NCBI RefSeq assembly: GCF_000337535.1
Contig: NZ_AOIP01000062.1
Span: 1 to 64,000 of the forward strand
Direction of reading: 5' to 3'
Source of the DNA: Natrialba aegyptia DSM 13077
Lineage (GTDB): Archaea; Halobacteriota; Halobacteria; Halobacteriales; Natrialbaceae
DNA length: 64,000 nucleotides
Of the stretch, positions 1 through 64,000 are shown one piece after another. Each line of letters begins with the position of its first letter. The first letter of the stretch is position 1. Both the position numbers and the translations under genes were made by a program. The notes beneath the pieces are model-generated. The model was given only the letters and a program-made list of their open reading frames with translations, had not been told where the DNA came from and ran no database searches.

Positions 1-27
1 GCCATCAGAGATGTGTATAAGAGACAG
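1..27. other. Residual Nextera/Tn5 adapter at contig edge
   Basis: Bases 9-27 read AGATGTGTATAAGAGACAG, identical to the 19-bp Tn5 mosaic end used in Nextera libraries. The eight bases before it do not extend the downstream gene sensibly. Translating through it gives the leader MCIRDS, which is adapter and not protein. Genomic sequence therefore begins at about base 28. Any start codon predicted at base 11 is false. Confidence 0.95.
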
Positions 28-424
28 CGCCAGAACCTGCGGGGAGGTGGATTCGACACACGGGTTTGCCACGCTGCGCTTCGAGAACGGGGCGGTAGGA
101 TACGTGGAGGCCTCGTGGGCCCAGCCCTCGAGCAGATCGCTGACGTCCGAACTCGAACTGGCGGGTGACGACGGGCTCGTCGAGTTCTCAAGCGAGGACG
201 GCGAGCCGTACGCGAACTGGACCGAAGGCGGTTCGACCGTCGAACGCCCGCTCGCGACCGACGGCTACTGGCGTGAACTCGACCACTTCATCTCTTGTCT
301 CGAGTCGAATTCGGAACCCGAAGTCGGCCTCGAGGAGGCGGTCGAATCGCTCCGGCTCGCGCTCGCCGCGCGGCGCTCGGCGGAGCGCGGCGAACCCGTC
401 TCGCCGACGGAGGTGGGACGATGA
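28..424 (+). CDS. Gfo/Idh/MocA oxidoreductase, 5'-truncated (C-terminal part)
   Basis: This is the last 131 or so codons of an NAD(P)-dependent sugar or inositol dehydrogenase-like protein. What remains matches the C-terminal alpha/beta domain of the family: a strand-rich stretch (GFATLRFENGAVGYVEASW), a GYWRELDHFISCLES helix, and a tail ending in the usual ALAARRSAERGEPV helix before the stop. The N-terminal Rossmann domain lies off the contig. The sequence upstream of base 28 is adapter, so no start exists here. Its TGA overlaps the ATG of the next gene (ATGA at 421-424), so the two are translationally coupled and probably act on the same sugar. The substrate cannot be inferred. Confidence 0.85.
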
Positions 425-1416
425 CCGTCTCCCTGGGCATCCTGTCAGCGGCGCACGTCCACGCGAGCGAGTACGCGGCCCTGCTCGCCGAGCGGGAGGA
501 TGCCGAGCTCGTCGGGATCGCGGACGAGGAACTCGACCGCGCTCGCGAAATCGCCGATCGACACGGCGTCGAGTGTGTCTCCGAAGCGGAGGCCGACGCG
601 CTGCTTGAGCGACTCGACGGTGCGCTCATCTGCTCGAGCAACGCCCGCCACGCCGAGTGGGTTGGCCGAGCTGTCGACGCCGGGGTCGACGTCCTCTGTG
701 AGAAACCGCTCGCGCCGACCCTTGAGGAGGCCCGAGGGATCGTCGATTGCTGTCGCGACGCCGGCGTCGGGCTAGGGGTGGCGATGCCCCTCCGGTTCAG
801 CGAGCCGGCGAAGCGGGCCCGGACGGCGCTCAAGTCCGGGGAGATCGGCTCCGTCAAATCGATCTCCGGGACGAACCGCGGGCGGATGCCCGGCGGCTGG
901 TTCGCCGATCCCGACGCGGCCGGCGGCGGCGCGGTGATGGATCACACCGTCCACATCGTCGATCTGATCTCGGATCTCATCGATGAGCGGGTCGCGGAGG
1001 TGTATGCGGAGACGGGGACCCGCTTCCACGATATCAAGGTCGAAGATGTCAACGTGCTCTCGATGCGGATGACCGACGGGGCGACGTTCCTACTCGACGG
1101 TTCCTGGAGCCGGCCGGAGGCGTGGCATACGTGGGGCGACGCGACGGTCGAGTTCGTCGGCCGCGAGGGAACGATCGCCGTGGACTGCTTCGATCAGTTG
1201 CTTCGGCACACGGCGGCGTCGGGCGCTGACGAGGGCATTAGAACGGTCTTCTACGGAACCGATCCGAACGCCGAGATGCTCGGGGACTTCGTCGACAGCG
1301 TCGCCGAGGGGAGCGATCCCGCCGTCTCGCCTCAGGACGCGCTGGCGGCAGTCGCCGTCGTCGAGGCAGCCTACGAATCTGCGTCGGCCGGACGACCGGT
1401 CGAGGTCGAGTACTGA
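421..1416 (+). CDS. Gfo/Idh/MocA family oxidoreductase with atypical N-terminal loop
   Basis: A 331-residue protein. The start at 421 is chosen because it overlaps the upstream stop as ATGA and gives the family-typical beginning MTVSLGILSAAHVH. An N-terminal Rossmann domain is followed by the CEKP motif (residues 93-96), whose Lys is catalytic in the family, and then by a C-terminal substrate domain with GGGAVMDHTVHIVD. The usual glycine-rich GxGxxG loop is replaced by SAAHVHASEY (residues 9-18). The genes at 3649 and 11231 carry related His-containing loops. NAD(P) use is therefore plausible but unproven. It probably oxidises, reduces or epimerises a sugar in the glycan pathway of this region. 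Confidence 0.87.
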   Translation: MTVSLGILSAAHVHASEYAALLAEREDAELVGIADEELDRAREIADRHGVECVSEAEADALLERLDGALICSSNARHAEWVGRAVDAGVDVLCEKPLAPTLEEARGIVDCCRDAGVGLGVAMPLRFSEPAKRARTALKSGEIGSVKSISGTNRGRMPGGWFADPDAAGGGAVMDHTVHIVDLISDLIDERVAEVYAETGTRFHDIKVEDVNVLSMRMTDGATFLLDGSWSRPEAWHTWGDATVEFVGREGTIAVDCFDQLLRHTAASGADEGIRTVFYGTDPNAEMLGDFVDSVAEGSDPAVSPQDALAAVAVVEAAYESASAGRPVEVEY

Positions 1417-1500
1417 GGACCCTCGCCGAAGATTGCCTTCCCGGTCGAACGGTGACGCTTGCCGATCAGTTTTTGTCCGGTCCGGTCGTTAGTCATCTCG

Positions 1501-2547
1501 ATGCCTCCCAAGTCGCCACCGCGCGTCGCGATCGTCGGACTCGGGACGATCGGTCGCATTCACGCCGAGCGAATCCTCCGACTGGACGCTGCGCTTGCCG
1601 CCGGCGCTGACGTCCGCGCCGACGCCCGGGAGTTGTTCGCCGGCGAGTACGACGTCCCGACGTACGCGGATCACGAGACGATGCTCGCCGACGCCGATAT
1701 CGACGCCGTGTTCGTCTGCGTACCGAATCGCGTTCATGAGCAGGTTGCGATCGACGCCCTCGAGCACGAGTGCGCCGTCCTCCTTGAAAAACCGCTGGCC
1801 CATTCCGTAGAGAGCGCGGAGCGGATCGCGGCCGCGGCCGCCGACGCGGAGGCGTCCTGTGTGGTCGGATTCACGATGCGCTTTTCAAACGCGACACGGC
1901 GGGTCGCGGCGCTACGTGACGAGGGTCGCCTCGGTTCGGTCAGTCATGTCGACGCGACCTACCTTCGGCGGAACGCGCTGCCCGGCGAGGGACGGGGCTG
2001 GTTCACGGATCCCGACCTGGCCGGCGGCGGCGTCGCGATGGACCTCGGCGTCCACGCGCTCGATCTGGCACTGTATCTGCTCGAGTATCCGACCGTTCGA
2101 GAGGTGACCGGCGTCACCCGCAGCGAGTTCGGGGACTACGACGTGGAGGACTCGGCGCACGCGCTGGTGCGGTGTGGCGACGACCGGACGATTTCGATCC
2201 GGGTCTCGTGGCGAGCGACGCGGTCGTCCTCGAAGCGGTGCATCGTCCGGGGGAGCGACGCGGGTGTCGAGTTCAACGTCACAGAGCCGACTCTCGATGT
2301 GTTCGATACCCGCCCGGTCGGTACCGACGAATCCGACGGTCGGCCGACCGGTCCCGACGAGATGCTCTCGGTCGACGGAGGCGACATGCATCTTGCGGAG
2401 GACCGCGCGTTCCTCGCGACTCTCGCCGGAGAGCGGACCGCCCTTGCGGGCACCGTCGAGGACGCGCTGACAGTGCAGCGGGTACTGCGGGCGATCTACG
2501 ACTCGAGCGACCGCGGAGAAGCGGTTCGGCCGTCCGAGTATCAGTAG
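1501..2547 (+). CDS. Gfo/Idh/MocA family oxidoreductase
   Basis: A 348-residue NAD(P)-dependent sugar dehydrogenase-like protein. ATG 1501 (MPPKSPPRVAIVGLGTIG) is preferred over an in-frame upstream codon at 1459. It puts the Rossmann GLGTIG loop at residues 13-18, and a T-rich TATA-like stretch (CAGTTTTTGTCC, about 1465-1476) lies some 30 nt upstream. The catalytic-lysine motif LEKP and the downstream GGGVAMDLGVHALDLALY segment are canonical for the family. Unlike the gene before it, its glycine loop is intact. It follows that gene after 84 nt, so it may have its own transcript. Specific substrate unknown. Confidence 0.88.
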   Translation: MPPKSPPRVAIVGLGTIGRIHAERILRLDAALAAGADVRADARELFAGEYDVPTYADHETMLADADIDAVFVCVPNRVHEQVAIDALEHECAVLLEKPLAHSVESAERIAAAAADAEASCVVGFTMRFSNATRRVAALRDEGRLGSVSHVDATYLRRNALPGEGRGWFTDPDLAGGGVAMDLGVHALDLALYLLEYPTVREVTGVTRSEFGDYDVEDSAHALVRCGDDRTISIRVSWRATRSSSKRCIVRGSDAGVEFNVTEPTLDVFDTRPVGTDESDGRPTGPDEMLSVDGGDMHLAEDRAFLATLAGERTALAGTVEDALTVQRVLRAIYDSSDRGEAVRPSEYQ

Positions 2548-2592
2548 GTGACGACGAAGGGTTTTGTTCCCCCGGAGACACCAGTTCTGATC

Positions 2593-2791
2593 ATGGGAAC
2601 GCTGCAGGTTACGCTGCTGAACGGTTCGTACAACGACATGACGATGACGGAGAAGTTCCGGCGCGATTCGACGCTAAGGTCCATTCGTTTACGGTGACGA
2701 GGGTGATCTGCCGGAGACGTTCACGTACGACGCCGTCGTCAGCGGATCGGGTGCATCGTTCGACTGGGATGAAGACGAGAAGTACGAGTAG
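2593..2791 (+). pseudogene. Small acidic protein gene broken by two frameshifts
   Basis: Coding-like sequence changes frame twice. ATG 2593 opens MGTLQVTLLNGSYNDM. The sense-looking text continues in another frame from about 2643 (DDGEVPARFDAKVHSF). From about 2687 it continues in the third frame (VYGDEGDLPETFTYDAVV...FDWDEDEKYE) to TAG 2789-2791. Joined, this gives an acidic protein of about 65 residues typical of haloarchaea. Read straight, the first frame stops at 2695. I do not recognise the family. Either the gene is decayed or two indel errors sit close to a contig end. Confidence 0.5.
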
Positions 2792-2898
2792 TGCCAGTCA
2801 GCCAGGGATGATTCCTGTCGATCGAAACCGACCGCCGCGACCGATTCGTTGCTGCAACCGAAAGATCATTACTCCGGTAGATCAATGCTCGGACGAGG

Positions 2899-3633
2899 AT
2901 GCACACAGTCCGATTCAGCGATCCGTCCGGCCTCACCCGGACCGGAACGTGGACCGACAGCGGTATCGACGCCGGCAACCAACGGTATGACCCCGCCGAG
3001 GTGACGATCCTCCCGCCCAGCGAGCCGACCAAGATCGTCTGCCAGGCCGGCGGCTACGTGGACCACCGCGAGGAGTCCGGCTTCGAAGACCTGCCGGACC
3101 GGCCCGAACTGTTCCTGAAGACGCCGAACTGCGTCGTCGGCCACGGAGACGCGATCGAACTGCCGCCAGGACGGGACGAGGTCGAGTTCGAGGCAGAGTT
3201 CGGCATCGTGATCGACGAGCAGTGTCGCGCGGTCGACGAGGACGAGGCCATGGAGTTCGTCCGCGGGTTCACCTGCGTGAACGATATTTCGAACCGCGAC
3301 GATCAGGCCGAGGAACGCAACTGGGTCCGCGGCAAGGCGTTCGACGCCTCGCTCCCGATAGGCCCGGTGCTGGCTACGCCCGACGAGGTGCCCGACGACG
3401 CCCGCCTCGAACTTCGGCTCAACGGCGAGGTGAAACAGGAGACGACCCGTGACATGATGATCTTCTCCGTCCCGAATCTCATCGCCGAGGTGAGCGAACT
3501 CATCACCCTTGAGCCCGGAGACGTCATCGCGAGCGGCACACCGTTCGGTCCCGGTCCGCTCGGCGAGGGCGACGTCGTCGAGGTCGAGTTCGAAGGCGTC
3601 GGGACGCTCGAGAATCACGTCGTCGCGCGCTGA
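2899..3633 (+). CDS. Fumarylacetoacetate hydrolase (FAH) family protein
   Basis: A 244-residue member of the FAH family, whose members hydrolyse C-C bonds in diketo acids or decarboxylate/isomerise related oxo-acids. The FAH core is visible: ERTYDP-like lead-in, the acidic metal-binding strand EVEFEAEFGIVIDE, FTCVNDISNRD, WVRGKAFDASLPIGP, and SGTPFGPGPLGEGDVVEVE near the C-terminus. The segment normally reading GLNYxxHAEE is GGYVDHREE here, with a Gly replacing the usual Asn. It is a paralogue of the gene at 34638, and both sit beside Gfo/Idh genes. It is convergent with 3649-4761. Likely role: cleavage of a diketo-deoxy sugar acid; substrate inferred only. Confidence 0.88.
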   Translation: MHTVRFSDPSGLTRTGTWTDSGIDAGNQRYDPAEVTILPPSEPTKIVCQAGGYVDHREESGFEDLPDRPELFLKTPNCVVGHGDAIELPPGRDEVEFEAEFGIVIDEQCRAVDEDEAMEFVRGFTCVNDISNRDDQAEERNWVRGKAFDASLPIGPVLATPDEVPDDARLELRLNGEVKQETTRDMMIFSVPNLIAEVSELITLEPGDVIASGTPFGPGPLGEGDVVEVEFEGVGTLENHVVAR

Positions 3634-3648
3634 GAACGAGTCGGCGAA

Positions 3649-4761
3649 CTACTTCTCGACTGTCACCCACCGATCCGTCTCGGCCGATTCGTACGCCGCA
3701 TCGAGAACCCGGAGAACGGTCAGGGCGTCCTCGAGGGTGACGGGCGGTTCCGCATCGGCTTCGCAGGCCGCAAAGAATTCCCGGACGAACTCTCGGCCCC
3801 ACGTACCGCCGTAGCCGGCTCCCGGCTCGTACTCGTGCGTGATCGTCCGGTGTGGCGTTGCGCTCCAGTCGTCGTCCGCCGACTCGAGTTCGAGTTCGGT
3901 CTCGCCGTCGAAGCCGAAGGTCCGACCCATCGGATTCCAGTTGCTCCGGCCGCCGCTGCCGTAGAGATTGAGCTGGGTGTCGTAGATTCCGTCACGCAGG
4001 TAGTAGCCGCAGTGGACGGTCCCGAGCGTTCCGGTTCCGGTCTCAAGCTGGAGCGTCGCGCCGTCTTCGATATCGACTCCGTCGAACCCCGCGGTCATGC
4101 TAGCGTTCACTCGGGCGATCGGTGCCTCGAGGAGCCAGGTGAGTAACTGGATCCAGTGGATGCCGAGCCACTGGAGGATGCCGCCGCGGCTCGCGTCCGT
4201 GTCGAAGACGAAGTGGTCGGTGTTTCGGTACGCGAGCTGCGAGGCGACGAACCGCGCCTCGAACCCGCGGAGGTCGCCGAAGAAGCCGTCGTCCAGGTGG
4301 GACTTCAACTGCGCGGCGATCGGGTGGCTTTGCCACGGGTAGGAGACACAAATCGTCGCGTCGGTCCGGGCCTCGAGGTCGAGCAGCGGCTCGAGTTCGG
4401 CGGCGGTTCGGCCCGCCGGCTTCTCCGTGTAGATGTCGACGTCGCGCTCGAGGGCCTGTTCGACGGCCGCCGGCGTATCTCGGTTCGAGAGCGTCAGGAA
4501 CACCGCGTCGACGGCGGCGTCGGCGAGCATCGTTTCGAGGTCGCCGTAGACTGGTACGTCGCCAAGGCTCGCCACGGAGTCGACGTCGAACGCATCGTTC
4601 GGCTCACAGGCGCAGGTCACCGTCGCCGGCAACGTCTCGAGGGTCCGCAGGTACGGCTCAGCGTGGTGGTGGTCGAGACCGACGTAGCCGACGGTTGGAG
4701 CCTCCGTCCCGTCGCCAATAGTGCCGTTGCCAGTCTCAGTGTCTGGTCCAGCCATGGTCAC
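3649..4761 (-). CDS. Gfo/Idh/MocA family oxidoreductase with atypical N-terminal loop
   Basis: A protein of up to 370 residues. It can start at GTG 4761, which overlaps the upstream TGA as GTGA, or at ATG 4755; the overlap favours GTG. After an acidic tail of about 20 residues the Rossmann strand VGYVGLD runs into HHHAEPY (about residues 31-37) instead of a glycine-rich loop, like the genes at 421 and 11231. The catalytic-lysine motif is TEKPAGRT. The C-terminal domain includes GGILQWLGIHWIQLLTWL and a Trp/Gly-rich segment. It forms an operon with the luciferase-like gene upstream. Probably acts on a sugar or sugar-derived aldehyde; substrate not visible. Confidence 0.86.
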   Translation of the reverse strand: MTMAGPDTETGNGTIGDGTEAPTVGYVGLDHHHAEPYLRTLETLPATVTCACEPNDAFDVDSVASLGDVPVYGDLETMLADAAVDAVFLTLSNRDTPAAVEQALERDVDIYTEKPAGRTAAELEPLLDLEARTDATICVSYPWQSHPIAAQLKSHLDDGFFGDLRGFEARFVASQLAYRNTDHFVFDTDASRGGILQWLGIHWIQLLTWLLEAPIARVNASMTAGFDGVDIEDGATLQLETGTGTLGTVHCGYYLRDGIYDTQLNLYGSGGRSNWNPMGRTFGFDGETELELESADDDWSATPHRTITHEYEPGAGYGGTWGREFVREFFAACEADAEPPVTLEDALTVLRVLDAAYESAETDRWVTVEK

Positions 4762-5738
4762 TCGAACGCAGGGATGACTTCGTCGCCGAAGCGCTCGAGC
4801 GTCTCGAGGGTCGTGTCATGGGGCTGCCCGGGGAACTGACAGCGGACGTACACCTGGTCGACGCCGAGGTCCTCGTACTCGCGAAGTTGCTCGATACAGT
4901 CCGCGGGCGAGCCGATAGCGAACTTCTCTTCGAGGTCATCGTAGTCGACCTCGACCTCGTGTTCGTCCATATATGTCTGGCCCCAGCGGGCGTACATCTG
5001 GTAGAGCTTCAGGAGGTGGGGCTCGATGGTATCTTTTGCCTCCTCGACGGAGTCGGCGACGAAGCAGTCGCGCATAAGGATGACGTCGTTGTCCTCGCGA
5101 TCCATATCGAACTCCTCGAGCGAGGATTCGTAGACATCGATCTGGTCCTCGAGGTCGGCCGTCGTCGAGGAGGCACTTGCGATCCAGGCGTCGCCGCGGT
5201 AGGCCGCCCGTTTGATCGCGATGTCTGCGTGGCCGCCGATCCAGACCGGCAGCTCCCCTTCCGGGCGAGGACTGACGAACACATCCTCGAACGACCACTG
5301 ATCACCGTCGTGGGTAACGCTCTCTTCGCTCCACAGCCGCTTGAGCACGTGCAGCGATTCGATCATCGCTTTCGATCGTTCCTCCATGTCGATCCCGAAC
5401 GGTTCGATCTCGCGCTCGCGGTAACCGACCGCGGCGCCAAAGTGCATGCGCCCGCCTGAGAGTCGGTCGATCATCGCGACGTACTCGGCGAGGTGCAGCG
5501 GGTTGTAAAGCATCGGCAGCATAGCCATCGTCGAGATATCGAGCGTCTCGGTTCGCGCCGCGATACCCGAGAGCGCCGTAATCGGCTCGACGACGCCCTC
5601 GTCGTGGACGTGTCGCTCGCCGAGCGAGACGCCGTCGAAACCGACGTCCTCGATCAGTTCGACTTGCTCGTACAAGTCGGTGGCCTCGAACTCGTCGTCG
5701 GGCGTGTAGTACTGATTCAAAAAAACGCCGAACTTCAC
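4758..5738 (-). CDS. Luciferase-like (LLM class) flavin-dependent oxidoreductase
   Basis: A 326-residue TIM-barrel protein of the bacterial luciferase/F420-dependent oxidoreductase superfamily. Typical marks are the start MKFGVFLNQYY, the GFDGVSLGERHVHDEG strand, LAEYVAMIDRLSGGRMHFG, the VGYRERE flavin-contact loop, FVSPRPEGELPVWIGG, and a late FAIGSPADCIEQL segment. Members use FMNH2 or F420 for oxygenation or hydride transfer. Haloarchaea make F420, so either is possible. It overlaps the downstream Gfo/Idh gene by a few bases, which implies a shared pathway, perhaps processing of an unusual aldehyde. Chemistry is otherwise unknown. Confidence 0.88.
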   Translation of the reverse strand: MKFGVFLNQYYTPDDEFEATDLYEQVELIEDVGFDGVSLGERHVHDEGVVEPITALSGIAARTETLDISTMAMLPMLYNPLHLAEYVAMIDRLSGGRMHFGAAVGYREREIEPFGIDMEERSKAMIESLHVLKRLWSEESVTHDGDQWSFEDVFVSPRPEGELPVWIGGHADIAIKRAAYRGDAWIASASSTTADLEDQIDVYESSLEEFDMDREDNDVILMRDCFVADSVEEAKDTIEPHLLKLYQMYARWGQTYMDEHEVEVDYDDLEEKFAIGSPADCIEQLREYEDLGVDQVYVRCQFPGQPHDTTLETLERFGDEVIPAFE

Positions 5739-5856
5739 GCTCGCGTCACCTCGTTCTCGGTTCCGTTGGTCGCAGCGAGAAGGATTCTGTCGTCGGTGCG
5801 GCGGAGGGACCCTGGTCTCTCCCCGAACACATGGCTGTTTACAGGCATTCGTTGGT

Positions 5857-5873
5857 CTAGCTTGACGAACTAG
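5857..5873. promoter_or_regulatory. Imperfect palindrome flanked by CTAG
   Basis: CTAGCTTGACGAACTAG is an imperfect 17-nt dyad (12 of 17 positions symmetric). It lies between the divergent luciferase-like gene (start 5738) and the Nramp-like gene (start 5965). It could be an operator, but no second copy was noticed. Confidence 0.25.
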
Positions 5874-5931
5874 TTCCTAATGTAGCTTGCGGCGCGCGTA
5901 ATCCACTCGTGACGGACTGTCTCGCCGGTAG

Positions 5932-5939
5932 TTATTTAT
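5932..5939 (+). promoter_or_regulatory. TATA box of the Nramp-like gene
   Basis: TTATTTAT centred about 30 nt upstream of ATG 5965 fits a haloarchaeal promoter with a leaderless or nearly leaderless transcript. It supports the chosen start. Confidence 0.6.
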
Positions 5940-5964
5940 GATACGTCATCACGTACCAATATAG

Positions 5965-7215
5965 ATGGCGACACGCATCTCGGGTGCCATAACGGGCGGG
6001 ACGGTGTGGAATCAACTGCGGGCGCTCGGACCGGCGCTCGTTCTCGCAGCAGTCGTCGTCGGTCCGGGGAGCATCGCGCTCAGCACAATCGCTGGAAGTA
6101 CGTACGGCTACCAGCTGCTCTGGGTACCGATCGCGACGACGGTCTTCATGATCACGTACACGTGGATGGCCGCGCGGATCGGGCTGGTCACCGGCGAGAC
6201 GATCCTGCAAGTCGCAAGGAGACGATACGGGTCGGCGGTCGCGACGGCCGGCGGGTTCTTCGGCTTCCTCGCGATCCTCGCGTTCCAGGCCGGGAACAAC
6301 GCCGGAATCGGGTTCGCGACGAACGCGCTCGTTGGCTACGACATTCGCCTGTGGGCCGCAATCTTCTCGCTCGCCGCGATCGGCTTCCTCTGGTTGCCCG
6401 ACCTGTACAACAAGGTCGAACTGCTGGTGAAGGCCGTCGTCGGTGTCATGCTGCTCGCGTTCGTTGGGACGCTCGCAACCGTCGGCTTCGACATCCGGGC
6501 CGGCGCGACCGGTATCGTACCGACCATCCCCGATGTGGACGCCGCGCTCCTCGCGCTCGGGATGGCCGCGACGACCTTCTCCATCGCCGCGGCGACCTAC
6601 CAGAGCTACCTGGTGCACGAGAAGGACTGGGGCATCGACCAGCTGTCAGAGAAGGGGATGGACAGCATCCTCGGGATCGCCGTGCTGGGACTCATCGTCA
6701 CGGTCATCCTCCTGACCAGCGCGAGCGTCATCTCCGGGACGGGCGAACCGGCCTTCTCGGCGACGGATATGGCCACCCAGCTCGAGCCCGTCGCCGGATC
6801 GGGTGCGTTCTACCTGTTCACATTCGGGTTCTTCTTCGCGAGCCTCTCATCGCTCGTCGTCAACGCGCTCATCGGGGCGACACTGCTGGTCGACGGACTC
6901 GGCCTCGATCCCTCGATGGACGGTCGTCCGGTCAAGATCTGGTCGACGGTTGCCGTGGTGTTCGGACTCGTCGTCGTTCTGGTCTTCGAGGGCGATCCGG
7001 TCGAACTGCTCCGCATCGCCCAGGCAGCCGCCGTGGTCGCGTTCCCGATCCTCGGCTTCCTCATCCTCGCGCTCGCCAGCAGCGACGACGTCATGGGGTC
7101 GCACTCGAACGGCCGCTTCGCCACCGTTCTGGGCGTCGTCGGCTACCTCGCCATCGTCGGGATCGTCGGCAACTACCTCTACGAGATCGTCTCCGAACTC
7201 GTGCAGTATCTCTGA
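5965..7215 (+). CDS. Nramp-family membrane transporter lacking the metal-site motifs
   Basis: A 416-residue protein with about 11 hydrophobic segments. It shows the Nramp/LeuT fold signature around helix 1, ending in AGSTYGYQLLWV. Classical Nramp metal transporters carry DPGN in helix 1 and a MPH motif in helix 6. Here the first is GPGS and the second region reads AATTFSIAAATYQSYLV, so the Asp, Asn, Met and His ligands are absent. Divalent metal transport is therefore doubtful. The location, among sugar-enzyme genes, allows a role in taking up a small organic or other solute; that is inference. It has its own promoter and is followed by a sugar isomerase-like gene. Confidence 0.82.
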   Translation: MATRISGAITGGTVWNQLRALGPALVLAAVVVGPGSIALSTIAGSTYGYQLLWVPIATTVFMITYTWMAARIGLVTGETILQVARRRYGSAVATAGGFFGFLAILAFQAGNNAGIGFATNALVGYDIRLWAAIFSLAAIGFLWLPDLYNKVELLVKAVVGVMLLAFVGTLATVGFDIRAGATGIVPTIPDVDAALLALGMAATTFSIAAATYQSYLVHEKDWGIDQLSEKGMDSILGIAVLGLIVTVILLTSASVISGTGEPAFSATDMATQLEPVAGSGAFYLFTFGFFFASLSSLVVNALIGATLLVDGLGLDPSMDGRPVKIWSTVAVVFGLVVVLVFEGDPVELLRIAQAAAVVAFPILGFLILALASSDDVMGSHSNGRFATVLGVVGYLAIVGIVGNYLYEIVSELVQYL

Positions 7216-7351
7216 CGCGGTGCCTTCGGCAACAGCGCCGCTGTCGGATGGTCTCTCGTGGGTCGAAATAACGGCCGTTCGGAGCCCCTCGCTACAGTTT
7301 CGCAACGAACTCGACCTCGATGTCGGTAAGCGAGACTGATCGTACACCAGA

Positions 7352-7358
7352 CTTTAAG
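7352..7358 (+). promoter_or_regulatory. TATA box of the TIM-barrel gene at 7384
   Basis: CTTTAAG lies about 29 nt before ATG 7384, the usual spacing for leaderless haloarchaeal transcripts. Confidence 0.55.
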
Positions 7359-7383
7359 GTTCAGCGATGCGATCGTAGTCGCA

Positions 7384-8247
7384 ATGGCGATACGGACAGC
7401 CCTGTTTAGCAAGGTGCTTCGCGACCGCTCGCTCGAGGAAGCGGCCGAACTCGTAGCGGAGATCGGCTACGACGGATTCGAGCCGATGTGCCGAGACCCC
7501 CATCTCGACGCGGATCGTTCGCTTGAAGAGGTAACCGCATTCCGCGATCATCTCGACGACCTCGGCCTCGGGGTCCCGTGTCTGGCAACGTACACCGGTC
7601 ACTATGTCGGCAAGACCCGGGAAGAGTGTGAGGCGGAACTTGAGACGTTCGAACGGTTCCTCGAGTTCGCGGACGCGCTCGACTGCGGAATCGTCAGGCA
7701 CGGTCCCGGCGGACCGCCGGTCCGGGAGGCGACCGACGACGACTACGAGCACGCCGCGTCGTGGCTCGCTCGCGCCGCCGACCGCGCCGCCGAGTACGAC
7801 GTGACGATCGGCATCGAAATTCACGCGCACACAATCGCCGAGACGGTCGACTCGACGCAACGACTCTTAGCGGAGATCGACCGCAAGAACGTTGGCGCGA
7901 TTCACGACGCTGGGAACATGTACATCACGCTCGACGACTTCGGACTGGCGTCGGTGCGCGAACTCGGGGACGACCTCGTCCACGTCCACGTCAAGGACGA
8001 GCAGCGGATCGACGATCCGGACCGGCCGGGCGCGTTCGAACTCGAAACTGACGACGGGCTCGAGACGTTCCAGCCGCGGCTGCTCGGTGAGGGCGCCGTC
8101 GACCACGGCCCGCTGTTCGACGCACTTGCGGAGGCGGGGTACGACGGCTACGTCACCGATGAGTGCCACGTTCCGCGGGACGATCTCAAGGACGAACGCG
8201 AGATCGCCGAGCACGAACTCGCGGAGCTGAACCGGTTGCTCGGCTGA
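7384..8247 (+). CDS. Sugar phosphate isomerase/epimerase-like TIM barrel protein
   Basis: A 287-residue protein of the xylose isomerase-like TIM barrel superfamily (AP endonuclease 2 fold). Visible marks are the GYDGFEPMCRDP strand, HGPGGPP, the metal-site Glu/His in GIEIHAHT, HDAGNMY, VHVHVKDEQ, and the C-terminal LLGEGAVDHGPLFDAL followed by GYDGYVTDEC. These supply the usual divalent-metal ligands (Glu, Asp/His, His, Glu). Members isomerise or epimerise keto-sugars, or dehydrate inosose. It stands alone, with its own promoter, between the Nramp-like gene and the convergent sulfatase. A role in sugar interconversion after glycan breakdown is likely; the substrate is unknown. Confidence 0.87.
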   Translation: MAIRTALFSKVLRDRSLEEAAELVAEIGYDGFEPMCRDPHLDADRSLEEVTAFRDHLDDLGLGVPCLATYTGHYVGKTREECEAELETFERFLEFADALDCGIVRHGPGGPPVREATDDDYEHAASWLARAADRAAEYDVTIGIEIHAHTIAETVDSTQRLLAEIDRKNVGAIHDAGNMYITLDDFGLASVRELGDDLVHVHVKDEQRIDDPDRPGAFELETDDGLETFQPRLLGEGAVDHGPLFDALAEAGYDGYVTDECHVPRDDLKDEREIAEHELAELNRLLG

Positions 8248-8256
8248 GTTTCTCCG

Positions 8257-9735
8257 TTACTTGAGTCGGTCGCGAATTTCCGCCGCGTGTTCCTCGCGAC
8301 CCGTTTCTTCGAGGTGGCTGGCGTAGTCGTCTACCCGGTCCCAGGTGTAGTAGGGTCCCTTCTCGCGGAGTACCTGCCACATCGGGTCGGTGATGCCGTT
8401 CGAGGCGTCCGGATTGCCGCCGCGCTCGCCGCGGGCCGCCTCGAGCAGCCGGTCGTCGTGCCAGCGCTGCAGCCTGGCCAGCCCGTCATTGACGACGTTC
8501 GGCTTCGCCGTGGAGAGATCAGTCGTCTCGTGGGGATCGGCGGCGAGGTCGAACAGCATGACGTCCTCGAGGCGGCTCCGATAGGCATCGTGGTAGGTAC
8601 GGAGCAACAGCCAGTCGTCCCAGCGAACGCCCCGCTGGCACGTCCACGCCCCCTGACTGACGATCAGTTCGTCGCGCCCGTCCGCGGAGCCGTTAGTAAC
8701 TGCGTCGACGAACGAGCGGCCGTCCCAACCCTCGGGCACGTCGCCGCCGACGAGATCGACGAGCGTGGGTGCAAGATCGAGCTGGTAGCGCAGATCGTCG
8801 TCGGTTCCTGGCTCGACTTCGGGACCGCGAACAATAAGGGGGACCCGACACGTCATATTGTCGGCCAGTTGATGGTCTCCGTAGACGTTGAGTTCGCCGA
8901 GATTCTCGCCGTGGTCGCCGCTGATCACGACGAGCGTTTCCTCGAGAACGTCCCGCTCGCGGAGGAGATCGATCAGTTTCCCGATGTAGTGATCCATGTA
9001 GCGGACGCCGACATCGTAGCCGTCGATCATCGTCTTGAACTCCTCGCGAGAGGAAATCTCCGGCGGCATCCGCGGACGGTCCCACGACCTGACCCACCCT
9101 TTGAGATCCTGCGCACTGTGGGGACCCGACTCCTGATAGTGCTGCTCGATCAAATCCTCGGTCAACCACTCTGGTGCGGGCTCGTCGGCGAACGGGTTTC
9201 CGTACTCCGCCGGGGTGCGATAGGGCGTGTGTGGATCCCAGAAGTTGACGTGGCAGTACCAGTCGTCTTCCATCGCGTGCGCCTCGAGCCAGTCGCGGGC
9301 ATAGGGGTACACCTCGTCGGCGCGCTCGCCACCGTTGCCCCCGGTGTCGTACAGCTCCCGAAATCCTTCGACCACCTGCCAGCCGTCGTGGCGGTCCGGA
9401 AACGGACTGATCATCGTCGTGTGAATTCCCGCGTTGTTCAGTGCCGACGCGAGCGTCCTGAACCGGCCCGGGTAGTTCGCGCGCCGACTCGAGCCGTGGC
9501 GTCGAGGATCCGCGTTGCGACCGCCGTGGTTGATCACGCCCGTGTGGATCCCGAATCGGCCCGTGTAGAACGCCGTCCGCGAGGGGAGACAGGGCGCGTC
9601 AGAAGTATAGACAGTGGTGAACGTTCGCCCTTCTACCGACAGGTCGTCGATGTTGGGCGACGTCTCGCGGTGGTAGCCGTAGCAGCCAAGGTGATCCGGC
9701 CGCAACGAGTCGCAGTCGATGTACAGTATCCGCAT
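8257..9735 (-). CDS. Type I sulfatase (formylglycine-dependent)
   Basis: A 492-residue arylsulfatase-family hydrolase. ATG 9735 is chosen because MRILYIDCDSLRPDHLGCYG is the standard sulfatase N-terminus, with metal-binding Asp residues, and a TATA box lies just upstream. The core motif C-L-P-S-R begins at Cys49; in this class that Cys is converted to formylglycine, the catalytic nucleophile. The second metal site appears as VVISGDHGENLGE. No signal peptide is seen, so it should act on imported oligosaccharide in the cytoplasm. With the GH20 gene and the lyase-like gene it points to a sulfated amino-sugar glycan. No formylglycine-generating enzyme is present in this window. Confidence 0.93.
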   Translation of the reverse strand: MRILYIDCDSLRPDHLGCYGYHRETSPNIDDLSVEGRTFTTVYTSDAPCLPSRTAFYTGRFGIHTGVINHGGRNADPRRHGSSRRANYPGRFRTLASALNNAGIHTTMISPFPDRHDGWQVVEGFRELYDTGGNGGERADEVYPYARDWLEAHAMEDDWYCHVNFWDPHTPYRTPAEYGNPFADEPAPEWLTEDLIEQHYQESGPHSAQDLKGWVRSWDRPRMPPEISSREEFKTMIDGYDVGVRYMDHYIGKLIDLLRERDVLEETLVVISGDHGENLGELNVYGDHQLADNMTCRVPLIVRGPEVEPGTDDDLRYQLDLAPTLVDLVGGDVPEGWDGRSFVDAVTNGSADGRDELIVSQGAWTCQRGVRWDDWLLLRTYHDAYRSRLEDVMLFDLAADPHETTDLSTAKPNVVNDGLARLQRWHDDRLLEAARGERGGNPDASNGITDPMWQVLREKGPYYTWDRVDDYASHLEETGREEHAAEIRDRLK

Positions 9736-9756
9736 GCACCGATAACGGCCAGTATC

Positions 9757-9770
9757 GATAAAATAAGTTT
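9757..9770 (-). promoter_or_regulatory. TATA box of the sulfatase gene
   Basis: On the minus strand AAACTTATTTTATCG-like sequence lies about 26-30 nt before ATG 9735. It supports that start against the very long upstream open frame. Confidence 0.6.
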
Positions 9771-9888
9771 CCCCGAGCAACTCGCCGCTCCGTCCTTCGA
9801 CAACCGGAGTTGCATTCCGCAGTTGGCCGCTGCAGAGCACACCGCTGACAAAGCTTTTGTGACAGGACTTCCTCTGGCTCGGTATCGC

Positions 9889-11037
9889 ATGGCAGACACT
9901 GAGAGTCCGCGGCTCGCGACCGCGGACGACTTCCACGAAATGACGGCGCTGCTCGATCGACACTTCGCCTACGAGCGCTACGGGATGGCCGCCCGGCTCC
10001 CGTTCTGCTACGACTCGGAACGCAGCGAACGCCACGCTATCATCGAGAAGGACGGGGAGATCGTGAGTCACATTGCCGCGATACCGCAGACGCTCGTCGT
10101 CGGCGAGGGAACCGTCGAGTGCTGGGGGATCGGCGGCGTCGCGACCGACAAACGGTACCGCGGAAACGGGTATATGAGTCAGCTGCTCGAGTTCTGGCTC
10201 GATCGGATGGACGACGCCGGCGTCCCGCTGTCGGAACTCAGCGGGAACCGCCAGCGCTACAACCACTTTGGGTACGAGAATGCCGGCGTGGAACTCCGGT
10301 ACACGATCTCGAAACGCTCGTTCGCGACGACGCCCGAACCCGCGGTCGACACCGTCGTAACTCACGACGGATCGGACGCACACCTCGAGGTGCTCCGCGG
10401 GATCCACGGCCAAGAACCGTACCGCGTTCGGCGCGACCGGGAGCGAAGCCGGATTACGTTCGGCCAACGCGGGCTCGAGACGCTCCTGTACGAGGGCGAC
10501 AGCGACCCAGCGTACCTCAGCCTCACGCGGGAGAGTCGTAGCCGCACGATAAAGGAATTCGGCGGCTCCGAACACGGCCTCGAGGCGCTGCTCGGCCACG
10601 TGCTCGCGATGTACGACCTGAACGATCTGACGGCCTGTGTCCATCCGCGTCACCCGCTCGACGACGTGTTTCACCGCCATAGCCGGTTCTGGCAACAGCG
10701 ACCGCACCGGAAGCTGAACATCCGGGATCTGTCCGCACTCCTCGAGGCCTTCGAGGGACAGCTCGAGCGGCGCTGGCGCGACGGGGATCGGACCGAGACC
10801 GGCGAAATCTCGCTGGCGCTCGAAGAAGAGGGGGCAACTGTTCGGCTCTCGTACGGTCCGGGGCGCGTGACGGTCGAGCGCGTCGCCGACGATCCCGATC
10901 TCTCGCTCGATCGAATTTCGATGACGGGCTTGCTGTTCGGCTTCCACGATCGGAAGCGCACGCTCCGACAACAGGACCCGTTCCTCGAGGCAACACTGCC
11001 GCTCCAGTTCTACATCTGGCCGACGGAGCACGTCTAG
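9889..11037 (+). CDS. Eis-like GNAT N-acetyltransferase
   Basis: A 382-residue protein with an N-terminal GNAT domain, a second GNAT-like domain and an SCP2-like C-terminal domain, the layout of the Eis/enhanced-intracellular-survival family. The acetyl-CoA loop is visible as VATDKRYRGNGYMSQLL (R-x-x-G-x-G). The C-terminal part SLALEEEGATVRLSYGPGRV fits the SCP2-like sheet. ATG 9889 follows an AAAGCTTTTGTG promoter-like element by about 28 nt. It is divergent from the sulfatase gene. Probably acetylates an amine on a small molecule, possibly an amino sugar given the neighbours; the substrate is not determined. Confidence 0.85.
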   Translation: MADTESPRLATADDFHEMTALLDRHFAYERYGMAARLPFCYDSERSERHAIIEKDGEIVSHIAAIPQTLVVGEGTVECWGIGGVATDKRYRGNGYMSQLLEFWLDRMDDAGVPLSELSGNRQRYNHFGYENAGVELRYTISKRSFATTPEPAVDTVVTHDGSDAHLEVLRGIHGQEPYRVRRDRERSRITFGQRGLETLLYEGDSDPAYLSLTRESRSRTIKEFGGSEHGLEALLGHVLAMYDLNDLTACVHPRHPLDDVFHRHSRFWQQRPHRKLNIRDLSALLEAFEGQLERRWRDGDRTETGEISLALEEEGATVRLSYGPGRVTVERVADDPDLSLDRISMTGLLFGFHDRKRTLRQQDPFLEATLPLQFYIWPTEHV

Positions 11038-11200
11038 AACGTCACGGCCGTTCAACCGGTCCGGTCGCAAGGCTACCCGGTCGCGAGCCGCAACGACGGT
11101 TCGCGACGACGCGGTCGCACCGTCGGACTCGTTGGTTCGGTTGACCCGCGCATTCTGTCACCGAGTTCGAGGGCGAGATCCGTTTCAGCAGTAATCAGAA

Positions 11201-11209
11201 TTATATATC
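11201..11209 (+). promoter_or_regulatory. TATA box of the short Gfo/Idh gene
   Basis: TTATATATC sits about 26 nt upstream of ATG 11231, in a locally A/T-rich stretch that contrasts with the GC-rich flanks. Confidence 0.65.
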
Positions 11210-11230
11210 AAGAAAGTAGACGTATCTACA

Positions 11231-12124
11231 ATGATCGAGCTAGGGGTACTCGGACTAGACACCAGTCACTCGGAAACATTCGCAAGCATTCTCGAGAACC
11301 GGTCCAACGCGTCGGTCACGGCCGTCTGGGACGGCGGTGACGTCCGCGAGAGCGAGTACACGCGCGAGTTCTGCGAGCGCTACGGTGCGACCAGGTACGA
11401 CGATCCGCACGCGATGATCGGCAACGTCGATGCGGCGATGGTTCTCACGGTCGACTGGAACGGGCACCGTCACCTCGCCGTGCCGTTCCTCGAAGCGGGT
11501 GTCCCGACGATGGTCGACAAACCGGTGGCGGGATCAGTCGCCGACGTGATCGCGATCGAGCGGGCGGCGGTCCGCGGCGGCGCGCCGCTGTTCGGCGGCT
11601 CGGCACTCCCGTTTCACCCGTCGGTTTCGTCGCTTGCCAAGACGATGCCGGACACGGCGTTCTCCGTCGGCTACGGAGATACGTTCTACTACGGCGTTCA
11701 CCTCGTCGACAGCGTTCGACTGCTTGCGGGGACCGACTGGACGCAGGTGACGCCGAATCACGGCCCGGGTCGGGTCGCGACGATCGACTTCGCGGACGGC
11801 TCCGCGGCGACGCTCCGGTTCGACGGGCCGGAAGGCGACGGCACGTTCGGTTTCCTCACGGTCGGCGAACGCACGCAAACCGTCCAAATCGGAAGTTCGA
11901 CCGCCGAACTCGAGCAGATGTATGAACCGTTCTTGGATGAGTTCCTCGCGGCGGTCCGCGGTGAACGCGACGACCGAAACCGCGTCACCGACGCGGGGAC
12001 GCTCCTAGTCGGCGTGCAGACCGCCCTCGAGACTGGTGATCCGGTGACACCCGACACCGGCGCGCTCGAGACGGCCGAGGTCGCCAGCGAGTCGTTCCTC
12101 GCCGACTACGAACCGTACTACTGA
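11231..12124 (+). CDS. Short, divergent Gfo/Idh/MocA-like oxidoreductase
   Basis: A 297-residue protein, shorter than the 320-370 of its relatives here. The N-terminal strand IELGVLGLD leads into TSHSETF (residues 11-17) instead of a glycine-rich dinucleotide loop. The catalytic motif is VDKPVAGS, with Asp for the usual Glu of EKP. The rest keeps the family layout: FGGSALPFHPS, a substrate domain with YYGVHLVDSVRLL, and a terminal helix ending ETGDPVTPDTG. With both cofactor loop and EKP altered it may be a divergent dehydrogenase or a non-redox relative. It has a clear promoter and is convergent with the full-length homologue at 12195. Confidence 0.8.
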   Translation: MIELGVLGLDTSHSETFASILENRSNASVTAVWDGGDVRESEYTREFCERYGATRYDDPHAMIGNVDAAMVLTVDWNGHRHLAVPFLEAGVPTMVDKPVAGSVADVIAIERAAVRGGAPLFGGSALPFHPSVSSLAKTMPDTAFSVGYGDTFYYGVHLVDSVRLLAGTDWTQVTPNHGPGRVATIDFADGSAATLRFDGPEGDGTFGFLTVGERTQTVQIGSSTAELEQMYEPFLDEFLAAVRGERDDRNRVTDAGTLLVGVQTALETGDPVTPDTGALETAEVASESFLADYEPYY

Positions 12125-12194
12125 ACGACCGTCACGGAGCGTCGGAAGAACGAACGCCGCTCTCGCAGATAGCTTCGCGTCCCGCGCCGCTCGG

Positions 12195-13286
12195 TCAGGA
12201 GTCGGTGTCCGGCGCGACCTCCTCGTGGGCCGGACGGGGAGAGAGTTCGCCCGACTCGACCATCGAGACGAGCGGGTTATCGTCGATCGAGAGGGGGAAC
12301 TCCATGCGCTCGCGCCGGCGCACCGACTCGTAGCAACCGAAAATAATCTCCATCGTCGCGAACGCCCGCTGCGCGCCCAACTGGGGCTCTGCGTCCGTCT
12401 CGAGGCCACGAATAATGTCGCCGACTGCGGCCGGAATGTCCGCCAGCGGCTCGCCCGTGTCGATTTCGTCCCACGCCGCGGCGTCGGCCGTCCGCACCCG
12501 GATCTGGGCGTTGCCGTCGGGATTGAGTTCGAGGACGCCCTCGGTCCCCACGACGCGAACGTCGCAGTCGATGAACGGGTTCTCGTCGCCGGTCGCGATG
12601 ACGGCGTCGGTTCCGTCCTCGTACTGCCAACGCACGAATGCTTGGTTCTCGTTGTGGACACCGTAACGGACGTTCTCCTCACGGTAATCGATCTGGCCCA
12701 TCACCCACGCCGCGGAACGATCGTCGAGAATGGAATTACAGAGATCGACGAGGTGGGTACCGGCGTCAAAGAGATTCTTCGTCGCGAGTTCGACGCGGGT
12801 GACCTCGCCGAGGTCGCCCGCCGTGACCAGCTCCGCTGCGCGCCGGCTCGGGGTTGCGACCCGCCGCTGGTGGTTGAACGTCAGCTGGATGTCCCGTTCG
12901 TCGCAAACCGCCACCATGCGCCTGCTGTCCGCCATGGTATCGGCCATCGGTTTCTCGCAGTGGATCGCCCGCAGCCCGTCCGCGTTCGCGCAGTCGATCA
13001 CGATGTCGGCGTGGGTCGGCACCGGCGTACAGACGCTGACGATGTCGGGTTCGACCTCCCGAAGCATCCGCTCGTAGTCGGTGTAGACGTTCGCCGGATC
13101 GATCTCGTTGCGCTCGGCGAATGCGAGCGCGTTCTCCTCGACGATGTCGGCGCAAGCGACAAGCGAGCAGCGCTCGTCCCCGTCGTACGCGCTCGCGTGG
13201 TGGTACGCCATCGCCGCACTTTCGCCCCACACCGGGTTGTCCGGCTCCGGTCCTGTTCCAATGAATGCTATGTCGTAGTCTGACAC
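12195..13286 (-). CDS. Gfo/Idh/MocA family oxidoreductase
   Basis: A 363-residue NAD(P)-dependent sugar dehydrogenase-like protein starting with GTG at 13286 (MSDYDIAFIGTGPEPDNP). The Rossmann loop is extended (GTGPEPDNPVWGESAAMAYHH) compared with GxGxxG relatives. Canonical features follow: SVCTPVPTHADI, the catalytic-lysine motif CEKPMADT, and NLFDAGTHLVDLCNSI in the substrate domain, then DVRVVGTEGVLELN. A T-rich promoter-like element (CTATTTGTTGA on the minus strand, about 13310-13320) precedes it. It is divergent from the HEAT-repeat gene. Substrate unknown. Confidence 0.87.
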   Translation of the reverse strand: MSDYDIAFIGTGPEPDNPVWGESAAMAYHHASAYDGDERCSLVACADIVEENALAFAERNEIDPANVYTDYERMLREVEPDIVSVCTPVPTHADIVIDCANADGLRAIHCEKPMADTMADSRRMVAVCDERDIQLTFNHQRRVATPSRRAAELVTAGDLGEVTRVELATKNLFDAGTHLVDLCNSILDDRSAAWVMGQIDYREENVRYGVHNENQAFVRWQYEDGTDAVIATGDENPFIDCDVRVVGTEGVLELNPDGNAQIRVRTADAAAWDEIDTGEPLADIPAAVGDIIRGLETDAEPQLGAQRAFATMEIIFGCYESVRRRERMEFPLSIDDNPLVSMVESGELSPRPAHEEVAPDTDS

Positions 13287-13387
13287 GGTGCCAGAATGAT
13301 TGTGAACGTATCAACAAATAGGTACCGGACCCCTTTACTTCGGTTCTCCGTCGCCGAGTCACGCGGTCGTCCGCTCGGCGACGGCAG

Positions 13388-13394
13388 TTATAAG
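13388..13394 (+). promoter_or_regulatory. TATA box of the HEAT-repeat gene
   Basis: TTATAAG lies about 31 nt before ATG 13422. It fixes that start over an in-frame upstream codon at 13296. Confidence 0.65.
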
Positions 13395-13421
13395 GGGGCA
13401 CGGAACTCGATACGACGTACC

Positions 13422-14606
13422 ATGATCTCGCCCGGCGAAGACGCGACCGACCGCGCGAGTGAACTCCTGGACGCGGCAACGGCCGATCCCGCGCAGATCT
13501 CGCTCGCGCACGTCGTCGAACTGCTCGTGCTCGGCAACCCGGAGACGCGCCGACTTGCGATGAAGTGTCTCGAGGCCACGCTCGACGTCCGGCCTGAGGC
13601 GTCCGAAGCCGCCGTCACCGCGTTCGAGCGGCTGCTCGAGGACGGCGATCCGCACGTCCGCCGCAGGGCGGCGCTCTCGGCGGGGGCGGCGATACAGGGG
13701 GCGGATACCGAGTCGTTCGAAGCGCTCGTTTCGCCGCTCGAGGCGATCGGAAGCGATCCCGCTGAGCCGGGTCGCGACGCCGCGGTCCGTGCGCTGGCCA
13801 CGATCGGGCTCGAGCGCCCCGAATCGGTGACGGGGGCGGTCGAACTCCTCCTCGACGTCTGCCACGCTAGAGTCGTTTCGGCGGAATCACCGGCCGACAC
13901 GTCGCCGGGAGCGTCGTCGAGCGTCGGCCCGGAACGCGACCGGAGGTTGACAACTCGCGTTCAGGCGATGGCCGGACTCACGCGGATTGCGGCCGAGCGG
14001 CCGGAGACGATCGTTGGTTACGTCGATCAGGTCGTAGCTTTGCTCGAGGACGACCACCACCTGATCCGGTCGGGAACGTGCGAGGTGCTCGAGTCGCTCG
14101 CCGAGGGCCACTCCGACGAGGTGGCCCCGTTCGTCCCGGCACTGGTCGATCGCCTCGCTTCGGACACGGACCACCCCGTTCCGTGGCGCGCGGCGGACGC
14201 GCTCAACGCCGTCGGCGGTGAGTACCCAGAGCTTGTCGGCGCAGCCCTCGGGTCAGTCGTCGACGACATCGAGGCCCTCCTCAAGCGGCGCGATCCCGGA
14301 ATCCGGGGGGTCGGAATCGGCCTCCTCACCTACGTCACGCAGGTCGATCCCTCGTCTGTCGAGGGGCTGCTCCCGCGCGTTCACGAGCTCCTCGCCGACG
14401 ACCACGCACCGGTTCGGGCGAACGCGGCGCTGACGCTCGGGCTAACCGGCTACGGGGATGCGGTCGACGACCTCGAGGTGCTCGTGGCGGACGACCCCGA
14501 GCCGGCGGTTCGCGACGCCGCGACGCGCGCGCTCGAACGGCTCGAAGGCGAGCACGAACCGTCGCCCGAGCACGTACACGAGAACCGACCAGTAGACAAC
14601 TATTAA
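13422..14606 (+). CDS. HEAT/armadillo-like repeat protein
   Basis: A 394-residue, strongly acidic protein made of paired helices about 35-45 residues apart. Recurrent segments are LGNPETRRLAMKCLE, DGDPHVRRRAALSAG, PGRDAAVRALATIG, DDHHLIRSGTCEVLE, HPVPWRAADALNAVG, DDHAPVRANAALTLG and DPEPAVRDAATRALE. This DPxxxVRxxAAxALG pattern marks HEAT repeats, which form curved scaffolds for protein binding. No catalytic domain, signal peptide or membrane segment is seen. Its link to the surrounding sugar enzymes is unclear; haloarchaea carry many such scaffolds. The stop codon overlaps the promoter of the GH20 gene. Confidence 0.83.
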   Translation: MISPGEDATDRASELLDAATADPAQISLAHVVELLVLGNPETRRLAMKCLEATLDVRPEASEAAVTAFERLLEDGDPHVRRRAALSAGAAIQGADTESFEALVSPLEAIGSDPAEPGRDAAVRALATIGLERPESVTGAVELLLDVCHARVVSAESPADTSPGASSSVGPERDRRLTTRVQAMAGLTRIAAERPETIVGYVDQVVALLEDDHHLIRSGTCEVLESLAEGHSDEVAPFVPALVDRLASDTDHPVPWRAADALNAVGGEYPELVGAALGSVVDDIEALLKRRDPGIRGVGIGLLTYVTQVDPSSVEGLLPRVHELLADDHAPVRANAALTLGLTGYGDAVDDLEVLVADDPEPAVRDAATRALERLEGEHEPSPEHVHENRPVDNY

Positions 14607-14607
14607 G
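14601..14607 (+). promoter_or_regulatory. TATA box of the GH20 gene, overlapping the upstream stop
   Basis: TATTAAG, 28-34 nt before ATG 14635, contains the TAA stop of the HEAT-repeat gene. Transcription of the hexosaminidase gene can thus start independently of it. Confidence 0.55.
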
Positions 14608-14634
14608 ACATCCGTCTTCATTGCTACCCATCAC

Positions 14635-16344
14635 ATGCCTTCACGCGAACTCGACATCGTCCCCCGACCGCGTCGAGCGGACCTGACCGGCGAGGCGGTC
14701 CGTCTCGAGGCCCCATTCATGGTTGGAACGGACAACGATGCGGGTGCGGTCGTCGCGCTGCTGTCGGACCTCCTCGAGCGCGAGACGAACGAACGGGTTG
14801 TCAGGTCGAACGAGGAATCGGACGTTCGGCTGACGATCGACGACGCTGCCTCGAGTTTGGTCGACGACTCGGAAGGGTACGTCCTCGAGGCCGACGGGAA
14901 CGGGATCATCGTTCGATCGCCGACGGCCGACGGCCTTCGACACGGCTGTCAGACCATCGTCGGGGGTCTCGAACGGCGTAATGGGGACTGGCGGTTTCCG
15001 GCCGGCGAGATCCGAGACTGGCCCGCGACCCGGTGGCGAGGGTTCATGCTCGATCCGGCGCGGGGTATTCTCCCGCTCGAACGCGTCAAACGGCGGATCG
15101 ACCAGGCCGCCCGGGCGAAGCTGAATCGACTTCACCTCCATCTGCTCGATCACGAATCGTACGCCCTCGAGTCCGAGGCGTTTCCCGAACTGAACCGCGG
15201 CCCCGACGGCGAGAATCGACCGGCGTACTCCTCCGAAGAGATCGAGGACCTGATCGAGTACGCCGGCCGCCGCGGGATCGAAATTCTCCCCGAGGTCGAC
15301 GTTCCCGGCCACGCCGGTCACGTCCTCGAGACGTATCCCGAACTTCAGTGCACCGTCGAGGATGGCAAGCCTAGCGACGGGACGTTGTGTCTCGGAACGA
15401 CGCGGACGGACGAGTTCGTGGAGACGCTGCTCGGGGAAGTGATCGAGCTGTTCCCCTTCGAGACGGTCCACGTCGGTGGCGACGAGTGGGCGATGAACTG
15501 CTCGTGGAACGAGTGCTCGCGGTGCCGAGAACGGATGGTCCGCGAGGGGTCGGAGACGGTCGCCGAGCACTTCTACGAGTTCGTCCGCCGGCTCCACGAG
15601 ACGCTCGAGGCGAACGACCGCCGGCTGATGTGCTGGAACGACCAGATCGATATCGCCGAAGCGCCGGACGTGCCGCGGGACGCGCTGGTGCAGTTCTGGC
15701 GCGTCGCCGGGAATGGACGCGGTCCCGTCGAGGGGTGCAGCCTCGAGCGGTTCCTCGAGGAGGAGTTCGAGGTCGTCAACTCGTACGTCTACGCAGCCTA
15801 CGTCAACGGATGGATCTCGGAAGAATATCTGCTCGGCTGGGAACCGCGGAGTCGCCCGTCCATTCCGGACGAACGAGCGGAACAGGTGATCGGCGGCGAA
15901 CTCCTGGCGTGGGAGCCCGCTGCCGAGGAAACCCGCGAGTACTTCGAACGCGCGCTTCCGTCGGCGATTCCCGTCTTTGCCGACCGACTCTGGAACCCCG
16001 ACCCGATCGCGGACCGTCGATCGTTCGCGACAGCGCTGACGCGACACGCGCTCGGCCCGTTCGTCCCCGCTGGCTTCGATATCTACCGCGAACTCGGCGG
16101 GATGATCATCCCGACGGAGGGGGAGAACGCCCCCTCACCGCCGGCCCACGCGCACCGCTCGTTCAGGGATCGGTCCCCGCGCGAGGCCCGCGACGACTAC
16201 GAAGACACCCTCGAGACGCTCGGGTCGCTTTCGGAAGCGGATGAGGTGGTCTATCCGGAGACGGCGGCGGCGTACCGAGACTGTCTCGAGTGGCTCGTCG
16301 GGGTCGCCGACCGGGAGGGGCGCGGCGTGATCGACCGCCCCTGA
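14635..16344 (+). CDS. Glycoside hydrolase family 20 beta-N-acetylhexosaminidase
   Basis: A 569-residue GH20 enzyme that removes terminal GlcNAc or GalNAc by substrate-assisted catalysis. An N-terminal GH20b-like domain (about 1-125) precedes the catalytic TIM barrel, which opens with RWRGFMLDPARGILPLERVKR. Further marks are LNRLHLHLLDHESYALES, LPEVDVPGHAGHVLETYPEL, and the catalytic pair Asp283-Glu284 in VHVGGDEW. Trp residues of the substrate pocket follow (MCWNDQI, QFWRVAG, LAWEPAA). No signal peptide is present, so it should act on imported oligosaccharides. Together with the sulfatase it indicates an N-acetylhexosamine-containing sulfated glycan. Confidence 0.93.
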   Translation: MPSRELDIVPRPRRADLTGEAVRLEAPFMVGTDNDAGAVVALLSDLLERETNERVVRSNEESDVRLTIDDAASSLVDDSEGYVLEADGNGIIVRSPTADGLRHGCQTIVGGLERRNGDWRFPAGEIRDWPATRWRGFMLDPARGILPLERVKRRIDQAARAKLNRLHLHLLDHESYALESEAFPELNRGPDGENRPAYSSEEIEDLIEYAGRRGIEILPEVDVPGHAGHVLETYPELQCTVEDGKPSDGTLCLGTTRTDEFVETLLGEVIELFPFETVHVGGDEWAMNCSWNECSRCRERMVREGSETVAEHFYEFVRRLHETLEANDRRLMCWNDQIDIAEAPDVPRDALVQFWRVAGNGRGPVEGCSLERFLEEEFEVVNSYVYAAYVNGWISEEYLLGWEPRSRPSIPDERAEQVIGGELLAWEPAAEETREYFERALPSAIPVFADRLWNPDPIADRRSFATALTRHALGPFVPAGFDIYRELGGMIIPTEGENAPSPPAHAHRSFRDRSPREARDDYEDTLETLGSLSEADEVVYPETAAAYRDCLEWLVGVADREGRGVIDRP

Positions 16345-16353
16345 GGACCCGAA

Positions 16354-16361
16354 CTTATAAT
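16354..16361 (+). promoter_or_regulatory. TATA box of the tandem hydrolase gene
   Basis: CTTATAAT lies about 30 nt upstream of ATG 16391, between the GH20 stop and the hydrolase start. Confidence 0.6.
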
Positions 16362-16390
16362 CCGTCCTACTGCTAGTATCGGACCGTTCA

Positions 16391-18439
16391 ATGAGACAGT
16401 TCGACGAGAACGTCGACGGCTACTACGACGTAGAGAACCAGCTGCCGCGGTACCTCCGGCGGCTGGCCGAACCGCAATTCGAGCGCGGCGACGAGCGTCG
16501 GGAGGCAATCGACTCGGTCGCGGCGGCCGAGGAACACCGCGAGCGTGTCCGCAAGGACTTCCTCGAGGCGATCGGAGGCCTGCCCGAGGAGCGGACGGAC
16601 CTGAACGCGACGCGGACCGGTCGACTCGAGTACGACGGGTACGCGGTTGAGACGGTGATTTTCGAAAGTCTCCCCGGCTTTCACGTGACGACGAACGTCT
16701 ACGTCCCTGAGAGTGCTTCTGCCGACGATCCTCGTCCTGCGGTCCTGTTCGTCTGCGGCCACGCCGCCACCGCGAAGACCGCCGACGGCTACCAGCAGGG
16801 GTGTATCGACCTCGCGCGCAACGGCTTCGTCGTCCTCGCGATGGATCCGATCGGCCAAGGCGAGCGCCACCAGTTCTACGACCCCGAGGCGGAGGCGATT
16901 CCAATCTCCGATGACTCGCGGGACTACCCGCGGGTGAACACGCTCGAGCACACCTACCTCGCCCGTCAGTGTATGTTCGCCGGCGCGAACGTCGCGCGCT
17001 ACTTCGTCTGGGACGGGATCCGCGCGCTTGACTACCTCGAGTCCCGCCCTGAGGTCGACGCCGACCGCCTCGGCGTGACCGGCAACTCCGGCGGCGGGAT
17101 GCAGACCAGCTACCTCATGCTGGCCGACGACCGGATCGCCGCCGCCGCGCCGTGCTGTTTTATCACCTCGAAGGAGGCCTACATGCGGACCGGGCAAGGT
17201 CAGGACGGCGAGCAGATCATCCACCGCGCGATCGATCGCGGCCCCCGCTACGACGACTTCCTGCTGGCGTTCGCACCGAAGCCCGCGCTGATCGGGGCCT
17301 CGCAGTCCGATTTCCTCTGCATTGAGGGCACCCACCAGTCCTACGAGCGCGCCTCGAGTCTGTACAACCTCTACGAGGCGGGCGACGCGCTCGAGTTGAC
17401 GGTCGCCGACTCGACCCACGGGTTCGGCCCGGAGTTACGCGAGGCGACGGTCAACTGGTTCCGACGGCACTTGGCCGGGGAGCCGCCGACGTTCGAGACA
17501 GACGATCCCTCGACCGAGGATCGGGAGCGACTTCGGTGCACCGAGGCCGGCGAGGTCAGGGATGCATATCCCGACGGCCGAACTGTCGTTGATCTCAACC
17601 GGGAGTTCCTCGCAGAGACCGCTCCGGAGGCGGCGACGGCTCCGACGGTCGATGACACGGACAACTACACCTGCCAGCTCCGCGAACGCCTCGTCGACCG
17701 GTTCGATCTCGAGCGCGACCGACCCGATCTGTACCCGCGGACGATCGAGACCGAGCGCAACGGCGACGTAACGTGGGAGAAAGTGTTTTTCCCGAGCGAG
17801 CGGGAGGTCATCGTCACGGCGATCGTCGCGACCGTCGACGACGGCGGAACCGAGGAGCCGCTCGTCCTGCTGCTCGAGGAGGGGACCGACGAGATTGAGG
17901 AGCGCCGCGAGGAGGTCGCGGCGCTCGCGCGCAAACACGGCACCGTCGTCGTCACCGACCCTCGCGGCGTCGGGGGCGTTTGCGCACGCGACGTCAACAC
18001 GCGGCTGCAGAACGGCGGCGACTACTACGACTACCATGGCACCGTGTACAAGCTCGCCTCCGACGCGCTGATGCTCGGCACGTCACTGCTCGCGCTGCAG
18101 ACGTTCGACATCCTCCGTACGATCGAGTACCTCCGCTCTCGACTCGACGAGGGTAACACGGAACTCGCGATCGAGGGTCGCGGTCCGTGGGGGATCCAGG
18201 CATTGCTCACGGCGGTCATCGAGCCGTCGATCCGGACGGTATCAGCCGTCGAACCGTTCCCCTCGTTCCACGAGCAGGCTACAACCGCGGAGATTCCGGT
18301 CGATCACCGGCTGAACGTCCACGGGATCGTCGGTGAGTTCGATATTCCGCAACTGCTGCCGGCACTCGAGGACCGCGACATCGACTGGGACGGCGACCTC
18401 TCGCGGTACCGCCGCCCGTCGGCCGACGAAACAGTTTAG
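16391..18439 (+). CDS. Large alpha/beta hydrolase, acetylxylan-esterase-like, with a second degenerate domain
   Basis: A 682-residue protein. The first half is a full alpha/beta hydrolase: AVLFVCGHAATAKT (oxyanion region), GFVVLAMDPIGQGER, nucleophile Ser233 in GNSGGGM, a candidate acid in ASQSDFLC, and His in DSTHGFG. The second half (about 400-682) repeats the fold (GTVVVTDPRGVGG, then AIEGRGPWG where the nucleophile elbow should be). It has no Ser in that position, so it is probably non-catalytic. Relatives deacylate plant or algal polysaccharide fragments. No export signal is visible. It precedes a TIM-barrel isomerase by 24 nt and may be co-transcribed. The exact ester cleaved is unknown. 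Confidence 0.83.
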   Translation: MRQFDENVDGYYDVENQLPRYLRRLAEPQFERGDERREAIDSVAAAEEHRERVRKDFLEAIGGLPEERTDLNATRTGRLEYDGYAVETVIFESLPGFHVTTNVYVPESASADDPRPAVLFVCGHAATAKTADGYQQGCIDLARNGFVVLAMDPIGQGERHQFYDPEAEAIPISDDSRDYPRVNTLEHTYLARQCMFAGANVARYFVWDGIRALDYLESRPEVDADRLGVTGNSGGGMQTSYLMLADDRIAAAAPCCFITSKEAYMRTGQGQDGEQIIHRAIDRGPRYDDFLLAFAPKPALIGASQSDFLCIEGTHQSYERASSLYNLYEAGDALELTVADSTHGFGPELREATVNWFRRHLAGEPPTFETDDPSTEDRERLRCTEAGEVRDAYPDGRTVVDLNREFLAETAPEAATAPTVDDTDNYTCQLRERLVDRFDLERDRPDLYPRTIETERNGDVTWEKVFFPSEREVIVTAIVATVDDGGTEEPLVLLLEEGTDEIEERREEVAALARKHGTVVVTDPRGVGGVCARDVNTRLQNGGDYYDYHGTVYKLASDALMLGTSLLALQTFDILRTIEYLRSRLDEGNTELAIEGRGPWGIQALLTAVIEPSIRTVSAVEPFPSFHEQATTAEIPVDHRLNVHGIVGEFDIPQLLPALEDRDIDWDGDLSRYRRPSADETV

Positions 18440-18463
18440 CCCGCTCGCACTCACGCGTTTCTC

Positions 18464-19225
18464 ATGCAGATCGGACTCTGTACGATCTCGAACCAGGACG
18501 CGAGCGTCGATGCCGTAATTCGCCAGGCCGGCGAGACGGGCTACGACGGCGTCGAAGTGTGGGGCAAAGACCATGTCGACAATGGCGATCCGGAGACGTG
18601 TCGGTCAATCCGCGAGACCGCCCGCGAAGCGGACATCGAGATCCCTGTCTACAGTTCGTACCTGCGCGTCGGCTCACCCGACTTCGGCGAGACGGTCGAG
18701 CGTGAACTCGAGATCGCGCGTCGACTGGACGCGGACCTGATCCGCGTCTGGGCCGGCAGCCAGGAGTACGGTAACCACGACGAGGCACACTGGGAGCAGG
18801 CGGTTGCGGATCTTGAGCGGACGAGCCGCCTCGCGGCCGATCGGGGGATCGACGTCACAGTCGAGAAGCACGCGAACACGCTCACGAACGACGGCGAAGG
18901 CGCGCGACGGCTTCTCGAGGCGGTCGACCGCGAGAACTGCTGGCTCAATTGGCAGCCCACGTTCTCGATGGAGCCCGACGAGCTGGTCGAGACGGCCCGC
19001 AACCTCGCGCCGCTCTCGAATAACGTACACGTCCAGGCGGTTCCGAAACGGGGCTCCCGCGACCGTTGCCCGCTCGAAGACGCTTTCTTCGACCTCGAGG
19101 AACTGCTCGGGATCTTCGAGGACGCCAGCTTCTCCGGCTTCGTAAACGTCGAGTTCGTCGCCGACGATCGCCCCTACCGCCGGGCGATCGAGACCGACCT
19201 CGAGTACCTCCGTCGAATGTCGTAG
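18464..19225 (+). CDS. Sugar phosphate isomerase/epimerase-like TIM barrel protein
   Basis: A 253-residue xylose isomerase-like TIM barrel protein. Marks include MQIGLCTISNQDASVDAVI, the GYDGVEVWGKDHVD strand, LIRVWAGSQEYGNHD, VEKHANTLTNDG (a Glu and His that usually bind metal), NWQPTFSM, NNVHVQAVPKRGS, and a final FVNVEFVADDRPY. It lies 24 nt downstream of the esterase-like gene on the same strand, which suggests one transcript. It is only distantly similar to the homologue at 7384 and probably works on a different sugar. Convergent with the lyase-like gene. Confidence 0.85.
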   Translation: MQIGLCTISNQDASVDAVIRQAGETGYDGVEVWGKDHVDNGDPETCRSIRETAREADIEIPVYSSYLRVGSPDFGETVERELEIARRLDADLIRVWAGSQEYGNHDEAHWEQAVADLERTSRLAADRGIDVTVEKHANTLTNDGEGARRLLEAVDRENCWLNWQPTFSMEPDELVETARNLAPLSNNVHVQAVPKRGSRDRCPLEDAFFDLEELLGIFEDASFSGFVNVEFVADDRPYRRAIETDLEYLRRMS

Positions 19226-19284
19226 GAAGCCGTTCTCGGGTCGAAAAAGCGCGTCTCGAAACGACCAGGGAGGAGAGATGAGGG

Positions 19285-22200
19285 TTACTCCCGCGACCAG
19301 GTCGACGTCAGCGGGATTCTGATGTCGTCGTTCTCCGTAATGATGTGCTCGTAACCGCCGTCCTCGAGCTGGTCCGGATCCTCGAACTGCCGGACGAGTG
19401 TCCGCTCGCCGACATCGATGGTCACCGTGTTCCCGTTACCGGTCTCCAGGTCCTCGATCGGGTACGCACCGTTGTCGGGGGCTCGCGGTCCCTCGAGGAT
19501 GGGAATCTCCGAGGTTGGTGGTCCACGCCACTGGTTCGAATCGTCATTGTCGACGTAGACGAACCCCGCGTGCCGATCGAGTTCGTCTCGGTCGTTTGCA
19601 ATTCGGAGGTCGAGTTCGTTCTCGAGGCTCATGCCGCGCGTGAAGTCCTCGATGAATCCTCGCACCTGTCCGGTCGATTCCTGCACGAGCGGCTCGCCGC
19701 CGACGGGGGCGAGCAGCGTCCCGTCGTGGACGTACGCGTACTCGGGTTGGCCGTCCTCGAGCGAGTAGACGCCGAAGAAGCCCTGGAACCTGAACGTGTC
19801 GTCGACGGTGACCGGGTTCGGTTGCCCGTCCGTACGGACGACGTAGTCGGTGCGTCCGGTCGCGAGTTCGAGTTTGAGGGCGCGACTCTTATCGCCGGTG
19901 ACCGGAACGTCCTCGATCGATTCGACGACGCGGTCGCCTTCGTAGTGCTCGAGTACGGATGTGAACGTCGTCTCGAGGTCCGTACCGTGCCGGCTGAGGA
20001 ACACGTAGCGCAGACTGTCTTCCGGGGCGGTGCTTTCCGGACTGTGCGGCGGGTAGCCGTCAGCGAGGGTAACTTCGTCGAACTCGCCGAACGATGTTAG
20101 ACGCAGGTGGACGTCCTCGGCGTCGTCGTCGCGGCGGTTAAAGTGGTCCGCGACGTCCCAGTCGACGACAACCTGCCGGTCGGGATCAGCGTCGCGCTCG
20201 ACGGTATCGAAGTAGTTGAAGCCGGAGCCCGCCGAGTTCGGCGAGCGAGCCTGGTTATAGTTGTCGTCGGCGTACGGGACATCCGGGCCAGCTAACGTTC
20301 CGCCGTTCTGGGCGTCGAGCTCGAGTCCCTCGGTAGAGACATCCGCCTCCGTCGCATGGAAACTGAAGCGGTGATCGTCGCCGCCGTCGACGTGGAAGAA
20401 GTCGATTGCGTAGGAGTGCTCCTCGTCAACCGTGATCGTGGCGATCGTCCGCCGGTATTCGTCGGTTTCCTCGTAGACGTGGGGTGCTTCAACGTCGACC
20501 AGGCTCACCCGCTCGTCGTTCCCGTCGAAGTGGCGCGGGACGCCGACCCAGTGGTGGTCCTGTCCGCGCTCGTCGACCACAACCGTGTTGTGGCTGATCG
20601 TATTGTCCGTGAAGAACAGCCGCGGCGGGTGGTCGCCGGTCGCCTCTGGATAGCCGAGGTCGCGCGAGAGCTCCATCTCGTTGGCCGCGACGCCGATCTG
20701 TAACGCGTCCCGATGGGCGTGGGTCGTCCCGCCGGCCCCGTTCCCGTTACGACCGTAGTACATCCAGACGGCGCGCTTGGCGTTCCCCATCTCGTCAGCA
20801 GCGTCCCGCTGTTCCCGGTCGCCCTCGTCGAGCACCGTCAGGTAGTATAGCGCCATGCTGTACCCGTTCGCGTCCTCGTTACGGCCGATACACTCCCAGC
20901 GCATCTCGTTGGTGCCCGCCTGGAGGTCGAGCGGGTACGCGAGCGTCTCCTGCCCGGTCCCGTCGGCCATGAAGTCGACCGTGGCGATGTACTCGTCGTT
21001 GACGTACAGCTCGTAGATCCCGTACGTATCGACGAACAGCGTCTCGATCTCGAGTTCGTACTCCGCCGCCTCGTCGACGTCGAACTCGAAGGACCACCAC
21101 TCGCCGGCCTTGGTCGCCTCGAACTGGATGGCTTCCTCGAAGCTGTCGTCGACGGGTGCGGAGGCCTCGACGAACAGCGCAGAGGTGTCGTGGGTCTCGC
21201 CGATGGACCCGATCTCGTGATTTGTGCCGTCGCGAAGCGCGGCGAAGCCGAACCCGGCGAGGTTCTGACTAGACAGGTCGAGCGGTCCGTCCGCGTCGAT
21301 GACCGCTTGGATATCGTCGGCAAGCCCCTCGGGTTCGGCTTCGTAGATCGATCCCCGGATGCCAGCCGTCGAGTAGCCGTTCGAGTAGTGCCAGAGCTTG
21401 GCAAAGATCGGCCGTTCCGTCGTCTCGTACCCTTCGGACACCGCGCTCTGGCTCCACTCGGTTCTCGAGGGGTGGTGGGTATCGCCGAGTGCGGGCGAGA
21501 ACTCGTCGAGCAGGAGCAGGTCGGCATTGATCTTGAGTGCGTTCTGGAACTTCGGGTGCTGGTAGAGGTCGGCGCCATCGAACCCGTCGTACCCCTCCAG
21601 GTTCTCGGCCACCTGCTGGATCGACGACATCCGGATCCGGTTGTACCCCAGCGATCCCTCGTGCCAGTAGCCGTCGCGATCGCACTCGTCGACGATCGGT
21701 GCGAGCACGTTCCCGCCGGTCGTGTACCAGTTCTCGGGCTCTTCGTTCCACTGATCGCCGTCGAAATACTCGTCGCCGGGCTGGAATACCCACTCGAGCG
21801 CCTCTCGCGTGTAGCCGTTCTCGCGGGTGTCGTCCTGGACGCGCGCGGAGATCGTAACCGCCGACAGCTGTCCTCGCCCCGGAGCCATGTCCGATTCCTT
21901 CGCAGCCGGAAGCATCTCTTGGAGGTAGTTCTCCTCGATGTTCTCGCGGATCTTCGCGACCGAGTCCTTCTCCGGCAGGTCGGGATACTCGTCGGTTTTG
22001 GTCTCGAGGAAGTCAACCACTGCGTCCGCGGCCTCGGCATCATCAAGTGCGGGGAAGAACGCGTCGTAGGCGACCAGCAGATTGCGTGCAAGATTGCCTT
22101 CCCAGTGGGAGCCGATGATACGACCGGTCTGGCGGCCGCCGGAATTGTTCCAGAAGCCGTGTTCTCCGCGCTGGTAGTCCCAGATCGTCATCTCGGGGTA

Positions 22201-23040
22201 GACATCGGCGATCCGGTCGAGGACGACCAGGCCGGCGATCGCGTATTCCGACTCCTCGGTGAGCAGGTACGCGTCGACGAGGGCGTTGACGAGTCGTCTG
22301 ATCCCGCCGGGTCGCCACGTGAACCAGTGGTTGTAGTACGCGACGAAGTTCCAGCGGTTCCCCGCGCCACCGCCGAGATCGTCGTCCTGGTCGTGCCAGC
22401 CCCAGCCGTCGTCGACGCCCCAGCCCTCGCCCATCTCGGGGTGTTCCTCGTTGACCAGCAGGGAATCGTCGGCCAGCTCAGGATCGAACATGCCGCGGTC
22501 GTCCAGCCCGCTGTTCCGGTAGGCCCCGAAGTCGTTCGTCGGCACGATCAGGTTCTCCTCTCCGTGGGGGTTCTCAACCGTCGTCTCGATCTTCCAGAGA
22601 CGGTCCGTTCCGGGCTGGCTGTGTCCGCCAAGGATGCGGCGCTCGAACGTCTCGCCGCCGCCGCGAGGGATCTTCTGGGACGTGACCAGCTTCCAGAGGC
22701 TCTCGAGGTCCGGCCCATATTGTTCGAGGCGCGTGTCGGCCTCGCTGACCGCGCTGTCGCGCTGGCTCTCGGCCCAGTCGTACCGATCGATATTCGTCTG
22801 CGCGTTCGTCCGCATCTTCTCGGTCCACATCGTTGGCCGAGTCTTCAGGTGATACCACTCGTCGTTCTCGGCCGCTGCGGCGGTGTCGCCGATCGAGACG
22901 AGTCCGCCGAGCGCTCCGGCACCCGTTGTCGCAAGTATCGATCGTCGCGACAGATCAAACGCATCCCCGCTATTGGCTACCGAACACAATCGCTCTCGAG
23001 ACCAGGGGCTATCGACCTGGTCACGTATGTCTCGTGTCAT
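19285..23040 (-). CDS. Tat-secreted heparinase II/III-like polysaccharide lyase
   Basis: A 1251-residue exported protein. ATG 23040 is preferred over the adjacent TTG 23043. A twin-arginine signal, SRRSILATTGAGALGGLV (RR at residues 32-33), precedes an acidic mature chain. The next 600 or so residues look alpha-helical like a heparinase/alginate lyase toroid (NNSGGRQTGRIIGSHWEGN, RWNFVAYYNHWFTW). A beta-rich insert of about 110 residues (EWWSFEFDVDEAAEYELEIE through NEMRWECIGRNED) resembles a carbohydrate-binding module. The heparinase C-terminal sheet begins with THAHRDALQIG and NTISHNTVVVDE. It would cleave acidic polysaccharide outside the cell by elimination. The substrate, perhaps a glycosaminoglycan-like or algal polymer, is inferred from neighbours. 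Confidence 0.82.
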   Translation of the reverse strand: MTRDIRDQVDSPWSRERLCSVANSGDAFDLSRRSILATTGAGALGGLVSIGDTAAAAENDEWYHLKTRPTMWTEKMRTNAQTNIDRYDWAESQRDSAVSEADTRLEQYGPDLESLWKLVTSQKIPRGGGETFERRILGGHSQPGTDRLWKIETTVENPHGEENLIVPTNDFGAYRNSGLDDRGMFDPELADDSLLVNEEHPEMGEGWGVDDGWGWHDQDDDLGGGAGNRWNFVAYYNHWFTWRPGGIRRLVNALVDAYLLTEESEYAIAGLVVLDRIADVYPEMTIWDYQRGEHGFWNNSGGRQTGRIIGSHWEGNLARNLLVAYDAFFPALDDAEAADAVVDFLETKTDEYPDLPEKDSVAKIRENIEENYLQEMLPAAKESDMAPGRGQLSAVTISARVQDDTRENGYTREALEWVFQPGDEYFDGDQWNEEPENWYTTGGNVLAPIVDECDRDGYWHEGSLGYNRIRMSSIQQVAENLEGYDGFDGADLYQHPKFQNALKINADLLLLDEFSPALGDTHHPSRTEWSQSAVSEGYETTERPIFAKLWHYSNGYSTAGIRGSIYEAEPEGLADDIQAVIDADGPLDLSSQNLAGFGFAALRDGTNHEIGSIGETHDTSALFVEASAPVDDSFEEAIQFEATKAGEWWSFEFDVDEAAEYELEIETLFVDTYGIYELYVNDEYIATVDFMADGTGQETLAYPLDLQAGTNEMRWECIGRNEDANGYSMALYYLTVLDEGDREQRDAADEMGNAKRAVWMYYGRNGNGAGGTTHAHRDALQIGVAANEMELSRDLGYPEATGDHPPRLFFTDNTISHNTVVVDERGQDHHWVGVPRHFDGNDERVSLVDVEAPHVYEETDEYRRTIATITVDEEHSYAIDFFHVDGGDDHRFSFHATEADVSTEGLELDAQNGGTLAGPDVPYADDNYNQARSPNSAGSGFNYFDTVERDADPDRQVVVDWDVADHFNRRDDDAEDVHLRLTSFGEFDEVTLADGYPPHSPESTAPEDSLRYVFLSRHGTDLETTFTSVLEHYEGDRVVESIEDVPVTGDKSRALKLELATGRTDYVVRTDGQPNPVTVDDTFRFQGFFGVYSLEDGQPEYAYVHDGTLLAPVGGEPLVQESTGQVRGFIEDFTRGMSLENELDLRIANDRDELDRHAGFVYVDNDDSNQWRGPPTSEIPILEGPRAPDNGAYPIEDLETGNGNTVTIDVGERTLVRQFEDPDQLEDGGYEHIITENDDIRIPLTSTWSRE

Positions 23041-23060
23041 CAATGATCACATCACCGTAA

Positions 23061-23073
23061 CCAATAAAATAAG
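23061..23073 (-). promoter_or_regulatory. TATA box of the secreted lyase-like gene
   Basis: On the minus strand CTTATTTTATTGG lies 21-33 nt before ATG 23040. It closely resembles the element before the sulfatase gene (CTTATTTTATCG). Confidence 0.6.
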
Positions 23074-23233
23074 CTTCGGTTACATAAGTCCTGAGTGAAA
23101 TTTACCGACCACTGGGTCGCTTCGCGAACCGATCTCCATTGGGAATTGAACCCCCACCCGACGGCGGAAGGTTTTTCCGGTCCGTTTTCGAACCGAGTAA
23201 GTATGTCAGTTCGATCGCAGTCGGTGATTCGGA

Positions 23234-24445
23234 GTGCCTGACAAGGCGACGATCTACGACGATCTCGAGGTCCCGACCGTCATCAACGCGACCGGGACGA
23301 AGACCCGCATCAGCGGGTCGCTGATGCGCGAGGAGGCGGCGGACGCGATGCGCGACGCCTCCCGTTCGTTCGTCCGCATCTCGGACCTGCAACAGCGCGC
23401 CTCGGAACTCGTCGCCGAGGCGACCAGCGCCGACGCCGGCTACGTCACTAGCGGTGCGAGCGCCGCGCTGTCGATGGCCGCCGCGGCGTGTCTTTCCGGA
23501 GACGATCTCGAGGTGATGGCTCGACTCCCCGATACCGAGGGTGTGGCGGACGAGATCGTCATGCCGCGGACCCACCGGAACGGCTACGATCACGCCCTTC
23601 GCCTGCCCGGAGCGACGATTGTCGACATCGGGACGAACGACCACCACCTCGGCACCGGCTCGGAAAACGTCGAGCCCTGGGAGATCGAGGCAGCCATCAC
23701 GAACGACACCGCCGCCGTCGCCTACATGGAGAAACCCTACACGCAGCCACCGCTCGAAACGGTCTGCGAGATTGCCCACGACCAGGACGTGCCGGTCATC
23801 GTCGACGCGGCGGCGGAGCTCCCGCCGGCCGAGAACCTCTCGCGATTCGTCGAGCAGGGCGCTGATCTCGTCGCGTTCAGCGGCGGGAAGGCAATTCGTG
23901 GCCCCCAGTCAACGGGCATCCTCGCCGGCGACGAAGCGTTGATCCGATCAGTCGCCTGCCAGCACCTCGACATGCACGCGGCCGACGCAGTGTACGATCC
24001 GCCAGCCGATCTTCTTGCCACTGACGAGCTACCGGGCGTGCCACGCCAGGGAATCGGTCGTTCGATGAAAGTCGGCAAGGAGGAAATCGTCGGCCTGATC
24101 CGCGCGCTCGAGTTGTTCCTCGAGGAGGACCACGGGGACTGCCTCCGAAAATGGAACGAGCGGGCGGAACATCTCGCAGCGGAACTTGCCGATATCACGG
24201 GACTCGAGACGCAACTCGAGGGCGGGGACAAGACCGACGCCGTCGCCCAGGTGGTTGCGACCGTCGACTCGGGCCGCGCGGCGACCGACGCGACGAGACT
24301 CGTCGAATCGCTCCGGCGAGAGACCCCGCGCGTGTTCGTCGGCGCCGATCGATTGGACGCCGAGGAGTTCACGGTCAACCCGATGTGTCTCACCGACGAG
24401 GAGGCCGACTACGTGGTCGATCGCATTCGGGCGACGCTCTCGTAG
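23234..24445 (+). CDS. SelA/DgaE-like PLP-dependent enzyme
   Basis: A 403-residue fold-type I PLP enzyme of the SelA-like group. This group includes selenocysteine synthase and D-glucosaminate-6-phosphate ammonia lyase (DgaE). The start is GTG 23234. Diagnostic segments are PTVINATGTKTRISGSLM, GYVTSGASAALSMAAAA, VIVDAAAELPP (Asp binding the PLP ring nitrogen), and LVAFSGGKAIRGPQSTGIL with the probable Schiff-base Lys. Nothing else here suggests selenocysteine use. Next to amino-sugar glycan genes, elimination of ammonia from an amino-sugar acid is the more likely role. It is divergent from the lyase-like gene and convergent with the ABC permease genes. Confidence 0.85.
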   Translation: MPDKATIYDDLEVPTVINATGTKTRISGSLMREEAADAMRDASRSFVRISDLQQRASELVAEATSADAGYVTSGASAALSMAAAACLSGDDLEVMARLPDTEGVADEIVMPRTHRNGYDHALRLPGATIVDIGTNDHHLGTGSENVEPWEIEAAITNDTAAVAYMEKPYTQPPLETVCEIAHDQDVPVIVDAAAELPPAENLSRFVEQGADLVAFSGGKAIRGPQSTGILAGDEALIRSVACQHLDMHAADAVYDPPADLLATDELPGVPRQGIGRSMKVGKEEIVGLIRALELFLEEDHGDCLRKWNERAEHLAAELADITGLETQLEGGDKTDAVAQVVATVDSGRAATDATRLVESLRRETPRVFVGADRLDAEEFTVNPMCLTDEEADYVVDRIRATLS

Positions 24446-24502
24446 GCGAGCGAACTCGCTTGAACGGCTCGAAATTCTACGATGAACGGGGAACAGGACT
24501 GA

Positions 24503-25627
24503 TCAGTTGATCTGCTCTTCGTCGCTGCCGACCTTCTTCGCGTGTCGGGCCCTGATACGCGGGTTGAACACGCGGTCCATACCCTGTGCAAAGAGGATCA
24601 ACCCAAACGAGAGAACAACGACCGCGGCCATCGGCCAGAAGATCTGGTAGAAGTTACTCAGGTTGACCAGCGCGTGGGCCTCGGAGTACGCGGTGTCCAT
24701 CATGATTCCCCAGTTCGCGGTCGTAAGCGGGAGGACACCGAGGAAGTACAGCGCGACGGAGCCGAACACGACCTGGCGGCCCGCGTTGGCGAAGTTGATG
24801 AGGATGTACGGCATCAACTGTGGCGAGATGTCCCTGGCAAGGATCGTCCGCGAGGGCAGGCCCATCGTCCGGGAGGCCTCGACGTACGACTCCTCACGGA
24901 GGGTCAGAACCTGGGAGCGAAGTGCCCGCGCGAGCCCCGGCCAGGCGTCGATCGCCAGCACGACCCCGATGAGCCACGCCTGGCGAGGAGACCAGATCGC
25001 TACGATCACGATGAGCAGCGGCAGGCCGGGCATCGTCATGACGATGTCCGTGATGTACATGAGGAACTCGTCCGTCTTTCCGCCCTTGTAGCCGGCCGTG
25101 ATCCCAAAGATCGCGGCGAGACCGACAGAGACGATCGCGCCGGCGACCACCATCTCTAGCATGTCCGGCGTCGCGTGGATGAGGTTGCGTCCGATCGGCG
25201 TCCCGTAGTTGTCGGCGCCGAGCGGATACCGGATGTCGATCCCCGGGACGGAGATCGGCCCCATGGACAGCTGGTGGTCGACGCCGATATCGATCCAGCC
25301 ACCCTCCTCCCAGAGGGCGGCGACGCCACCGTCGAACGGCTGGAGGTTGTTCGGTGCCTGGTTCGTCGCCGGCGGCGTGACCAGTCGCGGCCCAATCGTC
25401 CCGAAGAAGACGAACAGGGTGACGACCAAGATTCCGATTCGCGTTCGCCAGTCGTCCCAGGCGACCCGTCCCGGCGCGAGGAAGTACGCATCCAAGATCC
25501 GCTCGAATCGTTCCCGTCTCGAGAGGGAAACGATGTCATCCTCGGCGAGGTGGCCGAACAGTTGTTCATCCGTGAGCTGTTCGTCCGTTTCGAAACCTGA
25601 TTCGTTAGTATGACTCACTGTGATCAC
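24503..25627 (-). CDS. ABC transporter permease, DppC/OppC type
   Basis: A 374-residue inner-membrane subunit of a family-5 (dipeptide/oligopeptide/oligosaccharide) importer. A long acidic cytoplasmic N-terminus (about 65 residues) precedes the first helix (IGILVVTLFVFFGTIG). An extracytoplasmic loop holds the typical YPLGADNYGTPIGRNLIHA. The core contains five helices and the EAA loop YVEASRTMGLPSRTILARDISP, which docks to the ATPase. The start GTG 25627 overlaps the end of the DppB-like gene by 23 nt. With its neighbours it forms a full importer; the glycan-enzyme context suggests an oligosaccharide cargo rather than peptides. Confidence 0.9.
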   Translation of the reverse strand: MITVSHTNESGFETDEQLTDEQLFGHLAEDDIVSLSRRERFERILDAYFLAPGRVAWDDWRTRIGILVVTLFVFFGTIGPRLVTPPATNQAPNNLQPFDGGVAALWEEGGWIDIGVDHQLSMGPISVPGIDIRYPLGADNYGTPIGRNLIHATPDMLEMVVAGAIVSVGLAAIFGITAGYKGGKTDEFLMYITDIVMTMPGLPLLIVIVAIWSPRQAWLIGVVLAIDAWPGLARALRSQVLTLREESYVEASRTMGLPSRTILARDISPQLMPYILINFANAGRQVVFGSVALYFLGVLPLTTANWGIMMDTAYSEAHALVNLSNFYQIFWPMAAVVVLSFGLILFAQGMDRVFNPRIRARHAKKVGSDEEQIN

Positions 25628-26627
25628 CTGAACCGATCCGTGGGTCGACGAGTCCGTACGTGAACTCGGCGATGAGGATGCCGATGAGCGTGACGATCGT
25701 GAAGAAGAGGAACGACCCCATCAACAGTGGATAGTCCCGACGCATGACCGCGTCGTAGGTGTACCAGCCGACACCGGGATACGTGAAGATGAACTCGAGT
25801 AAGACGCTGCTCGAGAACACCGTGGCAATGCCGATCATCATCTGGGTGTACAGCGGCAGGATCGCGTTGCGCGCAACGTAGCGGGTCGCGATACGCGTCG
25901 AACTGATCCCACGAAGTCGCGCGACCCGGAGGTAATCCTCTCCCAGGATTCGAATGGAGTTCCCTCGCATCGAGAGGGCACCGCCGCCGAACCCGACGAT
26001 GAAACTAGACATCACCGGCAGGACGGCGTGGTAGGAGATACTCGCCATGAACCGGACGTTTAGACCCGTCTGTAGATCCGTGTTATACCGGCCGCCGGTC
26101 GGGAAGAGCCCGAGTTCGTAGCCGAAGAATGCCAGGAAGAGGATCGCGCCGACGTAGTACGGCACCGAGTTCAGGAACGTCGCGAGCACGGTCGCGTAGT
26201 TGTCGAAACGCGAGCCTTCCTTGTAGGCCATTGCCGCTCCGAGGAGGATGTTCGTCGTGTAGCCGAGCGCCAGGCCGTAGACGCTGATGAAGATCGACCA
26301 TGGCATCGCCGTGAACAGGATGTCAAACACGGGTTCGTTGTAGAAGTACGACTGGCCGAAGTCCTGGTAGAGAATGATATCCTGCAGGTACTCGGCGTAC
26401 TGGACGTACCACGGCTGGTCCGGATTGAACCCGATGTGCTGTTCGACCATCGCGTCGAGCACTTCGGGATCAGCCGTCCCGCCACCCGCTTCCATATCTG
26501 CCTCGAACTGGGCGCGCATCGCCTGGGAGGGATTGCCCGGCATGAGCCGAAAGAGCGCAAACGTGATCGTCGTCACGGAGACGAGCGTCACAGCTGCGTG
26601 AACGACCCGCTTGACAAAGTATCTCAT
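25605..26627 (-). CDS. ABC transporter permease, DppB/OppB type
   Basis: A 340-residue permease. It starts with the family-typical MRYFVKRVVHAAVTLVSVTTITFALFRLMPGNP, split here between the first helix and the RxMPGNP motif. An extracytoplasmic loop (GFNPDQPWYVQYAEYLQDI) is followed by five helices. The EAA loop is LGEDYLRVARLRGISSTRIATRYV, and the late FTYPGVGWYTYDAVMRRDYPL segment is characteristic. It pairs with the DppC-like subunit, whose gene overlaps its 3' end. A 73-residue membrane protein gene lies 73 nt upstream. Confidence 0.91.
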   Translation of the reverse strand: MRYFVKRVVHAAVTLVSVTTITFALFRLMPGNPSQAMRAQFEADMEAGGGTADPEVLDAMVEQHIGFNPDQPWYVQYAEYLQDIILYQDFGQSYFYNEPVFDILFTAMPWSIFISVYGLALGYTTNILLGAAMAYKEGSRFDNYATVLATFLNSVPYYVGAILFLAFFGYELGLFPTGGRYNTDLQTGLNVRFMASISYHAVLPVMSSFIVGFGGGALSMRGNSIRILGEDYLRVARLRGISSTRIATRYVARNAILPLYTQMMIGIATVFSSSVLLEFIFTYPGVGWYTYDAVMRRDYPLLMGSFLFFTIVTLIGILIAEFTYGLVDPRIGSGDHSESY

Positions 26628-26700
26628 CTACTATGGTATGGTATCTCGTTCCAGTGGTGATATATTTTGTCCTTCTGTGAATTTTCGCATCCGCAGGACA

Positions 26701-26922
26701 CTACCGACACCGCCACAAGAGCCCGCCGCTCAGTGCCGTGAGGGCGGAGAGTCCTGCGACGTTCATGAATGCAACGACGAACGTCTCACTGCCCGAGTCG
26801 GCGACGACGAGCCAGATGATCATGAGCCCGAGCAGACCGGACGAGAACGTAAACAGCATCCGCCACGCGCTCTCGTAATCACAGAGGTGATCGAGGTACG
26901 TCTTGTCGTATTTTCTGCTCAT
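26701..26922 (-). CDS. Small two-helix membrane protein in the ABC operon
   Basis: A 73-residue protein with ATG at 26922 and stop at 26701. A charged N-terminus (MSRKYDKTYLDHLCDYESAW) precedes two hydrophobic helices, about FSSGLLGLMIIWLVV and FVVAFMNVAGLSALTALSGGL, and a C-terminal Arg. It lies between the fused ATPase gene (44 nt upstream) and the DppB-like gene (73 nt downstream) on the same strand, so it is probably co-transcribed. I do not recognise a family. It may be an accessory subunit of the importer or an unrelated small membrane protein. Confidence 0.72.
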   Translation of the reverse strand: MSRKYDKTYLDHLCDYESAWRMLFTFSSGLLGLMIIWLVVADSGSETFVVAFMNVAGLSALTALSGGLLWRCR

Positions 26923-26966
26923 CTACCTCTGCGATATCGTCACGGTAGCAAAAATCTTCGGTCGAT

Positions 26967-29159
26967 TCAGTCGGCTTTGCTCTCCGTCTTGAGCGAGACG
27001 GTGTCGCTTTCGACCGGTTCGCTCGCCCAGTACTCGTGATCGTCGTCCTCGCGGAAGCAGGCGACGCGAGCGGCCCCTTCGGTGTCTTGCAGTTCGGGAA
27101 CCTCTCGGGTACAGACCTCGCGGGCATCAGGACACCGCGTCTGGAACGGACAGCCGCTCGGCGGGTCGGTCGGGTCCGGAATGTCGATCTCTCGGATCGG
27201 CGGATCAGTGGCGTTCGCTTCCTTGGCCTCGTCCGGATCGAGCGGTGGCGTCGCCCACCGGAGCACCTTGGTGTAGGGGTGTTTCGGGTCGTGGATGATC
27301 TCCTGTGCCGGCCCGATCTCGACGAGGTTGCCGAGATACATGATGCCGATCCGTCCGTCGGACTTCTCGGTGAGATAGCGTGCGTTCGAGAAGTCGTGAG
27401 AGATGAATAGGTACGACGTGTCGAACATCTCCTGGAGGTCGAGCATCAGGTCCATCATCTCGACCCGCAAGGAGACATCGAGCGCGCTTACTGCCTCGTC
27501 GGCGAGAATGAGGTCAGGACTCATCAGGAGCGCGCGGACGAGGACGACGCGCTGTTTCTCGCCGCCGCTGAGCTGGTGGGGGAATCGCGCCGCGTAGTCC
27601 TCAGGCGGCTTCATGCCGACGCGCTTGAGCAGATTATAGATCACCGTTTCCCGGTCGCTCGGACCGAGGTCCGGCCGCCACCGCTTCAGCGGCGCCGACA
27701 GGCTCGCACGGACCGTCCGGGAAGAGTTCAGCGAACTTCCCGGATCCTGGTGGACGATCTGGAGGGCGCGCCGGATGTCGTCGAACTCGTAGTCACCGCT
27801 CCCGGCTTTCGCCTCCCAGACGTCCTGACCGCGGTAGCTGACGGAGCCAGCCGTCGGCTCCTGGAGTCCGATCACGGTCTTTCCGAGGGTCGTCTTCCCG
27901 CACCCGGATTCGCCGACGAGGGCGACGACCTCGTTTTCCCGCAGCTCGATCGACACGTCGTTGACCGCCCGGACCACGCTCTCCTTGCCGAACAGTTCGT
28001 CGATGAGTCCCGTCTGTTCGAAGTGGACGTCGACGTCGTCCAGCGAGACAACGGTCTCCTCCTCGGACTCGAACGCCGCGGTGGACTCCGGAAATTCATC
28101 CGGATCGACGCCGAGTGCGTACTCGATCTCGTCGCCCGACTGTTCCCAGTGGAAGCAGGCTGCCCCTCGTTCCTCGGAGAACTCGTGATAGTCGGGATCC
28201 GCCTGCGTGCACTCCACGGTCGCGAGCGGACAGCGCGGATGATACGAACACCCGCTCGGTGCGTCGACCGGGTCCGGACTCTCGCCCTCGATCGGGTGCA
28301 TATCCTCCAACGATGCGTCCACGCTCGGCACCGACTTTAACAGTGCCCGCGTGTAGGGATGAGCGGCGTCGCGAATGACTTGCTCGCTCGGACCGTACTC
28401 GACGAACTCGAAGGCGTACATGACGGCGAGCCGATCAGCCAGTCCGGCGACGAGCGGCAGATCATGGGTAATAAAGACGATTGTCAGGTCGTATTCCTCC
28501 TGGAGGTTCCCCAGGAGACTCATGATTGATCGCTGCATGAGTAGGTCCAGGGCCGCGGTCGGCTCGTCCATCACGAGGACCTTCGGCTCGAGAATCAGGC
28601 TCAGTGCGATGAGCGTCCGCTGTTTCATCCCACCGGACAGTTCGTGCGGGTACGAGTCGAAGACCCGCTCTGGATCGAGATAGAGATCCGCGAGCAACTG
28701 CCACCCGTGCTCCATCCGCTCTTCGATGTCCTCCCCATGGGCTCTGATCGTCTCCTCGAAATGTTCCCGGATCTTCATCGTCGGGTTGAACGAACTCATC
28801 GCTCCCTGGAACACCATCGAGATTTCCTCCCAGCGGAACCGTTCGAGTTGGGATTCGCTCAGCGAAAGCACGTCGACGGGTTCGCCGTCGGGCGGGTGGT
28901 AGATGATCTCGCCGGATGTCTGGCCGGGGTCGACGACAGCGTTGAGCAGAGCCGACGCGAACATCGACTTGCCGCTCCCGCTCTCGCCGACGATGCCGAG
29001 CATCTCATCCCGGTGGACATCGAATCTCACGCCATCGAGGACACGAGAGGTGCCCCGTTCCATGTCGAAGGTCACGTCCACGTCGCGTACCTCAAGGATG
29101 ACGTCGTGCGAGCTACGGTCGTCGTGCGTAATCTCGAGTTCTGTTTCGGTTCGCGTCAT
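26967..29159 (-). CDS. Fused double ATP-binding subunit (DppD-DppF type)
   Basis: A 730-residue protein with two complete ABC ATPase domains, replacing the separate DppD and DppF subunits. The first (about 20-330) has Walker A GESGSGKS, signature LSGGMKQ and Walker B VLVMDEPTAALD. The second (about 370-700) has GESGCGKT, LSGGEKQ and LILADEAVSALD. Each ends with the oligopeptide-ABC C-terminal region, including CSYHPRCPLATVEC and CPFQTRCPDAREVC. In relatives such Cys-rich tails can hold a 4Fe-4S cluster. It powers the permease pair encoded downstream in the same operon. Confidence 0.92.
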   Translation of the reverse strand: MTRTETELEITHDDRSSHDVILEVRDVDVTFDMERGTSRVLDGVRFDVHRDEMLGIVGESGSGKSMFASALLNAVVDPGQTSGEIIYHPPDGEPVDVLSLSESQLERFRWEEISMVFQGAMSSFNPTMKIREHFEETIRAHGEDIEERMEHGWQLLADLYLDPERVFDSYPHELSGGMKQRTLIALSLILEPKVLVMDEPTAALDLLMQRSIMSLLGNLQEEYDLTIVFITHDLPLVAGLADRLAVMYAFEFVEYGPSEQVIRDAAHPYTRALLKSVPSVDASLEDMHPIEGESPDPVDAPSGCSYHPRCPLATVECTQADPDYHEFSEERGAACFHWEQSGDEIEYALGVDPDEFPESTAAFESEEETVVSLDDVDVHFEQTGLIDELFGKESVVRAVNDVSIELRENEVVALVGESGCGKTTLGKTVIGLQEPTAGSVSYRGQDVWEAKAGSGDYEFDDIRRALQIVHQDPGSSLNSSRTVRASLSAPLKRWRPDLGPSDRETVIYNLLKRVGMKPPEDYAARFPHQLSGGEKQRVVLVRALLMSPDLILADEAVSALDVSLRVEMMDLMLDLQEMFDTSYLFISHDFSNARYLTEKSDGRIGIMYLGNLVEIGPAQEIIHDPKHPYTKVLRWATPPLDPDEAKEANATDPPIREIDIPDPTDPPSGCPFQTRCPDAREVCTREVPELQDTEGAARVACFREDDDHEYWASEPVESDTVSLKTESKAD

Positions 29160-29315
29160 GGTTCAGCTACCGGCCATCGGTCGCTTCTCGTCTCTCGGTT
29201 CTTCGGCGGACTGGTACATCGGTATTTCACTGTGACATGGTTTGTCACAACACATATTAATCTTTGCGACGATCGATCTCGTCTCGCCGACCGAACTCGA
29301 TAACGGCGTACAAAG

Positions 29316-29324
29316 TTTTATATC
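29316..29324 (+). promoter_or_regulatory. TATA box of the 86-residue membrane protein gene
   Basis: TTTTATATC lies about 30 nt upstream of ATG 29353. It supports that start over an in-frame codon at 29242. Confidence 0.6.
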
Positions 29325-29352
29325 GAATCTTACAGAACGTAGAGCAGACACA

Positions 29353-29613
29353 ATGGCAACCGCTTCGGAGAGCGACCCGAGTCAGACGGACGAACCACTG
29401 TACAGGATTCTCAAGATACTTCGGGGATCGCTCCTGCTGTCGATCGTGGCGATCGGCGTCCTCCTGCTGCTCATCGGCGCCGTTTTCGAGCTCCCCTTCC
29501 GGTTCACTAGTCAGGACGGTGTCATCGCTGGGATACTCGGCGTGTTTGGGATCACTGCAATCGTCTCCGCGGGATCGTTTTACGTGCTGTTGACGTGGTT
29601 TCGACGGGACTGA
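29353..29613 (+). CDS. Small two-helix membrane protein beside the ABC operon
   Basis: An 86-residue protein starting MATASESDPSQTDEP. It has two long hydrophobic segments, SLLLSIVAIGVLLLLIGAVF and VIAGILGVFGITAIVSAGSF, joined by a short FRFTSQDG loop and ending in RRD. It lies between the divergent fused-ATPase gene and the binding-protein gene, on the binding-protein strand, with its own TATA box. I do not recognise a family. Its size and topology resemble the 73-residue protein at 26701, though the sequences are not clearly alike. Possibly a membrane accessory of the importer. Confidence 0.7.
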   Translation: MATASESDPSQTDEPLYRILKILRGSLLLSIVAIGVLLLLIGAVFELPFRFTSQDGVIAGILGVFGITAIVSAGSFYVLLTWFRRD

Positions 29614-29800
29614 TCCGGCGTCTATCCGGTCTAGCGTCGGGAGTCGGCGGGAAACCCGTAATTCTGCCACTAGCGAGTGAATGGATAACTGATACCGCGT
29701 ATATTTTCCCGCAGGTTGTGATGACATTGCGGCGTGAAACGGGGTCACGTCTCTCCGAAGTGAATGTACTGTCGGTCCGAACGTGCGAACCCGAGAAAAA

Positions 29801-29808
29801 TATTTAAC
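29801..29808 (+). promoter_or_regulatory. TATA box of the binding-protein gene
   Basis: TATTTAAC, in a very A/T-rich stretch, lies 26-33 nt upstream of ATG 29834, consistent with a strong leaderless promoter. Confidence 0.65.
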
Positions 29809-29833
29809 CTATGACTTGTAATGATAGTTTTGT

Positions 29834-31681
29834 ATGCCAAGTAGTGACAGACACGGAACCGTGGACTCTGCCGAAGAGTTCCTGACGCGGCGACAGATGC
29901 TCGCCGCGAGTTCGGCGATGGTCGCGGCGGGGGTCGCTGGCTGCATGGGTGGTGAAAAAGAAGGCAGAGGAGAAGGTGGGATCTCCTCGTGGCAGCCGAC
30001 GATCCCGGACGAGATCAATTTCAATTCCTGGGCGACGGGATACCCGTGGTCGCAGTCGTGGATGCTCCTCGAGCCGGTTCAGCGATTTTATGCTGACGGC
30101 TCGATGACGCTCGAGCAGATCAGCGATTGGGAGTACGATCCGGACGAACAGGCGGTAACCGTAGAGTTCGAGGAGGGCTGGTACTGGTGGAACGGCGACC
30201 AGGTCACCGCCGAGGACAAGTACTGGTACGAGGAGTGCGCTCGCCTCTTCCAGGGAGACGGCAGCGACATCGAGGAACTAATTCTCGAAGACGAGATGAC
30301 ACTCACCCGGGTGTACAAGGAACCCCAGAACCCCGAGTTGGTCCAGTACCAGCTGGGTGGCTACCTCGGCGAGATGCAACGCGTCCATCGGGACAAGTTC
30401 AAGCCGTGGGCGGAAGAACTCCAGGATGCGGCGGACCACGACGAACGGCTGGAGATTCAAGAGGAGATGGCTGAGGAGATGCCGCTGCATATCTCGACGG
30501 TCATGGACGAAGGACTCGGGAACGGGCCGTTCGAGATCGTCGACTACGACACGGAGGGGATCTACTGCGAACTGTTTGAGGACCACCCCTACGCCGACGA
30601 GATCGAAATCGACGAGTTCGAGTTCGTACTCGCACAGGACGACGCCCTCGCGCAGCGGATTCAGGGCGGCGTCGTCGACTTCGGTTTCGGATTGCTCCAG
30701 CAGTGGGTCGGCGAAGGAACGGCGCCCAACTCCATGGACAACATCACCGTCTACAACGATACGTTCATGCGAAAACTCGAGTTCTTTGGGCAGGGGCCAG
30801 GAGCTGAACACCTCCGCCGACGTGAGGTTCGACGAGCGATCGCGCACGTCCTGAACCTCGAACACATCTCGACGAACTACAATACCGAGAGCGTCCCACG
30901 GGAGGCACAGACCGGACTCCCATCGGCGGTAACCGAGAACTGGCTCGACGATAGCTACGTCGAGTCCTATATCGATTATCCGGTTCAGGATGACGAGGAG
31001 CGCGCGACGGAACTGATGGAACAAGCCGGATACGAACTCAGGGGCGACGAATGGGTCGACGAGGACGGCGATCTCGTCTCACTGCAGCTGGTCCTCCCGG
31101 ACTTCCGGACGAACCTCGCCCGAACAATCTCCGATCAACTCATCAACTTCGGCTTCGAGATCGATTTCAACGTCCTTGAGTCGGCGACGTACAACGATCG
31201 GAAATCGAACAACGTCGACTTCGACCTGACGATCGAGAATCACGGCGGACAGATCGCACACCCGTTCTACTACTTCCGGCACAACCACACGGCGGGCAAC
31301 GAGCTCGGCGAAACTGTCGACATCGAGCAGGCGCTCGACGCTGGCGAGACGAGATCACCGTATAACGGCCGCGAGATCGTCGTCGAGGTGCCGACGGAGG
31401 TCGGCCAGGAGGATCTCTCCGGGTCGACCGAGGAGGTCAATCTCTTCGAACTCGACCAGGAGTGGCGAAGCGTCAATGACGAACAGCGCAACCAGGAGAT
31501 CGCCGAGACGTTCTCGTGGTACTGGAACTTCCATCTGCCCGGAGTCAACCTCGTCGAGGTGCAGACCGGAACCTTCGGCAACACCCAAGACTACGATTTC
31601 AACACTGAGACCAATGACTGGGAGGCGTACCGCGGTGCGTACCGTGGCCTGAAGCGCGGCCACATCTCCCCGTCGGACTAG
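29834..31681 (+). CDS. Family-5 ABC substrate-binding lipoprotein
   Basis: A 615-residue extracytoplasmic solute-binding protein. The N-terminus carries a twin-arginine lipoprotein signal, TRRQMLAASSAMVAAGVAGC, with the lipobox Cys just before MGGEKEG. A glycine-rich linker then leads into the mature domain, as in haloarchaeal binding proteins anchored by lipid outside the membrane. The body has the family-5 (DppA/OppA) layout: VTVEFEEGWYWWNGDQVTAED, NGPFEIVDYD, RRAIAHVLNLEHI, and a C-terminal lobe rich in Trp/Tyr. It supplies the importer encoded at 24503-29159. The cargo is probably an oligosaccharide given the enzymes nearby. Confidence 0.9.
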   Translation: MPSSDRHGTVDSAEEFLTRRQMLAASSAMVAAGVAGCMGGEKEGRGEGGISSWQPTIPDEINFNSWATGYPWSQSWMLLEPVQRFYADGSMTLEQISDWEYDPDEQAVTVEFEEGWYWWNGDQVTAEDKYWYEECARLFQGDGSDIEELILEDEMTLTRVYKEPQNPELVQYQLGGYLGEMQRVHRDKFKPWAEELQDAADHDERLEIQEEMAEEMPLHISTVMDEGLGNGPFEIVDYDTEGIYCELFEDHPYADEIEIDEFEFVLAQDDALAQRIQGGVVDFGFGLLQQWVGEGTAPNSMDNITVYNDTFMRKLEFFGQGPGAEHLRRREVRRAIAHVLNLEHISTNYNTESVPREAQTGLPSAVTENWLDDSYVESYIDYPVQDDEERATELMEQAGYELRGDEWVDEDGDLVSLQLVLPDFRTNLARTISDQLINFGFEIDFNVLESATYNDRKSNNVDFDLTIENHGGQIAHPFYYFRHNHTAGNELGETVDIEQALDAGETRSPYNGREIVVEVPTEVGQEDLSGSTEEVNLFELDQEWRSVNDEQRNQEIAETFSWYWNFHLPGVNLVEVQTGTFGNTQDYDFNTETNDWEAYRGAYRGLKRGHISPSD

Positions 31682-31775
31682 CAAGTCCCGGCGGTCGAAC
31701 GACTACGCCACCCGCCGTTTCGATCCGCAACCCGCTTTCGGGCCCGCCGATCGGCAAATCTCGTCGGGCGGCACG

Positions 31776-31783
31776 CTTATTTG
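31776..31783 (+). promoter_or_regulatory. TATA box of the Gfo/Idh gene at 31807
   Basis: CTTATTTG lies about 27 nt upstream of ATG 31807. Confidence 0.55.
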
Positions 31784-31806
31784 TATTCGAATGGGTTATT
31801 GCTGGT

Positions 31807-32763
31807 ATGGATCTCGCCTGCGTCGGCGCCGGCATCATGGGCCAGCGCCTGCTCGAACAGTTCGACCATCACGACAACGTCCGTATCGTGGCGATCTGCG
31901 ATCTCGACGAGGAAGCCGCTCGCGAAGCGGCGGAAACGCGTGGCGCGACGGTATACACGGATCATAATCGGCTCTACCAGAACGAATCGCTCGACGCCGT
32001 CGTTCTGGCGATCCCGTCGTTCGCACACACCGACCAGGCGATCGGTGCCGCCAAGCGCGGCCTCGACTTGTTTGTCGAAAAACCGGTCGCGCGGACGACC
32101 GAGAAGGCTGCAGAAATTCGCACCGCGATCGAGAAGCACGGTGTTATCTCCCAGTCGGGCTACCTCTCCCGGTACTCGCCGTTGGTCGACCGCGCCGAGG
32201 AGGTGATCAGCGACCGGACGGTCAGCCTCATCGAGGGTCGTTACTGGGGCGGAGTCCCCGGGCGCGAGTGGGGGCGGGAGAAGACCAAGTCCGGCGGGAG
32301 CACGGTCCAACTGTCGACGCATATCTTTGACCTCGTTCGCTACTTCGGGGGTGAGGTCGATCATCTCGCCGCTGTCGGCGGCTCGCGAGTGAATCTCGAG
32401 TCGATTGACTTCGAGGACGTCAACTCGACCACGATGAAACACGAGAACGGGATCGTCAGCTACGTCTCGACGAACTGCCTGACATCGGTCGGCCGCAAAC
32501 TCGAGTTGGCCGGCGAGGAATTCGCCCTCGAAATCGATTTCACTCACCAGACGCTCACCGGAGAAATCGACAACGAGTCGATCCAGTACGAACCTGACGA
32601 CGCCGCGTCGTCGCTACGCCGCGAAGTGGATGCGTTCGTCGACGCCGTCACCGGGCGAGACGAGTCATCTATCCGGACCGACTACGCCGACGCCGCACGA
32701 ACTCTCGAGTTGACCTTGGCCGCGAACGAGGCGATCGAAACCGGCGAACCAGTCTCGCTCTGA
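31807..32763 (+). CDS. Gfo/Idh/MocA family oxidoreductase
   Basis: A 318-residue NAD(P)-dependent dehydrogenase-like protein. The Rossmann loop GAGIMG is intact (MDLACVGAGIMGQRL), followed by IVAICDLDEE, the ALPSFAHT-like AIPSFAHTD strand and the catalytic-lysine motif VEKPVART. The substrate domain includes GGSTVQLSTHIFDLVRYFGG and FEDVNSTTMKHENGIV. It has its own promoter 126 nt after the binding-protein gene and is the last gene of the glycan region before a 780-bp gene-free stretch. Substrate unknown. Confidence 0.88.
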   Translation: MDLACVGAGIMGQRLLEQFDHHDNVRIVAICDLDEEAAREAAETRGATVYTDHNRLYQNESLDAVVLAIPSFAHTDQAIGAAKRGLDLFVEKPVARTTEKAAEIRTAIEKHGVISQSGYLSRYSPLVDRAEEVISDRTVSLIEGRYWGGVPGREWGREKTKSGGSTVQLSTHIFDLVRYFGGEVDHLAAVGGSRVNLESIDFEDVNSTTMKHENGIVSYVSTNCLTSVGRKLELAGEEFALEIDFTHQTLTGEIDNESIQYEPDDAASSLRREVDAFVDAVTGRDESSIRTDYADAARTLELTLAANEAIETGEPVSL

Positions 32764-33122
32764 TGGGTCTATCAGATTTCGGTCCGCTCCTGTGATTCGA
32801 TATCGCTCGAGGAACTCGACCGTCGGCCACCGGGTGTCCTCGTTCGACCGAGATGGCGTTTTACAGTGCTAAACAGAACCGTTCGTTGCACTACGGCTGC
32901 AGACGCCAGCACCTCAAATACAGTGTATAGTTGTAATGATGAGCTGAGATTCGTTCGACACAAGTATCAAATTTCGACGTGTATCGCGATATGTTACGGG
33001 AGTACAGTTGTAAAATACCCACTAAATGAATATATTCTGTCTACTTCCAGATAGATATGTAATGTGTTTTTCGAGACACGAGTTTAATATCACTAAACAG
33101 AATATGATAGTGAACGAAGATT

Positions 33123-33151
33123 AGTTACTTCGAATATGTGACGAAGTAGCT
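33123..33151. repeat. Imperfect 10-bp inverted repeat
   Basis: AGTTACTTCG and CGAAGTAGCT pair at nine of ten positions around a 9-nt spacer, in the A/T-rich boundary region. It could be a regulatory dyad or the trace of a mobile-element end. Confidence 0.35.
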
Positions 33152-33368
33152 ATGGACTCATTCACTATTACTCGATATATTTCACAAGTTTAGGTAAGTA
33201 ATGGATATCAAGGGTAGAACGTTTCATTTTGAAGAGTAACGAAAGCGGTAAGCCATGATCTGGCCGAGTCGGTAGTTCTATAGGAGACAAATCGGTGCCA
33301 GAAACGACTGGTCCGCATTTGAGGAGATCAACCAGGCTTCACTGAGAAGTCGATTTCCCTACATGTTT

Positions 33369-33441
33369 CCCGCTTGGGTTCACAGGCAAGGAGTTCAAGC
33401 GGCCGATCGTACCAGGGGCCCGATCGGCCCACACAAGCGGG
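33369..33441. repeat. Nested inverted repeats (two stems)
   Basis: An inner perfect 9-bp stem, GGCCGATCG (33401-33409) and CGATCGGCC (33421-33429), encloses an 11-nt loop. An outer 8-bp stem, CCCGCTTG (33369-33376) and CAAGCGGG (33434-33441), encloses it. The structure lies 100 bp beyond the 3' end of the gene at 33544 (minus strand). A transcript from either side could fold here, or it could mark an element end. Confidence 0.45.
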
Positions 33442-33543
33442 CGACCGCGGCACCATTTAAGAGCGAAATTTGATGTGTTTAGCGGCTACGATTCGGCACG
33501 GTTTCGTGCGTCGGGTTCCGGGCCGAACCGGGCGATTCGGCCA

Positions 33544-34641
33544 TCACCAGGAGGTGATCCTCACGTCGCGGAGTGGCCGGTCAAGCGGGATCGACACGTC
33601 CCCGCCGGTGTAGTGGGAGATGTAGAATCCGACGATGATCTCCAGCGACCGGGCGGCCTCCCGACCCGGCGACCGGTTCGTCGCCTCGCCGTCGAGAAGT
33701 TCGACGACATGGCTCGCCGCGTTGCTAAACGCCGACTCGTAGTCGTCTTCCCACGTCCACGCGCCCTCGATGCCGGGCAGCGGTTCCTCGACGTGCTCGC
33801 CGTCCTCCAGCGACCAGTAGCGCCACTCTCCGTCGTCGTTGTTCATGTACAGTTTCCCCTCGGTCCCGACGAACGAGAGGGTCATCGAGGAGTCGTTCCG
33901 GGGAATGGTGCAGTCTATCGTGGTGAACGTGCCGTCGTCCATGAGGGCATAGCCACCGCCCGCAGCGTCATCGACGGCCCTGCCGGCATCGAGAGAGTTG
34001 ACCGCCTCGTTCTCCCCGGAGATGTAGCCGGACACCCGGTCGGCACGGGCGTCCAACAGGTAGACCAGCGTGTCGAGCAGGTGCGTCGAGTTCCGAAGCA
34101 GTTCCATCCGAAACTGGCTCGACACCGAGTGAACGTCGCCCAGCAGGCCCTTTTCTTGGACCAGTTCGTGGAGCCGCCGAAGCTTGTCGGTGAACCGGAA
34201 CGAGTGGTTCACGAGGAGCTCCGCATCGGCGTCATCACAGGCCTCAATCATCTCCTCGGCGTCGGAGACGGCAGAGGAAATCGGCTTCTCGCACCAGATC
34301 ACATCCGGGTCCGTCTCGGATTTGACAGCGCCGACGACGTGGTCGCGGTGCAGGAACGACGGCGTACATACCGACACAACGTCTAGGTCCTCGGCAGCCA
34401 GCATCGCATCGTGGCCCTCATAGCGGCGCTCGGACGGGATACCCCACGCCTCGCCGAATTTATGGAGGCTCTCCTCGTCGATGTCGGCGACTGCGACGAG
34501 TTCGACGCCCGGCGTCTCGTCGTAGCCACCCGCGTGGCTGGCGCGGATCTTCTCCTGTCCGATGGCCTCCTCGTCGTGCATCCCGAGGATGCCCATCCCG
34601 GCGATCCCGCCGGTACCGATGATCCCGGCTCGGTACGTCAT
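33544..34641 (-). CDS. Gfo/Idh/MocA family oxidoreductase
   Basis: A 365-residue NAD(P)-dependent sugar dehydrogenase-like protein. The start ATG 34641 (MTYRAGIIGTGGIAGMG) overlaps the upstream FAH stop as ATGA; longer upstream reading is only open frame. The glycine loop GTGGIAG, the SVCTPSFLHRDHV strand, the catalytic-lysine motif CEKPISSA and NSTHLLDTLVYLLD in the substrate domain are all present. It is translationally coupled to the FAH-family gene. The pair could supply a dehydrogenation and a hydrolysis step for a sugar acid, but this is inferred from context. Confidence 0.88.
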   Translation of the reverse strand: MTYRAGIIGTGGIAGMGILGMHDEEAIGQEKIRASHAGGYDETPGVELVAVADIDEESLHKFGEAWGIPSERRYEGHDAMLAAEDLDVVSVCTPSFLHRDHVVGAVKSETDPDVIWCEKPISSAVSDAEEMIEACDDADAELLVNHSFRFTDKLRRLHELVQEKGLLGDVHSVSSQFRMELLRNSTHLLDTLVYLLDARADRVSGYISGENEAVNSLDAGRAVDDAAGGGYALMDDGTFTTIDCTIPRNDSSMTLSFVGTEGKLYMNNDDGEWRYWSLEDGEHVEEPLPGIEGAWTWEDDYESAFSNAASHVVELLDGEATNRSPGREAARSLEIIVGFYISHYTGGDVSIPLDRPLRDVRITSW

Positions 34642-35369
34642 TGTCGGGTGAACTCGTTTTCCAGCACGCCGACGCCCTCGACCTCGACCTCGACGATGTC
34701 TCCGTCCGAGATCGGGCCGACGCCCGCGGGCGTCCCGGTTGAAATCACATCGCCCGACTCCAGCGTCATGTACGCCGTGATCTCGGCGATCAACTCCTCG
34801 ACGGAGAAGATGAACTGGTCGCGGCCGGAGTCCTGGCGGACCTCGCCGTTCACGCGCAGTTCGATGCCCGCGTCGTCGGGCACCGCCTCCGTCGGCGCCA
34901 CGACCGGGCCGATCGGCGCGGCGTTGTCGAACGCCTTCCCGCGGACCCAGTTCTGCTCGACGCGCTGGTCGTCGCGATTCGACACGTCGTTGAGGCAGGT
35001 AAACCCCTCGACGGCGTCCATCGCTTCGCTCTCGGGGACGTTGCGGCACTGCTCGCCGATTACGACGCCCAGTTCGGCCTCCCACTCAACCGTCTCCTTG
35101 CCCTGCGGGAGCGAGATTGTGTCGCCGTGGCCAGACACGGTATTCGGCGGCTTCAGGAACAGCATCGGCCGGTCGGGCAGTTCCATCCCCTCCTCCTCGG
35201 CGTGGTCGGCGTAGTTGAGGCCGACGCAGACGATCTTGCTCGGCTCGACCGGGGGTAGTACGTCGACCTCGGCGGGGTCGTACGTCCGTCCGCCGAACTC
35301 GATTCCGTCGTCCGTCCAGAAGCCGGTCCGTACGCTCCCCGCTGGGTCGCTGAATCGAACTCGTCGCAT
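34638..35369 (-). CDS. FAH-family hydrolase, probable diketo-deoxy-sugar-acid hydrolase
   Basis: A 243-residue FAH-family enzyme. ATG 35369 (MRRVRFSDPAGSVRTG) aligns with the start of its paralogue at 2899. Family motifs are complete: KIVCVGLNYADHAEEEG, LFLKPPNTVSGHGD, the acidic metal strand VEWEAELGVVIGE, FTCLNDVSNRD, WVRGKAFDNAAPIGP, and STGTPAGVGPISDGD. Haloarchaeal relatives hydrolyse 2,4-diketo-3-deoxy-rhamnonate-type acids to pyruvate and lactate. A dehydratase gene upstream and lactate-utilisation genes beyond it make that role attractive here. The exact substrate is inference. Confidence 0.88.
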   Translation of the reverse strand: MRRVRFSDPAGSVRTGFWTDDGIEFGGRTYDPAEVDVLPPVEPSKIVCVGLNYADHAEEEGMELPDRPMLFLKPPNTVSGHGDTISLPQGKETVEWEAELGVVIGEQCRNVPESEAMDAVEGFTCLNDVSNRDDQRVEQNWVRGKAFDNAAPIGPVVAPTEAVPDDAGIELRVNGEVRQDSGRDQFIFSVEELIAEITAYMTLESGDVISTGTPAGVGPISDGDIVEVEVEGVGVLENEFTRQ

Positions 35370-35839
35370 ACGGTGTGAATCAGTACCAACCGTCAAAAGC
35401 GTTCTGATGACAGCATCGCTCGCCGGTTGCAACGGACGATAGAGCCGTCGTCGATGCTCGACGCCTCGTTCGACGTCGACGACCCGACGGCGTCGCTCAA
35501 GGCGTTCGTGAACGTCGGGACCTGCAAGCGGGTGTTCTCGTTCGGTTGACTGCTACGCCCCCACTCTGGGACGCGGTTCGACGGTGTCCAATGAAGTTGG
35601 AAATGACGAAACACGCCCGAACGGCGTCCGACACCGTCGATCGCGAAATGCGAGATGTTCCGTTATGTCTATCTCTGAACGCGGCCGCGGGATTACGAGC
35701 ATATGGTTGTAATTTCCGAGGACCAGCCCGTGTGGGCTCGTCCCACATCTTGTCCAATATTGTTAAATAAAGATATAAAGAACGCTTTCGTATCCCTTGG
35801 TGTTCTCTACCACTGAATTTGACCGATTGCCGTCGTGGA
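35370..35839. other. 470-bp intergenic region with gene remnant and dyad sites
   Basis: No full gene is seen. The minus-strand promoter of the FAH gene is probably CGCTTTTGACGG at about 35393-35402. A 31-codon plus-strand reading frame (35454-35549) looks like a stranded gene end. A dyad, TGTCCAATGAAGTTGGAAA (35585-35603), resembles the 17-nt sites near the IclR gene. The last 70 bp before 35830 are A/T-rich. Confidence 0.5.
35454..35549 (+). pseudogene. Possible 3' remnant of an unidentified gene
   Basis: A 31-codon frame (MLDASFDVDDPTASLKAFVN, then VGTCKRVFSFG and stop) has GC-rich third positions typical of a haloarchaeal gene end. It is preceded by stop codons and has no promoter. It may be the tail of a gene lost by deletion. 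The family is not recognised. Confidence 0.3.
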
Positions 35840-36949
35840 TCAATCCACCCTGTACTCACCCGCCCCCTCGAAGGTCATCCCGTGGCCCGGCCGGGCCGGC
35901 GGCCGGATCTCGCCGTCCTCGACCGGAAGGGGGTCGGCGAGCAGCTCGTCCAACACGGTCGAATGGTGCTCGATGTAGGGGACGTTGTCGACGGCACGTG
36001 CGAGATGGGCGTGGAGCGGTTCGATGTAGTGGGGCGACACGGCGAGGCCGGTCGCGGCCGCCTGCTCGGCGACGTTCATCCACGGCGTGATCCCACCCAC
36101 GCGGCAGACGTCGGGCTGGACGTAATCCACCGCGTCCTGCGCGATCGCCTGCCGGAACTGCGTCTCGTTGTAGAAGTTCTCGCCGGTGGCGATCGGGACA
36201 TCGATTCGTTCCCGGAGATCGGCATACGACACGTAGTCGCCCTTGGGGAGCGGTTCCTCCAGCCAGGTTATCGCGACATCGTCCAGGCGCCCGGTCAGGT
36301 CCCGCGCCTGGGGTATCGTGTACGAGCAGTTGGCGTCGAGCATCAGGTCCAGGTCGGCCGGGAGCGCGTCCCGGACGGCCCGCACGCGCTCGACATCGCG
36401 GTCGACCGACGATCCAACCTTCATTTTCATCCCCGCGAACCCATCCTCGGCAATCCTCCGCGCGTTCTCGACGAGGGTATCGGCGTCGTACTGGAGCCAG
36501 CCACCGTCCGTCTCGTACATCCGTACCGCCTCCCGGCTCCCGCCGAGCAATTCACATAGCGGGAGCCCCGTGACCTTCCCGAGTAGGTCCCAGACGGCGA
36601 CATCGACGGCCGCGACGGCGAACTCGCTGATGCCCTCCCGTCCGATGAACGTCGTCTCCCCGCGCAGGTTCGAGCGCACGGTCCGCGGGGCGACTGGCTG
36701 TCCCTCCAGTAGCGGGACGAGTTCGTCGTCGAGGAACTGCTTCGTCGCCGCGCCGCCGCGGCCGATGGTGTAGGTGAATCCGAGGCCGCGGTGGCCGTCC
36801 TCCGATTCCAGGGTGATTGCGATGACCTCCAGCGTGTCGAACGACTGCGTGGCGTCCTCCAGTGCCTGGTCGTTCGGCACGCGGTAGAGGTTGGTATCGG
36901 CTGTGCGTATCGTATTCGTCGCCGTCCAGCTCATGGCTCGTTCGGACAT
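35840..36949 (-). CDS. Mandelate racemase/muconate lactonizing-type sugar-acid dehydratase
   Basis: A 369-residue member of the enolase superfamily, MR/MLE branch. The active-site set is visible: GMKMKVG (Lys base pair, K-x-K), metal-binding Asp in MLDANCSYT, Glu in WLEEPLPKGD, Glu in IATGENFYNE, and a His in AVSPHYIEPLHAHL. Such enzymes abstract a proton alpha to a carboxylate. Most sugar-cluster members dehydrate aldonates such as gluconate, fuconate or rhamnonate to 2-keto-3-deoxy acids. Beside an FAH hydrolase and Lut genes, a 6-deoxy-sugar aldonate is plausible. The substrate cannot be read from the sequence alone. Confidence 0.88.
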   Translation of the reverse strand: MSERAMSWTATNTIRTADTNLYRVPNDQALEDATQSFDTLEVIAITLESEDGHRGLGFTYTIGRGGAATKQFLDDELVPLLEGQPVAPRTVRSNLRGETTFIGREGISEFAVAAVDVAVWDLLGKVTGLPLCELLGGSREAVRMYETDGGWLQYDADTLVENARRIAEDGFAGMKMKVGSSVDRDVERVRAVRDALPADLDLMLDANCSYTIPQARDLTGRLDDVAITWLEEPLPKGDYVSYADLRERIDVPIATGENFYNETQFRQAIAQDAVDYVQPDVCRVGGITPWMNVAEQAAATGLAVSPHYIEPLHAHLARAVDNVPYIEHHSTVLDELLADPLPVEDGEIRPPARPGHGMTFEGAGEYRVD

Positions 36950-37003
36950 CGCCTCCTCGGTACAAATCAGTTTCCCGCGGCCGGGGCGACCCGTGCGCTG
37001 CGC

Positions 37004-39217
37004 CTACTGGCGTTCGGGATCGAGCAGCTCGACCGGGTGGCGCGTCTCCGGGGACAGCAGCGAGTCGAGCTGCTCCATACAGGAGGTGCCGCTGGCGACA
37101 ACCGTCCGCTCGTCGGCGGCCCCCTCGAACTGGTCGGCCAGCGTCTCTCCGACGTCTATGCTCAGGTCGTAGTACTCGCTCTTGTAACCGAAGCTCCCGG
37201 CCATCCCACAGCACTCGACGTCGGAGGTGAACACGTCGTACCCGAGCCGCTCCAGCACCGCCTCAGTGTACCCCTCCAAGCCGAGCGTCCGCTGCTGGCA
37301 GTGGCTGTGGTACGCGACGCCGTCGCCGTCACCCGCGGGCAGGGCGTCGGGGTCCGCACCGTTCTCCAGCAGGCCGTAGGCGTACTCCAACACCTCGTAG
37401 CTGTTCCCGTCGAGCCGCTCGTACGCCGCTTCGGGGAGCAGCTTTTCGTATTCCCGGCGGAACATCGCCAGGTCGCTAGGCTCGACGGCGACCACGTCGT
37501 ACCCGTCCTCGACGTACGTCAAGAGCGACTCCGCGACGGTCTCGGCCTTCTTCTCGGCCGTGGCGATCATCCCCTGAGACAGCGGCGCGCGGCCGGAGCC
37601 GCCCACGTCTGGGACGACGACCTCGCAGTCGAGCGCCTCCAGCACGCGAACTGCGGCCTTCCCGCGCTCCGCCCGGACGTAGTTCGTGTACACGTCCGGG
37701 TACAGCGCGACGCGGCGCTCCGGGTCGGCGACGCGGGACTCGCGCGACGCCGCCCACTCGCGGAGCGTCGTGCGCCGGAACGCCGGTAGGTCGCGCCGGG
37801 CGTCGATCCCCAGCACCGACTCCATCACCTTCCGCGCGGGCCCCGTCGAGGCAACGGCGTTCGACAGCGGCGCGGTCGCGCTGCCTATCCTCGCCACCGC
37901 CTCGAAGTTCCCGAAGAAACGCTTTCGGAGCGACGTACCGGGCTCCTCCTCGTCCGGCACGAGGCCGTCGACTAGCACGTCGTCGAAGCCGGGGTCCTTC
38001 CCGCGATTGATGCGGTCCCGAACGACCGTGTTGATCCACGGGATATCGATCTTCACCGGACAGGCGTTCACACAGCGGGAGCAGCCGGTACAGAGGTCGT
38101 TGAACTCCGCCGCAACGTCGTTTCCCTCGATCCCGGCCTCCCAGCCGGTGGCGATGCCACCCGTGTACGTCTCCCCGCCGAAGGCGTGGCCGCCGACGGA
38201 CTGGAAGTTCGCACACGAGTTCGCACAGGCCCCACATCGGATGCAGTAAAGCGTCTCGCGAAGATCGTCGTCCTCGCACATCTCCCGCCGCCCGTTGTCG
38301 AGCAGCACGAGGTGGAAGTCGCGGTCCGCATCGCCGTTCCCGAAGTGCGGCTCATCACTGCTGTCGAAGTCGATCGCAGGCGTGTCGACCGGCGGTGTCA
38401 GCAGTGACAGGTACTGCGGAATGTCTTGACCCGTCGCCGACCGCGAGATGAGTTCCGCGAACGGCTCCAATTCCGCGATCGATGGGATGATCTTCTCGAT
38501 CCCGGCGACGGCGACGTGCGTGTCGGGGATCGACGCACACTTGCGGGCATTGCCCTCGTTGGTCACCAGCGCTATCGACCCGCTCTCGGCTAGGACGAAG
38601 TTCGCGCCCGTGACCCCGACCTCGGCGTCGTCGATGCACTCGCCGAGGTACTCCCGCGCAAACGCCGTCAGCTTCTCCGCGGAGTCGAGCGACTCGTCCG
38701 GGTCGAACTCCTCCTCGAACAGCTTCGTGATCTCCTCGCGGGACTTGTGGAGTGACGGGCCGACGATGTGCGACGGCGCCTCCTCGGCGACCTGGATGAC
38801 GAACTCGCCGAGGTCCGTCTCCCAGACGTCGAATCCGTCGGCCTCCAGGGCCTCGTTCAAGTCCATCTCCTCGGTAGTCATTGACTTCGACTTCACGACG
38901 CTGTCGGCGTCGACATCGTCGGCTACCTCGGCGAGGTACCGGTTCGCGTCCTCGGCGTCGTCGGCGACGTACACCGTCCCGCCGTTCGCCTCGACGGCCT
39001 TCCGTGTCCGGTCGATGAGCTCGGGGAGGCGCTCGATCGCGTCCGCTTTTATCTCTCGCGCCTGGGAGCGGTTGTCCTCGTGTGCGCCTTCGCCGACGGC
39101 TTTCACCGCGTTGTACCGTTCTGAGTTGAATAGGCGCGTGTTCTCCTTTATCTCGTCGCCTTCCGATTCGAGCAGCGTGCGGATGCGGTCGGCATCCAGT
39201 TGTTGTGATTCACTCAT
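37004..39217 (-). CDS. LutB-LutA fusion: iron-sulfur lactate-oxidation subunit
   Basis: A 737-residue fusion. Residues 1 to about 300 form a LUD (LutB-type) domain with VGVTGANFVLAESGSIALVTNEGNAR. Next come two 4Fe-4S motifs, CIRCGACANSC and CTGCSRCVNACP. The final 250 or so residues resemble LutA/glycolate-oxidase iron-sulfur subunits, with the second CCG motif intact (ECCGMAGSFGYK). The first CCG motif has become GGSGRAPLSQG, so its cysteines are lost. With LutC, encoded just upstream with an 8-nt overlap, it should oxidise L-lactate to pyruvate in the cytoplasm and pass electrons to the respiratory chain. Confidence 0.9.
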   Translation of the reverse strand: MSESQQLDADRIRTLLESEGDEIKENTRLFNSERYNAVKAVGEGAHEDNRSQAREIKADAIERLPELIDRTRKAVEANGGTVYVADDAEDANRYLAEVADDVDADSVVKSKSMTTEEMDLNEALEADGFDVWETDLGEFVIQVAEEAPSHIVGPSLHKSREEITKLFEEEFDPDESLDSAEKLTAFAREYLGECIDDAEVGVTGANFVLAESGSIALVTNEGNARKCASIPDTHVAVAGIEKIIPSIAELEPFAELISRSATGQDIPQYLSLLTPPVDTPAIDFDSSDEPHFGNGDADRDFHLVLLDNGRREMCEDDDLRETLYCIRCGACANSCANFQSVGGHAFGGETYTGGIATGWEAGIEGNDVAAEFNDLCTGCSRCVNACPVKIDIPWINTVVRDRINRGKDPGFDDVLVDGLVPDEEEPGTSLRKRFFGNFEAVARIGSATAPLSNAVASTGPARKVMESVLGIDARRDLPAFRRTTLREWAASRESRVADPERRVALYPDVYTNYVRAERGKAAVRVLEALDCEVVVPDVGGSGRAPLSQGMIATAEKKAETVAESLLTYVEDGYDVVAVEPSDLAMFRREYEKLLPEAAYERLDGNSYEVLEYAYGLLENGADPDALPAGDGDGVAYHSHCQQRTLGLEGYTEAVLERLGYDVFTSDVECCGMAGSFGYKSEYYDLSIDVGETLADQFEGAADERTVVASGTSCMEQLDSLLSPETRHPVELLDPERQ

Positions 39218-39722
39218 TATCCCTGACGATGATGACGTGGACCTCCTCCGGCCCGTGGACGCCCTGGACGAGCGCGCCCATGTCGCCCGTCGAACTCGGC
39301 CCCGTCGCGAGGATGAACGACTGACGGTCCTCCTCGAACTCCGCCCGGAGCCAGCCGAAGGCGTCCGACAGATCCGTCCGCAGGTCGCTCGCCCTGACGA
39401 CGACTACGTGCCGCTCCGGGTACAGCGCGATGAACTCGTCGCCCTCGGCCCGGGACTCGACCGCGACGGTCCCCAGCGAGGCGATGCCCATGCGCGACCC
39501 GCTCACGCCAGTCACCGCCTCGCTGAGCCTGGAGGGCGACGGATCGAGCGTCACCGGCGCGTCCGCGAGCGAGAGGCCGTCGAACGGCAGTTCGGCCCCA
39601 ACCGCGGGGGGCTCGACCAGGTCGGCCACCGTCGACACCAGCTCGTCGGGTGCAACGGCGGTCGACGCCGTGTCCAGGCGTGACAGCGACTGCTGAAACT
39701 TCTCCACCGAACCCGTGCTCAT
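39210..39722 (-). CDS. lutC: LutC-type LUD domain protein
   Basis: A 170-residue LUD-domain protein. It carries the LutC signature ILATGPSSTGDMGALVQGVHGPEEVHVIIV near the C-terminus, split by the usual GPS-S-T-G-D turn. Upstream strands include GIASLGTVAVES and the Pro-rich N-terminal segment. LutC is the third component of the LutABC L-lactate oxidation system. The gene is first of a two-gene operon, overlapping the LutB-LutA fusion by 8 nt. A TATA-like element (CGTATTTCG on the minus strand, 39743-39752) lies about 25 nt upstream. Confidence 0.88.
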   Translation of the reverse strand: MSTGSVEKFQQSLSRLDTASTAVAPDELVSTVADLVEPPAVGAELPFDGLSLADAPVTLDPSPSRLSEAVTGVSGSRMGIASLGTVAVESRAEGDEFIALYPERHVVVVRASDLRTDLSDAFGWLRAEFEEDRQSFILATGPSSTGDMGALVQGVHGPEEVHVIIVRDNE

Positions 39723-39837
39723 ACCTTCTTCATGGATTGTATCGAAATACGTCTTGCATTGTTCCCGTCCGTCCCGGCCGGGGATCGGCCCACTGGACCG
39801 GTGGTTCGTGGCGACTCCATGGTCGATCCACGGCTGC

Positions 39838-40269
39838 CTACTCCGCCTCCATGATGGTGACGACCGGGCGCTCCGTGTTCAGCAGGATCGACTGCGTGAC
39901 GCTGCCGAACAACGCCTTCCCGGTCGGGGACCGCGCCCGCCCGCCGACGAGGACGTACCGTGCGTCGACCTCGTCGGCGTACTCGACGACCTTCTTTCTC
40001 GGCGTCCCGACCCGGCCGACGACCTCGTAGTCCGCGTCGAGTGCCTCGTCTATCCCCTCGGCCGCGGCGGCCGCAGCGTCGTCCTCGATGGAGCCCTCGG
40101 GCCCGGTCTCCCGCACGCTGGACCGTTTCTCCACCAGCCGCGTGTACTCGGTCTCTTCGATGACGTGGACGAGGTGGAGTTCGTCGTCGAACGCCCGTGC
40201 GAGTTCGTCGGCCTGCGCGGCGATCGCTGTCGACTGATCGGAACCGCTAATCGCTGCAACGATGACCAT
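39838..40269 (-). CDS. Universal stress protein A (UspA) family protein
   Basis: A 143-residue UspA-fold protein. ATG 40269 (MVIVAAISGSDQSTAIAAQA) is selected over a longer upstream reading because a TATA box precedes it. Typical segments are the HLVHVIEETEYT strand, EVVGRVGTPRKKVVEYADEV, and the nucleotide-loop region ARYVLVGGRARSPTGKALFGSVTQSILLNTERPVV (G-x2-G-x9-G-S/T), shown here in parts. It probably binds ATP or AMP and signals stress or energy state. It has no obvious catalytic part in the sugar pathway. Confidence 0.87.
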   Translation of the reverse strand: MVIVAAISGSDQSTAIAAQADELARAFDDELHLVHVIEETEYTRLVEKRSSVRETGPEGSIEDDAAAAAAEGIDEALDADYEVVGRVGTPRKKVVEYADEVDARYVLVGGRARSPTGKALFGSVTQSILLNTERPVVTIMEAE

Positions 40270-40290
40270 GCTGAATGGAGGTATCCATTC

Positions 40291-40300
40291 GAATATAAAT
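40291..40300 (-). promoter_or_regulatory. TATA box of the UspA gene
   Basis: ATTTATATTC on the minus strand, 22-31 nt before ATG 40269, lies only 20 nt beyond the end of the dehydrogenase gene. Confidence 0.6.
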
Positions 40301-40319
40301 GTTAGCCTGGGAATCCGCC

Positions 40320-41344
40320 TCAATCTATCGAGATCATGCCCTTGACCACGGCCGGCTTCGCGGCCCGCTCGAACGCATCGCTCACGCGGTCGAGCGGCAG
40401 GTCGAAGTCGATGATCTCCGCCGCGTCCACGTCACCGCCCGCTATCAGGGATATCGCCGTCGGGTACGTGTTGGCGAACCGGTAGCTCCCCGCACGTCGA
40501 CCTGCCGCCGAACCAGTTCAAACGTGTCCACCGGCACCTCGGCGTCTGGCGCGAGGCCGACCAGGACGACGGTGCCGTCCGGCCGCGTAACGTCGAGTAC
40601 CGACTCGATCGCTGGCGGGGCCCCGGTCGCCTCTATCGCGGCATCGACGCCCGTGCCAAACGCCTCGCGGACCGCCGCCGCGACATCCGCCTCGCGGGCG
40701 TCGATAGCCAGGTCGGCCCCGCGGTCGACGGCCCTGTCGAGTTTCGAGTCGACCACGTCGACGACGGCCACGTCCGCCGCTCCCGCCGCCCGCGCTACGT
40801 CTGCAGCGAGCAGCCCGATCGGACCCGCGCCCATGACGAGCACCGAGTCACCCATTCCCACGTCGGCGCGCCGCACGGCGTGGATACCGACGCTGATCGG
40901 CTCGCACAGCGCCCCCTCCTGGGTGGAGACGGCGTCCGGGAGGCCGTAGGCGTACTCTGCGGGCCAGGCGATGTACTCCCTGAACGCCCCGTCGGTGCCG
41001 GGCGTCGCCATGAACTCGACGTCCCGGCAGAGATTGTACGTTCCCCGCCAACAGTACTCGCACTCGCCGCACGGAACGCCGGGTTCGATCGCGATCCGGT
41101 CGCCGACAGCGTGGCCGTCGACGTCCGCACCGACTTCGACAACCGTGCCCGCGCTTTCGTGTCCGAGCACCAGCGGCTCCTCGACAGCCAGGTCACCCAT
41201 TCGGCCGTGCTCGTACCAGTGGATATCGGAGCCGCAGATCCCGATATCGCTCACCTCGACGAGCACCTCCGACGGGCCAGGCGCGGGGCGCTCCCGAGCA
41301 TTCAGTTCGAACGTCCCCGACTCGACGAGCGACACCGCCCTCAC
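40320..41344 (-). pseudogene. Zinc-dependent alcohol (polyol) dehydrogenase with a C-terminal frameshift
   Basis: This encodes a medium-chain, sorbitol/threonine-dehydrogenase-like enzyme. It has GICGSDIHWYEHGRMGD, catalytic-zinc GHES, four structural-zinc cysteines (CGECEYCWRGTYNLC), and the NAD loop VMGAGPIGLLAADVA. GTG 41344 overlaps the upstream small gene's TGA as GTGA. The frame breaks at 40488-40491, where CCCC (GGGG on the coding strand) should be one base longer. With one base added the protein continues RGSYRFANTYPTAISLIAGG to ...VVKGMISID and stops at 40320, giving about 341 residues, a normal length. Unrepaired, it ends early with RGATGSPTRTRRRYP. It may be a sequencing error or a real null. 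The likely role is oxidation of a hydroxyl in a sugar or sugar acid. Confidence 0.85.
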
Positions 41345-41460
41345 GCTCGCCACCCCTGCACCGCAGAGACATCTCCGTGAATCCGTTCTATCGCGTCGTC
41401 ACCGAGCGTCGGCTCCCGGCGCTCCTGTTCCGCCGCTGACTGCCGTTCGAGCAGTGCCAT
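41341..41460 (-). CDS. Small 39-residue protein coupled to the dehydrogenase gene
   Basis: ATG 41460 opens MALLERQSAAEQERREPTLG, then DDAIERIHGDVSAVQGWRA, and TGA 41343-41341 overlaps the dehydrogenase GTG as GTGA. This coupling and a TATA-like AAGCTTAGG about 30 nt upstream support a real small gene. The frame stays open further upstream, so a longer N-terminus is possible. It is charged and helical-looking, with no recognisable family. Possibly a small partner or a leader for the dehydrogenase. Confidence 0.5.
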   Translation of the reverse strand: MALLERQSAAEQERREPTLGDDAIERIHGDVSAVQGWRA

Positions 41461-41530
41461 CTCATCCAGTACTCCGCGAGTGGGCAACCTAAGCTTTGTG
41501 TCCACGCCGCCGCCAGCGGTACATGGTCCT

Positions 41531-42667
41531 CTATAGCGACGGACCGATGCGGCTGACGGCGAACGACGTGAGCCCGTGCTCCTCGCTGGCCGTCCGGCCG
41601 CCGTCGGCGACGCGAGCGATCTCGGACAGCAGCGCATCCGCGTCGGCCCCGCGGGCGTCGAGGTCCACGTCATCGGCGAGCGCGTCCGCCGTGGTCCCGT
41701 CGCCGGTCACCTTGAGGACCGGGACGACCGGGTGGCCCGTCGGTACCCCGTCGGCCGTGACGTGGATGACGACCGACGCCCCAGCCGCCGCGAGCGTGGT
41801 CGCCGCCTCCTCGAAGCGGGAGGAGGAGTCGACCAGCGTCACCCCGGCGTCGGCCGCCGCCCGGCCGCCGTACGGAACGAACTCGTCGACGCTCGCGCTC
41901 CCCCACGCGCCGACGACCTCGTCGAACGGTGCGTCCGCAGCGTGGCGGGCGATCCGTCGGACGTTCCCGGGGCGGCCCGCGTGGCGCGTTCCGACCTCGC
42001 GGATCGCGTCGGCGACAGCCACCGTCGTGGCGCGGGCGGCGGCGGCGTCCGTGTGGGGGGCGAGCCGCTCCGTCCCGGCGACGATGACGCGCGCCCCGGC
42101 GTCGACCAGCGCGTCGACGGCCTCGCCCACGAGCGGATCCGCGACCGCGCGCGTCGAGCCATCGAGGTCCGAACTCACGACGCCGACGGTGAGGTCCGCG
42201 AGCCCAGCGCCGGCGCGGTCCGCGTCCGCCGCGGCGTCCGCGAGGTCGGCGGTCGCGGCGACGCCCTCCTCGACGCAGGGTTCCGTACCGCCCGCGTCCT
42301 GGATCGCCGTCTCGCGGACCGCTACACCGCGCTCCCCGATCCTGTCGGCGAACGGGCCGCTCTGAAGGTGTTCGCAGCCCAGCCCCACGACGGTCGCGCC
42401 CGCGATGTTCGGGTTGCGGGCGAGGTTCAGGAGCGTTCGCTCCGTGCGCTCGTGGTCATCGCCGACCTGACCGCAGCCGTGGTCGTGCGGGGCCGCGACA
42501 GCGTCGTCGTGCTCCGCTGCGATCCGCTCGGCGACGAGGTGCGAGCAGATCACCGACGGGACGACCAGTACGCGGTTCCGCACGCCGACGCGCCCGTCCG
42601 ATCGCCGGTACGCGTCGAACGACGTTCCCGGGACGCGCCGCCGTGAGGCACCACTCGGCGCCGACAT
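41531..42667 (-). CDS. UxaA-type dehydratase large subunit, second paralogue
   Basis: A 378-residue protein related to the C-terminal catalytic domain of altronate/galactarate dehydratases. The N-terminal half is well kept: YRRSDGRVGVRNRVLVVPS, PHDHGCGQ, NLARNPNIAGATVVGLGCEHLQ and AGGTEPCVEEG. The later half has lost family motifs: the CGGSD region reads VVSSDLDGSTRAV, and the EKSLGA segment is absent. TADGVPTGHPVVPVLKVTG remains. Its ATG overlaps the SAF-domain gene as ATGA. It complements the paralogue at 42975, which keeps the opposite half, so the two may share an active site. Confidence 0.83.
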   Translation of the reverse strand: MSAPSGASRRRVPGTSFDAYRRSDGRVGVRNRVLVVPSVICSHLVAERIAAEHDDAVAAPHDHGCGQVGDDHERTERTLLNLARNPNIAGATVVGLGCEHLQSGPFADRIGERGVAVRETAIQDAGGTEPCVEEGVAATADLADAAADADRAGAGLADLTVGVVSSDLDGSTRAVADPLVGEAVDALVDAGARVIVAGTERLAPHTDAAAARATTVAVADAIREVGTRHAGRPGNVRRIARHAADAPFDEVVGAWGSASVDEFVPYGGRAAADAGVTLVDSSSRFEEAATTLAAAGASVVIHVTADGVPTGHPVVPVLKVTGDGTTADALADDVDLDARGADADALLSEIARVADGGRTASEEHGLTSFAVSRIGPSL

Positions 42668-42978
42668 CAGGCCACCTCCCTGTCCGCGGTGCGGTCGCCC
42701 CGACCGCGCCTGCTCTCGCAGTTGTGCGTGTGCACCCACTCGCCTGGGGCAATCGGCTCGACGGCCTCGCCGATCGTCTCGCCGTACTTCACGACGGCGT
42801 CCCCCGGCTCCAGCGGGACCAACGCGACCTTGTGGCCGAACGGGATGGCCTCCACGAGTTCGACCGTCCGGTCGTCGTACGGTATCCCCGTCCCTGCATC
42901 TAGGTCGTCGATGGCCGTGACGACGTTGTCCTGCGCGGCCATGTGCAGCCCCGCGTCGCCGAGGACCGTCCCCTTCAT
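42667..42978 (-). CDS. UxaA-type dehydratase small subunit (SAF domain)
   Basis: A 103-residue SAF-domain protein matching the N-terminal domain of altronate dehydratase (UxaA) or galactarate dehydratase. The small subunit of sulfolactate sulfo-lyase (SuyA) has the same fold. Visible marks are DNVVTAIDDLDAGTGI, AIPFGHKVALVPLEPGDAVVKYGETIG and the terminal GEWVHTHNCES. This domain binds substrate and forms the lid over the catalytic domain. The gene overlaps both large-subunit genes by ATGA junctions, so all three products should be made together. Confidence 0.88.
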   Translation of the reverse strand: MKGTVLGDAGLHMAAQDNVVTAIDDLDAGTGIPYDDRTVELVEAIPFGHKVALVPLEPGDAVVKYGETIGEAVEPIAPGEWVHTHNCESRRGRGDRTADREVA

Positions 42979-44162
42979 GCGTCCCCCCGCAGCTCGGCGA
43001 GCTCGTTCGGCTGGAGCTCGTTGACCGCGAACTCCTCCAGTTGGCGGCGTTCCGCGGCGGTCCGCTCGCCGCTGGCGACGTCAAGCAGCGTCCGGTAGAT
43101 CCGGTCGCCGACCGAGTCGATCGGCTCGCCGTCGATGATGCCGCTCGCGTCCACGTCCATATTCGCCGCGAGTCGGTCCGCTGTCTTCGGGTTCCCGGTC
43201 ACCTTGATCACCGGGGCTAGCGGGTTCCCGGTCGTCGACCCTCGCCCGGTGGTGAAGGCGACGACCTGCGCCCCGCCTGCGACCTTGCCGACGACGCTCT
43301 CGATATCGTACCCCGGTGTGTCCATCAGCACCAGACCGCCGCCGACCGGAAGCCGCTCGGCGTAGTCCACGATGCCGCGGACCGGGGTCGTCCCGCCCTT
43401 CGAGATGGCCCCGAGACTCTTCTCCTCGATGGTCGTCAGGCCGCCCTCCTGGTTGCCGGGGCTGGGCTGTGCGCCCCGCAGGTCCACGTCCATCAGTTCG
43501 GCCGTCGCCTCCCGGCGATTGACACGCTCCAGAAGCCGCTCGCGAACCGTCTCGTTCACACACCGCTCCGCAAGGACGTGCTCCGCGCCGATGAACTCCG
43601 GCGTCTCCGAGAACGTCGCCGTGCCGCCGTCTCGGACGAGGCGATCACAGGCCGCGCCGACAGCGGGATTCGCCGCGATTCCGCTCGTCGCGTCGGAGCC
43701 GCCGCATTCGACGCCGAAGACGAGTTCACTCGCGTCGCACTCCTCCCGGCGTCGGTCGGTAATCTCGGCGTGGAGGTCGCGGGCCAGCTCGGTTCCCTCG
43801 TCGACCGCTGCGGCCGTCCCGCCCACCTCATGGACTGAGAGGGTCTCGACGTCCCGCCCGGCAGCCGCCGCCGCGTCGGCGACGGCGTCGGCGTCCACCG
43901 TCTCCGTGCCCAGCGACACGACGAGCGCCGCCCCGACGTTCGGGTTGCGGGCGACGCCCGACAGCGTCCGCTCAACCTGTTCGCGAGCCGCCTCGGGCGG
44001 GTCCGTCCCCATCTGGTGGGGCGTGGCTCTGACGTTTGCGGCCGTCCGGTCGGCGACAGCCTCGGCGATCGGCGACGCCGTGACCGACAACGGTATCACT
44101 GCGACGTAGTTTCGTACCCCAGCGGGACCACTTTCCCGTGGGTATCCATCGAACGTTGCCAT
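42975..44162 (-). CDS. UxaA-type dehydratase large subunit, first paralogue
   Basis: A 395-residue altronate/galactarate dehydratase-like catalytic subunit. The second half is canonical: FGVECGGSDATSGIAANPAVG, FSETPEFIGAEHVL, GGLTTIEEKSLGAISKGGT, LVLMDTPGYDIESVVGKVAGG, TTGRGSTTGNPLAPVIKVTG. In the first half the usual HGCG and GLGCE motifs have become PHQMGTDP and SLGTETV, removing likely metal-binding cysteines. It is first in the operon of two large subunits plus SAF subunit. Expected reaction: dehydration of a hexonate or hexarate to a 2-keto-3-deoxy acid. Sulfolactate sulfo-lyase (SuyB) is an alternative with the same domain split. Confidence 0.86.
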   Translation of the reverse strand: MATFDGYPRESGPAGVRNYVAVIPLSVTASPIAEAVADRTAANVRATPHQMGTDPPEAAREQVERTLSGVARNPNVGAALVVSLGTETVDADAVADAAAAAGRDVETLSVHEVGGTAAAVDEGTELARDLHAEITDRRREECDASELVFGVECGGSDATSGIAANPAVGAACDRLVRDGGTATFSETPEFIGAEHVLAERCVNETVRERLLERVNRREATAELMDVDLRGAQPSPGNQEGGLTTIEEKSLGAISKGGTTPVRGIVDYAERLPVGGGLVLMDTPGYDIESVVGKVAGGAQVVAFTTGRGSTTGNPLAPVIKVTGNPKTADRLAANMDVDASGIIDGEPIDSVGDRIYRTLLDVASGERTAAERRQLEEFAVNELQPNELAELRGDA

Positions 44163-44250
44163 GGTTGAGTCTCACTGTCAACCGGGAAAAACGTTTCCGT
44201 CAGCAACCGTCGCCGGGTGACGGGACGAATAACCGAGCGTGATCGCCGTG

Positions 44251-45555
44251 TCAGGCGCCCATCAGCGTGGTCACCGGGTACGTGACGATCTCCGGGATGA
44301 AGATGGTGAGCAGCAACACCAGGAGGATCGGCACGTAGTAGGGCAACACCGCTTTCATCGCCTCCTCCAGTGTTGCATCAGTCACCTTCTCCAGGACGAA
44401 GAGGATGACGCCGAACGGCGGGGTCAATAGGCCGAGCATCAGCGTCAGGATCATCACGATACCGAAGTGGAGCGGATCGATGCCGGTGATGTCCAGGATC
44501 GGCATGAAGATCGGGACGAGGATCGTGATCGCGGCGATCGTCTCCATGAACGTCCCGACGACGAGGAGAAGCCCGACCAGCAGCAACATTACGACCGTCG
44601 GATCGGTGGAGAAGTTCGTGATCGAATCGGCCATCAGGATCGGCAGGCGGAGCTGGAGGGCGACGAGGCCGTACAGCGACGCGACGCCGATGATGAACGT
44701 CAGCGAGAACGTCTCGACCATCCCGTACTGGAGTTCCTCGAAGAGTCCTTCGAGGGTGAGATCTCTGTAGACGAACATTCCGAGGAGGATGGTGTAGACG
44801 ACGGCTATTGCGCCCGCTTCGGTGGCGGTGAATGTGCCGGAGAGGATCCCGCCGATGATGAGGAGTGGCGCGAACAGCGGGAACACCGCCTCCTTCAAAC
44901 TCTTCCAGAAGTCAGCGAGGTCGAAGGAGTCCTCGGTCTCGTACTCCCGCAGGTACACGAACAGGAAGACGAGCGCCATCAGGAAGACGCCGATCAGGAT
45001 CCCAGGGATGATCCCACCCAGGAACAGCTGACCGATCGACTCCTCGGCCAGCACGGCATAGATGATGATAGGAACGCTCGGCGGGATGATCGGACCGATG
45101 ATGGCCGACGACCCAGTGACGCCGAGCGAGATGTCTTTTTCGTACCCCTGGTCGCGCATCGCGGCGTACTCGACGCGGCCAAGCCCCGCAGCGTCGGCGA
45201 CAGCGAGGCCCGACATCCCGGAGAAGATCATGCTCGCGACGATGTTGACGTGGGCAATCCCGCCGCGGAACTGTCCCACCATCGAGTTCGCCAAATCGAA
45301 GATCCGCTGCGTCATCCCGATGCGGTTCATCAACCGCCCGAGCAGGAGGTAAAACGGGATCGCGAGTAGCGTAAAACTGTTGAGCCCGTAGAGCAACTGC
45401 TGGGAGATGAGGCCGTAGTTGAGGCCCCTTCCGAAGGGGGAGAGCATCACTAGGACGCACGTCGCGCCCATCGCGATCCCGACCGGGACGCCGAGCGCGT
45501 ACATGACGAGGAGCATTCCGAGGAACAGGGTGCCGATTACGAGCAGCTCACTCAT
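44251..45555 (-). CDS. dctM: TRAP transporter large permease (DctM type)
   Basis: A 434-residue membrane protein with about 12 helices, the DctM/TRAP-T large subunit that moves the solute using a sodium gradient. Family marks are VPVGIAMGATCVLVML, LLAIPFYLLLGRLMNRIGMTQRI, VNIVASMIFSGMSGLAVADAAGLG, the VTGSSAIIGPIIPPSVPIIIYAV pore segment in two parts, and FTATEAGAIAVVYTI. The gene overlaps the DctQ gene by 8 nt. With DctP and DctQ it forms a complete importer, probably for a hexuronate or other sugar acid, to judge from the uxuA and uxaA-type genes beside it. Confidence 0.93.
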   Translation of the reverse strand: MSELLVIGTLFLGMLLVMYALGVPVGIAMGATCVLVMLSPFGRGLNYGLISQQLLYGLNSFTLLAIPFYLLLGRLMNRIGMTQRIFDLANSMVGQFRGGIAHVNIVASMIFSGMSGLAVADAAGLGRVEYAAMRDQGYEKDISLGVTGSSAIIGPIIPPSVPIIIYAVLAEESIGQLFLGGIIPGILIGVFLMALVFLFVYLREYETEDSFDLADFWKSLKEAVFPLFAPLLIIGGILSGTFTATEAGAIAVVYTILLGMFVYRDLTLEGLFEELQYGMVETFSLTFIIGVASLYGLVALQLRLPILMADSITNFSTDPTVVMLLLVGLLLVVGTFMETIAAITILVPIFMPILDITGIDPLHFGIVMILTLMLGLLTPPFGVILFVLEKVTDATLEEAMKAVLPYYVPILLVLLLTIFIPEIVTYPVTTLMGA

Positions 45556-46111
45556 CGGCTATCCCCTCCTCGAACTGGGCGGCGGCGTTGTCGGTCCTGG
45601 ACGCCGCTATCTCGCGTCCCAACGTTACGATGTCGATCAGAGCGTAGATCAGCATCAACGCGATGCCGATCGTGATCCCGAGATAGAGGTGTCCTGACGT
45701 AACGGCCTCGATCCCGCCGATCGACGTCGTCCAGTCGCCGATGGTTGTACGGATGGCTCCCCAGAGGGCGACTGACAGGAAGCCGATGACGATCAGTTCG
45801 CCCAGAATTTGGACCAGCAGACCGATACTGGAGTTCCACCTCGTGAGGCGTTCGAGGAGGAATTGTATCGAGATGTGTTCGTTGTTCCGGACGGCAACGG
45901 CAGCACCCAGGTACGTCGCGACGATGAGTACGAACCGTGCCGCCGGTTCGGTCCAGTGAAGGAACCCGAACGTGGGGAGGCTCAACAATCGAATGAAAAC
46001 TTGAAGCGTGGTCAAGACGATCGTGAACGTAAACAGCCCCGTCGCGCTGTAGAGTACGATCTTGTCGAAAACGTGGTCGCGCTTCAGGTCGAGTGATTGG
46101 TCGATTTCCAT
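45548..46111 (-). CDS. dctQ: TRAP transporter small permease (DctQ type)
   Basis: A 187-residue four-helix membrane protein of the DctQ family. An N-terminal charged segment (MEIDQSLDLKRDHVF) precedes helix 1 (IVLYSATGLFTFTIVLTTLQVF). Then comes the family-typical PTFGFLHWTEPAARFVLIVATYLGAAVAVRNNEHISI region, read here in two stretches. Two further helices and an acidic tail follow. It bridges the binding protein and DctM in TRAP systems. Its gene lies 54 nt downstream of dctP and overlaps dctM. Confidence 0.92.
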   Translation of the reverse strand: MEIDQSLDLKRDHVFDKIVLYSATGLFTFTIVLTTLQVFIRLLSLPTFGFLHWTEPAARFVLIVATYLGAAVAVRNNEHISIQFLLERLTRWNSSIGLLVQILGELIVIGFLSVALWGAIRTTIGDWTTSIGGIEAVTSGHLYLGITIGIALMLIYALIDIVTLGREIAASRTDNAAAQFEEGIADE

Positions 46112-46165
46112 GATCAGTGAAAGGGTGGTGATTGTAGGTACGTAACATGCGTCGCCGGTTCACAG

Positions 46166-47170
46166 TTACATGTTTCGGACGGTTTCCCAGTCGAAAGCCC
46201 ACGTCTCGTCGAACAGCTGTTCCACGGCGGGCGCCGCCTCCTCCTGAAACGCTTCAGTGTCGACGTCTTCGATGACCTCCATACCCTGACCGAGTTCGTC
46301 GATCAGTTCTTGCTCGCGCTCCTGGGACTTCTCGGCGGCGGACTGCGTCGCTTCTTGGCCGACCTCCATGATCAGATCCTGGTTGGTCTCGTCGAGCCCC
46401 TGGTAGAAGGACTCGTTGATGTAGATGTTCCCGTTCGCGATCAGGTGACTCGTCAGGCTCAGGTGGCTCTGGACCTCGTGAAGGTTGAACGAACTGATCT
46501 GTTCCGCGCCGCCCTCTGAGGCGTCTGCCGTTCCCTGTTCGAGCGCACTATACAGTTCGTCCAGCGCGACCGGAGTCGGCGAGGCGCCGACCTGCTCCCA
46601 GGTCTGGACCCACGGGTCGAGTTCCGGGAGACGCAGGTTGAGCCCGTTGACGTCGCCCGGTTCCCGGATCGGCGTGTTCGACGTGAAGTGCCGAGCACCG
46701 CGGTAGATCTGCTGGCCGATCGGCCGCTGGTTTCCGTTTTCGATGAGCGTGTCGTGGCCCTCTTGCATCTGCTCACTGTCGAGCACCGAGAGCAACTGAT
46801 CGTAGCTCGAGAGGACGAACGGGCAGCCAAAGAACCAGTACTCTGATGCAAACTGGTAGTAGGGGAAACTACCTGCGGAGTGCGCCTCAACGCCGCCTTG
46901 GCTGACGACCTCGCCGATCTCGTCTTCCGACCCGTAGGAGCCGCCAGGGCTGATCTCAACGGAGATATCGCCGTCGGACTCCTCCTCGATCTGCTCCTTG
47001 AAATTCTCGGCGGCCTGGACCAGGATGTGGCCCGGCTCGAAAGTACTGGCAATTGTCATCTCGACACCGCTGCTGCCGCCGCCAGCACAGCCGGCTGTTG
47101 TCGCGATTGCGCCTGCGCCGATGCCGTTGATGACCGAGCGTCTACTGACACCGGAAGCTCCATCTAACAT
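46166..47170 (-). CDS. dctP: TRAP transporter substrate-binding lipoprotein (DctP type)
   Basis: A 334-residue periplasmic-type binding protein anchored outside the membrane. The N-terminus has a twin-arginine lipoprotein signal, SRRSVINGIGAGAIATTAGC, with the lipobox Cys followed by AGGGSSG. The mature part shows DctP features: FEPGHILVQAAENFKEQI, VEISPGGSYGSEDEIGEVV, the RTLNTPIREPGDVNGLNLRL-like region carrying the conserved Arg that binds carboxylate, and LDELYSALEQGTADASEGG. It delivers a carboxylated solute, probably a sugar acid, to DctQM. A TATA-like ACTATTAACG lies about 24 nt upstream. Confidence 0.92.
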   Translation of the reverse strand: MLDGASGVSRRSVINGIGAGAIATTAGCAGGGSSGVEMTIASTFEPGHILVQAAENFKEQIEEESDGDISVEISPGGSYGSEDEIGEVVSQGGVEAHSAGSFPYYQFASEYWFFGCPFVLSSYDQLLSVLDSEQMQEGHDTLIENGNQRPIGQQIYRGARHFTSNTPIREPGDVNGLNLRLPELDPWVQTWEQVGASPTPVALDELYSALEQGTADASEGGAEQISSFNLHEVQSHLSLTSHLIANGNIYINESFYQGLDETNQDLIMEVGQEATQSAAEKSQEREQELIDELGQGMEVIEDVDTEAFQEEAAPAVEQLFDETWAFDWETVRNM

Positions 47171-47190
47171 GGTTCATCACACAGATTCAG

Positions 47191-47200
47191 CGTTAATAGT
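47191..47200 (-). promoter_or_regulatory. TATA box of the TRAP transporter operon
   Basis: ACTATTAACG on the minus strand, 21-30 nt before ATG 47170, gives dctPQM its own promoter downstream of the SDR gene. Confidence 0.5.
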
Positions 47201-47215
47201 AAAAAACTTTCCCCT

Positions 47216-47235
47216 GTGGTGAATTTCGCCACCAC
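47216..47235. promoter_or_regulatory. Inverted repeat just upstream of the dctP promoter
   Basis: GTGGTG and CACCAC flank an 8-nt spacer about 16 nt upstream of the dctP TATA box and 27 nt past the SDR stop. It could be a regulator site for the TRAP operon or a transcript-end stem for the SDR gene. Confidence 0.35.
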
Positions 47236-47261
47236 TCTATCGAGGGTGGCGCGTTCGACCG

Positions 47262-48050
47262 CTACGCGCGGTTCTCGCGGTATCGCCACGCGTCCGAGGT
47301 CCATCCGCCGTCGGCCCGGAGCACCTCGCCGGTGACGTAGTTGTCGGCCCGCGCTAGGAAGCTCACGCAGTTGGCCATCTCTTCGACGGTACCGTATCGC
47401 GCCATCGGCGTCCGCCGCTGGATGTCGATATCGGTGTACTTCGCCGAGTCCTGCGTCTGGTCTGTGATGTCCGTCTTGATGAATCCTGGCGCGAGCGCAT
47501 TCACGCTGATGCCGTCCTCCGCCCACTCCACGGCGAGGGTCCGGGTGAGGTTGATGACGCCCGCCTTCGCCGCGCAGTACGGCGCTCGCATGTGAAAGCC
47601 CATCTCACCCATCATCGATGCGACGTTGACGATTGCCCCGCCGTCGTCCTGGGAGAGCATCTGTCGCCCCGCGGCACGGCTACTGATGAACACGCCCGTC
47701 AAGTCGACGTCGACCACCCGCCGCCAGTCCTCAATGGTGATTTCCTCCGCCGGACCAAGCGTCGTCATGCCCGCATTGTTCACCATCACGTCCAGCGAGC
47801 CGAAGCGGTCGACGGTCGCCTCGACCATCGCCGCCACGTCATCCTCGTCGCTCACGTCGGCCTGCACCGCGACGGCTTCGCCGCCCTGGTCAGCGATTTC
47901 GTCGACAACCGACTCCGCTTGCTTCTCGGAGGAGTGGTAGTTGACCACCACCGACGCCCCCTGCTCCGCGAGCTTGGTTGCGATTCCGCTACCGATACCT
48001 CTCGATGCGCCCGTGACGATGGCCGCGTCTCCTGCGAACGTGTCGCTCAT
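47262..48050 (-). CDS. Short-chain dehydrogenase/reductase (SDR)
   Basis: A 262-residue classical SDR. ATG 48050 (MSDTFAGDAAIVTGASRGIG) is chosen over an in-frame upstream codon at 48074 because it gives the standard N-terminus. The cofactor motif TGASRGIG, the NNAG motif (VNNAGMTTLG), the catalytic Ser region (NVASMMGEM) and YxxxK (YCAAKAG) are all present, with the terminal GEVLRADGGW. It lies upstream of the TRAP genes and divergent from uxuA. Likely reduces or oxidises a keto-deoxy sugar acid or keto-uronate in this pathway; which one is not resolved. Confidence 0.9.
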   Translation of the reverse strand: MSDTFAGDAAIVTGASRGIGSGIATKLAEQGASVVVNYHSSEKQAESVVDEIADQGGEAVAVQADVSDEDDVAAMVEATVDRFGSLDVMVNNAGMTTLGPAEEITIEDWRRVVDVDLTGVFISSRAAGRQMLSQDDGGAIVNVASMMGEMGFHMRAPYCAAKAGVINLTRTLAVEWAEDGISVNALAPGFIKTDITDQTQDSAKYTDIDIQRRTPMARYGTVEEMANCVSFLARADNYVTGEVLRADGGWTSDAWRYRENRA

Positions 48051-48202
48051 TCGTGATCCATCGAAGACTCGCACGGCGGGGAGTTTCTATTTTTCCCTCT
48101 TTTCACCTGTCCTGATCGTTCCGCTCGCATATCGCGGGCCCACTCGCTCGCCATACCCCAGCTCACCGCCGCCCGTTCGGCAGCAACCCGACTAAAAGAA
48201 AG

Positions 48203-48210
48203 CTATTTAA
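48203..48210 (+). promoter_or_regulatory. TATA box of uxuA
   Basis: CTATTTAA lies about 27 nt upstream of ATG 48234. It supports that start over an in-frame GTG-type codon at 48213. Confidence 0.65.
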
Positions 48211-48233
48211 CCGTGGTTCCAATTCGTCACGCT

Positions 48234-49196
48234 ATGGTCGACTTAGCGGTAGTCCTACCGCCACAGCCGGACGAGAGATGGCAGATAGCCAAGCAGATGG
48301 GCGTAGAAAACGCCGTCGTACACACCCTGGAGATCGGCGACGGAAAGACCACCTGGTCGTATCACGATCTGCTACATCTCAAGAACTGGTACGAGGACGC
48401 TGGGCTCGACATCAGCGTCATCGAGGGGAGCATCCCCCTGACCGACCGCGTCAGGCTCGGGATGGAAGGACGCGACGAGGACATCGAGGAGTTCAAGGAG
48501 TTCATCCGGCACTGCGGACAGCTCGATATTCCGGTCGTCTGCTACGATTGGATGGTCGGCATCCGCTGGGCGCGCACGGAGGCCCACGTCGAGGCTCGGG
48601 GCGGCTCGCTGGTGACCGCGTACTCGAACGACCGGATGCACAGGGACAGGGCGGGACCGGCGGTCGACGCCTCACGCGAGCAAATCTGGGACGCGCTGGA
48701 GTACTTCCTGCAGGAGGTGACGCCGGTCGCGGAGGCGGCCGGGGTGAAGCTCGGACTCCACCCGGACGACCCGCCACGGGAGTCAGTGGGCGGTGTCCCC
48801 CGAATCATCAACAGCACCGAGGCGTACCAGCGCGTTCTCGACAGCTACGATAGCGAGCACAACGGCATCACGTTCTGTCAAGGCAACTTCGCCGCGATGG
48901 GGGCCGTTCTCCCAGAGACAATCCGTCGGTTCGGCGACCGCATCAACTTCGTTCACTTCCGGGACATTGAGGGCGACGCCGACGACTTCGTCGAGACGTG
49001 GCACGACGAGGGCCCCCGCGACATGCTCGCGGCGATGGAGGCTTACCAGGACGCCGTCAACGACGACGTGGTGATGCGCCCCGACCATGTCCCGACGATG
49101 GTGGGCGAGGATAACTCTAACCCCGGCTACCACACGAAGGGACGGCTGTTCGCGGTCGGCTACATGCGAGGCCTGCTAGAACAGACCCAGCGGTAG
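48234..49196 (+). CDS. uxuA: Mannonate dehydratase (UxuA family)
   Basis: A 320-residue TIM-barrel enzyme converting D-mannonate to 2-keto-3-deoxy-D-gluconate in glucuronate catabolism. UxuA marks are IPVVCYDWMVGIRWARTE, GGSLVTAYSND, the metal-binding LGLHPDDPP (His), ITFCQGNFAAMG (Cys), INFVHFRDIEG (His) and the late VVMRPDHVPTMVGE (Asp, His). It is shorter than the roughly 390-residue enterobacterial form, as in archaeal and other compact versions. Divergent from the SDR gene, and near a TRAP transporter and UxaA-type genes, it points to hexuronate use. KDG kinase and aldolase genes are not in the window. Confidence 0.92.
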   Translation: MVDLAVVLPPQPDERWQIAKQMGVENAVVHTLEIGDGKTTWSYHDLLHLKNWYEDAGLDISVIEGSIPLTDRVRLGMEGRDEDIEEFKEFIRHCGQLDIPVVCYDWMVGIRWARTEAHVEARGGSLVTAYSNDRMHRDRAGPAVDASREQIWDALEYFLQEVTPVAEAAGVKLGLHPDDPPRESVGGVPRIINSTEAYQRVLDSYDSEHNGITFCQGNFAAMGAVLPETIRRFGDRINFVHFRDIEGDADDFVETWHDEGPRDMLAAMEAYQDAVNDDVVMRPDHVPTMVGEDNSNPGYHTKGRLFAVGYMRGLLEQTQR

Positions 49197-49416
49197 TACG
49201 ACTGACGCGTCGTCGGCCTGCCGCGTCGGCGCGCAAGCACAGAGTTTCTCTCACCCGTCCAGTGTGACGGCTATTCGTTGTTCCACCATAGTCGCCTCCC
49301 CCCTGTGTCCCTCAGCCAGTCGTTCATGCTTATCCGCCGCTTCGCTGGCACCCTCACGGCGGCCGTTGACGACCCAAACTATAACGAATATCGATCCTGG
49401 GTGTCGGGGATACGAT

Positions 49417-49433
49417 TCCAGTATCGTTGGACA
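49417..49433 (+). promoter_or_regulatory. Candidate regulator site A upstream of the IclR gene
   Basis: TCCAGTATCGTTGGACA matches TCCA-N3-TCGTTGGACA exactly. It ends about 8 nt before the likely TATA element (AAAGAATATT, 49441-49450) of the IclR gene. Two further copies lie at 51060 and 51690. The position suggests autoregulation. Confidence 0.6.
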
Positions 49434-49479
49434 ATTTCGAAAAGAATATTGAGGGCAGTATGTGATTCATACACACACA

Positions 49480-50241
49480 ATGACGAACGGTCCAAACCGG
49501 ATCAAGGCGGTCGAGAACGCATTCGAAATCGTTGAGAACGTGGGGAAGCTCGACGGCTGCCGGGTCAGAGAGTTGGCGGATCACATGGACCTCCCGAAGA
49601 GCACGGCCCATATCTACCTCAAGACGCTGGAAGACACCGGGTACGTGGTCAGGCGGAATGAGCAGTACCAGCTCAGCCTTCGGTTCCTAAACGTAGGGGG
49701 ACAGGTCCGGCACAACAACAGCCTCTACCAGGTGGGCCGCAACGAGGTCGACGACTTGGCCCGGACGATAAGCGAGGTCGCCACCATCGGCTGTGAAGAG
49801 AACGGCTACCGGGTGATGCTGTACCGGACCGAGCCGACCGGTGCCATCTTCAACAACGCGTCGACCGGCGAGTACACCCGGATGCACTGGACGGCACTCG
49901 GCAAGGCGATACTGTCACAGAAGTCCGACGAGGAGATCACTGAGATCGCCGACCGCCACGGGCTCCCGCGGGCGACTGAGCACACGATCGTCGACCGCGA
50001 CGCCCTGCTCGACGAGATAGAGACCATCAGGTTGCAGGGGTACGCGATAGAGGACGAGGAGCGCGTCAAGGGAGTCAAGTCCGTCGCCGTACAGGTCGAA
50101 AGCGACGGTGAGACGCCCGATGCCGCCATCTCTGCCGCCGGGCCGAAACACGAGTTCACCCCCGAGCGCATCCAGGAGGAGTTGCTCCCGGCGCTCCAGA
50201 ACACGGCGAACGTAGTCGAACTCAAGACCAAACACTACTGA
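49480..50241 (+). CDS. IclR-family transcriptional regulator
   Basis: A 253-residue regulator. ATG 49480 (MTNGPNRIKAVENAFEIVEN) is preferred over the in-frame GTG at 49462. The winged helix (about 8-70) includes GCRVRELADHMDLPKSTAHIYLKTLEDTGYV, given here as one helix pair read in parts. The C-terminal IclR effector domain has RMHWTALGKAILSQKSDEEI and GYAIEDEERVKGVKSVAVQV. Haloarchaeal IclR proteins commonly control sugar-acid pathways in response to keto-deoxy intermediates. It lies downstream of uxuA. Matching 17-nt sites flank it and its SDR neighbour, so these are likely targets. Confidence 0.9.
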   Translation: MTNGPNRIKAVENAFEIVENVGKLDGCRVRELADHMDLPKSTAHIYLKTLEDTGYVVRRNEQYQLSLRFLNVGGQVRHNNSLYQVGRNEVDDLARTISEVATIGCEENGYRVMLYRTEPTGAIFNNASTGEYTRMHWTALGKAILSQKSDEEITEIADRHGLPRATEHTIVDRDALLDEIETIRLQGYAIEDEERVKGVKSVAVQVESDGETPDAAISAAGPKHEFTPERIQEELLPALQNTANVVELKTKHY

Positions 50242-50253
50242 GCCCCACCGCCC

Positions 50254-50997
50254 TCACGCGGTCGATCCGCCGTCGACGTGGATCACCTCACCGGTAAGGT
50301 AGTCCGACTGATCCCGCGCGAGAAACGCCGCGAGGTCGCTGATGTCCTCCGGCGTCCCGAGGCGGCCGTACGGGACGTTCTCGGCCCGCTCCTCGACCCA
50401 CGACGGGTCCTCCGCCCTGACCTCCTCATTCATCGATGTCTTCGTTGTCCCTGGGGCTATCGCCACCACTGAGACACCGTCAGAGCCGTAGTCGACCGCG
50501 AGCTGCCGGACCGCTGCATCGAGGCCACCCTTACTTGCGCAGTACGAGGGAAGCTCCGGCACGCCGACCGACCCCGCTTCAGAAGTGATATGGAGGAGCG
50601 TCCCCTCCGTCTCTATCAGCGCTGGCAGGACATGCTTGCTGACCCGAAGCGCGCCGAGAAGGTTCACGTCGAGCACCGCGGTCATGTTCGCCTCGTCCGC
50701 CTCGTGAAGACGTCCTCGTGTGATCATTCCCGCGCTGTTGACAGCCACGTCGATCGCTCCCAGGCAGTCGACCGCGGCCGTGACGGCCCGTTCGACGGTC
50801 TCATCGTCCCGGACATCGCACTCGATCGGCACGCACTCAGTCGGCAGCGACTCAGCAATGGTCTCCAGGTCGTCCGAGGACCGGGCGACCACGGCCACAT
50901 CAGCTCCCCGATCAGCGTATTCCTCAGCAATCGCCTTTCCGATCCCGCGACTCGCTCCGACAACGAACGCGCTCTTACCGTACAGGTCTCCCGACAT
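50254..50997 (-). CDS. Short-chain dehydrogenase/reductase (SDR)
   Basis: A 247-residue classical SDR. ATG 50997 (MSGDLYGKSAFVVGASRGIG) is chosen over a long upstream in-frame reading and is preceded by a TATA-like GAATTATTCC at 51021-51030. The cofactor motif is VGASRGIG (Val for the usual Thr), and NSAG replaces NNAG. Ser (LHITSEAGS) and YxxxK (YCASKGG) are present, as is the terminal GEVIHVDGGST. It is convergent with the IclR gene, and one copy of the 17-nt candidate operator lies 30 nt upstream of its TATA element. Probable sugar-acid dehydrogenase of the same pathway. Confidence 0.89.
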   Translation of the reverse strand: MSGDLYGKSAFVVGASRGIGKAIAEEYADRGADVAVVARSSDDLETIAESLPTECVPIECDVRDDETVERAVTAAVDCLGAIDVAVNSAGMITRGRLHEADEANMTAVLDVNLLGALRVSKHVLPALIETEGTLLHITSEAGSVGVPELPSYCASKGGLDAAVRQLAVDYGSDGVSVVAIAPGTTKTSMNEEVRAEDPSWVEERAENVPYGRLGTPEDISDLAAFLARDQSDYLTGEVIHVDGGSTA

Positions 50998-51059
50998 CGC
51001 CCCCACGTCCGTCTGCCTGCGGAATAATTCCTCGGGTTGGGCCGGAACTGAGCCACGGA

Positions 51060-51076
51060 TCCAACGTCGTTGGACA
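51060..51076 (+). promoter_or_regulatory. Candidate regulator site B upstream of the SDR gene
   Basis: TCCAACGTCGTTGGACA contains a perfect 15-nt palindrome, TCCAACG-T-CGTTGGA. It lies about 30 nt upstream of the SDR TATA element and 85 nt before the decayed hydroxyacid dehydrogenase gene on the other strand. Confidence 0.6.
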
Positions 51077-51161
51077 CGGCTAGCTCCACGGTCAAATCGG
51101 TCCGACAATAGCCTCCAGAGAAAAGCATTGGTACGCATTCGTTCAGAGTCACTACACGCCC

Positions 51162-51546
51162 ATGAGTACTATCGACGTGCTGGTCCCGCGAAGCGTAATC
51201 CACGGGATGCCCGCGGCGGACTATGCCGCCGCACTGCGAGACCGGCTACCCGCTCACCGCATCGAGGTGGCACCGGTACCAAGGAAGCGGCAACTCGCTG
51301 CGAACACTATGGTGATCAGCTCGATCCACCCGGCGTGGCCCTACTCGACGACACGACGGAACTCGAACTATTCACAGTCGCCGCGGTGGGGTACGACCAC
51401 CCGCCGCTCAACGCGCTGGCCGACCACGGCGTCGCGGTGACAAACGTCTCGGGCATCCATACGCCAAACAGGTGCTCGAATACAGGTTACAACTGGCCGA
51501 CATCGTCGCAGGGAACGTGGGGCGACTAGAACGGGGACAGATCTGA
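51162..51546 (+). pseudogene. Decayed D-2-hydroxyacid dehydrogenase
   Basis: Family-like text runs through three frames. The first opens at ATG 51162 (MSTIDVLVPRSVIHGMPAADY), continuing to about 51340. The second reads ALLDDTTELELFTVAAVGYDH and PLNALADHGVAVTNVSGIHTPN. After about 51470 the third reads QVLEYRLQLADIVAGNVGRL and stops at 51546. The order matches the N-terminal substrate domain of D-2-hydroxyacid dehydrogenases. The roughly 200-residue NAD-binding domain and C-terminus are missing. Two frameshifts plus truncation indicate a dead gene at the right edge of the sugar-acid region. Confidence 0.7.
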
Positions 51547-51689
51547 CCTTGAAAGCCCGGTTTGAGCCCCGAAATGACCATGAGTGCGCGAGCGGCCTCG
51601 TGGCTTGCGAACGTGTCCGATCTCCTCTCCGGTGGAACGCGGACGCAGCCAGCGGCACCGTCAGCAGGGCACTGTTGCGCCCATTGGTG

Positions 51690-51706
51690 TCCACCGTCGT
51701 TGGACA
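51690..51706 (+). promoter_or_regulatory. Candidate regulator site C
   Basis: TCCACCGTCGTTGGACA matches the same consensus; with its flank it forms GTGTCCA-N7-TGGACAC, a 7-bp dyad. No intact gene start is adjacent, so it may be left over from a lost promoter. Confidence 0.5.
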
Positions 51707-52088
51707 CTGTCTCTGATCCATGCGCTCTGTCCGCTCCAGTAGGTACGGACCGGAGTGTTCTCCCGGCACGACTGCGTTTCAGTGACGCCTCAGCGGGAGT
51801 CAGATGTCCTCCTCGACAATTACATGTGTACGTTTGTAATCCGTTCTACAGGCCACTGCCGCTATCGAGGGGGAAGTACGGGAACTGAGGAGAATTGATT
51901 ACCCAGTTCAAATTGAAATTCATATTTAATATCCAACAAATTATGACGATTTCGGCAAGGTCTCTGTAGTAATCGATCTAGTCGTTCTCCGAGTCGTAGT
52001 CCTGAAGCGGTTGATTGTGCTGCAACGATCGTGGCAGTGCTGACCAGTGCTGAATAATGAGAGTCATAGACTCGATCATCAGAAAGAA

Positions 52089-52262
52089 TTCGAAATAATC
52101 AGAATGAGATCACCGGAGTTCTAGCCTCTACTTATATCGGGCCTCTTCTCAAGAATCCATTCCGACTATTTCGAATCGACTCCTATCAATCTGCCTAACT
52201 CGCTCACACAATCATAGCAGACCACTATTCTTCAGTTCAACGCTTCCCTCTTCGAAATAACC
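52089..52262. promoter_or_regulatory. Repeated TTCGAAATAA elements before the second IclR gene
   Basis: TTCGAAATAATC (52089-52100) and TTCGAAATAACC (52251-52262) share 11 of 12 bases. ATTTCGAA (52168-52175) is the same core inverted. The second copy abuts the TATA box (52266-52273) of the regulator gene. They may be binding sites for that regulator. Confidence 0.35.
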
Positions 52263-52298
52263 GGAACTATAATGGAGGTTGATTGAGAGTCTGTTACC

Positions 52299-53066
52299 AT
52301 GTCATCACAACCACTCAAATCTCTCTGTCGCGCTAATCGTATCGTAGAACGGCTTGTCGAAATGGAGTCCGCATCTGTAAGTGAGTTAGCTGCCGAATTT
52401 GATATGCCGCTAAGCACGATGTATGAGTATGTGAACACGCTCGAGACGATCAATTACATTACCAAGAAACCAAATGGCCGCTATTGTGTGAGCCTTTCCT
52501 TTCTCGAGATCGGAAATCAAGTTCGACGGAACTATGCTATTTATAGGGTTGGAGAGTCGGAAACCCGACGGTTGGCCGAAGAAACGGGAGAGTTCGCCGG
52601 TTTAATGGTAAAAGAGGACAATCTCGGAGTATTATTATCGATGAAAAAGGGGGACAAGGTAAAACGGCTCCAAGTCAGCCGAACACATCCAGGCGTCAAA
52701 TCCCGACTCAACACGACAGCCTATGGAAAGGCAATTTTAGCCCAATTATCTGATAAAGAGATTCAGGATGTAATAGATCAATACGGCCTCCATCCCAGAA
52801 CAGACAACACGATAACTGAAATCGATCCTCTCTTCGAAGAAATTGAGCTCATTCGTCAACGCGGATACGCGCTTGATGACGAGGAATGCTTCGATGGGAT
52901 GCGTGGTATTGGCGTTCCGGTCGTTAGTCAAACAGACGATCTCGTGGGTGGTATCGCACTGTATGGGCCACCGAGTCGTCTAACTGATGACGTTTTCTTC
53001 AAAAAGTATCCATCAGTAGTGCAGGAATATGCAAACATCATCCAGGGAAATCTGGAATATTCGTGA
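52299..53066 (+). CDS. IclR-family transcriptional regulator, A/T-richer than neighbours
   Basis: A 255-residue regulator. The winged helix contains VSELAAEFDMPLSTMYEYVN and the wing TINYITKKPNGRYCVSLSF. The effector domain has SRLNTTAYGKAILAQLSDKEI and GYALDDEECFDGMRGIGVPV. It is a homologue of the regulator at 49480 but not close. The gene uses many A/T-ending codons (AAA, GAA, ATT, GTA), unlike all other genes here, which suggests a separate origin. It stands alone with its own TATA box. The target could be the acetoin cluster to its right or the sugar-acid genes to its left; the sequence does not decide. Confidence 0.88.
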   Translation: MSSQPLKSLCRANRIVERLVEMESASVSELAAEFDMPLSTMYEYVNTLETINYITKKPNGRYCVSLSFLEIGNQVRRNYAIYRVGESETRRLAEETGEFAGLMVKEDNLGVLLSMKKGDKVKRLQVSRTHPGVKSRLNTTAYGKAILAQLSDKEIQDVIDQYGLHPRTDNTITEIDPLFEEIELIRQRGYALDDEECFDGMRGIGVPVVSQTDDLVGGIALYGPPSRLTDDVFFKKYPSVVQEYANIIQGNLEYS

Positions 53067-53343
53067 TCACATGGGTGAATATTGTCAGTTCTATTCTACA
53101 CTCAGTAACGCTGTGCGTTGCGAATTGGAAGACGTTTCGCTGGCTTTTCAGCGACTCCAGTTATTGAAATCGGAACAAGCATCACGCTAACGCTGAGAAA
53201 TCATCGTCACCGAATCCTACGAGTCTCTTTTTCGCCAAATCGCGTGACGTCCGTATGGATGATCCGCGTACCTTGCGACTCTCGTTTACTGAGACCGAGA
53301 CGATCGAAAACAGTAAGGGGAACGTCGTAGAGAAGTGTGGTGG

Positions 53344-53595
53344 ATGACTGAGAGCGATCGGTACGACGCCTGGTGTCTCTCCAAACGAATCGTCAAGGAA
53401 GTTGCGGATCTCGAAGGGAAGGACCCGGCAGAACTTCCACCGCTCTACGAAGCAATAGATGCGGAGGCGCTTGAAATGATCTTCACACGGACGGAGGGTG
53501 GGACGATGCGTACGGGGAAAATCGATTTTCTGTACGCAGGACACGTGGTAACGATTGAGTACGAGGACGAGCCGGTCATCAGAATCGAACAGTAG
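53344..53595 (+). CDS. HalOD1-type small output-domain protein
   Basis: An 83-residue protein starting at ATG 53344 (MTESDRYDAWCLSKRIVKEV). The order VADLEGKDPAELPPLYEAID, then AEALEMIF, GKIDFLYAGHVVTIEYEDEP and a final IRIEQ strand matches the HalOD1 output domain. This is a haloarchaea-specific module found alone or at the end of signal-transduction proteins. Stand-alone copies are numerous and their function is mostly unknown. It has no clear operon partner; about 270 bp of non-coding sequence lie on each side. Confidence 0.78.
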   Translation: MTESDRYDAWCLSKRIVKEVADLEGKDPAELPPLYEAIDAEALEMIFTRTEGGTMRTGKIDFLYAGHVVTIEYEDEPVIRIEQ

Positions 53596-53869
53596 CGTAC
53601 GATAGTCGGCACGTAACCGTGGAACTCGGCGCTCGTAGCGGAGCGTTTCATCCTGCCGATCGGAGCTATCAGGACGGTATACTCGCGGGATCGTTGAATG
53701 GGTGACACGCTGCTAGCGGATACCCTCAATCAAGATTGATCGCCCCCGATGGAAGAGACAAATGTAAATAAATAGCGCGTAGACGAGACGACGGACGCAT
53801 CTCGTTTCGGGTCTCGTACCCATCCTAGCCGCCGGTCGCACCGTAACTGGGTTGGCGGCTACTGTTTCG

Positions 53870-55288
53870 TCAGCTGTTGAGCGTGTGGACCGCTTCGCCG
53901 CGAGCGTTCGCGGCTGCCTCCATGACCGCCTCGGTGAGAGTCGGGTGCGTGTGAACCGTCGTTGCGATATCTTCTAGCGTGGCTTCCGTCTCGATAGCCA
54001 GGGCGAGTTCAGCAGCTAGCTCCGAGGCGTCGGGACAGACTAGCTGCGCGCCGAGGACCGTGCCGGAGCTCCCGTTCGCGACGATACGTACGAACCCATC
54101 AGTCTCGCCGAGTGTGAGTGCACGCCCCGAGGCTCGCATCGGCATCCGTCCGACGACTGGATCGAGACCTGCGTTCTCGGCCTCGTCCTCGGTCATCCCG
54201 ACCGTGCAGATTTCGGGATCGGTGAAGACGGCGGCCGGAATCGCTCGGGAGTCAAATGTGGCCGCCTCGCCAGCGATAACGTCGGCCGCAATTTCGCCCT
54301 CCTTGCTCGCCTTGTGGGCGAGCAGTGGCTCGCCGACGACGTCGCCGACGGCGAAAATCCGTTCGGCGACAGTTCGAGTCTGCTTGTCGGTCGGAATGAA
54401 CCCCCGGTCGTCGGTCTCGATACCTGCTGCTCCCAGGTTGAGCGTGTCGGTGACGGGCTCTCGTCCGACGGCGACCACCACGCGGTCGGCCTCGTATTCG
54501 GACTGATCGCCGTCGTCACTCTCAGTGAAGACGCGGACGCCGCGGCCGGTTGACTCCCAGCCTTGAGCCCCCTCGCCAAAGTGGAAGTTGATACCGAGGC
54601 TTTCGGCGCGCTTCCTGACGACGCGGGCGATATCCCGCTCGTAGCCGGGCAGTACCTGATCGAGCATTTCGACGACCGTCACGTCGACGCCCAGTTTGGC
54701 AAACACCGTCGAGAGTTCCATACCAATGTAGCCCGCGCCAACGACGAGCAGCCGTTCGGGAAGCGACTCGAGTCCGAGCGCGTGCGTCGAGGAGAGAACG
54801 TGTTCGCCATCGAATGGGAACTCAGGAAGTTCGACCGGACGCGACCCGGTAGCGATGACGGCGTGAGTAAACGCGATCGACCCGAGGTTCGTTCCGTTCC
54901 GCATGATCTGGACCGCTGTTTCGCTTGTAAAGGTCGCAGTCCCATCGATCAGGGTTACACCGTTGGCCGTACAGAGCTTCTCGACGCCACCGGTGAGTTG
55001 CTTCACGACATTGTTCTTCCAGCCGACCATTCGACTGAAGTCCACGTCGAGTTCGGCTTGGATCCCCATGTGCTCAGCGTGAGTAGCGTCGTGTGTGATA
55101 TCGGCCGCTGCGATGAGTGCCTTCGAAGGAATGCAGCCGACGTTGAGGCAGGTCCCACCGTAGGCATCTTTCTCGACGAGCGCTACGTCGAAGCCGGATT
55201 GGGCAGCCCGGATAGCGGCTACGTATCCGCCGGGACCGGCACCAATCACTACGATATCCGTTTCTACCGGGATGGATTCTCCAACCAT
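53870..55288 (-). CDS. lpdA: Dihydrolipoyl dehydrogenase (E3)
   Basis: A 472-residue FAD disulfide oxidoreductase that reoxidises dihydrolipoamide on the E2 subunit with NAD. Visible marks are the FAD loop IGAGPGGYVAAIRA (about 15-28), redox pair Cys47-Cys52 in GGTCLNVGCIPSKAL, and the NAD loop VVGAGYIGMELSTVFAKLG. The second FAD segment is FAVGDVVGEPLLAHKASKEG, and the dimer-interface catalytic dyad is HTHPTLTE. A TATA box (TTTTTTATCC, 55309-55320, minus strand) lies just upstream. It is the probable E3 for the acetoin dehydrogenase-like complex encoded to the right. Confidence 0.95.
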   Translation of the reverse strand: MVGESIPVETDIVVIGAGPGGYVAAIRAAQSGFDVALVEKDAYGGTCLNVGCIPSKALIAAADITHDATHAEHMGIQAELDVDFSRMVGWKNNVVKQLTGGVEKLCTANGVTLIDGTATFTSETAVQIMRNGTNLGSIAFTHAVIATGSRPVELPEFPFDGEHVLSSTHALGLESLPERLLVVGAGYIGMELSTVFAKLGVDVTVVEMLDQVLPGYERDIARVVRKRAESLGINFHFGEGAQGWESTGRGVRVFTESDDGDQSEYEADRVVVAVGREPVTDTLNLGAAGIETDDRGFIPTDKQTRTVAERIFAVGDVVGEPLLAHKASKEGEIAADVIAGEAATFDSRAIPAAVFTDPEICTVGMTEDEAENAGLDPVVGRMPMRASGRALTLGETDGFVRIVANGSSGTVLGAQLVCPDASELAAELALAIETEATLEDIATTVHTHPTLTEAVMEAAANARGEAVHTLNS

Positions 55289-55398
55289 CTACTGTCACTG
55301 TCACGCGGAAGGATAAAAAAGAGGACCCTTCTCGTTCTCTATTTCGTCTGATAAAAGGTACAATTATGCCGCTCTAGACGGATGGCGTAAGTGAAGCA

Positions 55399-56340
55399 AT
55401 GTCATCGACACTCCACCCGCAAGTCGAGAAGTACCTTCACGGGCTGTCAGAACAGGGCTTACCACCGCTCTACCGGCTGTCACTAGAAGAAGCCCGTGAG
55501 ACATATCGCGATCTCAGTATTCCCAGTGAACCTCCAATCTCGGTCGCATCCGTGATAGACCGCACTATCCCGGGTCCAGCGACGGATATCCCCGTGCGGA
55601 TTTACAAGCCAACTGGGGACGGACCGCATCCACCGCTCGTCTTCTTCCACGGTGGTGGATGGATGCTCGGGGATTTAGAGACGTACGACGCGCTGTGTCG
55701 GGCGCTCTCGAACGCGACCGAGTGCGTCGTCATCTCCGTCGACTACCGACGCGCGCCCGAACACCGGTTCCCAGCCGGACTCGAGGACTGTTACGCCGCG
55801 ACGTGTTGGGTCGCGAACAACGCCGAAGCGATCGATGCCAGGCCCGATACATTGGCTATCGCCGGAGACAGCGCCGGGGGATCACTCGCGTTTGGTGTCG
55901 GGCTCCTGGCACGCGATCGGGACGGACCAGCGATCGACTATCAAGTGCTCGCATACCCCGCTTCGGACTACGCGTTCGATACGGACTCTTACGAGGAGAA
56001 CGCACAGGGATACTTCATCACGCGAAAGGACATGGAGCGGTTCTGGGACGGCTACCTCCAGAGCGAACTGGACGGTGAGCATCCGTACGCGTCGCCGCTT
56101 CGTACCGAGAGCCTGGACCGGCTCCCGCCCACGCTCGTTCTGACGTGCGGGTTTGATCCGCTTCGCGACGACGGCACGGAACTCGCAAGTCGGCTGTCTG
56201 AAGCCGGCGTTTCGACCGACCACGTGCAGTATGAGGATATGATTCATGGGTTCCTGATCATGCTCTCTGATCCGGAACTGGATCGGGCACACGAGGCTCT
56301 CGAGGAAATCGGTGAGAGAGTTCGAGACGAGTTGCAGTAA
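55399..56340 (+). CDS. Hormone-sensitive-lipase-type alpha/beta hydrolase
   Basis: A 313-residue esterase of the HSL/Est family IV. It has the oxyanion motif VFFHGGGWMLGD, the strand VVISVDYRRAPEHRFPAGLED, nucleophile Ser in IAGDSAGGSLA, a candidate acid in LTCGFDPLRDDG, and His in MIHGFLIM. No signal peptide is present, so it acts in the cytoplasm. The gene lies divergently 110 bp from lpdA and upstream of the SDR and E2 genes on the same strand. It may release acetoin or butanediol from esters, or serve a neighbouring pathway; this is inference. Confidence 0.88.
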   Translation: MSSTLHPQVEKYLHGLSEQGLPPLYRLSLEEARETYRDLSIPSEPPISVASVIDRTIPGPATDIPVRIYKPTGDGPHPPLVFFHGGGWMLGDLETYDALCRALSNATECVVISVDYRRAPEHRFPAGLEDCYAATCWVANNAEAIDARPDTLAIAGDSAGGSLAFGVGLLARDRDGPAIDYQVLAYPASDYAFDTDSYEENAQGYFITRKDMERFWDGYLQSELDGEHPYASPLRTESLDRLPPTLVLTCGFDPLRDDGTELASRLSEAGVSTDHVQYEDMIHGFLIMLSDPELDRAHEALEEIGERVRDELQ

Positions 56341-56447
56341 GCGAGTTCACCCACCTCTCGAGGACAAGCCACGACGAGTCTCCGTCATCCGATACCAGTC
56401 CCATTGTCTGTCGCGTTCCATCCGTTTCGGCCCCGACAACCACCATG

Positions 56448-56464
56448 ATTTATAATCATATATC
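56448..56464 (+). promoter_or_regulatory. TATA region of the SDR gene at 56483
   Basis: ATTTATAATCATATATC lies about 20-35 nt upstream of ATG 56483 and gives this gene its own promoter. Confidence 0.6.
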
Positions 56465-56482
56465 ACCTCTAATCGAGAGACG

Positions 56483-57295
56483 ATGGTAGACAAGAACACG
56501 CTAGACGGAGCGGTGTCGATCGTGACCGGTGGTGGCGGAGACATCGGTGGTGGAATCGCCACAGAACTCGCGGCTGCGGGAAGTGACGTAGTTATCGCCG
56601 ACGTGGACATCCTGGAGACGGAGTACAACCAGAAATCATCCGCGGAGATCGGCGGGGCGACGCGTGCACGTGAACTCGTGGATCGCATCGAGTCGGAAGA
56701 CCAGCGCGCACACGTCGTGGACTGTGACGTCACGAAAGCCGATCAGATCGACGCGATGGTCGACGAGGTCATCGACGAGTTCAGTCGGATTGACATCCTC
56801 GTGAACAACGCGGGCGTCATCACCGCCACACCGGTCGAGGAGATGGCGGAAGCGGAGTGGGAGACGGTGATGGACGTGAACGCGAAGGGGATGTTCCTCG
56901 CGGCACGCGCCGCGATTCCACACCTCCGCGAGTCGAAGGGGACCATCATCAACACCGCCTCCATCGCGGGTGAGATCGGCGCCGCCGGCCTCGCACACTA
57001 CTGTGCGTCGAAACACGCCGTACTCGGGCTCACGAAGTCGCTCAGTCTCGAGTTGGCGCCGGATGTTACGGTCAACGCTATCTGTCCAGGAATCGTCGAG
57101 ACGCCGATGTGGGAAGACGTTTTGACGCCGGAAATCGGCGAATCGTACGACGAGACTATCGACCGAGCCATTCCGATGGGGCGCGACCAGACGCCTGAGG
57201 ACATGGGGAGACTCGCCGTCTTTTTCGCGGAGAACCGGAACGTCACTGGACAGTCCGTGGTCGTCGACGGTGGCATTCTCCAGAACGTCCTCTAG
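56483..57295 (+). CDS. SDR family dehydrogenase, probable acetoin/diacetyl reductase-like
   Basis: A 270-residue classical SDR. The cofactor loop is TGGGGDIGGG, unusually glycine-rich. The rest is standard: VDCDVTKADQID, NNAGVITATP, catalytic Ser in NTASIAGEIG, YxxxK in YCASKHAV, and PGIVETPMWEDV. The ending NVTGQSVVVDGGILQNVL is typical of this branch. It lies between the esterase and the E2 gene, in a cluster with butanediol dehydrogenase and an acetoin dehydrogenase-like complex. Interconversion of acetoin with diacetyl or butanediol is therefore the favoured guess; other hydroxyketones are possible. Confidence 0.85.
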   Translation: MVDKNTLDGAVSIVTGGGGDIGGGIATELAAAGSDVVIADVDILETEYNQKSSAEIGGATRARELVDRIESEDQRAHVVDCDVTKADQIDAMVDEVIDEFSRIDILVNNAGVITATPVEEMAEAEWETVMDVNAKGMFLAARAAIPHLRESKGTIINTASIAGEIGAAGLAHYCASKHAVLGLTKSLSLELAPDVTVNAICPGIVETPMWEDVLTPEIGESYDETIDRAIPMGRDQTPEDMGRLAVFFAENRNVTGQSVVVDGGILQNVL

Positions 57296-57496
57296 AGGAG
57301 GATTCCCGGCGCAGCATATTTTTATCCAATAGTGTGGTCGACGTAACCGGCTTCTCGACTGATTCCGATGCGGAGAAGAGAGGCGTGAATGACTGCACGC
57401 GAGCGCCTCGCGGGCCGAACCTGTCACGTACTCCGTCGAAATCATCATCGTTCGAGAGATACGTTTTAGTAGATTGGCGCACATGGATGATTTATA

Positions 57497-58840
57497 ATGG
57501 CGTATATTATCAAGATGCCAAAGCTAGGGCTCGAAATGGAACAGGGGACCGTCCTCGAATGGTTCCGTGAGTCAGAAGATGACGTGTCGGAAGGAGACAA
57601 GCTCGCCGAAGTCGAATCCGAGAAGAGTATCGGCGAGGTCGAGGCGCGTGAAGACGGTGTCCTCCGCCGGATCTACGTCGAGGAAGGCAAGTCCGTTCCA
57701 CCCGGCACACCGATCGGCATCCTCGCAGCGGCCGATACTGATATCTCCGATCTCGAGGCCGAAGCCGAGGCCGAGATCAACGGAAAGACGGAGGCAGAAC
57801 GGGATACCACAGCCGAACCATCGGACACGGAAGACGATGCCGTCACGGTCGAGACGCAATCGGCCGCGTCCGCGGGAAGTTCGGCCGCTCCCGCGGCCGC
57901 AGAGGAGACGACCGAAGTGAAGGCGTCCCCGCGAGCACGGAACCGAGCGGAGGAACTCGGTGTCGACCTCATGTCCGTCGAGGGTACCGGACCGATGGAT
58001 TCGATCACCGAGGACGACGTCGAGGCGGCAGTCGGCGATGGGACAGAGAGAGAGGAGTCGATCAAAGCTTCTCCCCGAGCCAAAAAGCGCGCGGAGGAGG
58101 CCGGCGTCGACCTCACGTCCGTCGAGGGTACCGGACCGATGGATTCGATCACCGAAGACGACGTCGAGGCGGCCGCCGAAGCCACGCGGGAGAGTGGTTC
58201 GGAAGTTCGGCAAATCACCCCCGAGCGGACCGCTTCCAACCGGTTCGAGCGAGCCACAGCTGTGGCCGACCCGTCCGCCGGAGCGGCGTTGCTCGAAACC
58301 ACGGAAGCGGTTCGGTCGGCGTTCGAGGAGCGGGTAACGAGTATCGACGTGTTGCTCGTGGTCGCCTCGGCGGCGCTCGCGGATCGACCGCTCATGAACG
58401 GAATCTACGCGGAATCGACGCACCAGCTCCGAGAAAGCCAGGACATCGCCCTCGTGACCGAACTCGACGGCGAACTCCACACGGGCGTCGTTCCGAACGT
58501 TGAGGAGAAGTCGCTGACCGAGATCGTCGACACACGCGAACGGCTCGACGATGACAGCGAGGGGGAGCCCTCGTTCACCCTCGCAAACGCGTCCAAGACG
58601 GACTCCGACGGGATGCTCGTCAATCCACCGTGCGTCGCGGCTCTCGAGTTCGATGCGACTGGCCAGCGGGCGGTTCCAGAGGGCAGCGGTGTGGATCTCC
58701 GCCCACTCGTGACTGCCAGTCTGACCTACGACACGCGAGCGATAGACGGATCCGAGGCCGACGCCTTCTTACAGCGGCTCTTCGAGCGGGCCGAACGCGC
58801 GTCCGAACTCGTTCTCGAATCGTATCGCGGTACGGAATAA
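57497..58840 (+). CDS. E2 subunit of an acetoin/2-oxoacid dehydrogenase-like complex, atypical
   Basis: A 447-residue E2. The N-terminal lipoyl domain has the lipoylation Lys43 in AEVESEKSIGEVEA. An acidic, Ala/Glu-rich linker leads to two nearly identical peripheral-subunit-binding domains (about 140-182 and 188-230), each with KASPRA and SVEGTGPMDSITEDDVEAA. The repeat unit is 144 nt (48 codons). The C-terminal acyltransferase domain is short. Its catalytic motif, normally DHRxxDG, reads DTRAIDG, so the essential His is Thr413. Acyl transfer as usually understood may not occur. The upstream element TTTTAGTA (57464-57471) fits a promoter. Confidence 0.9.
   Translation: MAYIIKMPKLGLEMEQGTVLEWFRESEDDVSEGDKLAEVESEKSIGEVEAREDGVLRRIYVEEGKSVPPGTPIGILAAADTDISDLEAEAEAEINGKTEAERDTTAEPSDTEDDAVTVETQSAASAGSSAAPAAAEETTEVKASPRARNRAEELGVDLMSVEGTGPMDSITEDDVEAAVGDGTEREESIKASPRAKKRAEEAGVDLTSVEGTGPMDSITEDDVEAAAEATRESGSEVRQITPERTASNRFERATAVADPSAGAALLETTEAVRSAFEERVTSIDVLLVVASAALADRPLMNGIYAESTHQLRESQDIALVTELDGELHTGVVPNVEEKSLTEIVDTRERLDDDSEGEPSFTLANASKTDSDGMLVNPPCVAALEFDATGQRAVPEGSGVDLRPLVTASLTYDTRAIDGSEADAFLQRLFERAERASELVLESYRGTE
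57920..58184 (+). repeat. Tandem duplication of the E3/E1-binding domain coding sequence
   Basis: Two copies spaced 144 nt apart, nearly identical over about 70 nt (from GTCGACCTC at 57962 and at 58106), encode successive subunit-binding domains of the E2. The low divergence, including synonymous sites, implies a recent duplication. Confidence 0.85.
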
Positions 58841-59007
58841 GAAGCCATCACTCCTCGTCGAGCGTCTATCTGAATTCCGTCCGAATCCATTTTCGGACCA
58901 ACCGAGATTCTCGAAACCGGTCGAGTCACTCGAGACGATCCGTCGAAACGGACACGATAGGTCTGTAGGTATAATCGACTCGATAGTGGCGAAAACGGAA
59001 CACGAGG

Positions 59008-60027
59008 TTATCGGTCTCCGATCGGTGTCTCGCTGCTGACGAGGGATCCAGCTGCTGCGGCCGCCTCTAAGGCGGTGTCTACGTCCACGAGACGCGGCCC
59101 GTCGGCGGTGGGCGTTATACTGACGATTCCGTCGGTGAGCTCGAGTTCGCGCTCTCCGTCCGCGCTGACGACGCCGTCCGTTACCGCGAAGGTTGCCGGC
59201 TCGTCCCAGTCTAGCGGCTCGTGTGCCTCGATACCGACCGTCGTCGTCATTCCCGGTGCGAGAACCGCACGGACGGACCGGTCAGTCTCAGTAGGGTCAC
59301 CGAGGCGAAGTGCGGCACCACCGGGTGCGTTTGGAGCCAGCGGTTCGATACACCCCGCGACGCTGGTGAGCCCGATGGCTGCGGGATGTGCCCGCGAAAC
59401 GACGCCACCGAGCAGCTCCGACGGATCGATAACGGCTCGCGTTCCGATGAACGGCCGATCAATGATGCCGACGGTCGCTAGACCGGAGAGTCGCTTCTCT
59501 CCGGTGACGTCGTCGGCTCGGACGTCGATCCGTCCGTGACGGTAGGTCACGGCGTCGGCGTCGACCGCGTCGTTCGCGACGGCGGCGGCGGCCGCGCCAG
59601 CGACGGTTCCATCGACGGGCGTCGGCACGACGTTGTTCGTTCCCGTCGAGACGGAGACGAGCGGAACGTCGCCGAGTTCGAGCGCCGCGTCGCGGCTCGT
59701 CCCGTCGCCGCCGAGAACGACGACGACATCGGCGCTCTCGCGGAAATGCGCTGCGGCGCGCCGCGTGTCCGCGGCTGATTCTGTGATTGGCATCTCGATC
59801 GGTTCGATGTCCATCTTGGTGGGTGCTTCCGCGATGGCGTGCGAGGCGATACCAGTCTTGTCCGGCATAACGGCGACACTGGGGGACTCGACGGCGAGAG
59901 AGAGGCCGTCGAGAACGCACTCGGCGACACGGCGTTTCGCGTAGTTGTCGACGACGCTCGCACCGCCGGTGAGACGGCGGATGTCGCGGCCGGCCGATGG
60001 ATTGACGATGAGTCCAACGTGGGCCAC
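59008..60027 (-). CDS. acoX: AcoX-like protein with NAD-kinase fold
   Basis: A 339-residue protein of the ATP-NAD/AcoX kinase family. The GTG start at 60027 is 6 nt after the E1 beta stop. It shows VGLIVNPSAGRDIRR, the kinase motif VVVLGGDGTSRDA, and VPLVSVSTGTNNVVP, the second conserved loop. It then has a beta-rich C-terminal region with RAVIDPSELLGGV. AcoX is encoded in bacterial acetoin catabolic operons, though its role is not essential or clear. Its place directly after the E1 genes supports assignment of this complex to acetoin. A plain NAD kinase is less likely given the operon. Confidence 0.85.
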   Translation of the reverse strand: MAHVGLIVNPSAGRDIRRLTGGASVVDNYAKRRVAECVLDGLSLAVESPSVAVMPDKTGIASHAIAEAPTKMDIEPIEMPITESAADTRRAAAHFRESADVVVVLGGDGTSRDAALELGDVPLVSVSTGTNNVVPTPVDGTVAGAAAAAVANDAVDADAVTYRHGRIDVRADDVTGEKRLSGLATVGIIDRPFIGTRAVIDPSELLGGVVSRAHPAAIGLTSVAGCIEPLAPNAPGGAALRLGDPTETDRSVRAVLAPGMTTTVGIEAHEPLDWDEPATFAVTDGVVSADGERELELTDGIVSITPTADGPRLVDVDTALEAAAAAGSLVSSETPIGDR

Positions 60028-60033
60028 GTGTGG

Positions 60034-61038
60034 TCAGGTTATCCGCCTGATGGCATTCTCGACCCCCTCGCCGTCGGGAAGGACCTCCTGTTCGAGCGGC
60101 GTGCTGAACGGCATGTGCGTATCGGGCGTACCGACGCGCTGGATGGGCGCGTCGAGGCTGAAGAACGCCTCTTCCTGTGCCCGCGTGATGATTTCGGCGT
60201 GGGTGCCATACGAGAGTGGCGTCTCGTCGGCGACGACCATCCGTCCGGTCTTTCTGAGACTCTCGGCGATAGTTTCAGTGTCGAGCGGATAGAGCGAACG
60301 CGGGTCGATGACCTCGACGCTCACGTCACCGGCCAGGCGGTCAGCGACATCGAGTGATTCGCCGACAAGTCGCTGGGTCGCAACCACGGTGACATCCTCG
60401 CCCTCGCGTTCGACGGCCGCCTCGCCGATTGGAACGATATAGTCCTCGTCAGTTGGAACATCCCCTTGCTGCTCGTATATCATCTTGTTCTCGAAGACGA
60501 ACACGGGATCGTTTGACCTGATGGCGGCCTTCGTCAACCCCTTCGCGGCAGCAGCAGTACCCGGCGCGACGGCTTTCAGGCCGGGGAAGTGTGAGATCCA
60601 CGCGTGAACTGTTCCGGAGTGCTGGCTGGCGGCACCCATCCCACCACCTTCGGTCGCGCGAACGGTGACAGGAATCTCGGTCTTCCCACCGAACATGTAC
60701 CGCATCTTCGCCATCTGGTTCATGATCTGTTCCATCGAAACGCCGATGAAATCCGAGAACATGAGCTCGATGACAGGGCGCGTTCCGGTTGCGGCCGCTC
60801 CCGTCGCAGCACCGACGTACCCGGCTTCGGCGATGGGCGTGTCACGGACCCGTTCCTCGCCGAACTCCTCGTAAAGGTCACCGGTCACCTCGAGGACGCC
60901 GCCGAACGCACCGACATCTTCACCCATGATGTAGACATCCTCGTCGCGTGCCAACTCCTCGCGCAATGCCTCTCGGATAGCCTCCCGGACCGTCATCGTC
61001 TCCGTCTCTTCCCGCTCGAGTTCTGCTTGAGCAGTCAT
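60034..61038 (-). CDS. acoB: Acetoin/2-oxoacid dehydrogenase E1 component, beta subunit
   Basis: A 334-residue thiamine-diphosphate-dependent E1 beta subunit. Canonical segments are MTVREAIREALREELARDE, VYIMGEDVGAFGGV, RVRDTPIAEAGYVGAATGAA, GMGAASQHSGTVHAWISHFPGL (split at the QHS active-site turn), FENKMIYEQQGDVP and the C-terminal VIDPRSLYPLDTETI. Its ATG overlaps the alpha-subunit stop as ATGA. With E1 alpha it decarboxylates a 2-oxo acid or cleaves acetoin, passing the acyl group to lipoamide. Family similarity alone cannot separate pyruvate, branched-chain and acetoin forms; the butanediol/AcoX context favours acetoin. Confidence 0.92.
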   Translation of the reverse strand: MTAQAELEREETETMTVREAIREALREELARDEDVYIMGEDVGAFGGVLEVTGDLYEEFGEERVRDTPIAEAGYVGAATGAAATGTRPVIELMFSDFIGVSMEQIMNQMAKMRYMFGGKTEIPVTVRATEGGGMGAASQHSGTVHAWISHFPGLKAVAPGTAAAAKGLTKAAIRSNDPVFVFENKMIYEQQGDVPTDEDYIVPIGEAAVEREGEDVTVVATQRLVGESLDVADRLAGDVSVEVIDPRSLYPLDTETIAESLRKTGRMVVADETPLSYGTHAEIITRAQEEAFFSLDAPIQRVGTPDTHMPFSTPLEQEVLPDGEGVENAIRRIT

Positions 61039-62081
61039 CGCGAATCACCTCCGCTGGAACCGCCGTCGGTACGGAGGCGGCTCGCGAACTGTTCGACTTC
61101 GGGTACCGGTTCGCTGAACATGTCTTCGTAAGCTTCCTCGGGTTCGGGCAGGTCGGAGTTCTGTGCGTATTCAACCGCGTCGGCAATTTCGTCCTCGACC
61201 TCGGCCTGGAGCTCTTCGAACTCCGCCTCGGTCAGTTCGCCGCGGTCGATAAGTCGCTCCTTGAAAGACTCGATTGCATCGCGTTCCTTCCACTGTGCGA
61301 CCTCCTCCTCGTCACGGTAGTTCTGTTCGTCACCTTCGTAGTGGCCGTTGTAGCGGTAGGTCTCGGCTTCAATCATGGTCGGCCCATCACCGGCTCGCGC
61401 CCGCTTTCGCGCCTCTTCGACGGCCTCGGTTACGGCCGTCACGTCCATCCCGTCGACTGTGACCCCGGGAATATCGTATGCCTGTGCGGTGTCACTGAGT
61501 TGTTTGACGTTATGCTGCTTCTCGACGGGCGTGGCCTCACCGTACTTGTTGTTTTCGACCAGGAAAACCGCCGGAAGATTCCACGTCGAGGCCATGTTCA
61601 CGGCCTCGTGGACCTGTCCCTGTGCGACCGCTCCGTCGCCAAGGAAGGCCAACGCGACCTGGTCACGGTCCTGGTAGTCGATCGACAACGCGGCACCGGT
61701 CGCAAGCGGCGGGCCCGCACCCACGATGCCGTTTGCACCCAGCATCCCGGCGTCCACGTCGGCGATGTGCATTGAACCACCCTTCCCGTTACAGTATCCG
61801 CTCCGTTTGCCGAACAGTTCGGCCATCATCAGCTTGGTGTCCAGCCCCTTCGCGATGCAGTGACCGTGACCTCTGTGTGTACTGGTAATGTAATCGTCCG
61901 GTTCAAGAGCAGCACATGTCCCGACACCGACCGCCTCCTCACCGATATACAAGTGAACGAATCCGGGAATCTCGCCGTCGGCGAAGTACTCGCCGGCTTT
62001 CGTATCGAATTCACGGATCGTCAGCATTCGACGCAAGGCTTCGAGTCTGCCGTCTTCCGTGTCTAGCGTATAATTTGCCAT
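61035..62081 (-). CDS. acoA: Acetoin/2-oxoacid dehydrogenase E1 component, alpha subunit
   Basis: A 348-residue E1 alpha subunit. Key parts are RRMLTIREFDTKAGEYFADG, VHLYIGEEAVGVG, DDYITSTHRGHGHCIAKG, GKGGSMHIADVDAGMLGANG, and the thiamine-diphosphate motif running from GDGAVAQGQVHEA to VENNKYGE. This segment order is that of AcoA-type alpha subunits, without the long N-terminal extension of branched-chain enzymes. A TATA-like TCTTAATGTA (62101-62110, minus strand) lies about 25 nt upstream. First gene of the operon acoA-acoB-acoX. Confidence 0.93.
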   Translation of the reverse strand: MANYTLDTEDGRLEALRRMLTIREFDTKAGEYFADGEIPGFVHLYIGEEAVGVGTCAALEPDDYITSTHRGHGHCIAKGLDTKLMMAELFGKRSGYCNGKGGSMHIADVDAGMLGANGIVGAGPPLATGAALSIDYQDRDQVALAFLGDGAVAQGQVHEAVNMASTWNLPAVFLVENNKYGEATPVEKQHNVKQLSDTAQAYDIPGVTVDGMDVTAVTEAVEEARKRARAGDGPTMIEAETYRYNGHYEGDEQNYRDEEEVAQWKERDAIESFKERLIDRGELTEAEFEELQAEVEDEIADAVEYAQNSDLPEPEEAYEDMFSEPVPEVEQFASRLRTDGGSSGGDSR

Positions 62082-62168
62082 GCTCCGTTAACGCCTACCA
62101 TACATTAAGACATAATATTATCGATTTTTCATCCAAGACCCCTCACTGGGGGAGCAGTACTCGTCCAC

Positions 62169-62177
62169 TATATTTAT
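62169..62177 (+). promoter_or_regulatory. TATA box of the butanediol dehydrogenase gene
   Basis: TATATTTAT lies about 30 nt upstream of ATG 62205, divergent from the acoA promoter about 60 bp away. Confidence 0.65.
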
Positions 62178-62204
62178 CACGGTGCATGGTAACTATCGAT
62201 TGGT

Positions 62205-63281
62205 ATGAGAGCTGTTACCTATCACGGGCGGAAAGACATCCGTGTCGAGGACGTTGAACAGGAGTCAGTCGGGAGAGGGCAGGTTCGTATCGAGATCGAT
62301 TCGTGCGGTATCTGTGGCTCAGATCTCCACGAGTACACTGCTGGACCGATCTTCGTACCCGGTGATGAACCGCATCCAGTGTCACAGGAAACGGCACCGA
62401 TAAGGATGGGACACGAGTTCAGCGGAACCGTCTCTGACGTTGGCGAGGGGGTAACGGGAGTGGATTCGGGTGAGGCTGTCGCCGTCAACCCAATCCTCTC
62501 CTGCGGGGAGTGTCGCCAGTGTCGGGAAGGAAACTACCACATCTGTGATTCGATCGGCTTCATCGGACTCTCCGGCGGCGGCGGTGGATTCGCCGAAAGC
62601 GTCGTCCTAGACGCGGAACACGCCGTAGCACTCGGTGACGACGTGCCGATCGAGTACGGTGCGCTGGTCGAACCGCTAACCGTCGCGTTGCACGCGGTGC
62701 GACGCTCCGGACTTCACTCCGGTGATTCGGTCGCAGTCTTCGGAGCGGGACCGATCGGGTTGGCCGTGATTCAGTGCGCCCGGGTCGCGGGCGCGAGGTC
62801 GATATTCGTTTCCGAACCGCGAGAGGCCAGGCGCGACCGCGCAGTAGCGTGTGGCGCGGACGAACTCATCGATCCAGCGAGTACGGATCCCGTCGAGTAC
62901 ATTGCCTCGAATACCGATGGCGGCGTCGACGTTTCGTTCGAGGTCGCGGGTGTCGAAGCCTCGTTCAACGCGGCAATTGAGAGTACGGTTCCGAGCGGTC
63001 AGACGACCGTCGTGAGCATCTGGGAGGAAAAAGTGAGCACTCATCCGAACAATCTCGTGCTCGGTGAGCGGACGGTCACTGGAACGCTCGCCTATCTCGG
63101 CGGCCCTCGATCCGACGAGGAGTACGGAATGGTGATCGACATGCTCGCCGACGGTCGACTCGATCCCGACCCGTTTATCACCGACCGGATCGGTCTCGAG
63201 GAAATCGTCGACGACGGGTTCGAGCGGCTCATCGATCCTGAAAGCGATCACATCAAAATCCTTGTCAAGCCGAACGACTAG
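62205..63281 (+). CDS. 2,3-butanediol dehydrogenase-type zinc alcohol dehydrogenase
   Basis: A 358-residue medium-chain Zn dehydrogenase. Catalytic-zinc residues are Cys37 (in CGICGSDLHEY), His70-Glu71 (MGHEFSG) and the later VEPL Glu. Structural-zinc cysteines are in SCGECRQCREGNYHIC. The long loop TAGPIFVPGDEPHPVS between the first motif and GHE is characteristic of (R,R)-butanediol dehydrogenases. The NAD loop is VFGAGPIGLAVIQCA. Interconverts 2,3-butanediol and acetoin, feeding the complex encoded by the divergent operon. The identification rests on this loop and on context. Confidence 0.88.
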   Translation: MRAVTYHGRKDIRVEDVEQESVGRGQVRIEIDSCGICGSDLHEYTAGPIFVPGDEPHPVSQETAPIRMGHEFSGTVSDVGEGVTGVDSGEAVAVNPILSCGECRQCREGNYHICDSIGFIGLSGGGGGFAESVVLDAEHAVALGDDVPIEYGALVEPLTVALHAVRRSGLHSGDSVAVFGAGPIGLAVIQCARVAGARSIFVSEPREARRDRAVACGADELIDPASTDPVEYIASNTDGGVDVSFEVAGVEASFNAAIESTVPSGQTTVVSIWEEKVSTHPNNLVLGERTVTGTLAYLGGPRSDEEYGMVIDMLADGRLDPDPFITDRIGLEEIVDDGFERLIDPESDHIKILVKPND

Positions 63282-63388
63282 CGGCGAATACCGAGCGATC
63301 GACTCGCTGCAGGTACCGTCCGAGTAGCCCTCCTCACGCACTCTACTCCCTTCCAGCGTTGGCCGTCTACTGATCAGTACCTATAACG

Positions 63389-63396
63389 CTTATTTC
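63389..63396 (+). promoter_or_regulatory. TATA box of the lipoate ligase gene
   Basis: CTTATTTC lies 24-31 nt upstream of ATG 63420. Confidence 0.55.
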
Positions 63397-63419
63397 GGGG
63401 GACAACGTCTGTCGGTTGT

Positions 63420-64000
63420 ATGCGTGTACTCCGCGGTCGAGCGTCCACCATCGAACGGGATCACGCGGTAACACAATCACTACTTTCGGAACCGATCGAA
63501 ACCGCCGTCAGGGTGTGGCGTCCGCTTCGACACGTCGCGTTCGGACCTCGCGACGTCCGGGAAGATCGGTACGAACGGGCGTGTGAAACCGCCAGAAAGT
63601 TGGGATACGGAACGTACGAGCGCAGCGTCGGTGGCCGGGCAGTGGCGTACACGGGGACGACCATCTGTTTCGCACATATCGATACGGTGGCCGACCAACG
63701 AGCGGGACTGACGGGCCGCTACGAGCGGATTCTCGACCGACTACGGATCGCACTCGATGCCGTCGATGTGGCGGCCGAACGGGGCGAGCCCGAGGCGGCC
63801 TTCTGTCCCGGAACGCACTCCCTATCGGCCGGTGGTAAGCTCGTCGGCATCGCCCAACGCGTTCGCCAGAACGCGGCGCTGACGGCCGGCATCGTCGTCC
63901 CTCGCGACCGCGACGAACTTATCGCCGTCCTCGAGCCGATTTATGCAGAACTCGATATCCCGTTCGATCCGGACGCCATGGGGAGCATCCGTCAGGCGGG
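63420..64000 (+). CDS. lplA: Lipoate-protein ligase A family protein, 3'-truncated by window end
   Basis: The first 193 or so codons of a BPL/LplA-fold ligase. It starts MRVLRGRASTIERDHAVTQ. It shows RPLRHVAFGPRDVRED, the lipoate-pocket RSVGGRAVAYTGTTICFAH region, and FCPGTHSLSAGGKLVGIAQR with the conserved Lys that contacts the lipoyl adenylate. The gene attaches lipoate to the Lys of lipoyl domains, which the E2 encoded nearby requires. The reading frame is open to the last base of the window, so the C-terminus and stop are not seen. Octanoyl transfer rather than lipoate ligation is possible. Confidence 0.85.
   Translation, partial: MRVLRGRASTIERDHAVTQSLLSEPIETAVRVWRPLRHVAFGPRDVREDRYERACETARKLGYGTYERSVGGRAVAYTGTTICFAHIDTVADQRAGLTGRYERILDRLRIALDAVDVAAERGEPEAAFCPGTHSLSAGGKLVGIAQRVRQNAALTAGIVVPRDRDELIAVLEPIYAELDIPFDPDAMGSIRQA

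Follow-up and report, generated by a model that had tools for sequence, protein, structure and literature searches.

Haloarchaeal GAG loci carrying PL8, GH88 and GH154 enzymes were published in May 2026 for Natronoarchaeum/Haloarcula H-hyl strains (PMC13260240). The locus analysed here lies in Natrialba aegyptia DSM 13077, in a stretch of 64,000 nucleotides (contig NZ_AOIP01000062.1, positions 1 to 64,000), henceforth referred to as the window. It resembles the published loci in that a secreted lyase or lyase-like protein, an ABC oligosaccharide importer and a sulfatase are clustered, and a plasmid location is also found for the related cluster of Natrinema zhouii. It differs from them in containing a 1252-aa PL17/ulvan-lyase-like protein, a GH20 enzyme, DgaE-like and AXE1-like enzymes and many Gfo/Idh oxidoreductases; no match to PL8 was obtained among the module proteins scanned. 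A preliminary description of this DNA had called such loci rarely described in archaea, which is only partly true now that haloarchaeal GAG loci with a different enzyme set have been published.

The order of events proposed below (cutting outside the cell, import, desulfation, trimming) is shared with the GAG polysaccharide utilisation loci of Bacteroides. Unlike those loci, the present one has a family-5 ABC importer instead of SusC/SusD, has no unsaturated glucuronyl hydrolase, and encodes a sulfatase and a GH20 enzyme without signal peptides. The transport genes of the locus belong to SBP_bac_5, BPD_transp_1 and ABC_tran, and a SusC/SusD pair is not among them. In the ong pathway of marine bacteria (Pseudoalteromonas), deacetylation followed by deamination of an aminosugar acid to KDG has been proven (PMC9537276). 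Points of likeness are GH20, a D-aminoacylase-type amidohydrolase (here in sister clusters) and a proposed PLP-dependent step that would remove the amino group of an aminosugar acid to give 2-keto-3-deoxygluconate. However, the PLP enzyme here is DgaE/SelA-like and not of the D-amino-acid-deaminase type, no LPMO was seen, and Natrialba itself is devoid of an OngB-type D-aminoacylase.

Gene content and conservation of the locus

The preliminary description had placed a utilisation locus for a sulfated amino-sugar polysaccharide within 24 kb (8257-31681). ORF calls combined with Pfam and NCBIfam searches located all of the named genes in the window, with some corrections to identity and extent. 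The genes lie where they had been placed, but the functional block is wider, spanning about 424-32763: it is extended on the left, starting at 424, by Gfo/Idh, FAH, LLM and Nramp genes and on the right, as far as 32763, by one more Gfo/Idh gene. The reported sugar isomerases correspond to two AP_endonuc_2 TIM barrels, one of which (TIM1, 7384-8247) lies just left of the earlier range.

The left flank of the module begins with two Gfo/Idh/MocA oxidoreductases, GfoA (424-1416, plus strand; NCBIfam Gfo/Idh matches and a 77% orthologue in the G094 cluster) and GfoB (1504-2547, plus; PF01408, 94 bits; kept in sister clusters). These are followed by an FAH-fold hydrolase (2899-3633, plus; PF01557, 209 bits), whose gene is a direct neighbour of DgaE in six of the sister clusters (G008, G078, G099, G111, G112 and G114). 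Next are the oxidoreductase GfoC, also of the Gfo/Idh/MocA type (3649-4761, minus; profile match and sister clusters), a luciferase-like (LLM) oxidoreductase (4758-5738, minus; NCBIfam LLM families, kept in sister clusters), an Nramp-type divalent metal transporter (5965-7215, plus; PF01566, 216 bits; also in the G008, G094 and G089 clusters) and TIM1, an AP_endonuc_2 barrel of the sugar isomerase/epimerase/lyase type (plus strand; PF01261, 135.7 bits; sister clusters). Beyond the sulfatase gene lie an Eis-like GNAT acetyltransferase (9889-11037, plus; PF13527, 79.7 bits), the Gfo/Idh/MocA oxidoreductases GfoD (11231-12124, plus; PF01408, 42 bits) and GfoE (12195-13286, minus; PF01408, 67 bits) and a HEAT-repeat protein (13296-14606, plus; PF13646), the last three recurring in sister clusters. 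The GNAT, HEAT and Gfo/Idh genes had been left unlisted in the earlier account.

The GH20 beta-N-acetylhexosaminidase (14635-16344, plus; PF00728, 201 bits) retains the catalytic Asp-Glu pair (VGGDE, aligned to 6yhh), in agreement with its original assignment. The AXE1-like alpha/beta hydrolase (16391-18439, plus; 682 aa), a presumed deacetylase/esterase, exceeds the PF05448 cut-off of 21 with a weak match of 27.5 bits, to which extent the earlier term "esterase-like" holds; its orthologues occur in G078, G099, G093, G094, G089 and N. taiwanensis. The second barrel, TIM2, follows (18464-19225, plus; PF01261, 93 bits; sister clusters). The proposed family-5 ABC importer was borne out by genes for a DppC-type permease (24503-25627, minus; PF00528, 93.8 bits), a DppB-type permease (25605-26627, minus; an ORF with 77-98% conservation), a fused DppD-DppF ATPase (26967-29159, minus; two PF00005 and two oligo_HPY stretches) and a family-5 solute-binding lipoprotein with an RR signal and AGC lipobox (29834-31681, plus; PF00496, 83 bits). 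The right edge of the module is formed by GfoF, another Gfo/Idh/MocA oxidoreductase (31807-32763, plus; PF01408, 85 bits), which adjoins the binding protein in G093, G094 and G089. No Rfam or tRNA match was obtained in the window.

Of 125 Natrialbaceae genomes, 12, belonging to 7 genera, carry the same gene set in shuffled order, on chromosomes and, in Natrinema zhouii, on a plasmid. The lyase-like protein (HEP), GH20, the family-5 binding protein and GNAT occur together in all 12 clusters, the DgaE-like enzyme in 11 and a sulfatase orthologue in 10, being lost or replaced in the other two. Since co-clustering recurs across genera despite rearrangement, the grouping of these genes is not due to chance, and the claim of a conserved archaeal catabolic module with an oligomer importer, cytoplasmic sulfatase and GH20 is upheld. 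The window is 98% to N. taiwanensis. Sister clusters additionally contain amino-sugar genes, namely a NagZ-like GH3 (best NCBIfam match, beta-N-acetylhexosaminidase), a PIG-L deacetylase and a D-aminoacylase-type amidohydrolase. The latter adjoins DgaE/FAH in six sister clusters and is located elsewhere in G120; as a candidate for the proposed deacetylation step, D-aminoacylase was not found in the Natrialba genome.

The lyase-like protein, the PLP enzyme and a putative catabolic route

HEP (19285-23043, minus; 1252 aa) comprises a twin-arginine signal, a presumably helical N-terminal half, an inserted CBM and a presumably beta-rich C-terminal half. The CBM-like insert, at about residues 610-750 (20794-21216, minus), was recognised by profile matches to MiXBM and a xanthan-lyase CBM, and several relatives in other families align only with about 26-609 and 751-1252. 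A low-confidence AlphaFold model (8 sequences), whose pLDDT of 36 is too low for a fold search, displayed helices, then strands. HEP had been described as a secreted heparinase-like protein; a Tat signal and lyase-like profile matches were found, whereas Hepar_II_III_C scored only 22.3 bits against the Pfam cut-off of 24. A profile built from 21 homologues matched the PL17 alginate lyase AlgL17 (E 9.5e-11), with which HEP shares HxHxD and HNTVVVDE stretches, the ulvan lyase Uly1040 (E 2.8e-9) and a carbohydrate-binding module (E 1.6e-12). HEP is therefore considered polysaccharide-lyase-like and not a heparinase proper, the heparinase identity not being established.

The DgaE/SelA-like PLP enzyme (23234-24445, plus) is a putative aminosugar-acid ammonia-lyase. 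Its best NCBIfam match is indeed the DgaE family (TIGR01437), as the earlier SelA/DgaE-like label implied, but both NCBIfam scores fall under their cut-offs (201 against 385 and 192 against 600 bits). It aligns with 7lc0 at E 4e-37 over residues 6-244 plus a C-terminal match, and the context of the PLP lysine is conserved (SGGKA versus SGAKA), whereas the aligned stretch does not retain the His-His pair present in 7lc0.

On balance, the gene content points to an import-type utilisation module for an acidic polysaccharide that includes an N-acetyl-amino sugar in beta linkage and, probably, sulfate esters, served by an oxidative (glucosaminate-type) amino-sugar route, a reading to which we give somewhat better than even credence. 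Tat-exported HEP would bind the polymer via its inserted CBM and cut by beta-elimination at uronate, and the resulting oligomers would, judging from family membership, be imported by the binding lipoprotein and DppB-DppC-DppDF. In the cytoplasm, the sulfatase (SULF) may take off sulfate and the AXE1-like hydrolase acetyl groups, with GH20 freeing the amino sugar. Oxidation by Gfo/Idh enzymes would give an aminosugar acid, a deacetylase would free its amine, and elimination of ammonia by the DgaE-like enzyme would yield a 2-keto-3-deoxy acid, which could pass to the FAH-fold enzyme or enter an Entner-Doudoroff route. An amino sugar as a component is argued for by GH20, the DgaE-like enzyme and the NagZ-like GH3, PIG-L and D-aminoacylase of sister clusters, and utilisation is backed by the recurrent co-clustering, the family assignments, the lyase-like profile matches of HEP, the purifying selection on SULF with its motif retained, and the ong pathway, which shows the same chemistry in marine bacteria (PMC9537276). 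Sulfation of the polymer is probable and rests on one gene, that for SULF. The original picture of a sulfated amino-sugar polysaccharide locus thus holds for the lyase-like enzyme, importer, GH20 and amino sugar, while sulfation and heparinase identity are not settled. GH88 and GH105 are the usual next enzymes after a uronate lyase, and both are absent from the genome (PF07470 for GH88). Also counting against utilisation are the sub-threshold Pfam heparinase score of HEP, the missing D-aminoacylase in Natrialba, the failure to detect a known sulfatase maturase and the two of 12 clusters without a sulfatase orthologue.

The lyase-like protein, ABC importer, sulfatase and hexosaminidase would all suit a GAG (hyaluronate/chondroitin sulfate) locus as published in 2026, acting through lyase, import, desulfation and unsaturated glucuronidase, and GAG-degrading haloarchaea do exist (PMC13260240). 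With no locus gene matching PL8 and no GH88/GH105 in the genome, however, the published pathway of PL8, GH88 and GH154 does not fit, and this reading is improbable. Similarly doubtful is a target of algal type, an acidic polymer resembling ulvan or alginate and containing no amino sugar, in which case the DgaE-like enzyme and GH20 would have other substrates. In its favour, the solved structures nearest to HEP are those of lyases for alginate and ulvan, and the abundance of Gfo/Idh and TIM-barrel genes would be in keeping with uronates and deoxy sugars. Against it, GH20 is present in 12 of 12 clusters and sister clusters hold further amino-sugar genes. The surface glycans of haloarchaea may carry sulfate as well as amino sugars, and this, together with the invariable GNAT acetyltransferase, would favour a self-directed role, in which a sulfated S-layer or exopolysaccharide made by the cell itself is remodelled or recycled, over feeding on a foreign polymer. 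We regard such a role as very unlikely, because an importer, a binding protein and a catabolic PLP enzyme are what one would expect of uptake followed by breakdown, and the patchy distribution and plasmid case are typical of an accessory trait.

SULF and its activation

SULF (8257-9735, minus; PF00884, 140 bits) is a Cys-type S1 sulfatase, predicted to be cytoplasmic. Its true start at 9735 gives 492 aa, compared to the 937-aa ORF at 8257-11070, opposite which GNAT is encoded. Sequence and alignments place the active site C49-L-P-S-R53 at 9577-9591 (minus; Cys49 codon 9591-9589), and the HEP-locus clade has the motif CLPSRTAFYTGR. CxPSR was kept in 29 of 29 orthologues checked, in genomes with and without formylglycine-generating enzyme (FGE), and an omega of 0.11-0.22 indicates purifying selection, on which ground decay of SULF was rejected. 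The best PDB matches by E-value are bacterial sulfatase-family proteins, with a phosphonate monoester hydrolase ranking fourth. SULF is the sole classical sulfatase of the genome; the other PF00884 proteins were ruled out as Cys-type sulfatases because none of their ORFs gave a regex match to [CS]x[PA]SR, and several have S/T-L-P-S-H in its place. As to the earlier assignment as a cytoplasmic formylglycine sulfatase, the domain and CxPSR motif are present, the start required correction, and no known maturase was detected.

For FGE (PF03781), the genome gave 0 matches, and a haloarchaeal FGE used as query found only a hit of E 0.0033 with two stops. PF03781 also gave no match in Haloferax volcanii, which served as a control genome. 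For the anaerobic maturase anSME (TIGR03942), the best score was 28 bits against a cut-off of 349; two radical-SAM matches were rejected as anSME, being TIGR04347 and MoaA, each above its own cut-off. FGE was absent in 20 of 30 sampled haloarchaeal genomes carrying a SULF orthologue. A draft-assembly gap was rejected as the cause because related genomes in 2-5 contigs likewise have no FGE, and a literature search on FGE in haloarchaea returned nothing relevant. Absence of a sulfatase-maturing enzyme had been named as a result that would refute the proposed locus, and neither FGE nor anSME was detected. This was not taken as refutation since the motif is invariant, SULF is under purifying selection and most of the sampled haloarchaea with this sulfatase have no FGE.

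Either a third maturation route, catalysis by plain cysteine or a divergent, overlooked maturase would account for these results. In haloarchaea, a native Cys-type sulfatase may be activated along a third path that depends on neither FGE nor anSME. We suggest this tentatively: purifying selection acts on an invariant recognition site in lineages in which neither known maturase can be detected, few-contig genomes included. That SULF is not activated by formylglycine, plain cysteine sufficing or the activity being that of a phosphodiesterase/phosphonate hydrolase, seems rather unlikely. Unmodified choline sulfatase and a phosphonate monoester hydrolase do turn over without formylglycine (PMC6189696), and an enzyme of the latter kind is among the PDB matches of SULF. 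Yet a 5- to 2500-fold gain in activity from formylglycine is reported (PMC6189696), and the complete C-x-P-S-R site recognised by FGE does not vary between genomes with and without FGE. The same paper cites Benjdia 2007 for a "third sulfatase maturation system" in Escherichia coli. The suggested third route of haloarchaea is like it in pairing a Cys-type motif with cells in which no maturase is identified, and unlike it in that the E. coli case concerns expressed sulfatases, whereas SULF is native, conserved and archaeal, in a genome without FGE and anSME.

How some cells with no known maturase make formylglycine, or manage without it, is a long-standing puzzle, which becomes directly testable where organisms that have FGE and organisms that lack it carry the same sulfatase. 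Alongside the PL8-type GAG loci of 2026, the locus itself would define a second haloarchaeal type of system for utilising acidic polymers; its enzymes differ from theirs and suggest that the amino sugar is consumed oxidatively.

Gene content and conservation of the locus

The window is a near-complete contig (C61) of the 4.6-Mb Natrialba genome. The clustering of genes proposed in the preliminary description at 8257-31681 was confirmed, as the named genes were found in or beside that range and the set recurs in other genomes. The cluster comprises the Cys-type sulfatase SULF (8257-9735, reverse strand, 492 aa, start corrected to 9735), an Eis-like GNAT acetyltransferase (9889-11037, forward strand), two Gfo/Idh enzymes, a HEAT-repeat protein, a GH20 enzyme, an AXE1-like hydrolase, the TIM barrels TIM1 (just left of the range) and TIM2, the predicted secreted lyase-like protein HEP (19285-23043, reverse strand, 1252 aa), a DgaE/SelA-like PLP enzyme, and an importer made up of DppC, DppB, DppDF (a fusion) and a family-5 binding protein. 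Because conserved genes extend left to GfoA, GfoB, FAH, GfoC, LLM and Nramp and right to GfoF, the functional unit is about 424-32763. An exact Nextera mosaic-end sequence, AGATGTGTATAAGAGACAG, is present at the contig start (9-27), and the first listed ORF (11-424) begins within this untrimmed adaptor.

HEP was identified in 12 of 125 Natrialbaceae genomes from seven genera, commonly in multiple copies. Relatives are rarer beyond the family (17 of the 392 genomes sampled across the order, a count that includes Natrialbaceae). Named hosts are Halovivax sp. KZCA124, Saliphagus infecundisoli, Natrinema zhouii, in which the set is plasmid-borne, and N. taiwanensis; strain DSM 12281 of the latter is the closest named relative, with HEP proteins 98% identical. 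GH20, the binding protein and GNAT occur near HEP in all 12 genomes, DgaE in 11 and a sulfatase orthologue in 10 (missing from G008 and G089), while gene order varies from genus to genus. The HEP neighbourhood is more than chance. The presence of the Eis-like GNAT in every HEP cluster is unexpected for a purely catabolic locus. Tandem binding-protein pairs are intact in G093 and G094; N. taiwanensis retains remnants of the second solute-binding protein between the first and DppDF (L001:2646-3291), and only a 9-residue trace was found in the window.

HEP and the predicted sugar route

HEP carries a twin-arginine signal (SRRSILATTG) whose RR is nearly invariant across homologues. Its top Pfam domain, Hepar_II_III_C, scored 22.3 bits, below the 24-bit cut-off, and a profile of 21 homologues matched carbohydrate-binding modules and two lyases, AlgL17 (acting on alginate, family PL17) and Uly1040 (acting on ulvan). 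HEP is thus predicted to be secreted, as previously described, and lyase-like, but its family, including the proposed heparinase identity, is unsettled. Several relatives from other families align to about residues 26-609 and 751-1252 with a gap between, which argues that the middle is an inserted binding module. The proposed utilisation of a sulfated amino-sugar polysaccharide is supported in part, by the recurring gene set and the amino-sugar enzymes, and weakened by the sub-threshold heparinase match.

For haloarchaea, growth on hyaluronate and chondroitin sulfate was reported in 2026 (PMC13260240), with an ABC importer, a sulfatase and enzymes of families PL8, GH88 and GH154. In contrast to those PL8- and GH88-containing loci, no PL8 match was found among the genes of the locus and no GH88/GH105 in this genome; the locus is therefore a variant different from the published pathway. 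If HEP is a lyase, the Gfo/Idh and TIM-barrel genes would, purely by analogy, be candidates for processing the unsaturated uronate end. A second sugar-acid block, to the right at 35840-63281, contains a talarate/galactarate-type dehydratase, a galactarate/altronate dehydratase, a TRAP transporter (DctP, DctM), an IclR regulator, alcohol dehydrogenases and, after these, 2-oxoacid dehydrogenase E2/E3 genes, and could handle uronate products.

The GH20 enzyme is a clear family member, with its Asp-Glu pair aligned to 6yhh. Further genes in sister clusters encode a PIG-L deacetylase, a GH3 that NCBIfam matches best to beta-N-acetylhexosaminidase and, adjoining FAH and DgaE, an amidohydrolase of the D-aminoacylase type. 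In the bacterial ong pathway, D-aminoacylase and then a PLP deaminase have been proven to convert N-acetylglucosaminate to glucosaminate and KDG (PMC9537276). By analogy, the amino sugar here would be processed by a comparable but non-orthologous route. Natrialba, unlike the ong pathway, lacks the amidohydrolase anywhere in its genome; the AXE1-like protein may be its deacetylase.

Sulfatase conservation and maturation

The active-site motif of SULF is C49-L-P-S-R53. The stretch CLPSRTAFYTGR is identical in every HEP-locus clade member at at least 73% identity, C-x-P-S-R is retained in 29/29 orthologues sampled across the order, and the gene is under clear purifying selection (omega 0.11-0.22). 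Among the PF00884 matches examined in this genome, only SULF has a [CS]x[PA]SR motif, the remainder carrying S/T-L-P-S-H or no recognisable motif. S/T-L-P-S-H at this position occurs in several haloarchaeal PF00884 proteins, including ones on contigs C32 and C28 of this genome (L072, L071). A Ser-type sulfatase-like gene (S-I-P-A-R) is located near HEP in Halovivax (L050:15339-16793) and beside HEP in Saliphagus (G120 clusters, L046/L048). Ser-type sulfatases are thought to require the anaerobic maturase anSME.

Absence of a sulfatase-maturing enzyme had been named as grounds for refuting the preliminary interpretation. No formylglycine-generating enzyme (FGE) was detected in the genome by PF03781 or with a haloarchaeal FGE as query, and no anSME was detected, which alone does not refute that interpretation. 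Two radical-SAM matches were rejected as anSME, being the haloarchaeal TIGR04347 protein and MoaA. Across the 125 Natrialbaceae genomes, FGE was found in eight and anSME above cut-off in none. FGE and SULF-orthologue counts were cross-tabulated by hand over the 392 sampled genomes of the order. About 30 carry a SULF orthologue, 10 with FGE and 20 without, and several FGE-negative carriers are assembled in just 2-5 contigs. With shared ancestry ignored, FGE is enriched in sulfatase carriers (10/30 vs 35/362, Fisher p 0.0008) and is found in 0/9 of the HEP-locus clade vs 10/21 other carriers (p 0.013). In G016 (L078:1486-3850), an FGE gene adjoins a different sulfatase-like gene, so haloarchaeal FGE may travel with sulfatases other than the SULF type.

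Given an invariant motif under purifying selection, yet no FGE or anSME even in assemblies of 2-5 contigs, SULF either has an unrecognised maturation route, depends on a very divergent maturase that was missed, or is a plain-cysteine enzyme. A literature search found no paper noting this gap in haloarchaea. The lack of a detectable known maturase is the most interesting result of this analysis and, since the identity of the E. coli sulfatase maturase is not established and choline sulfatase turns over while unmodified (PMC6189696), an unrecognised route and a plain cysteine are both real possibilities.
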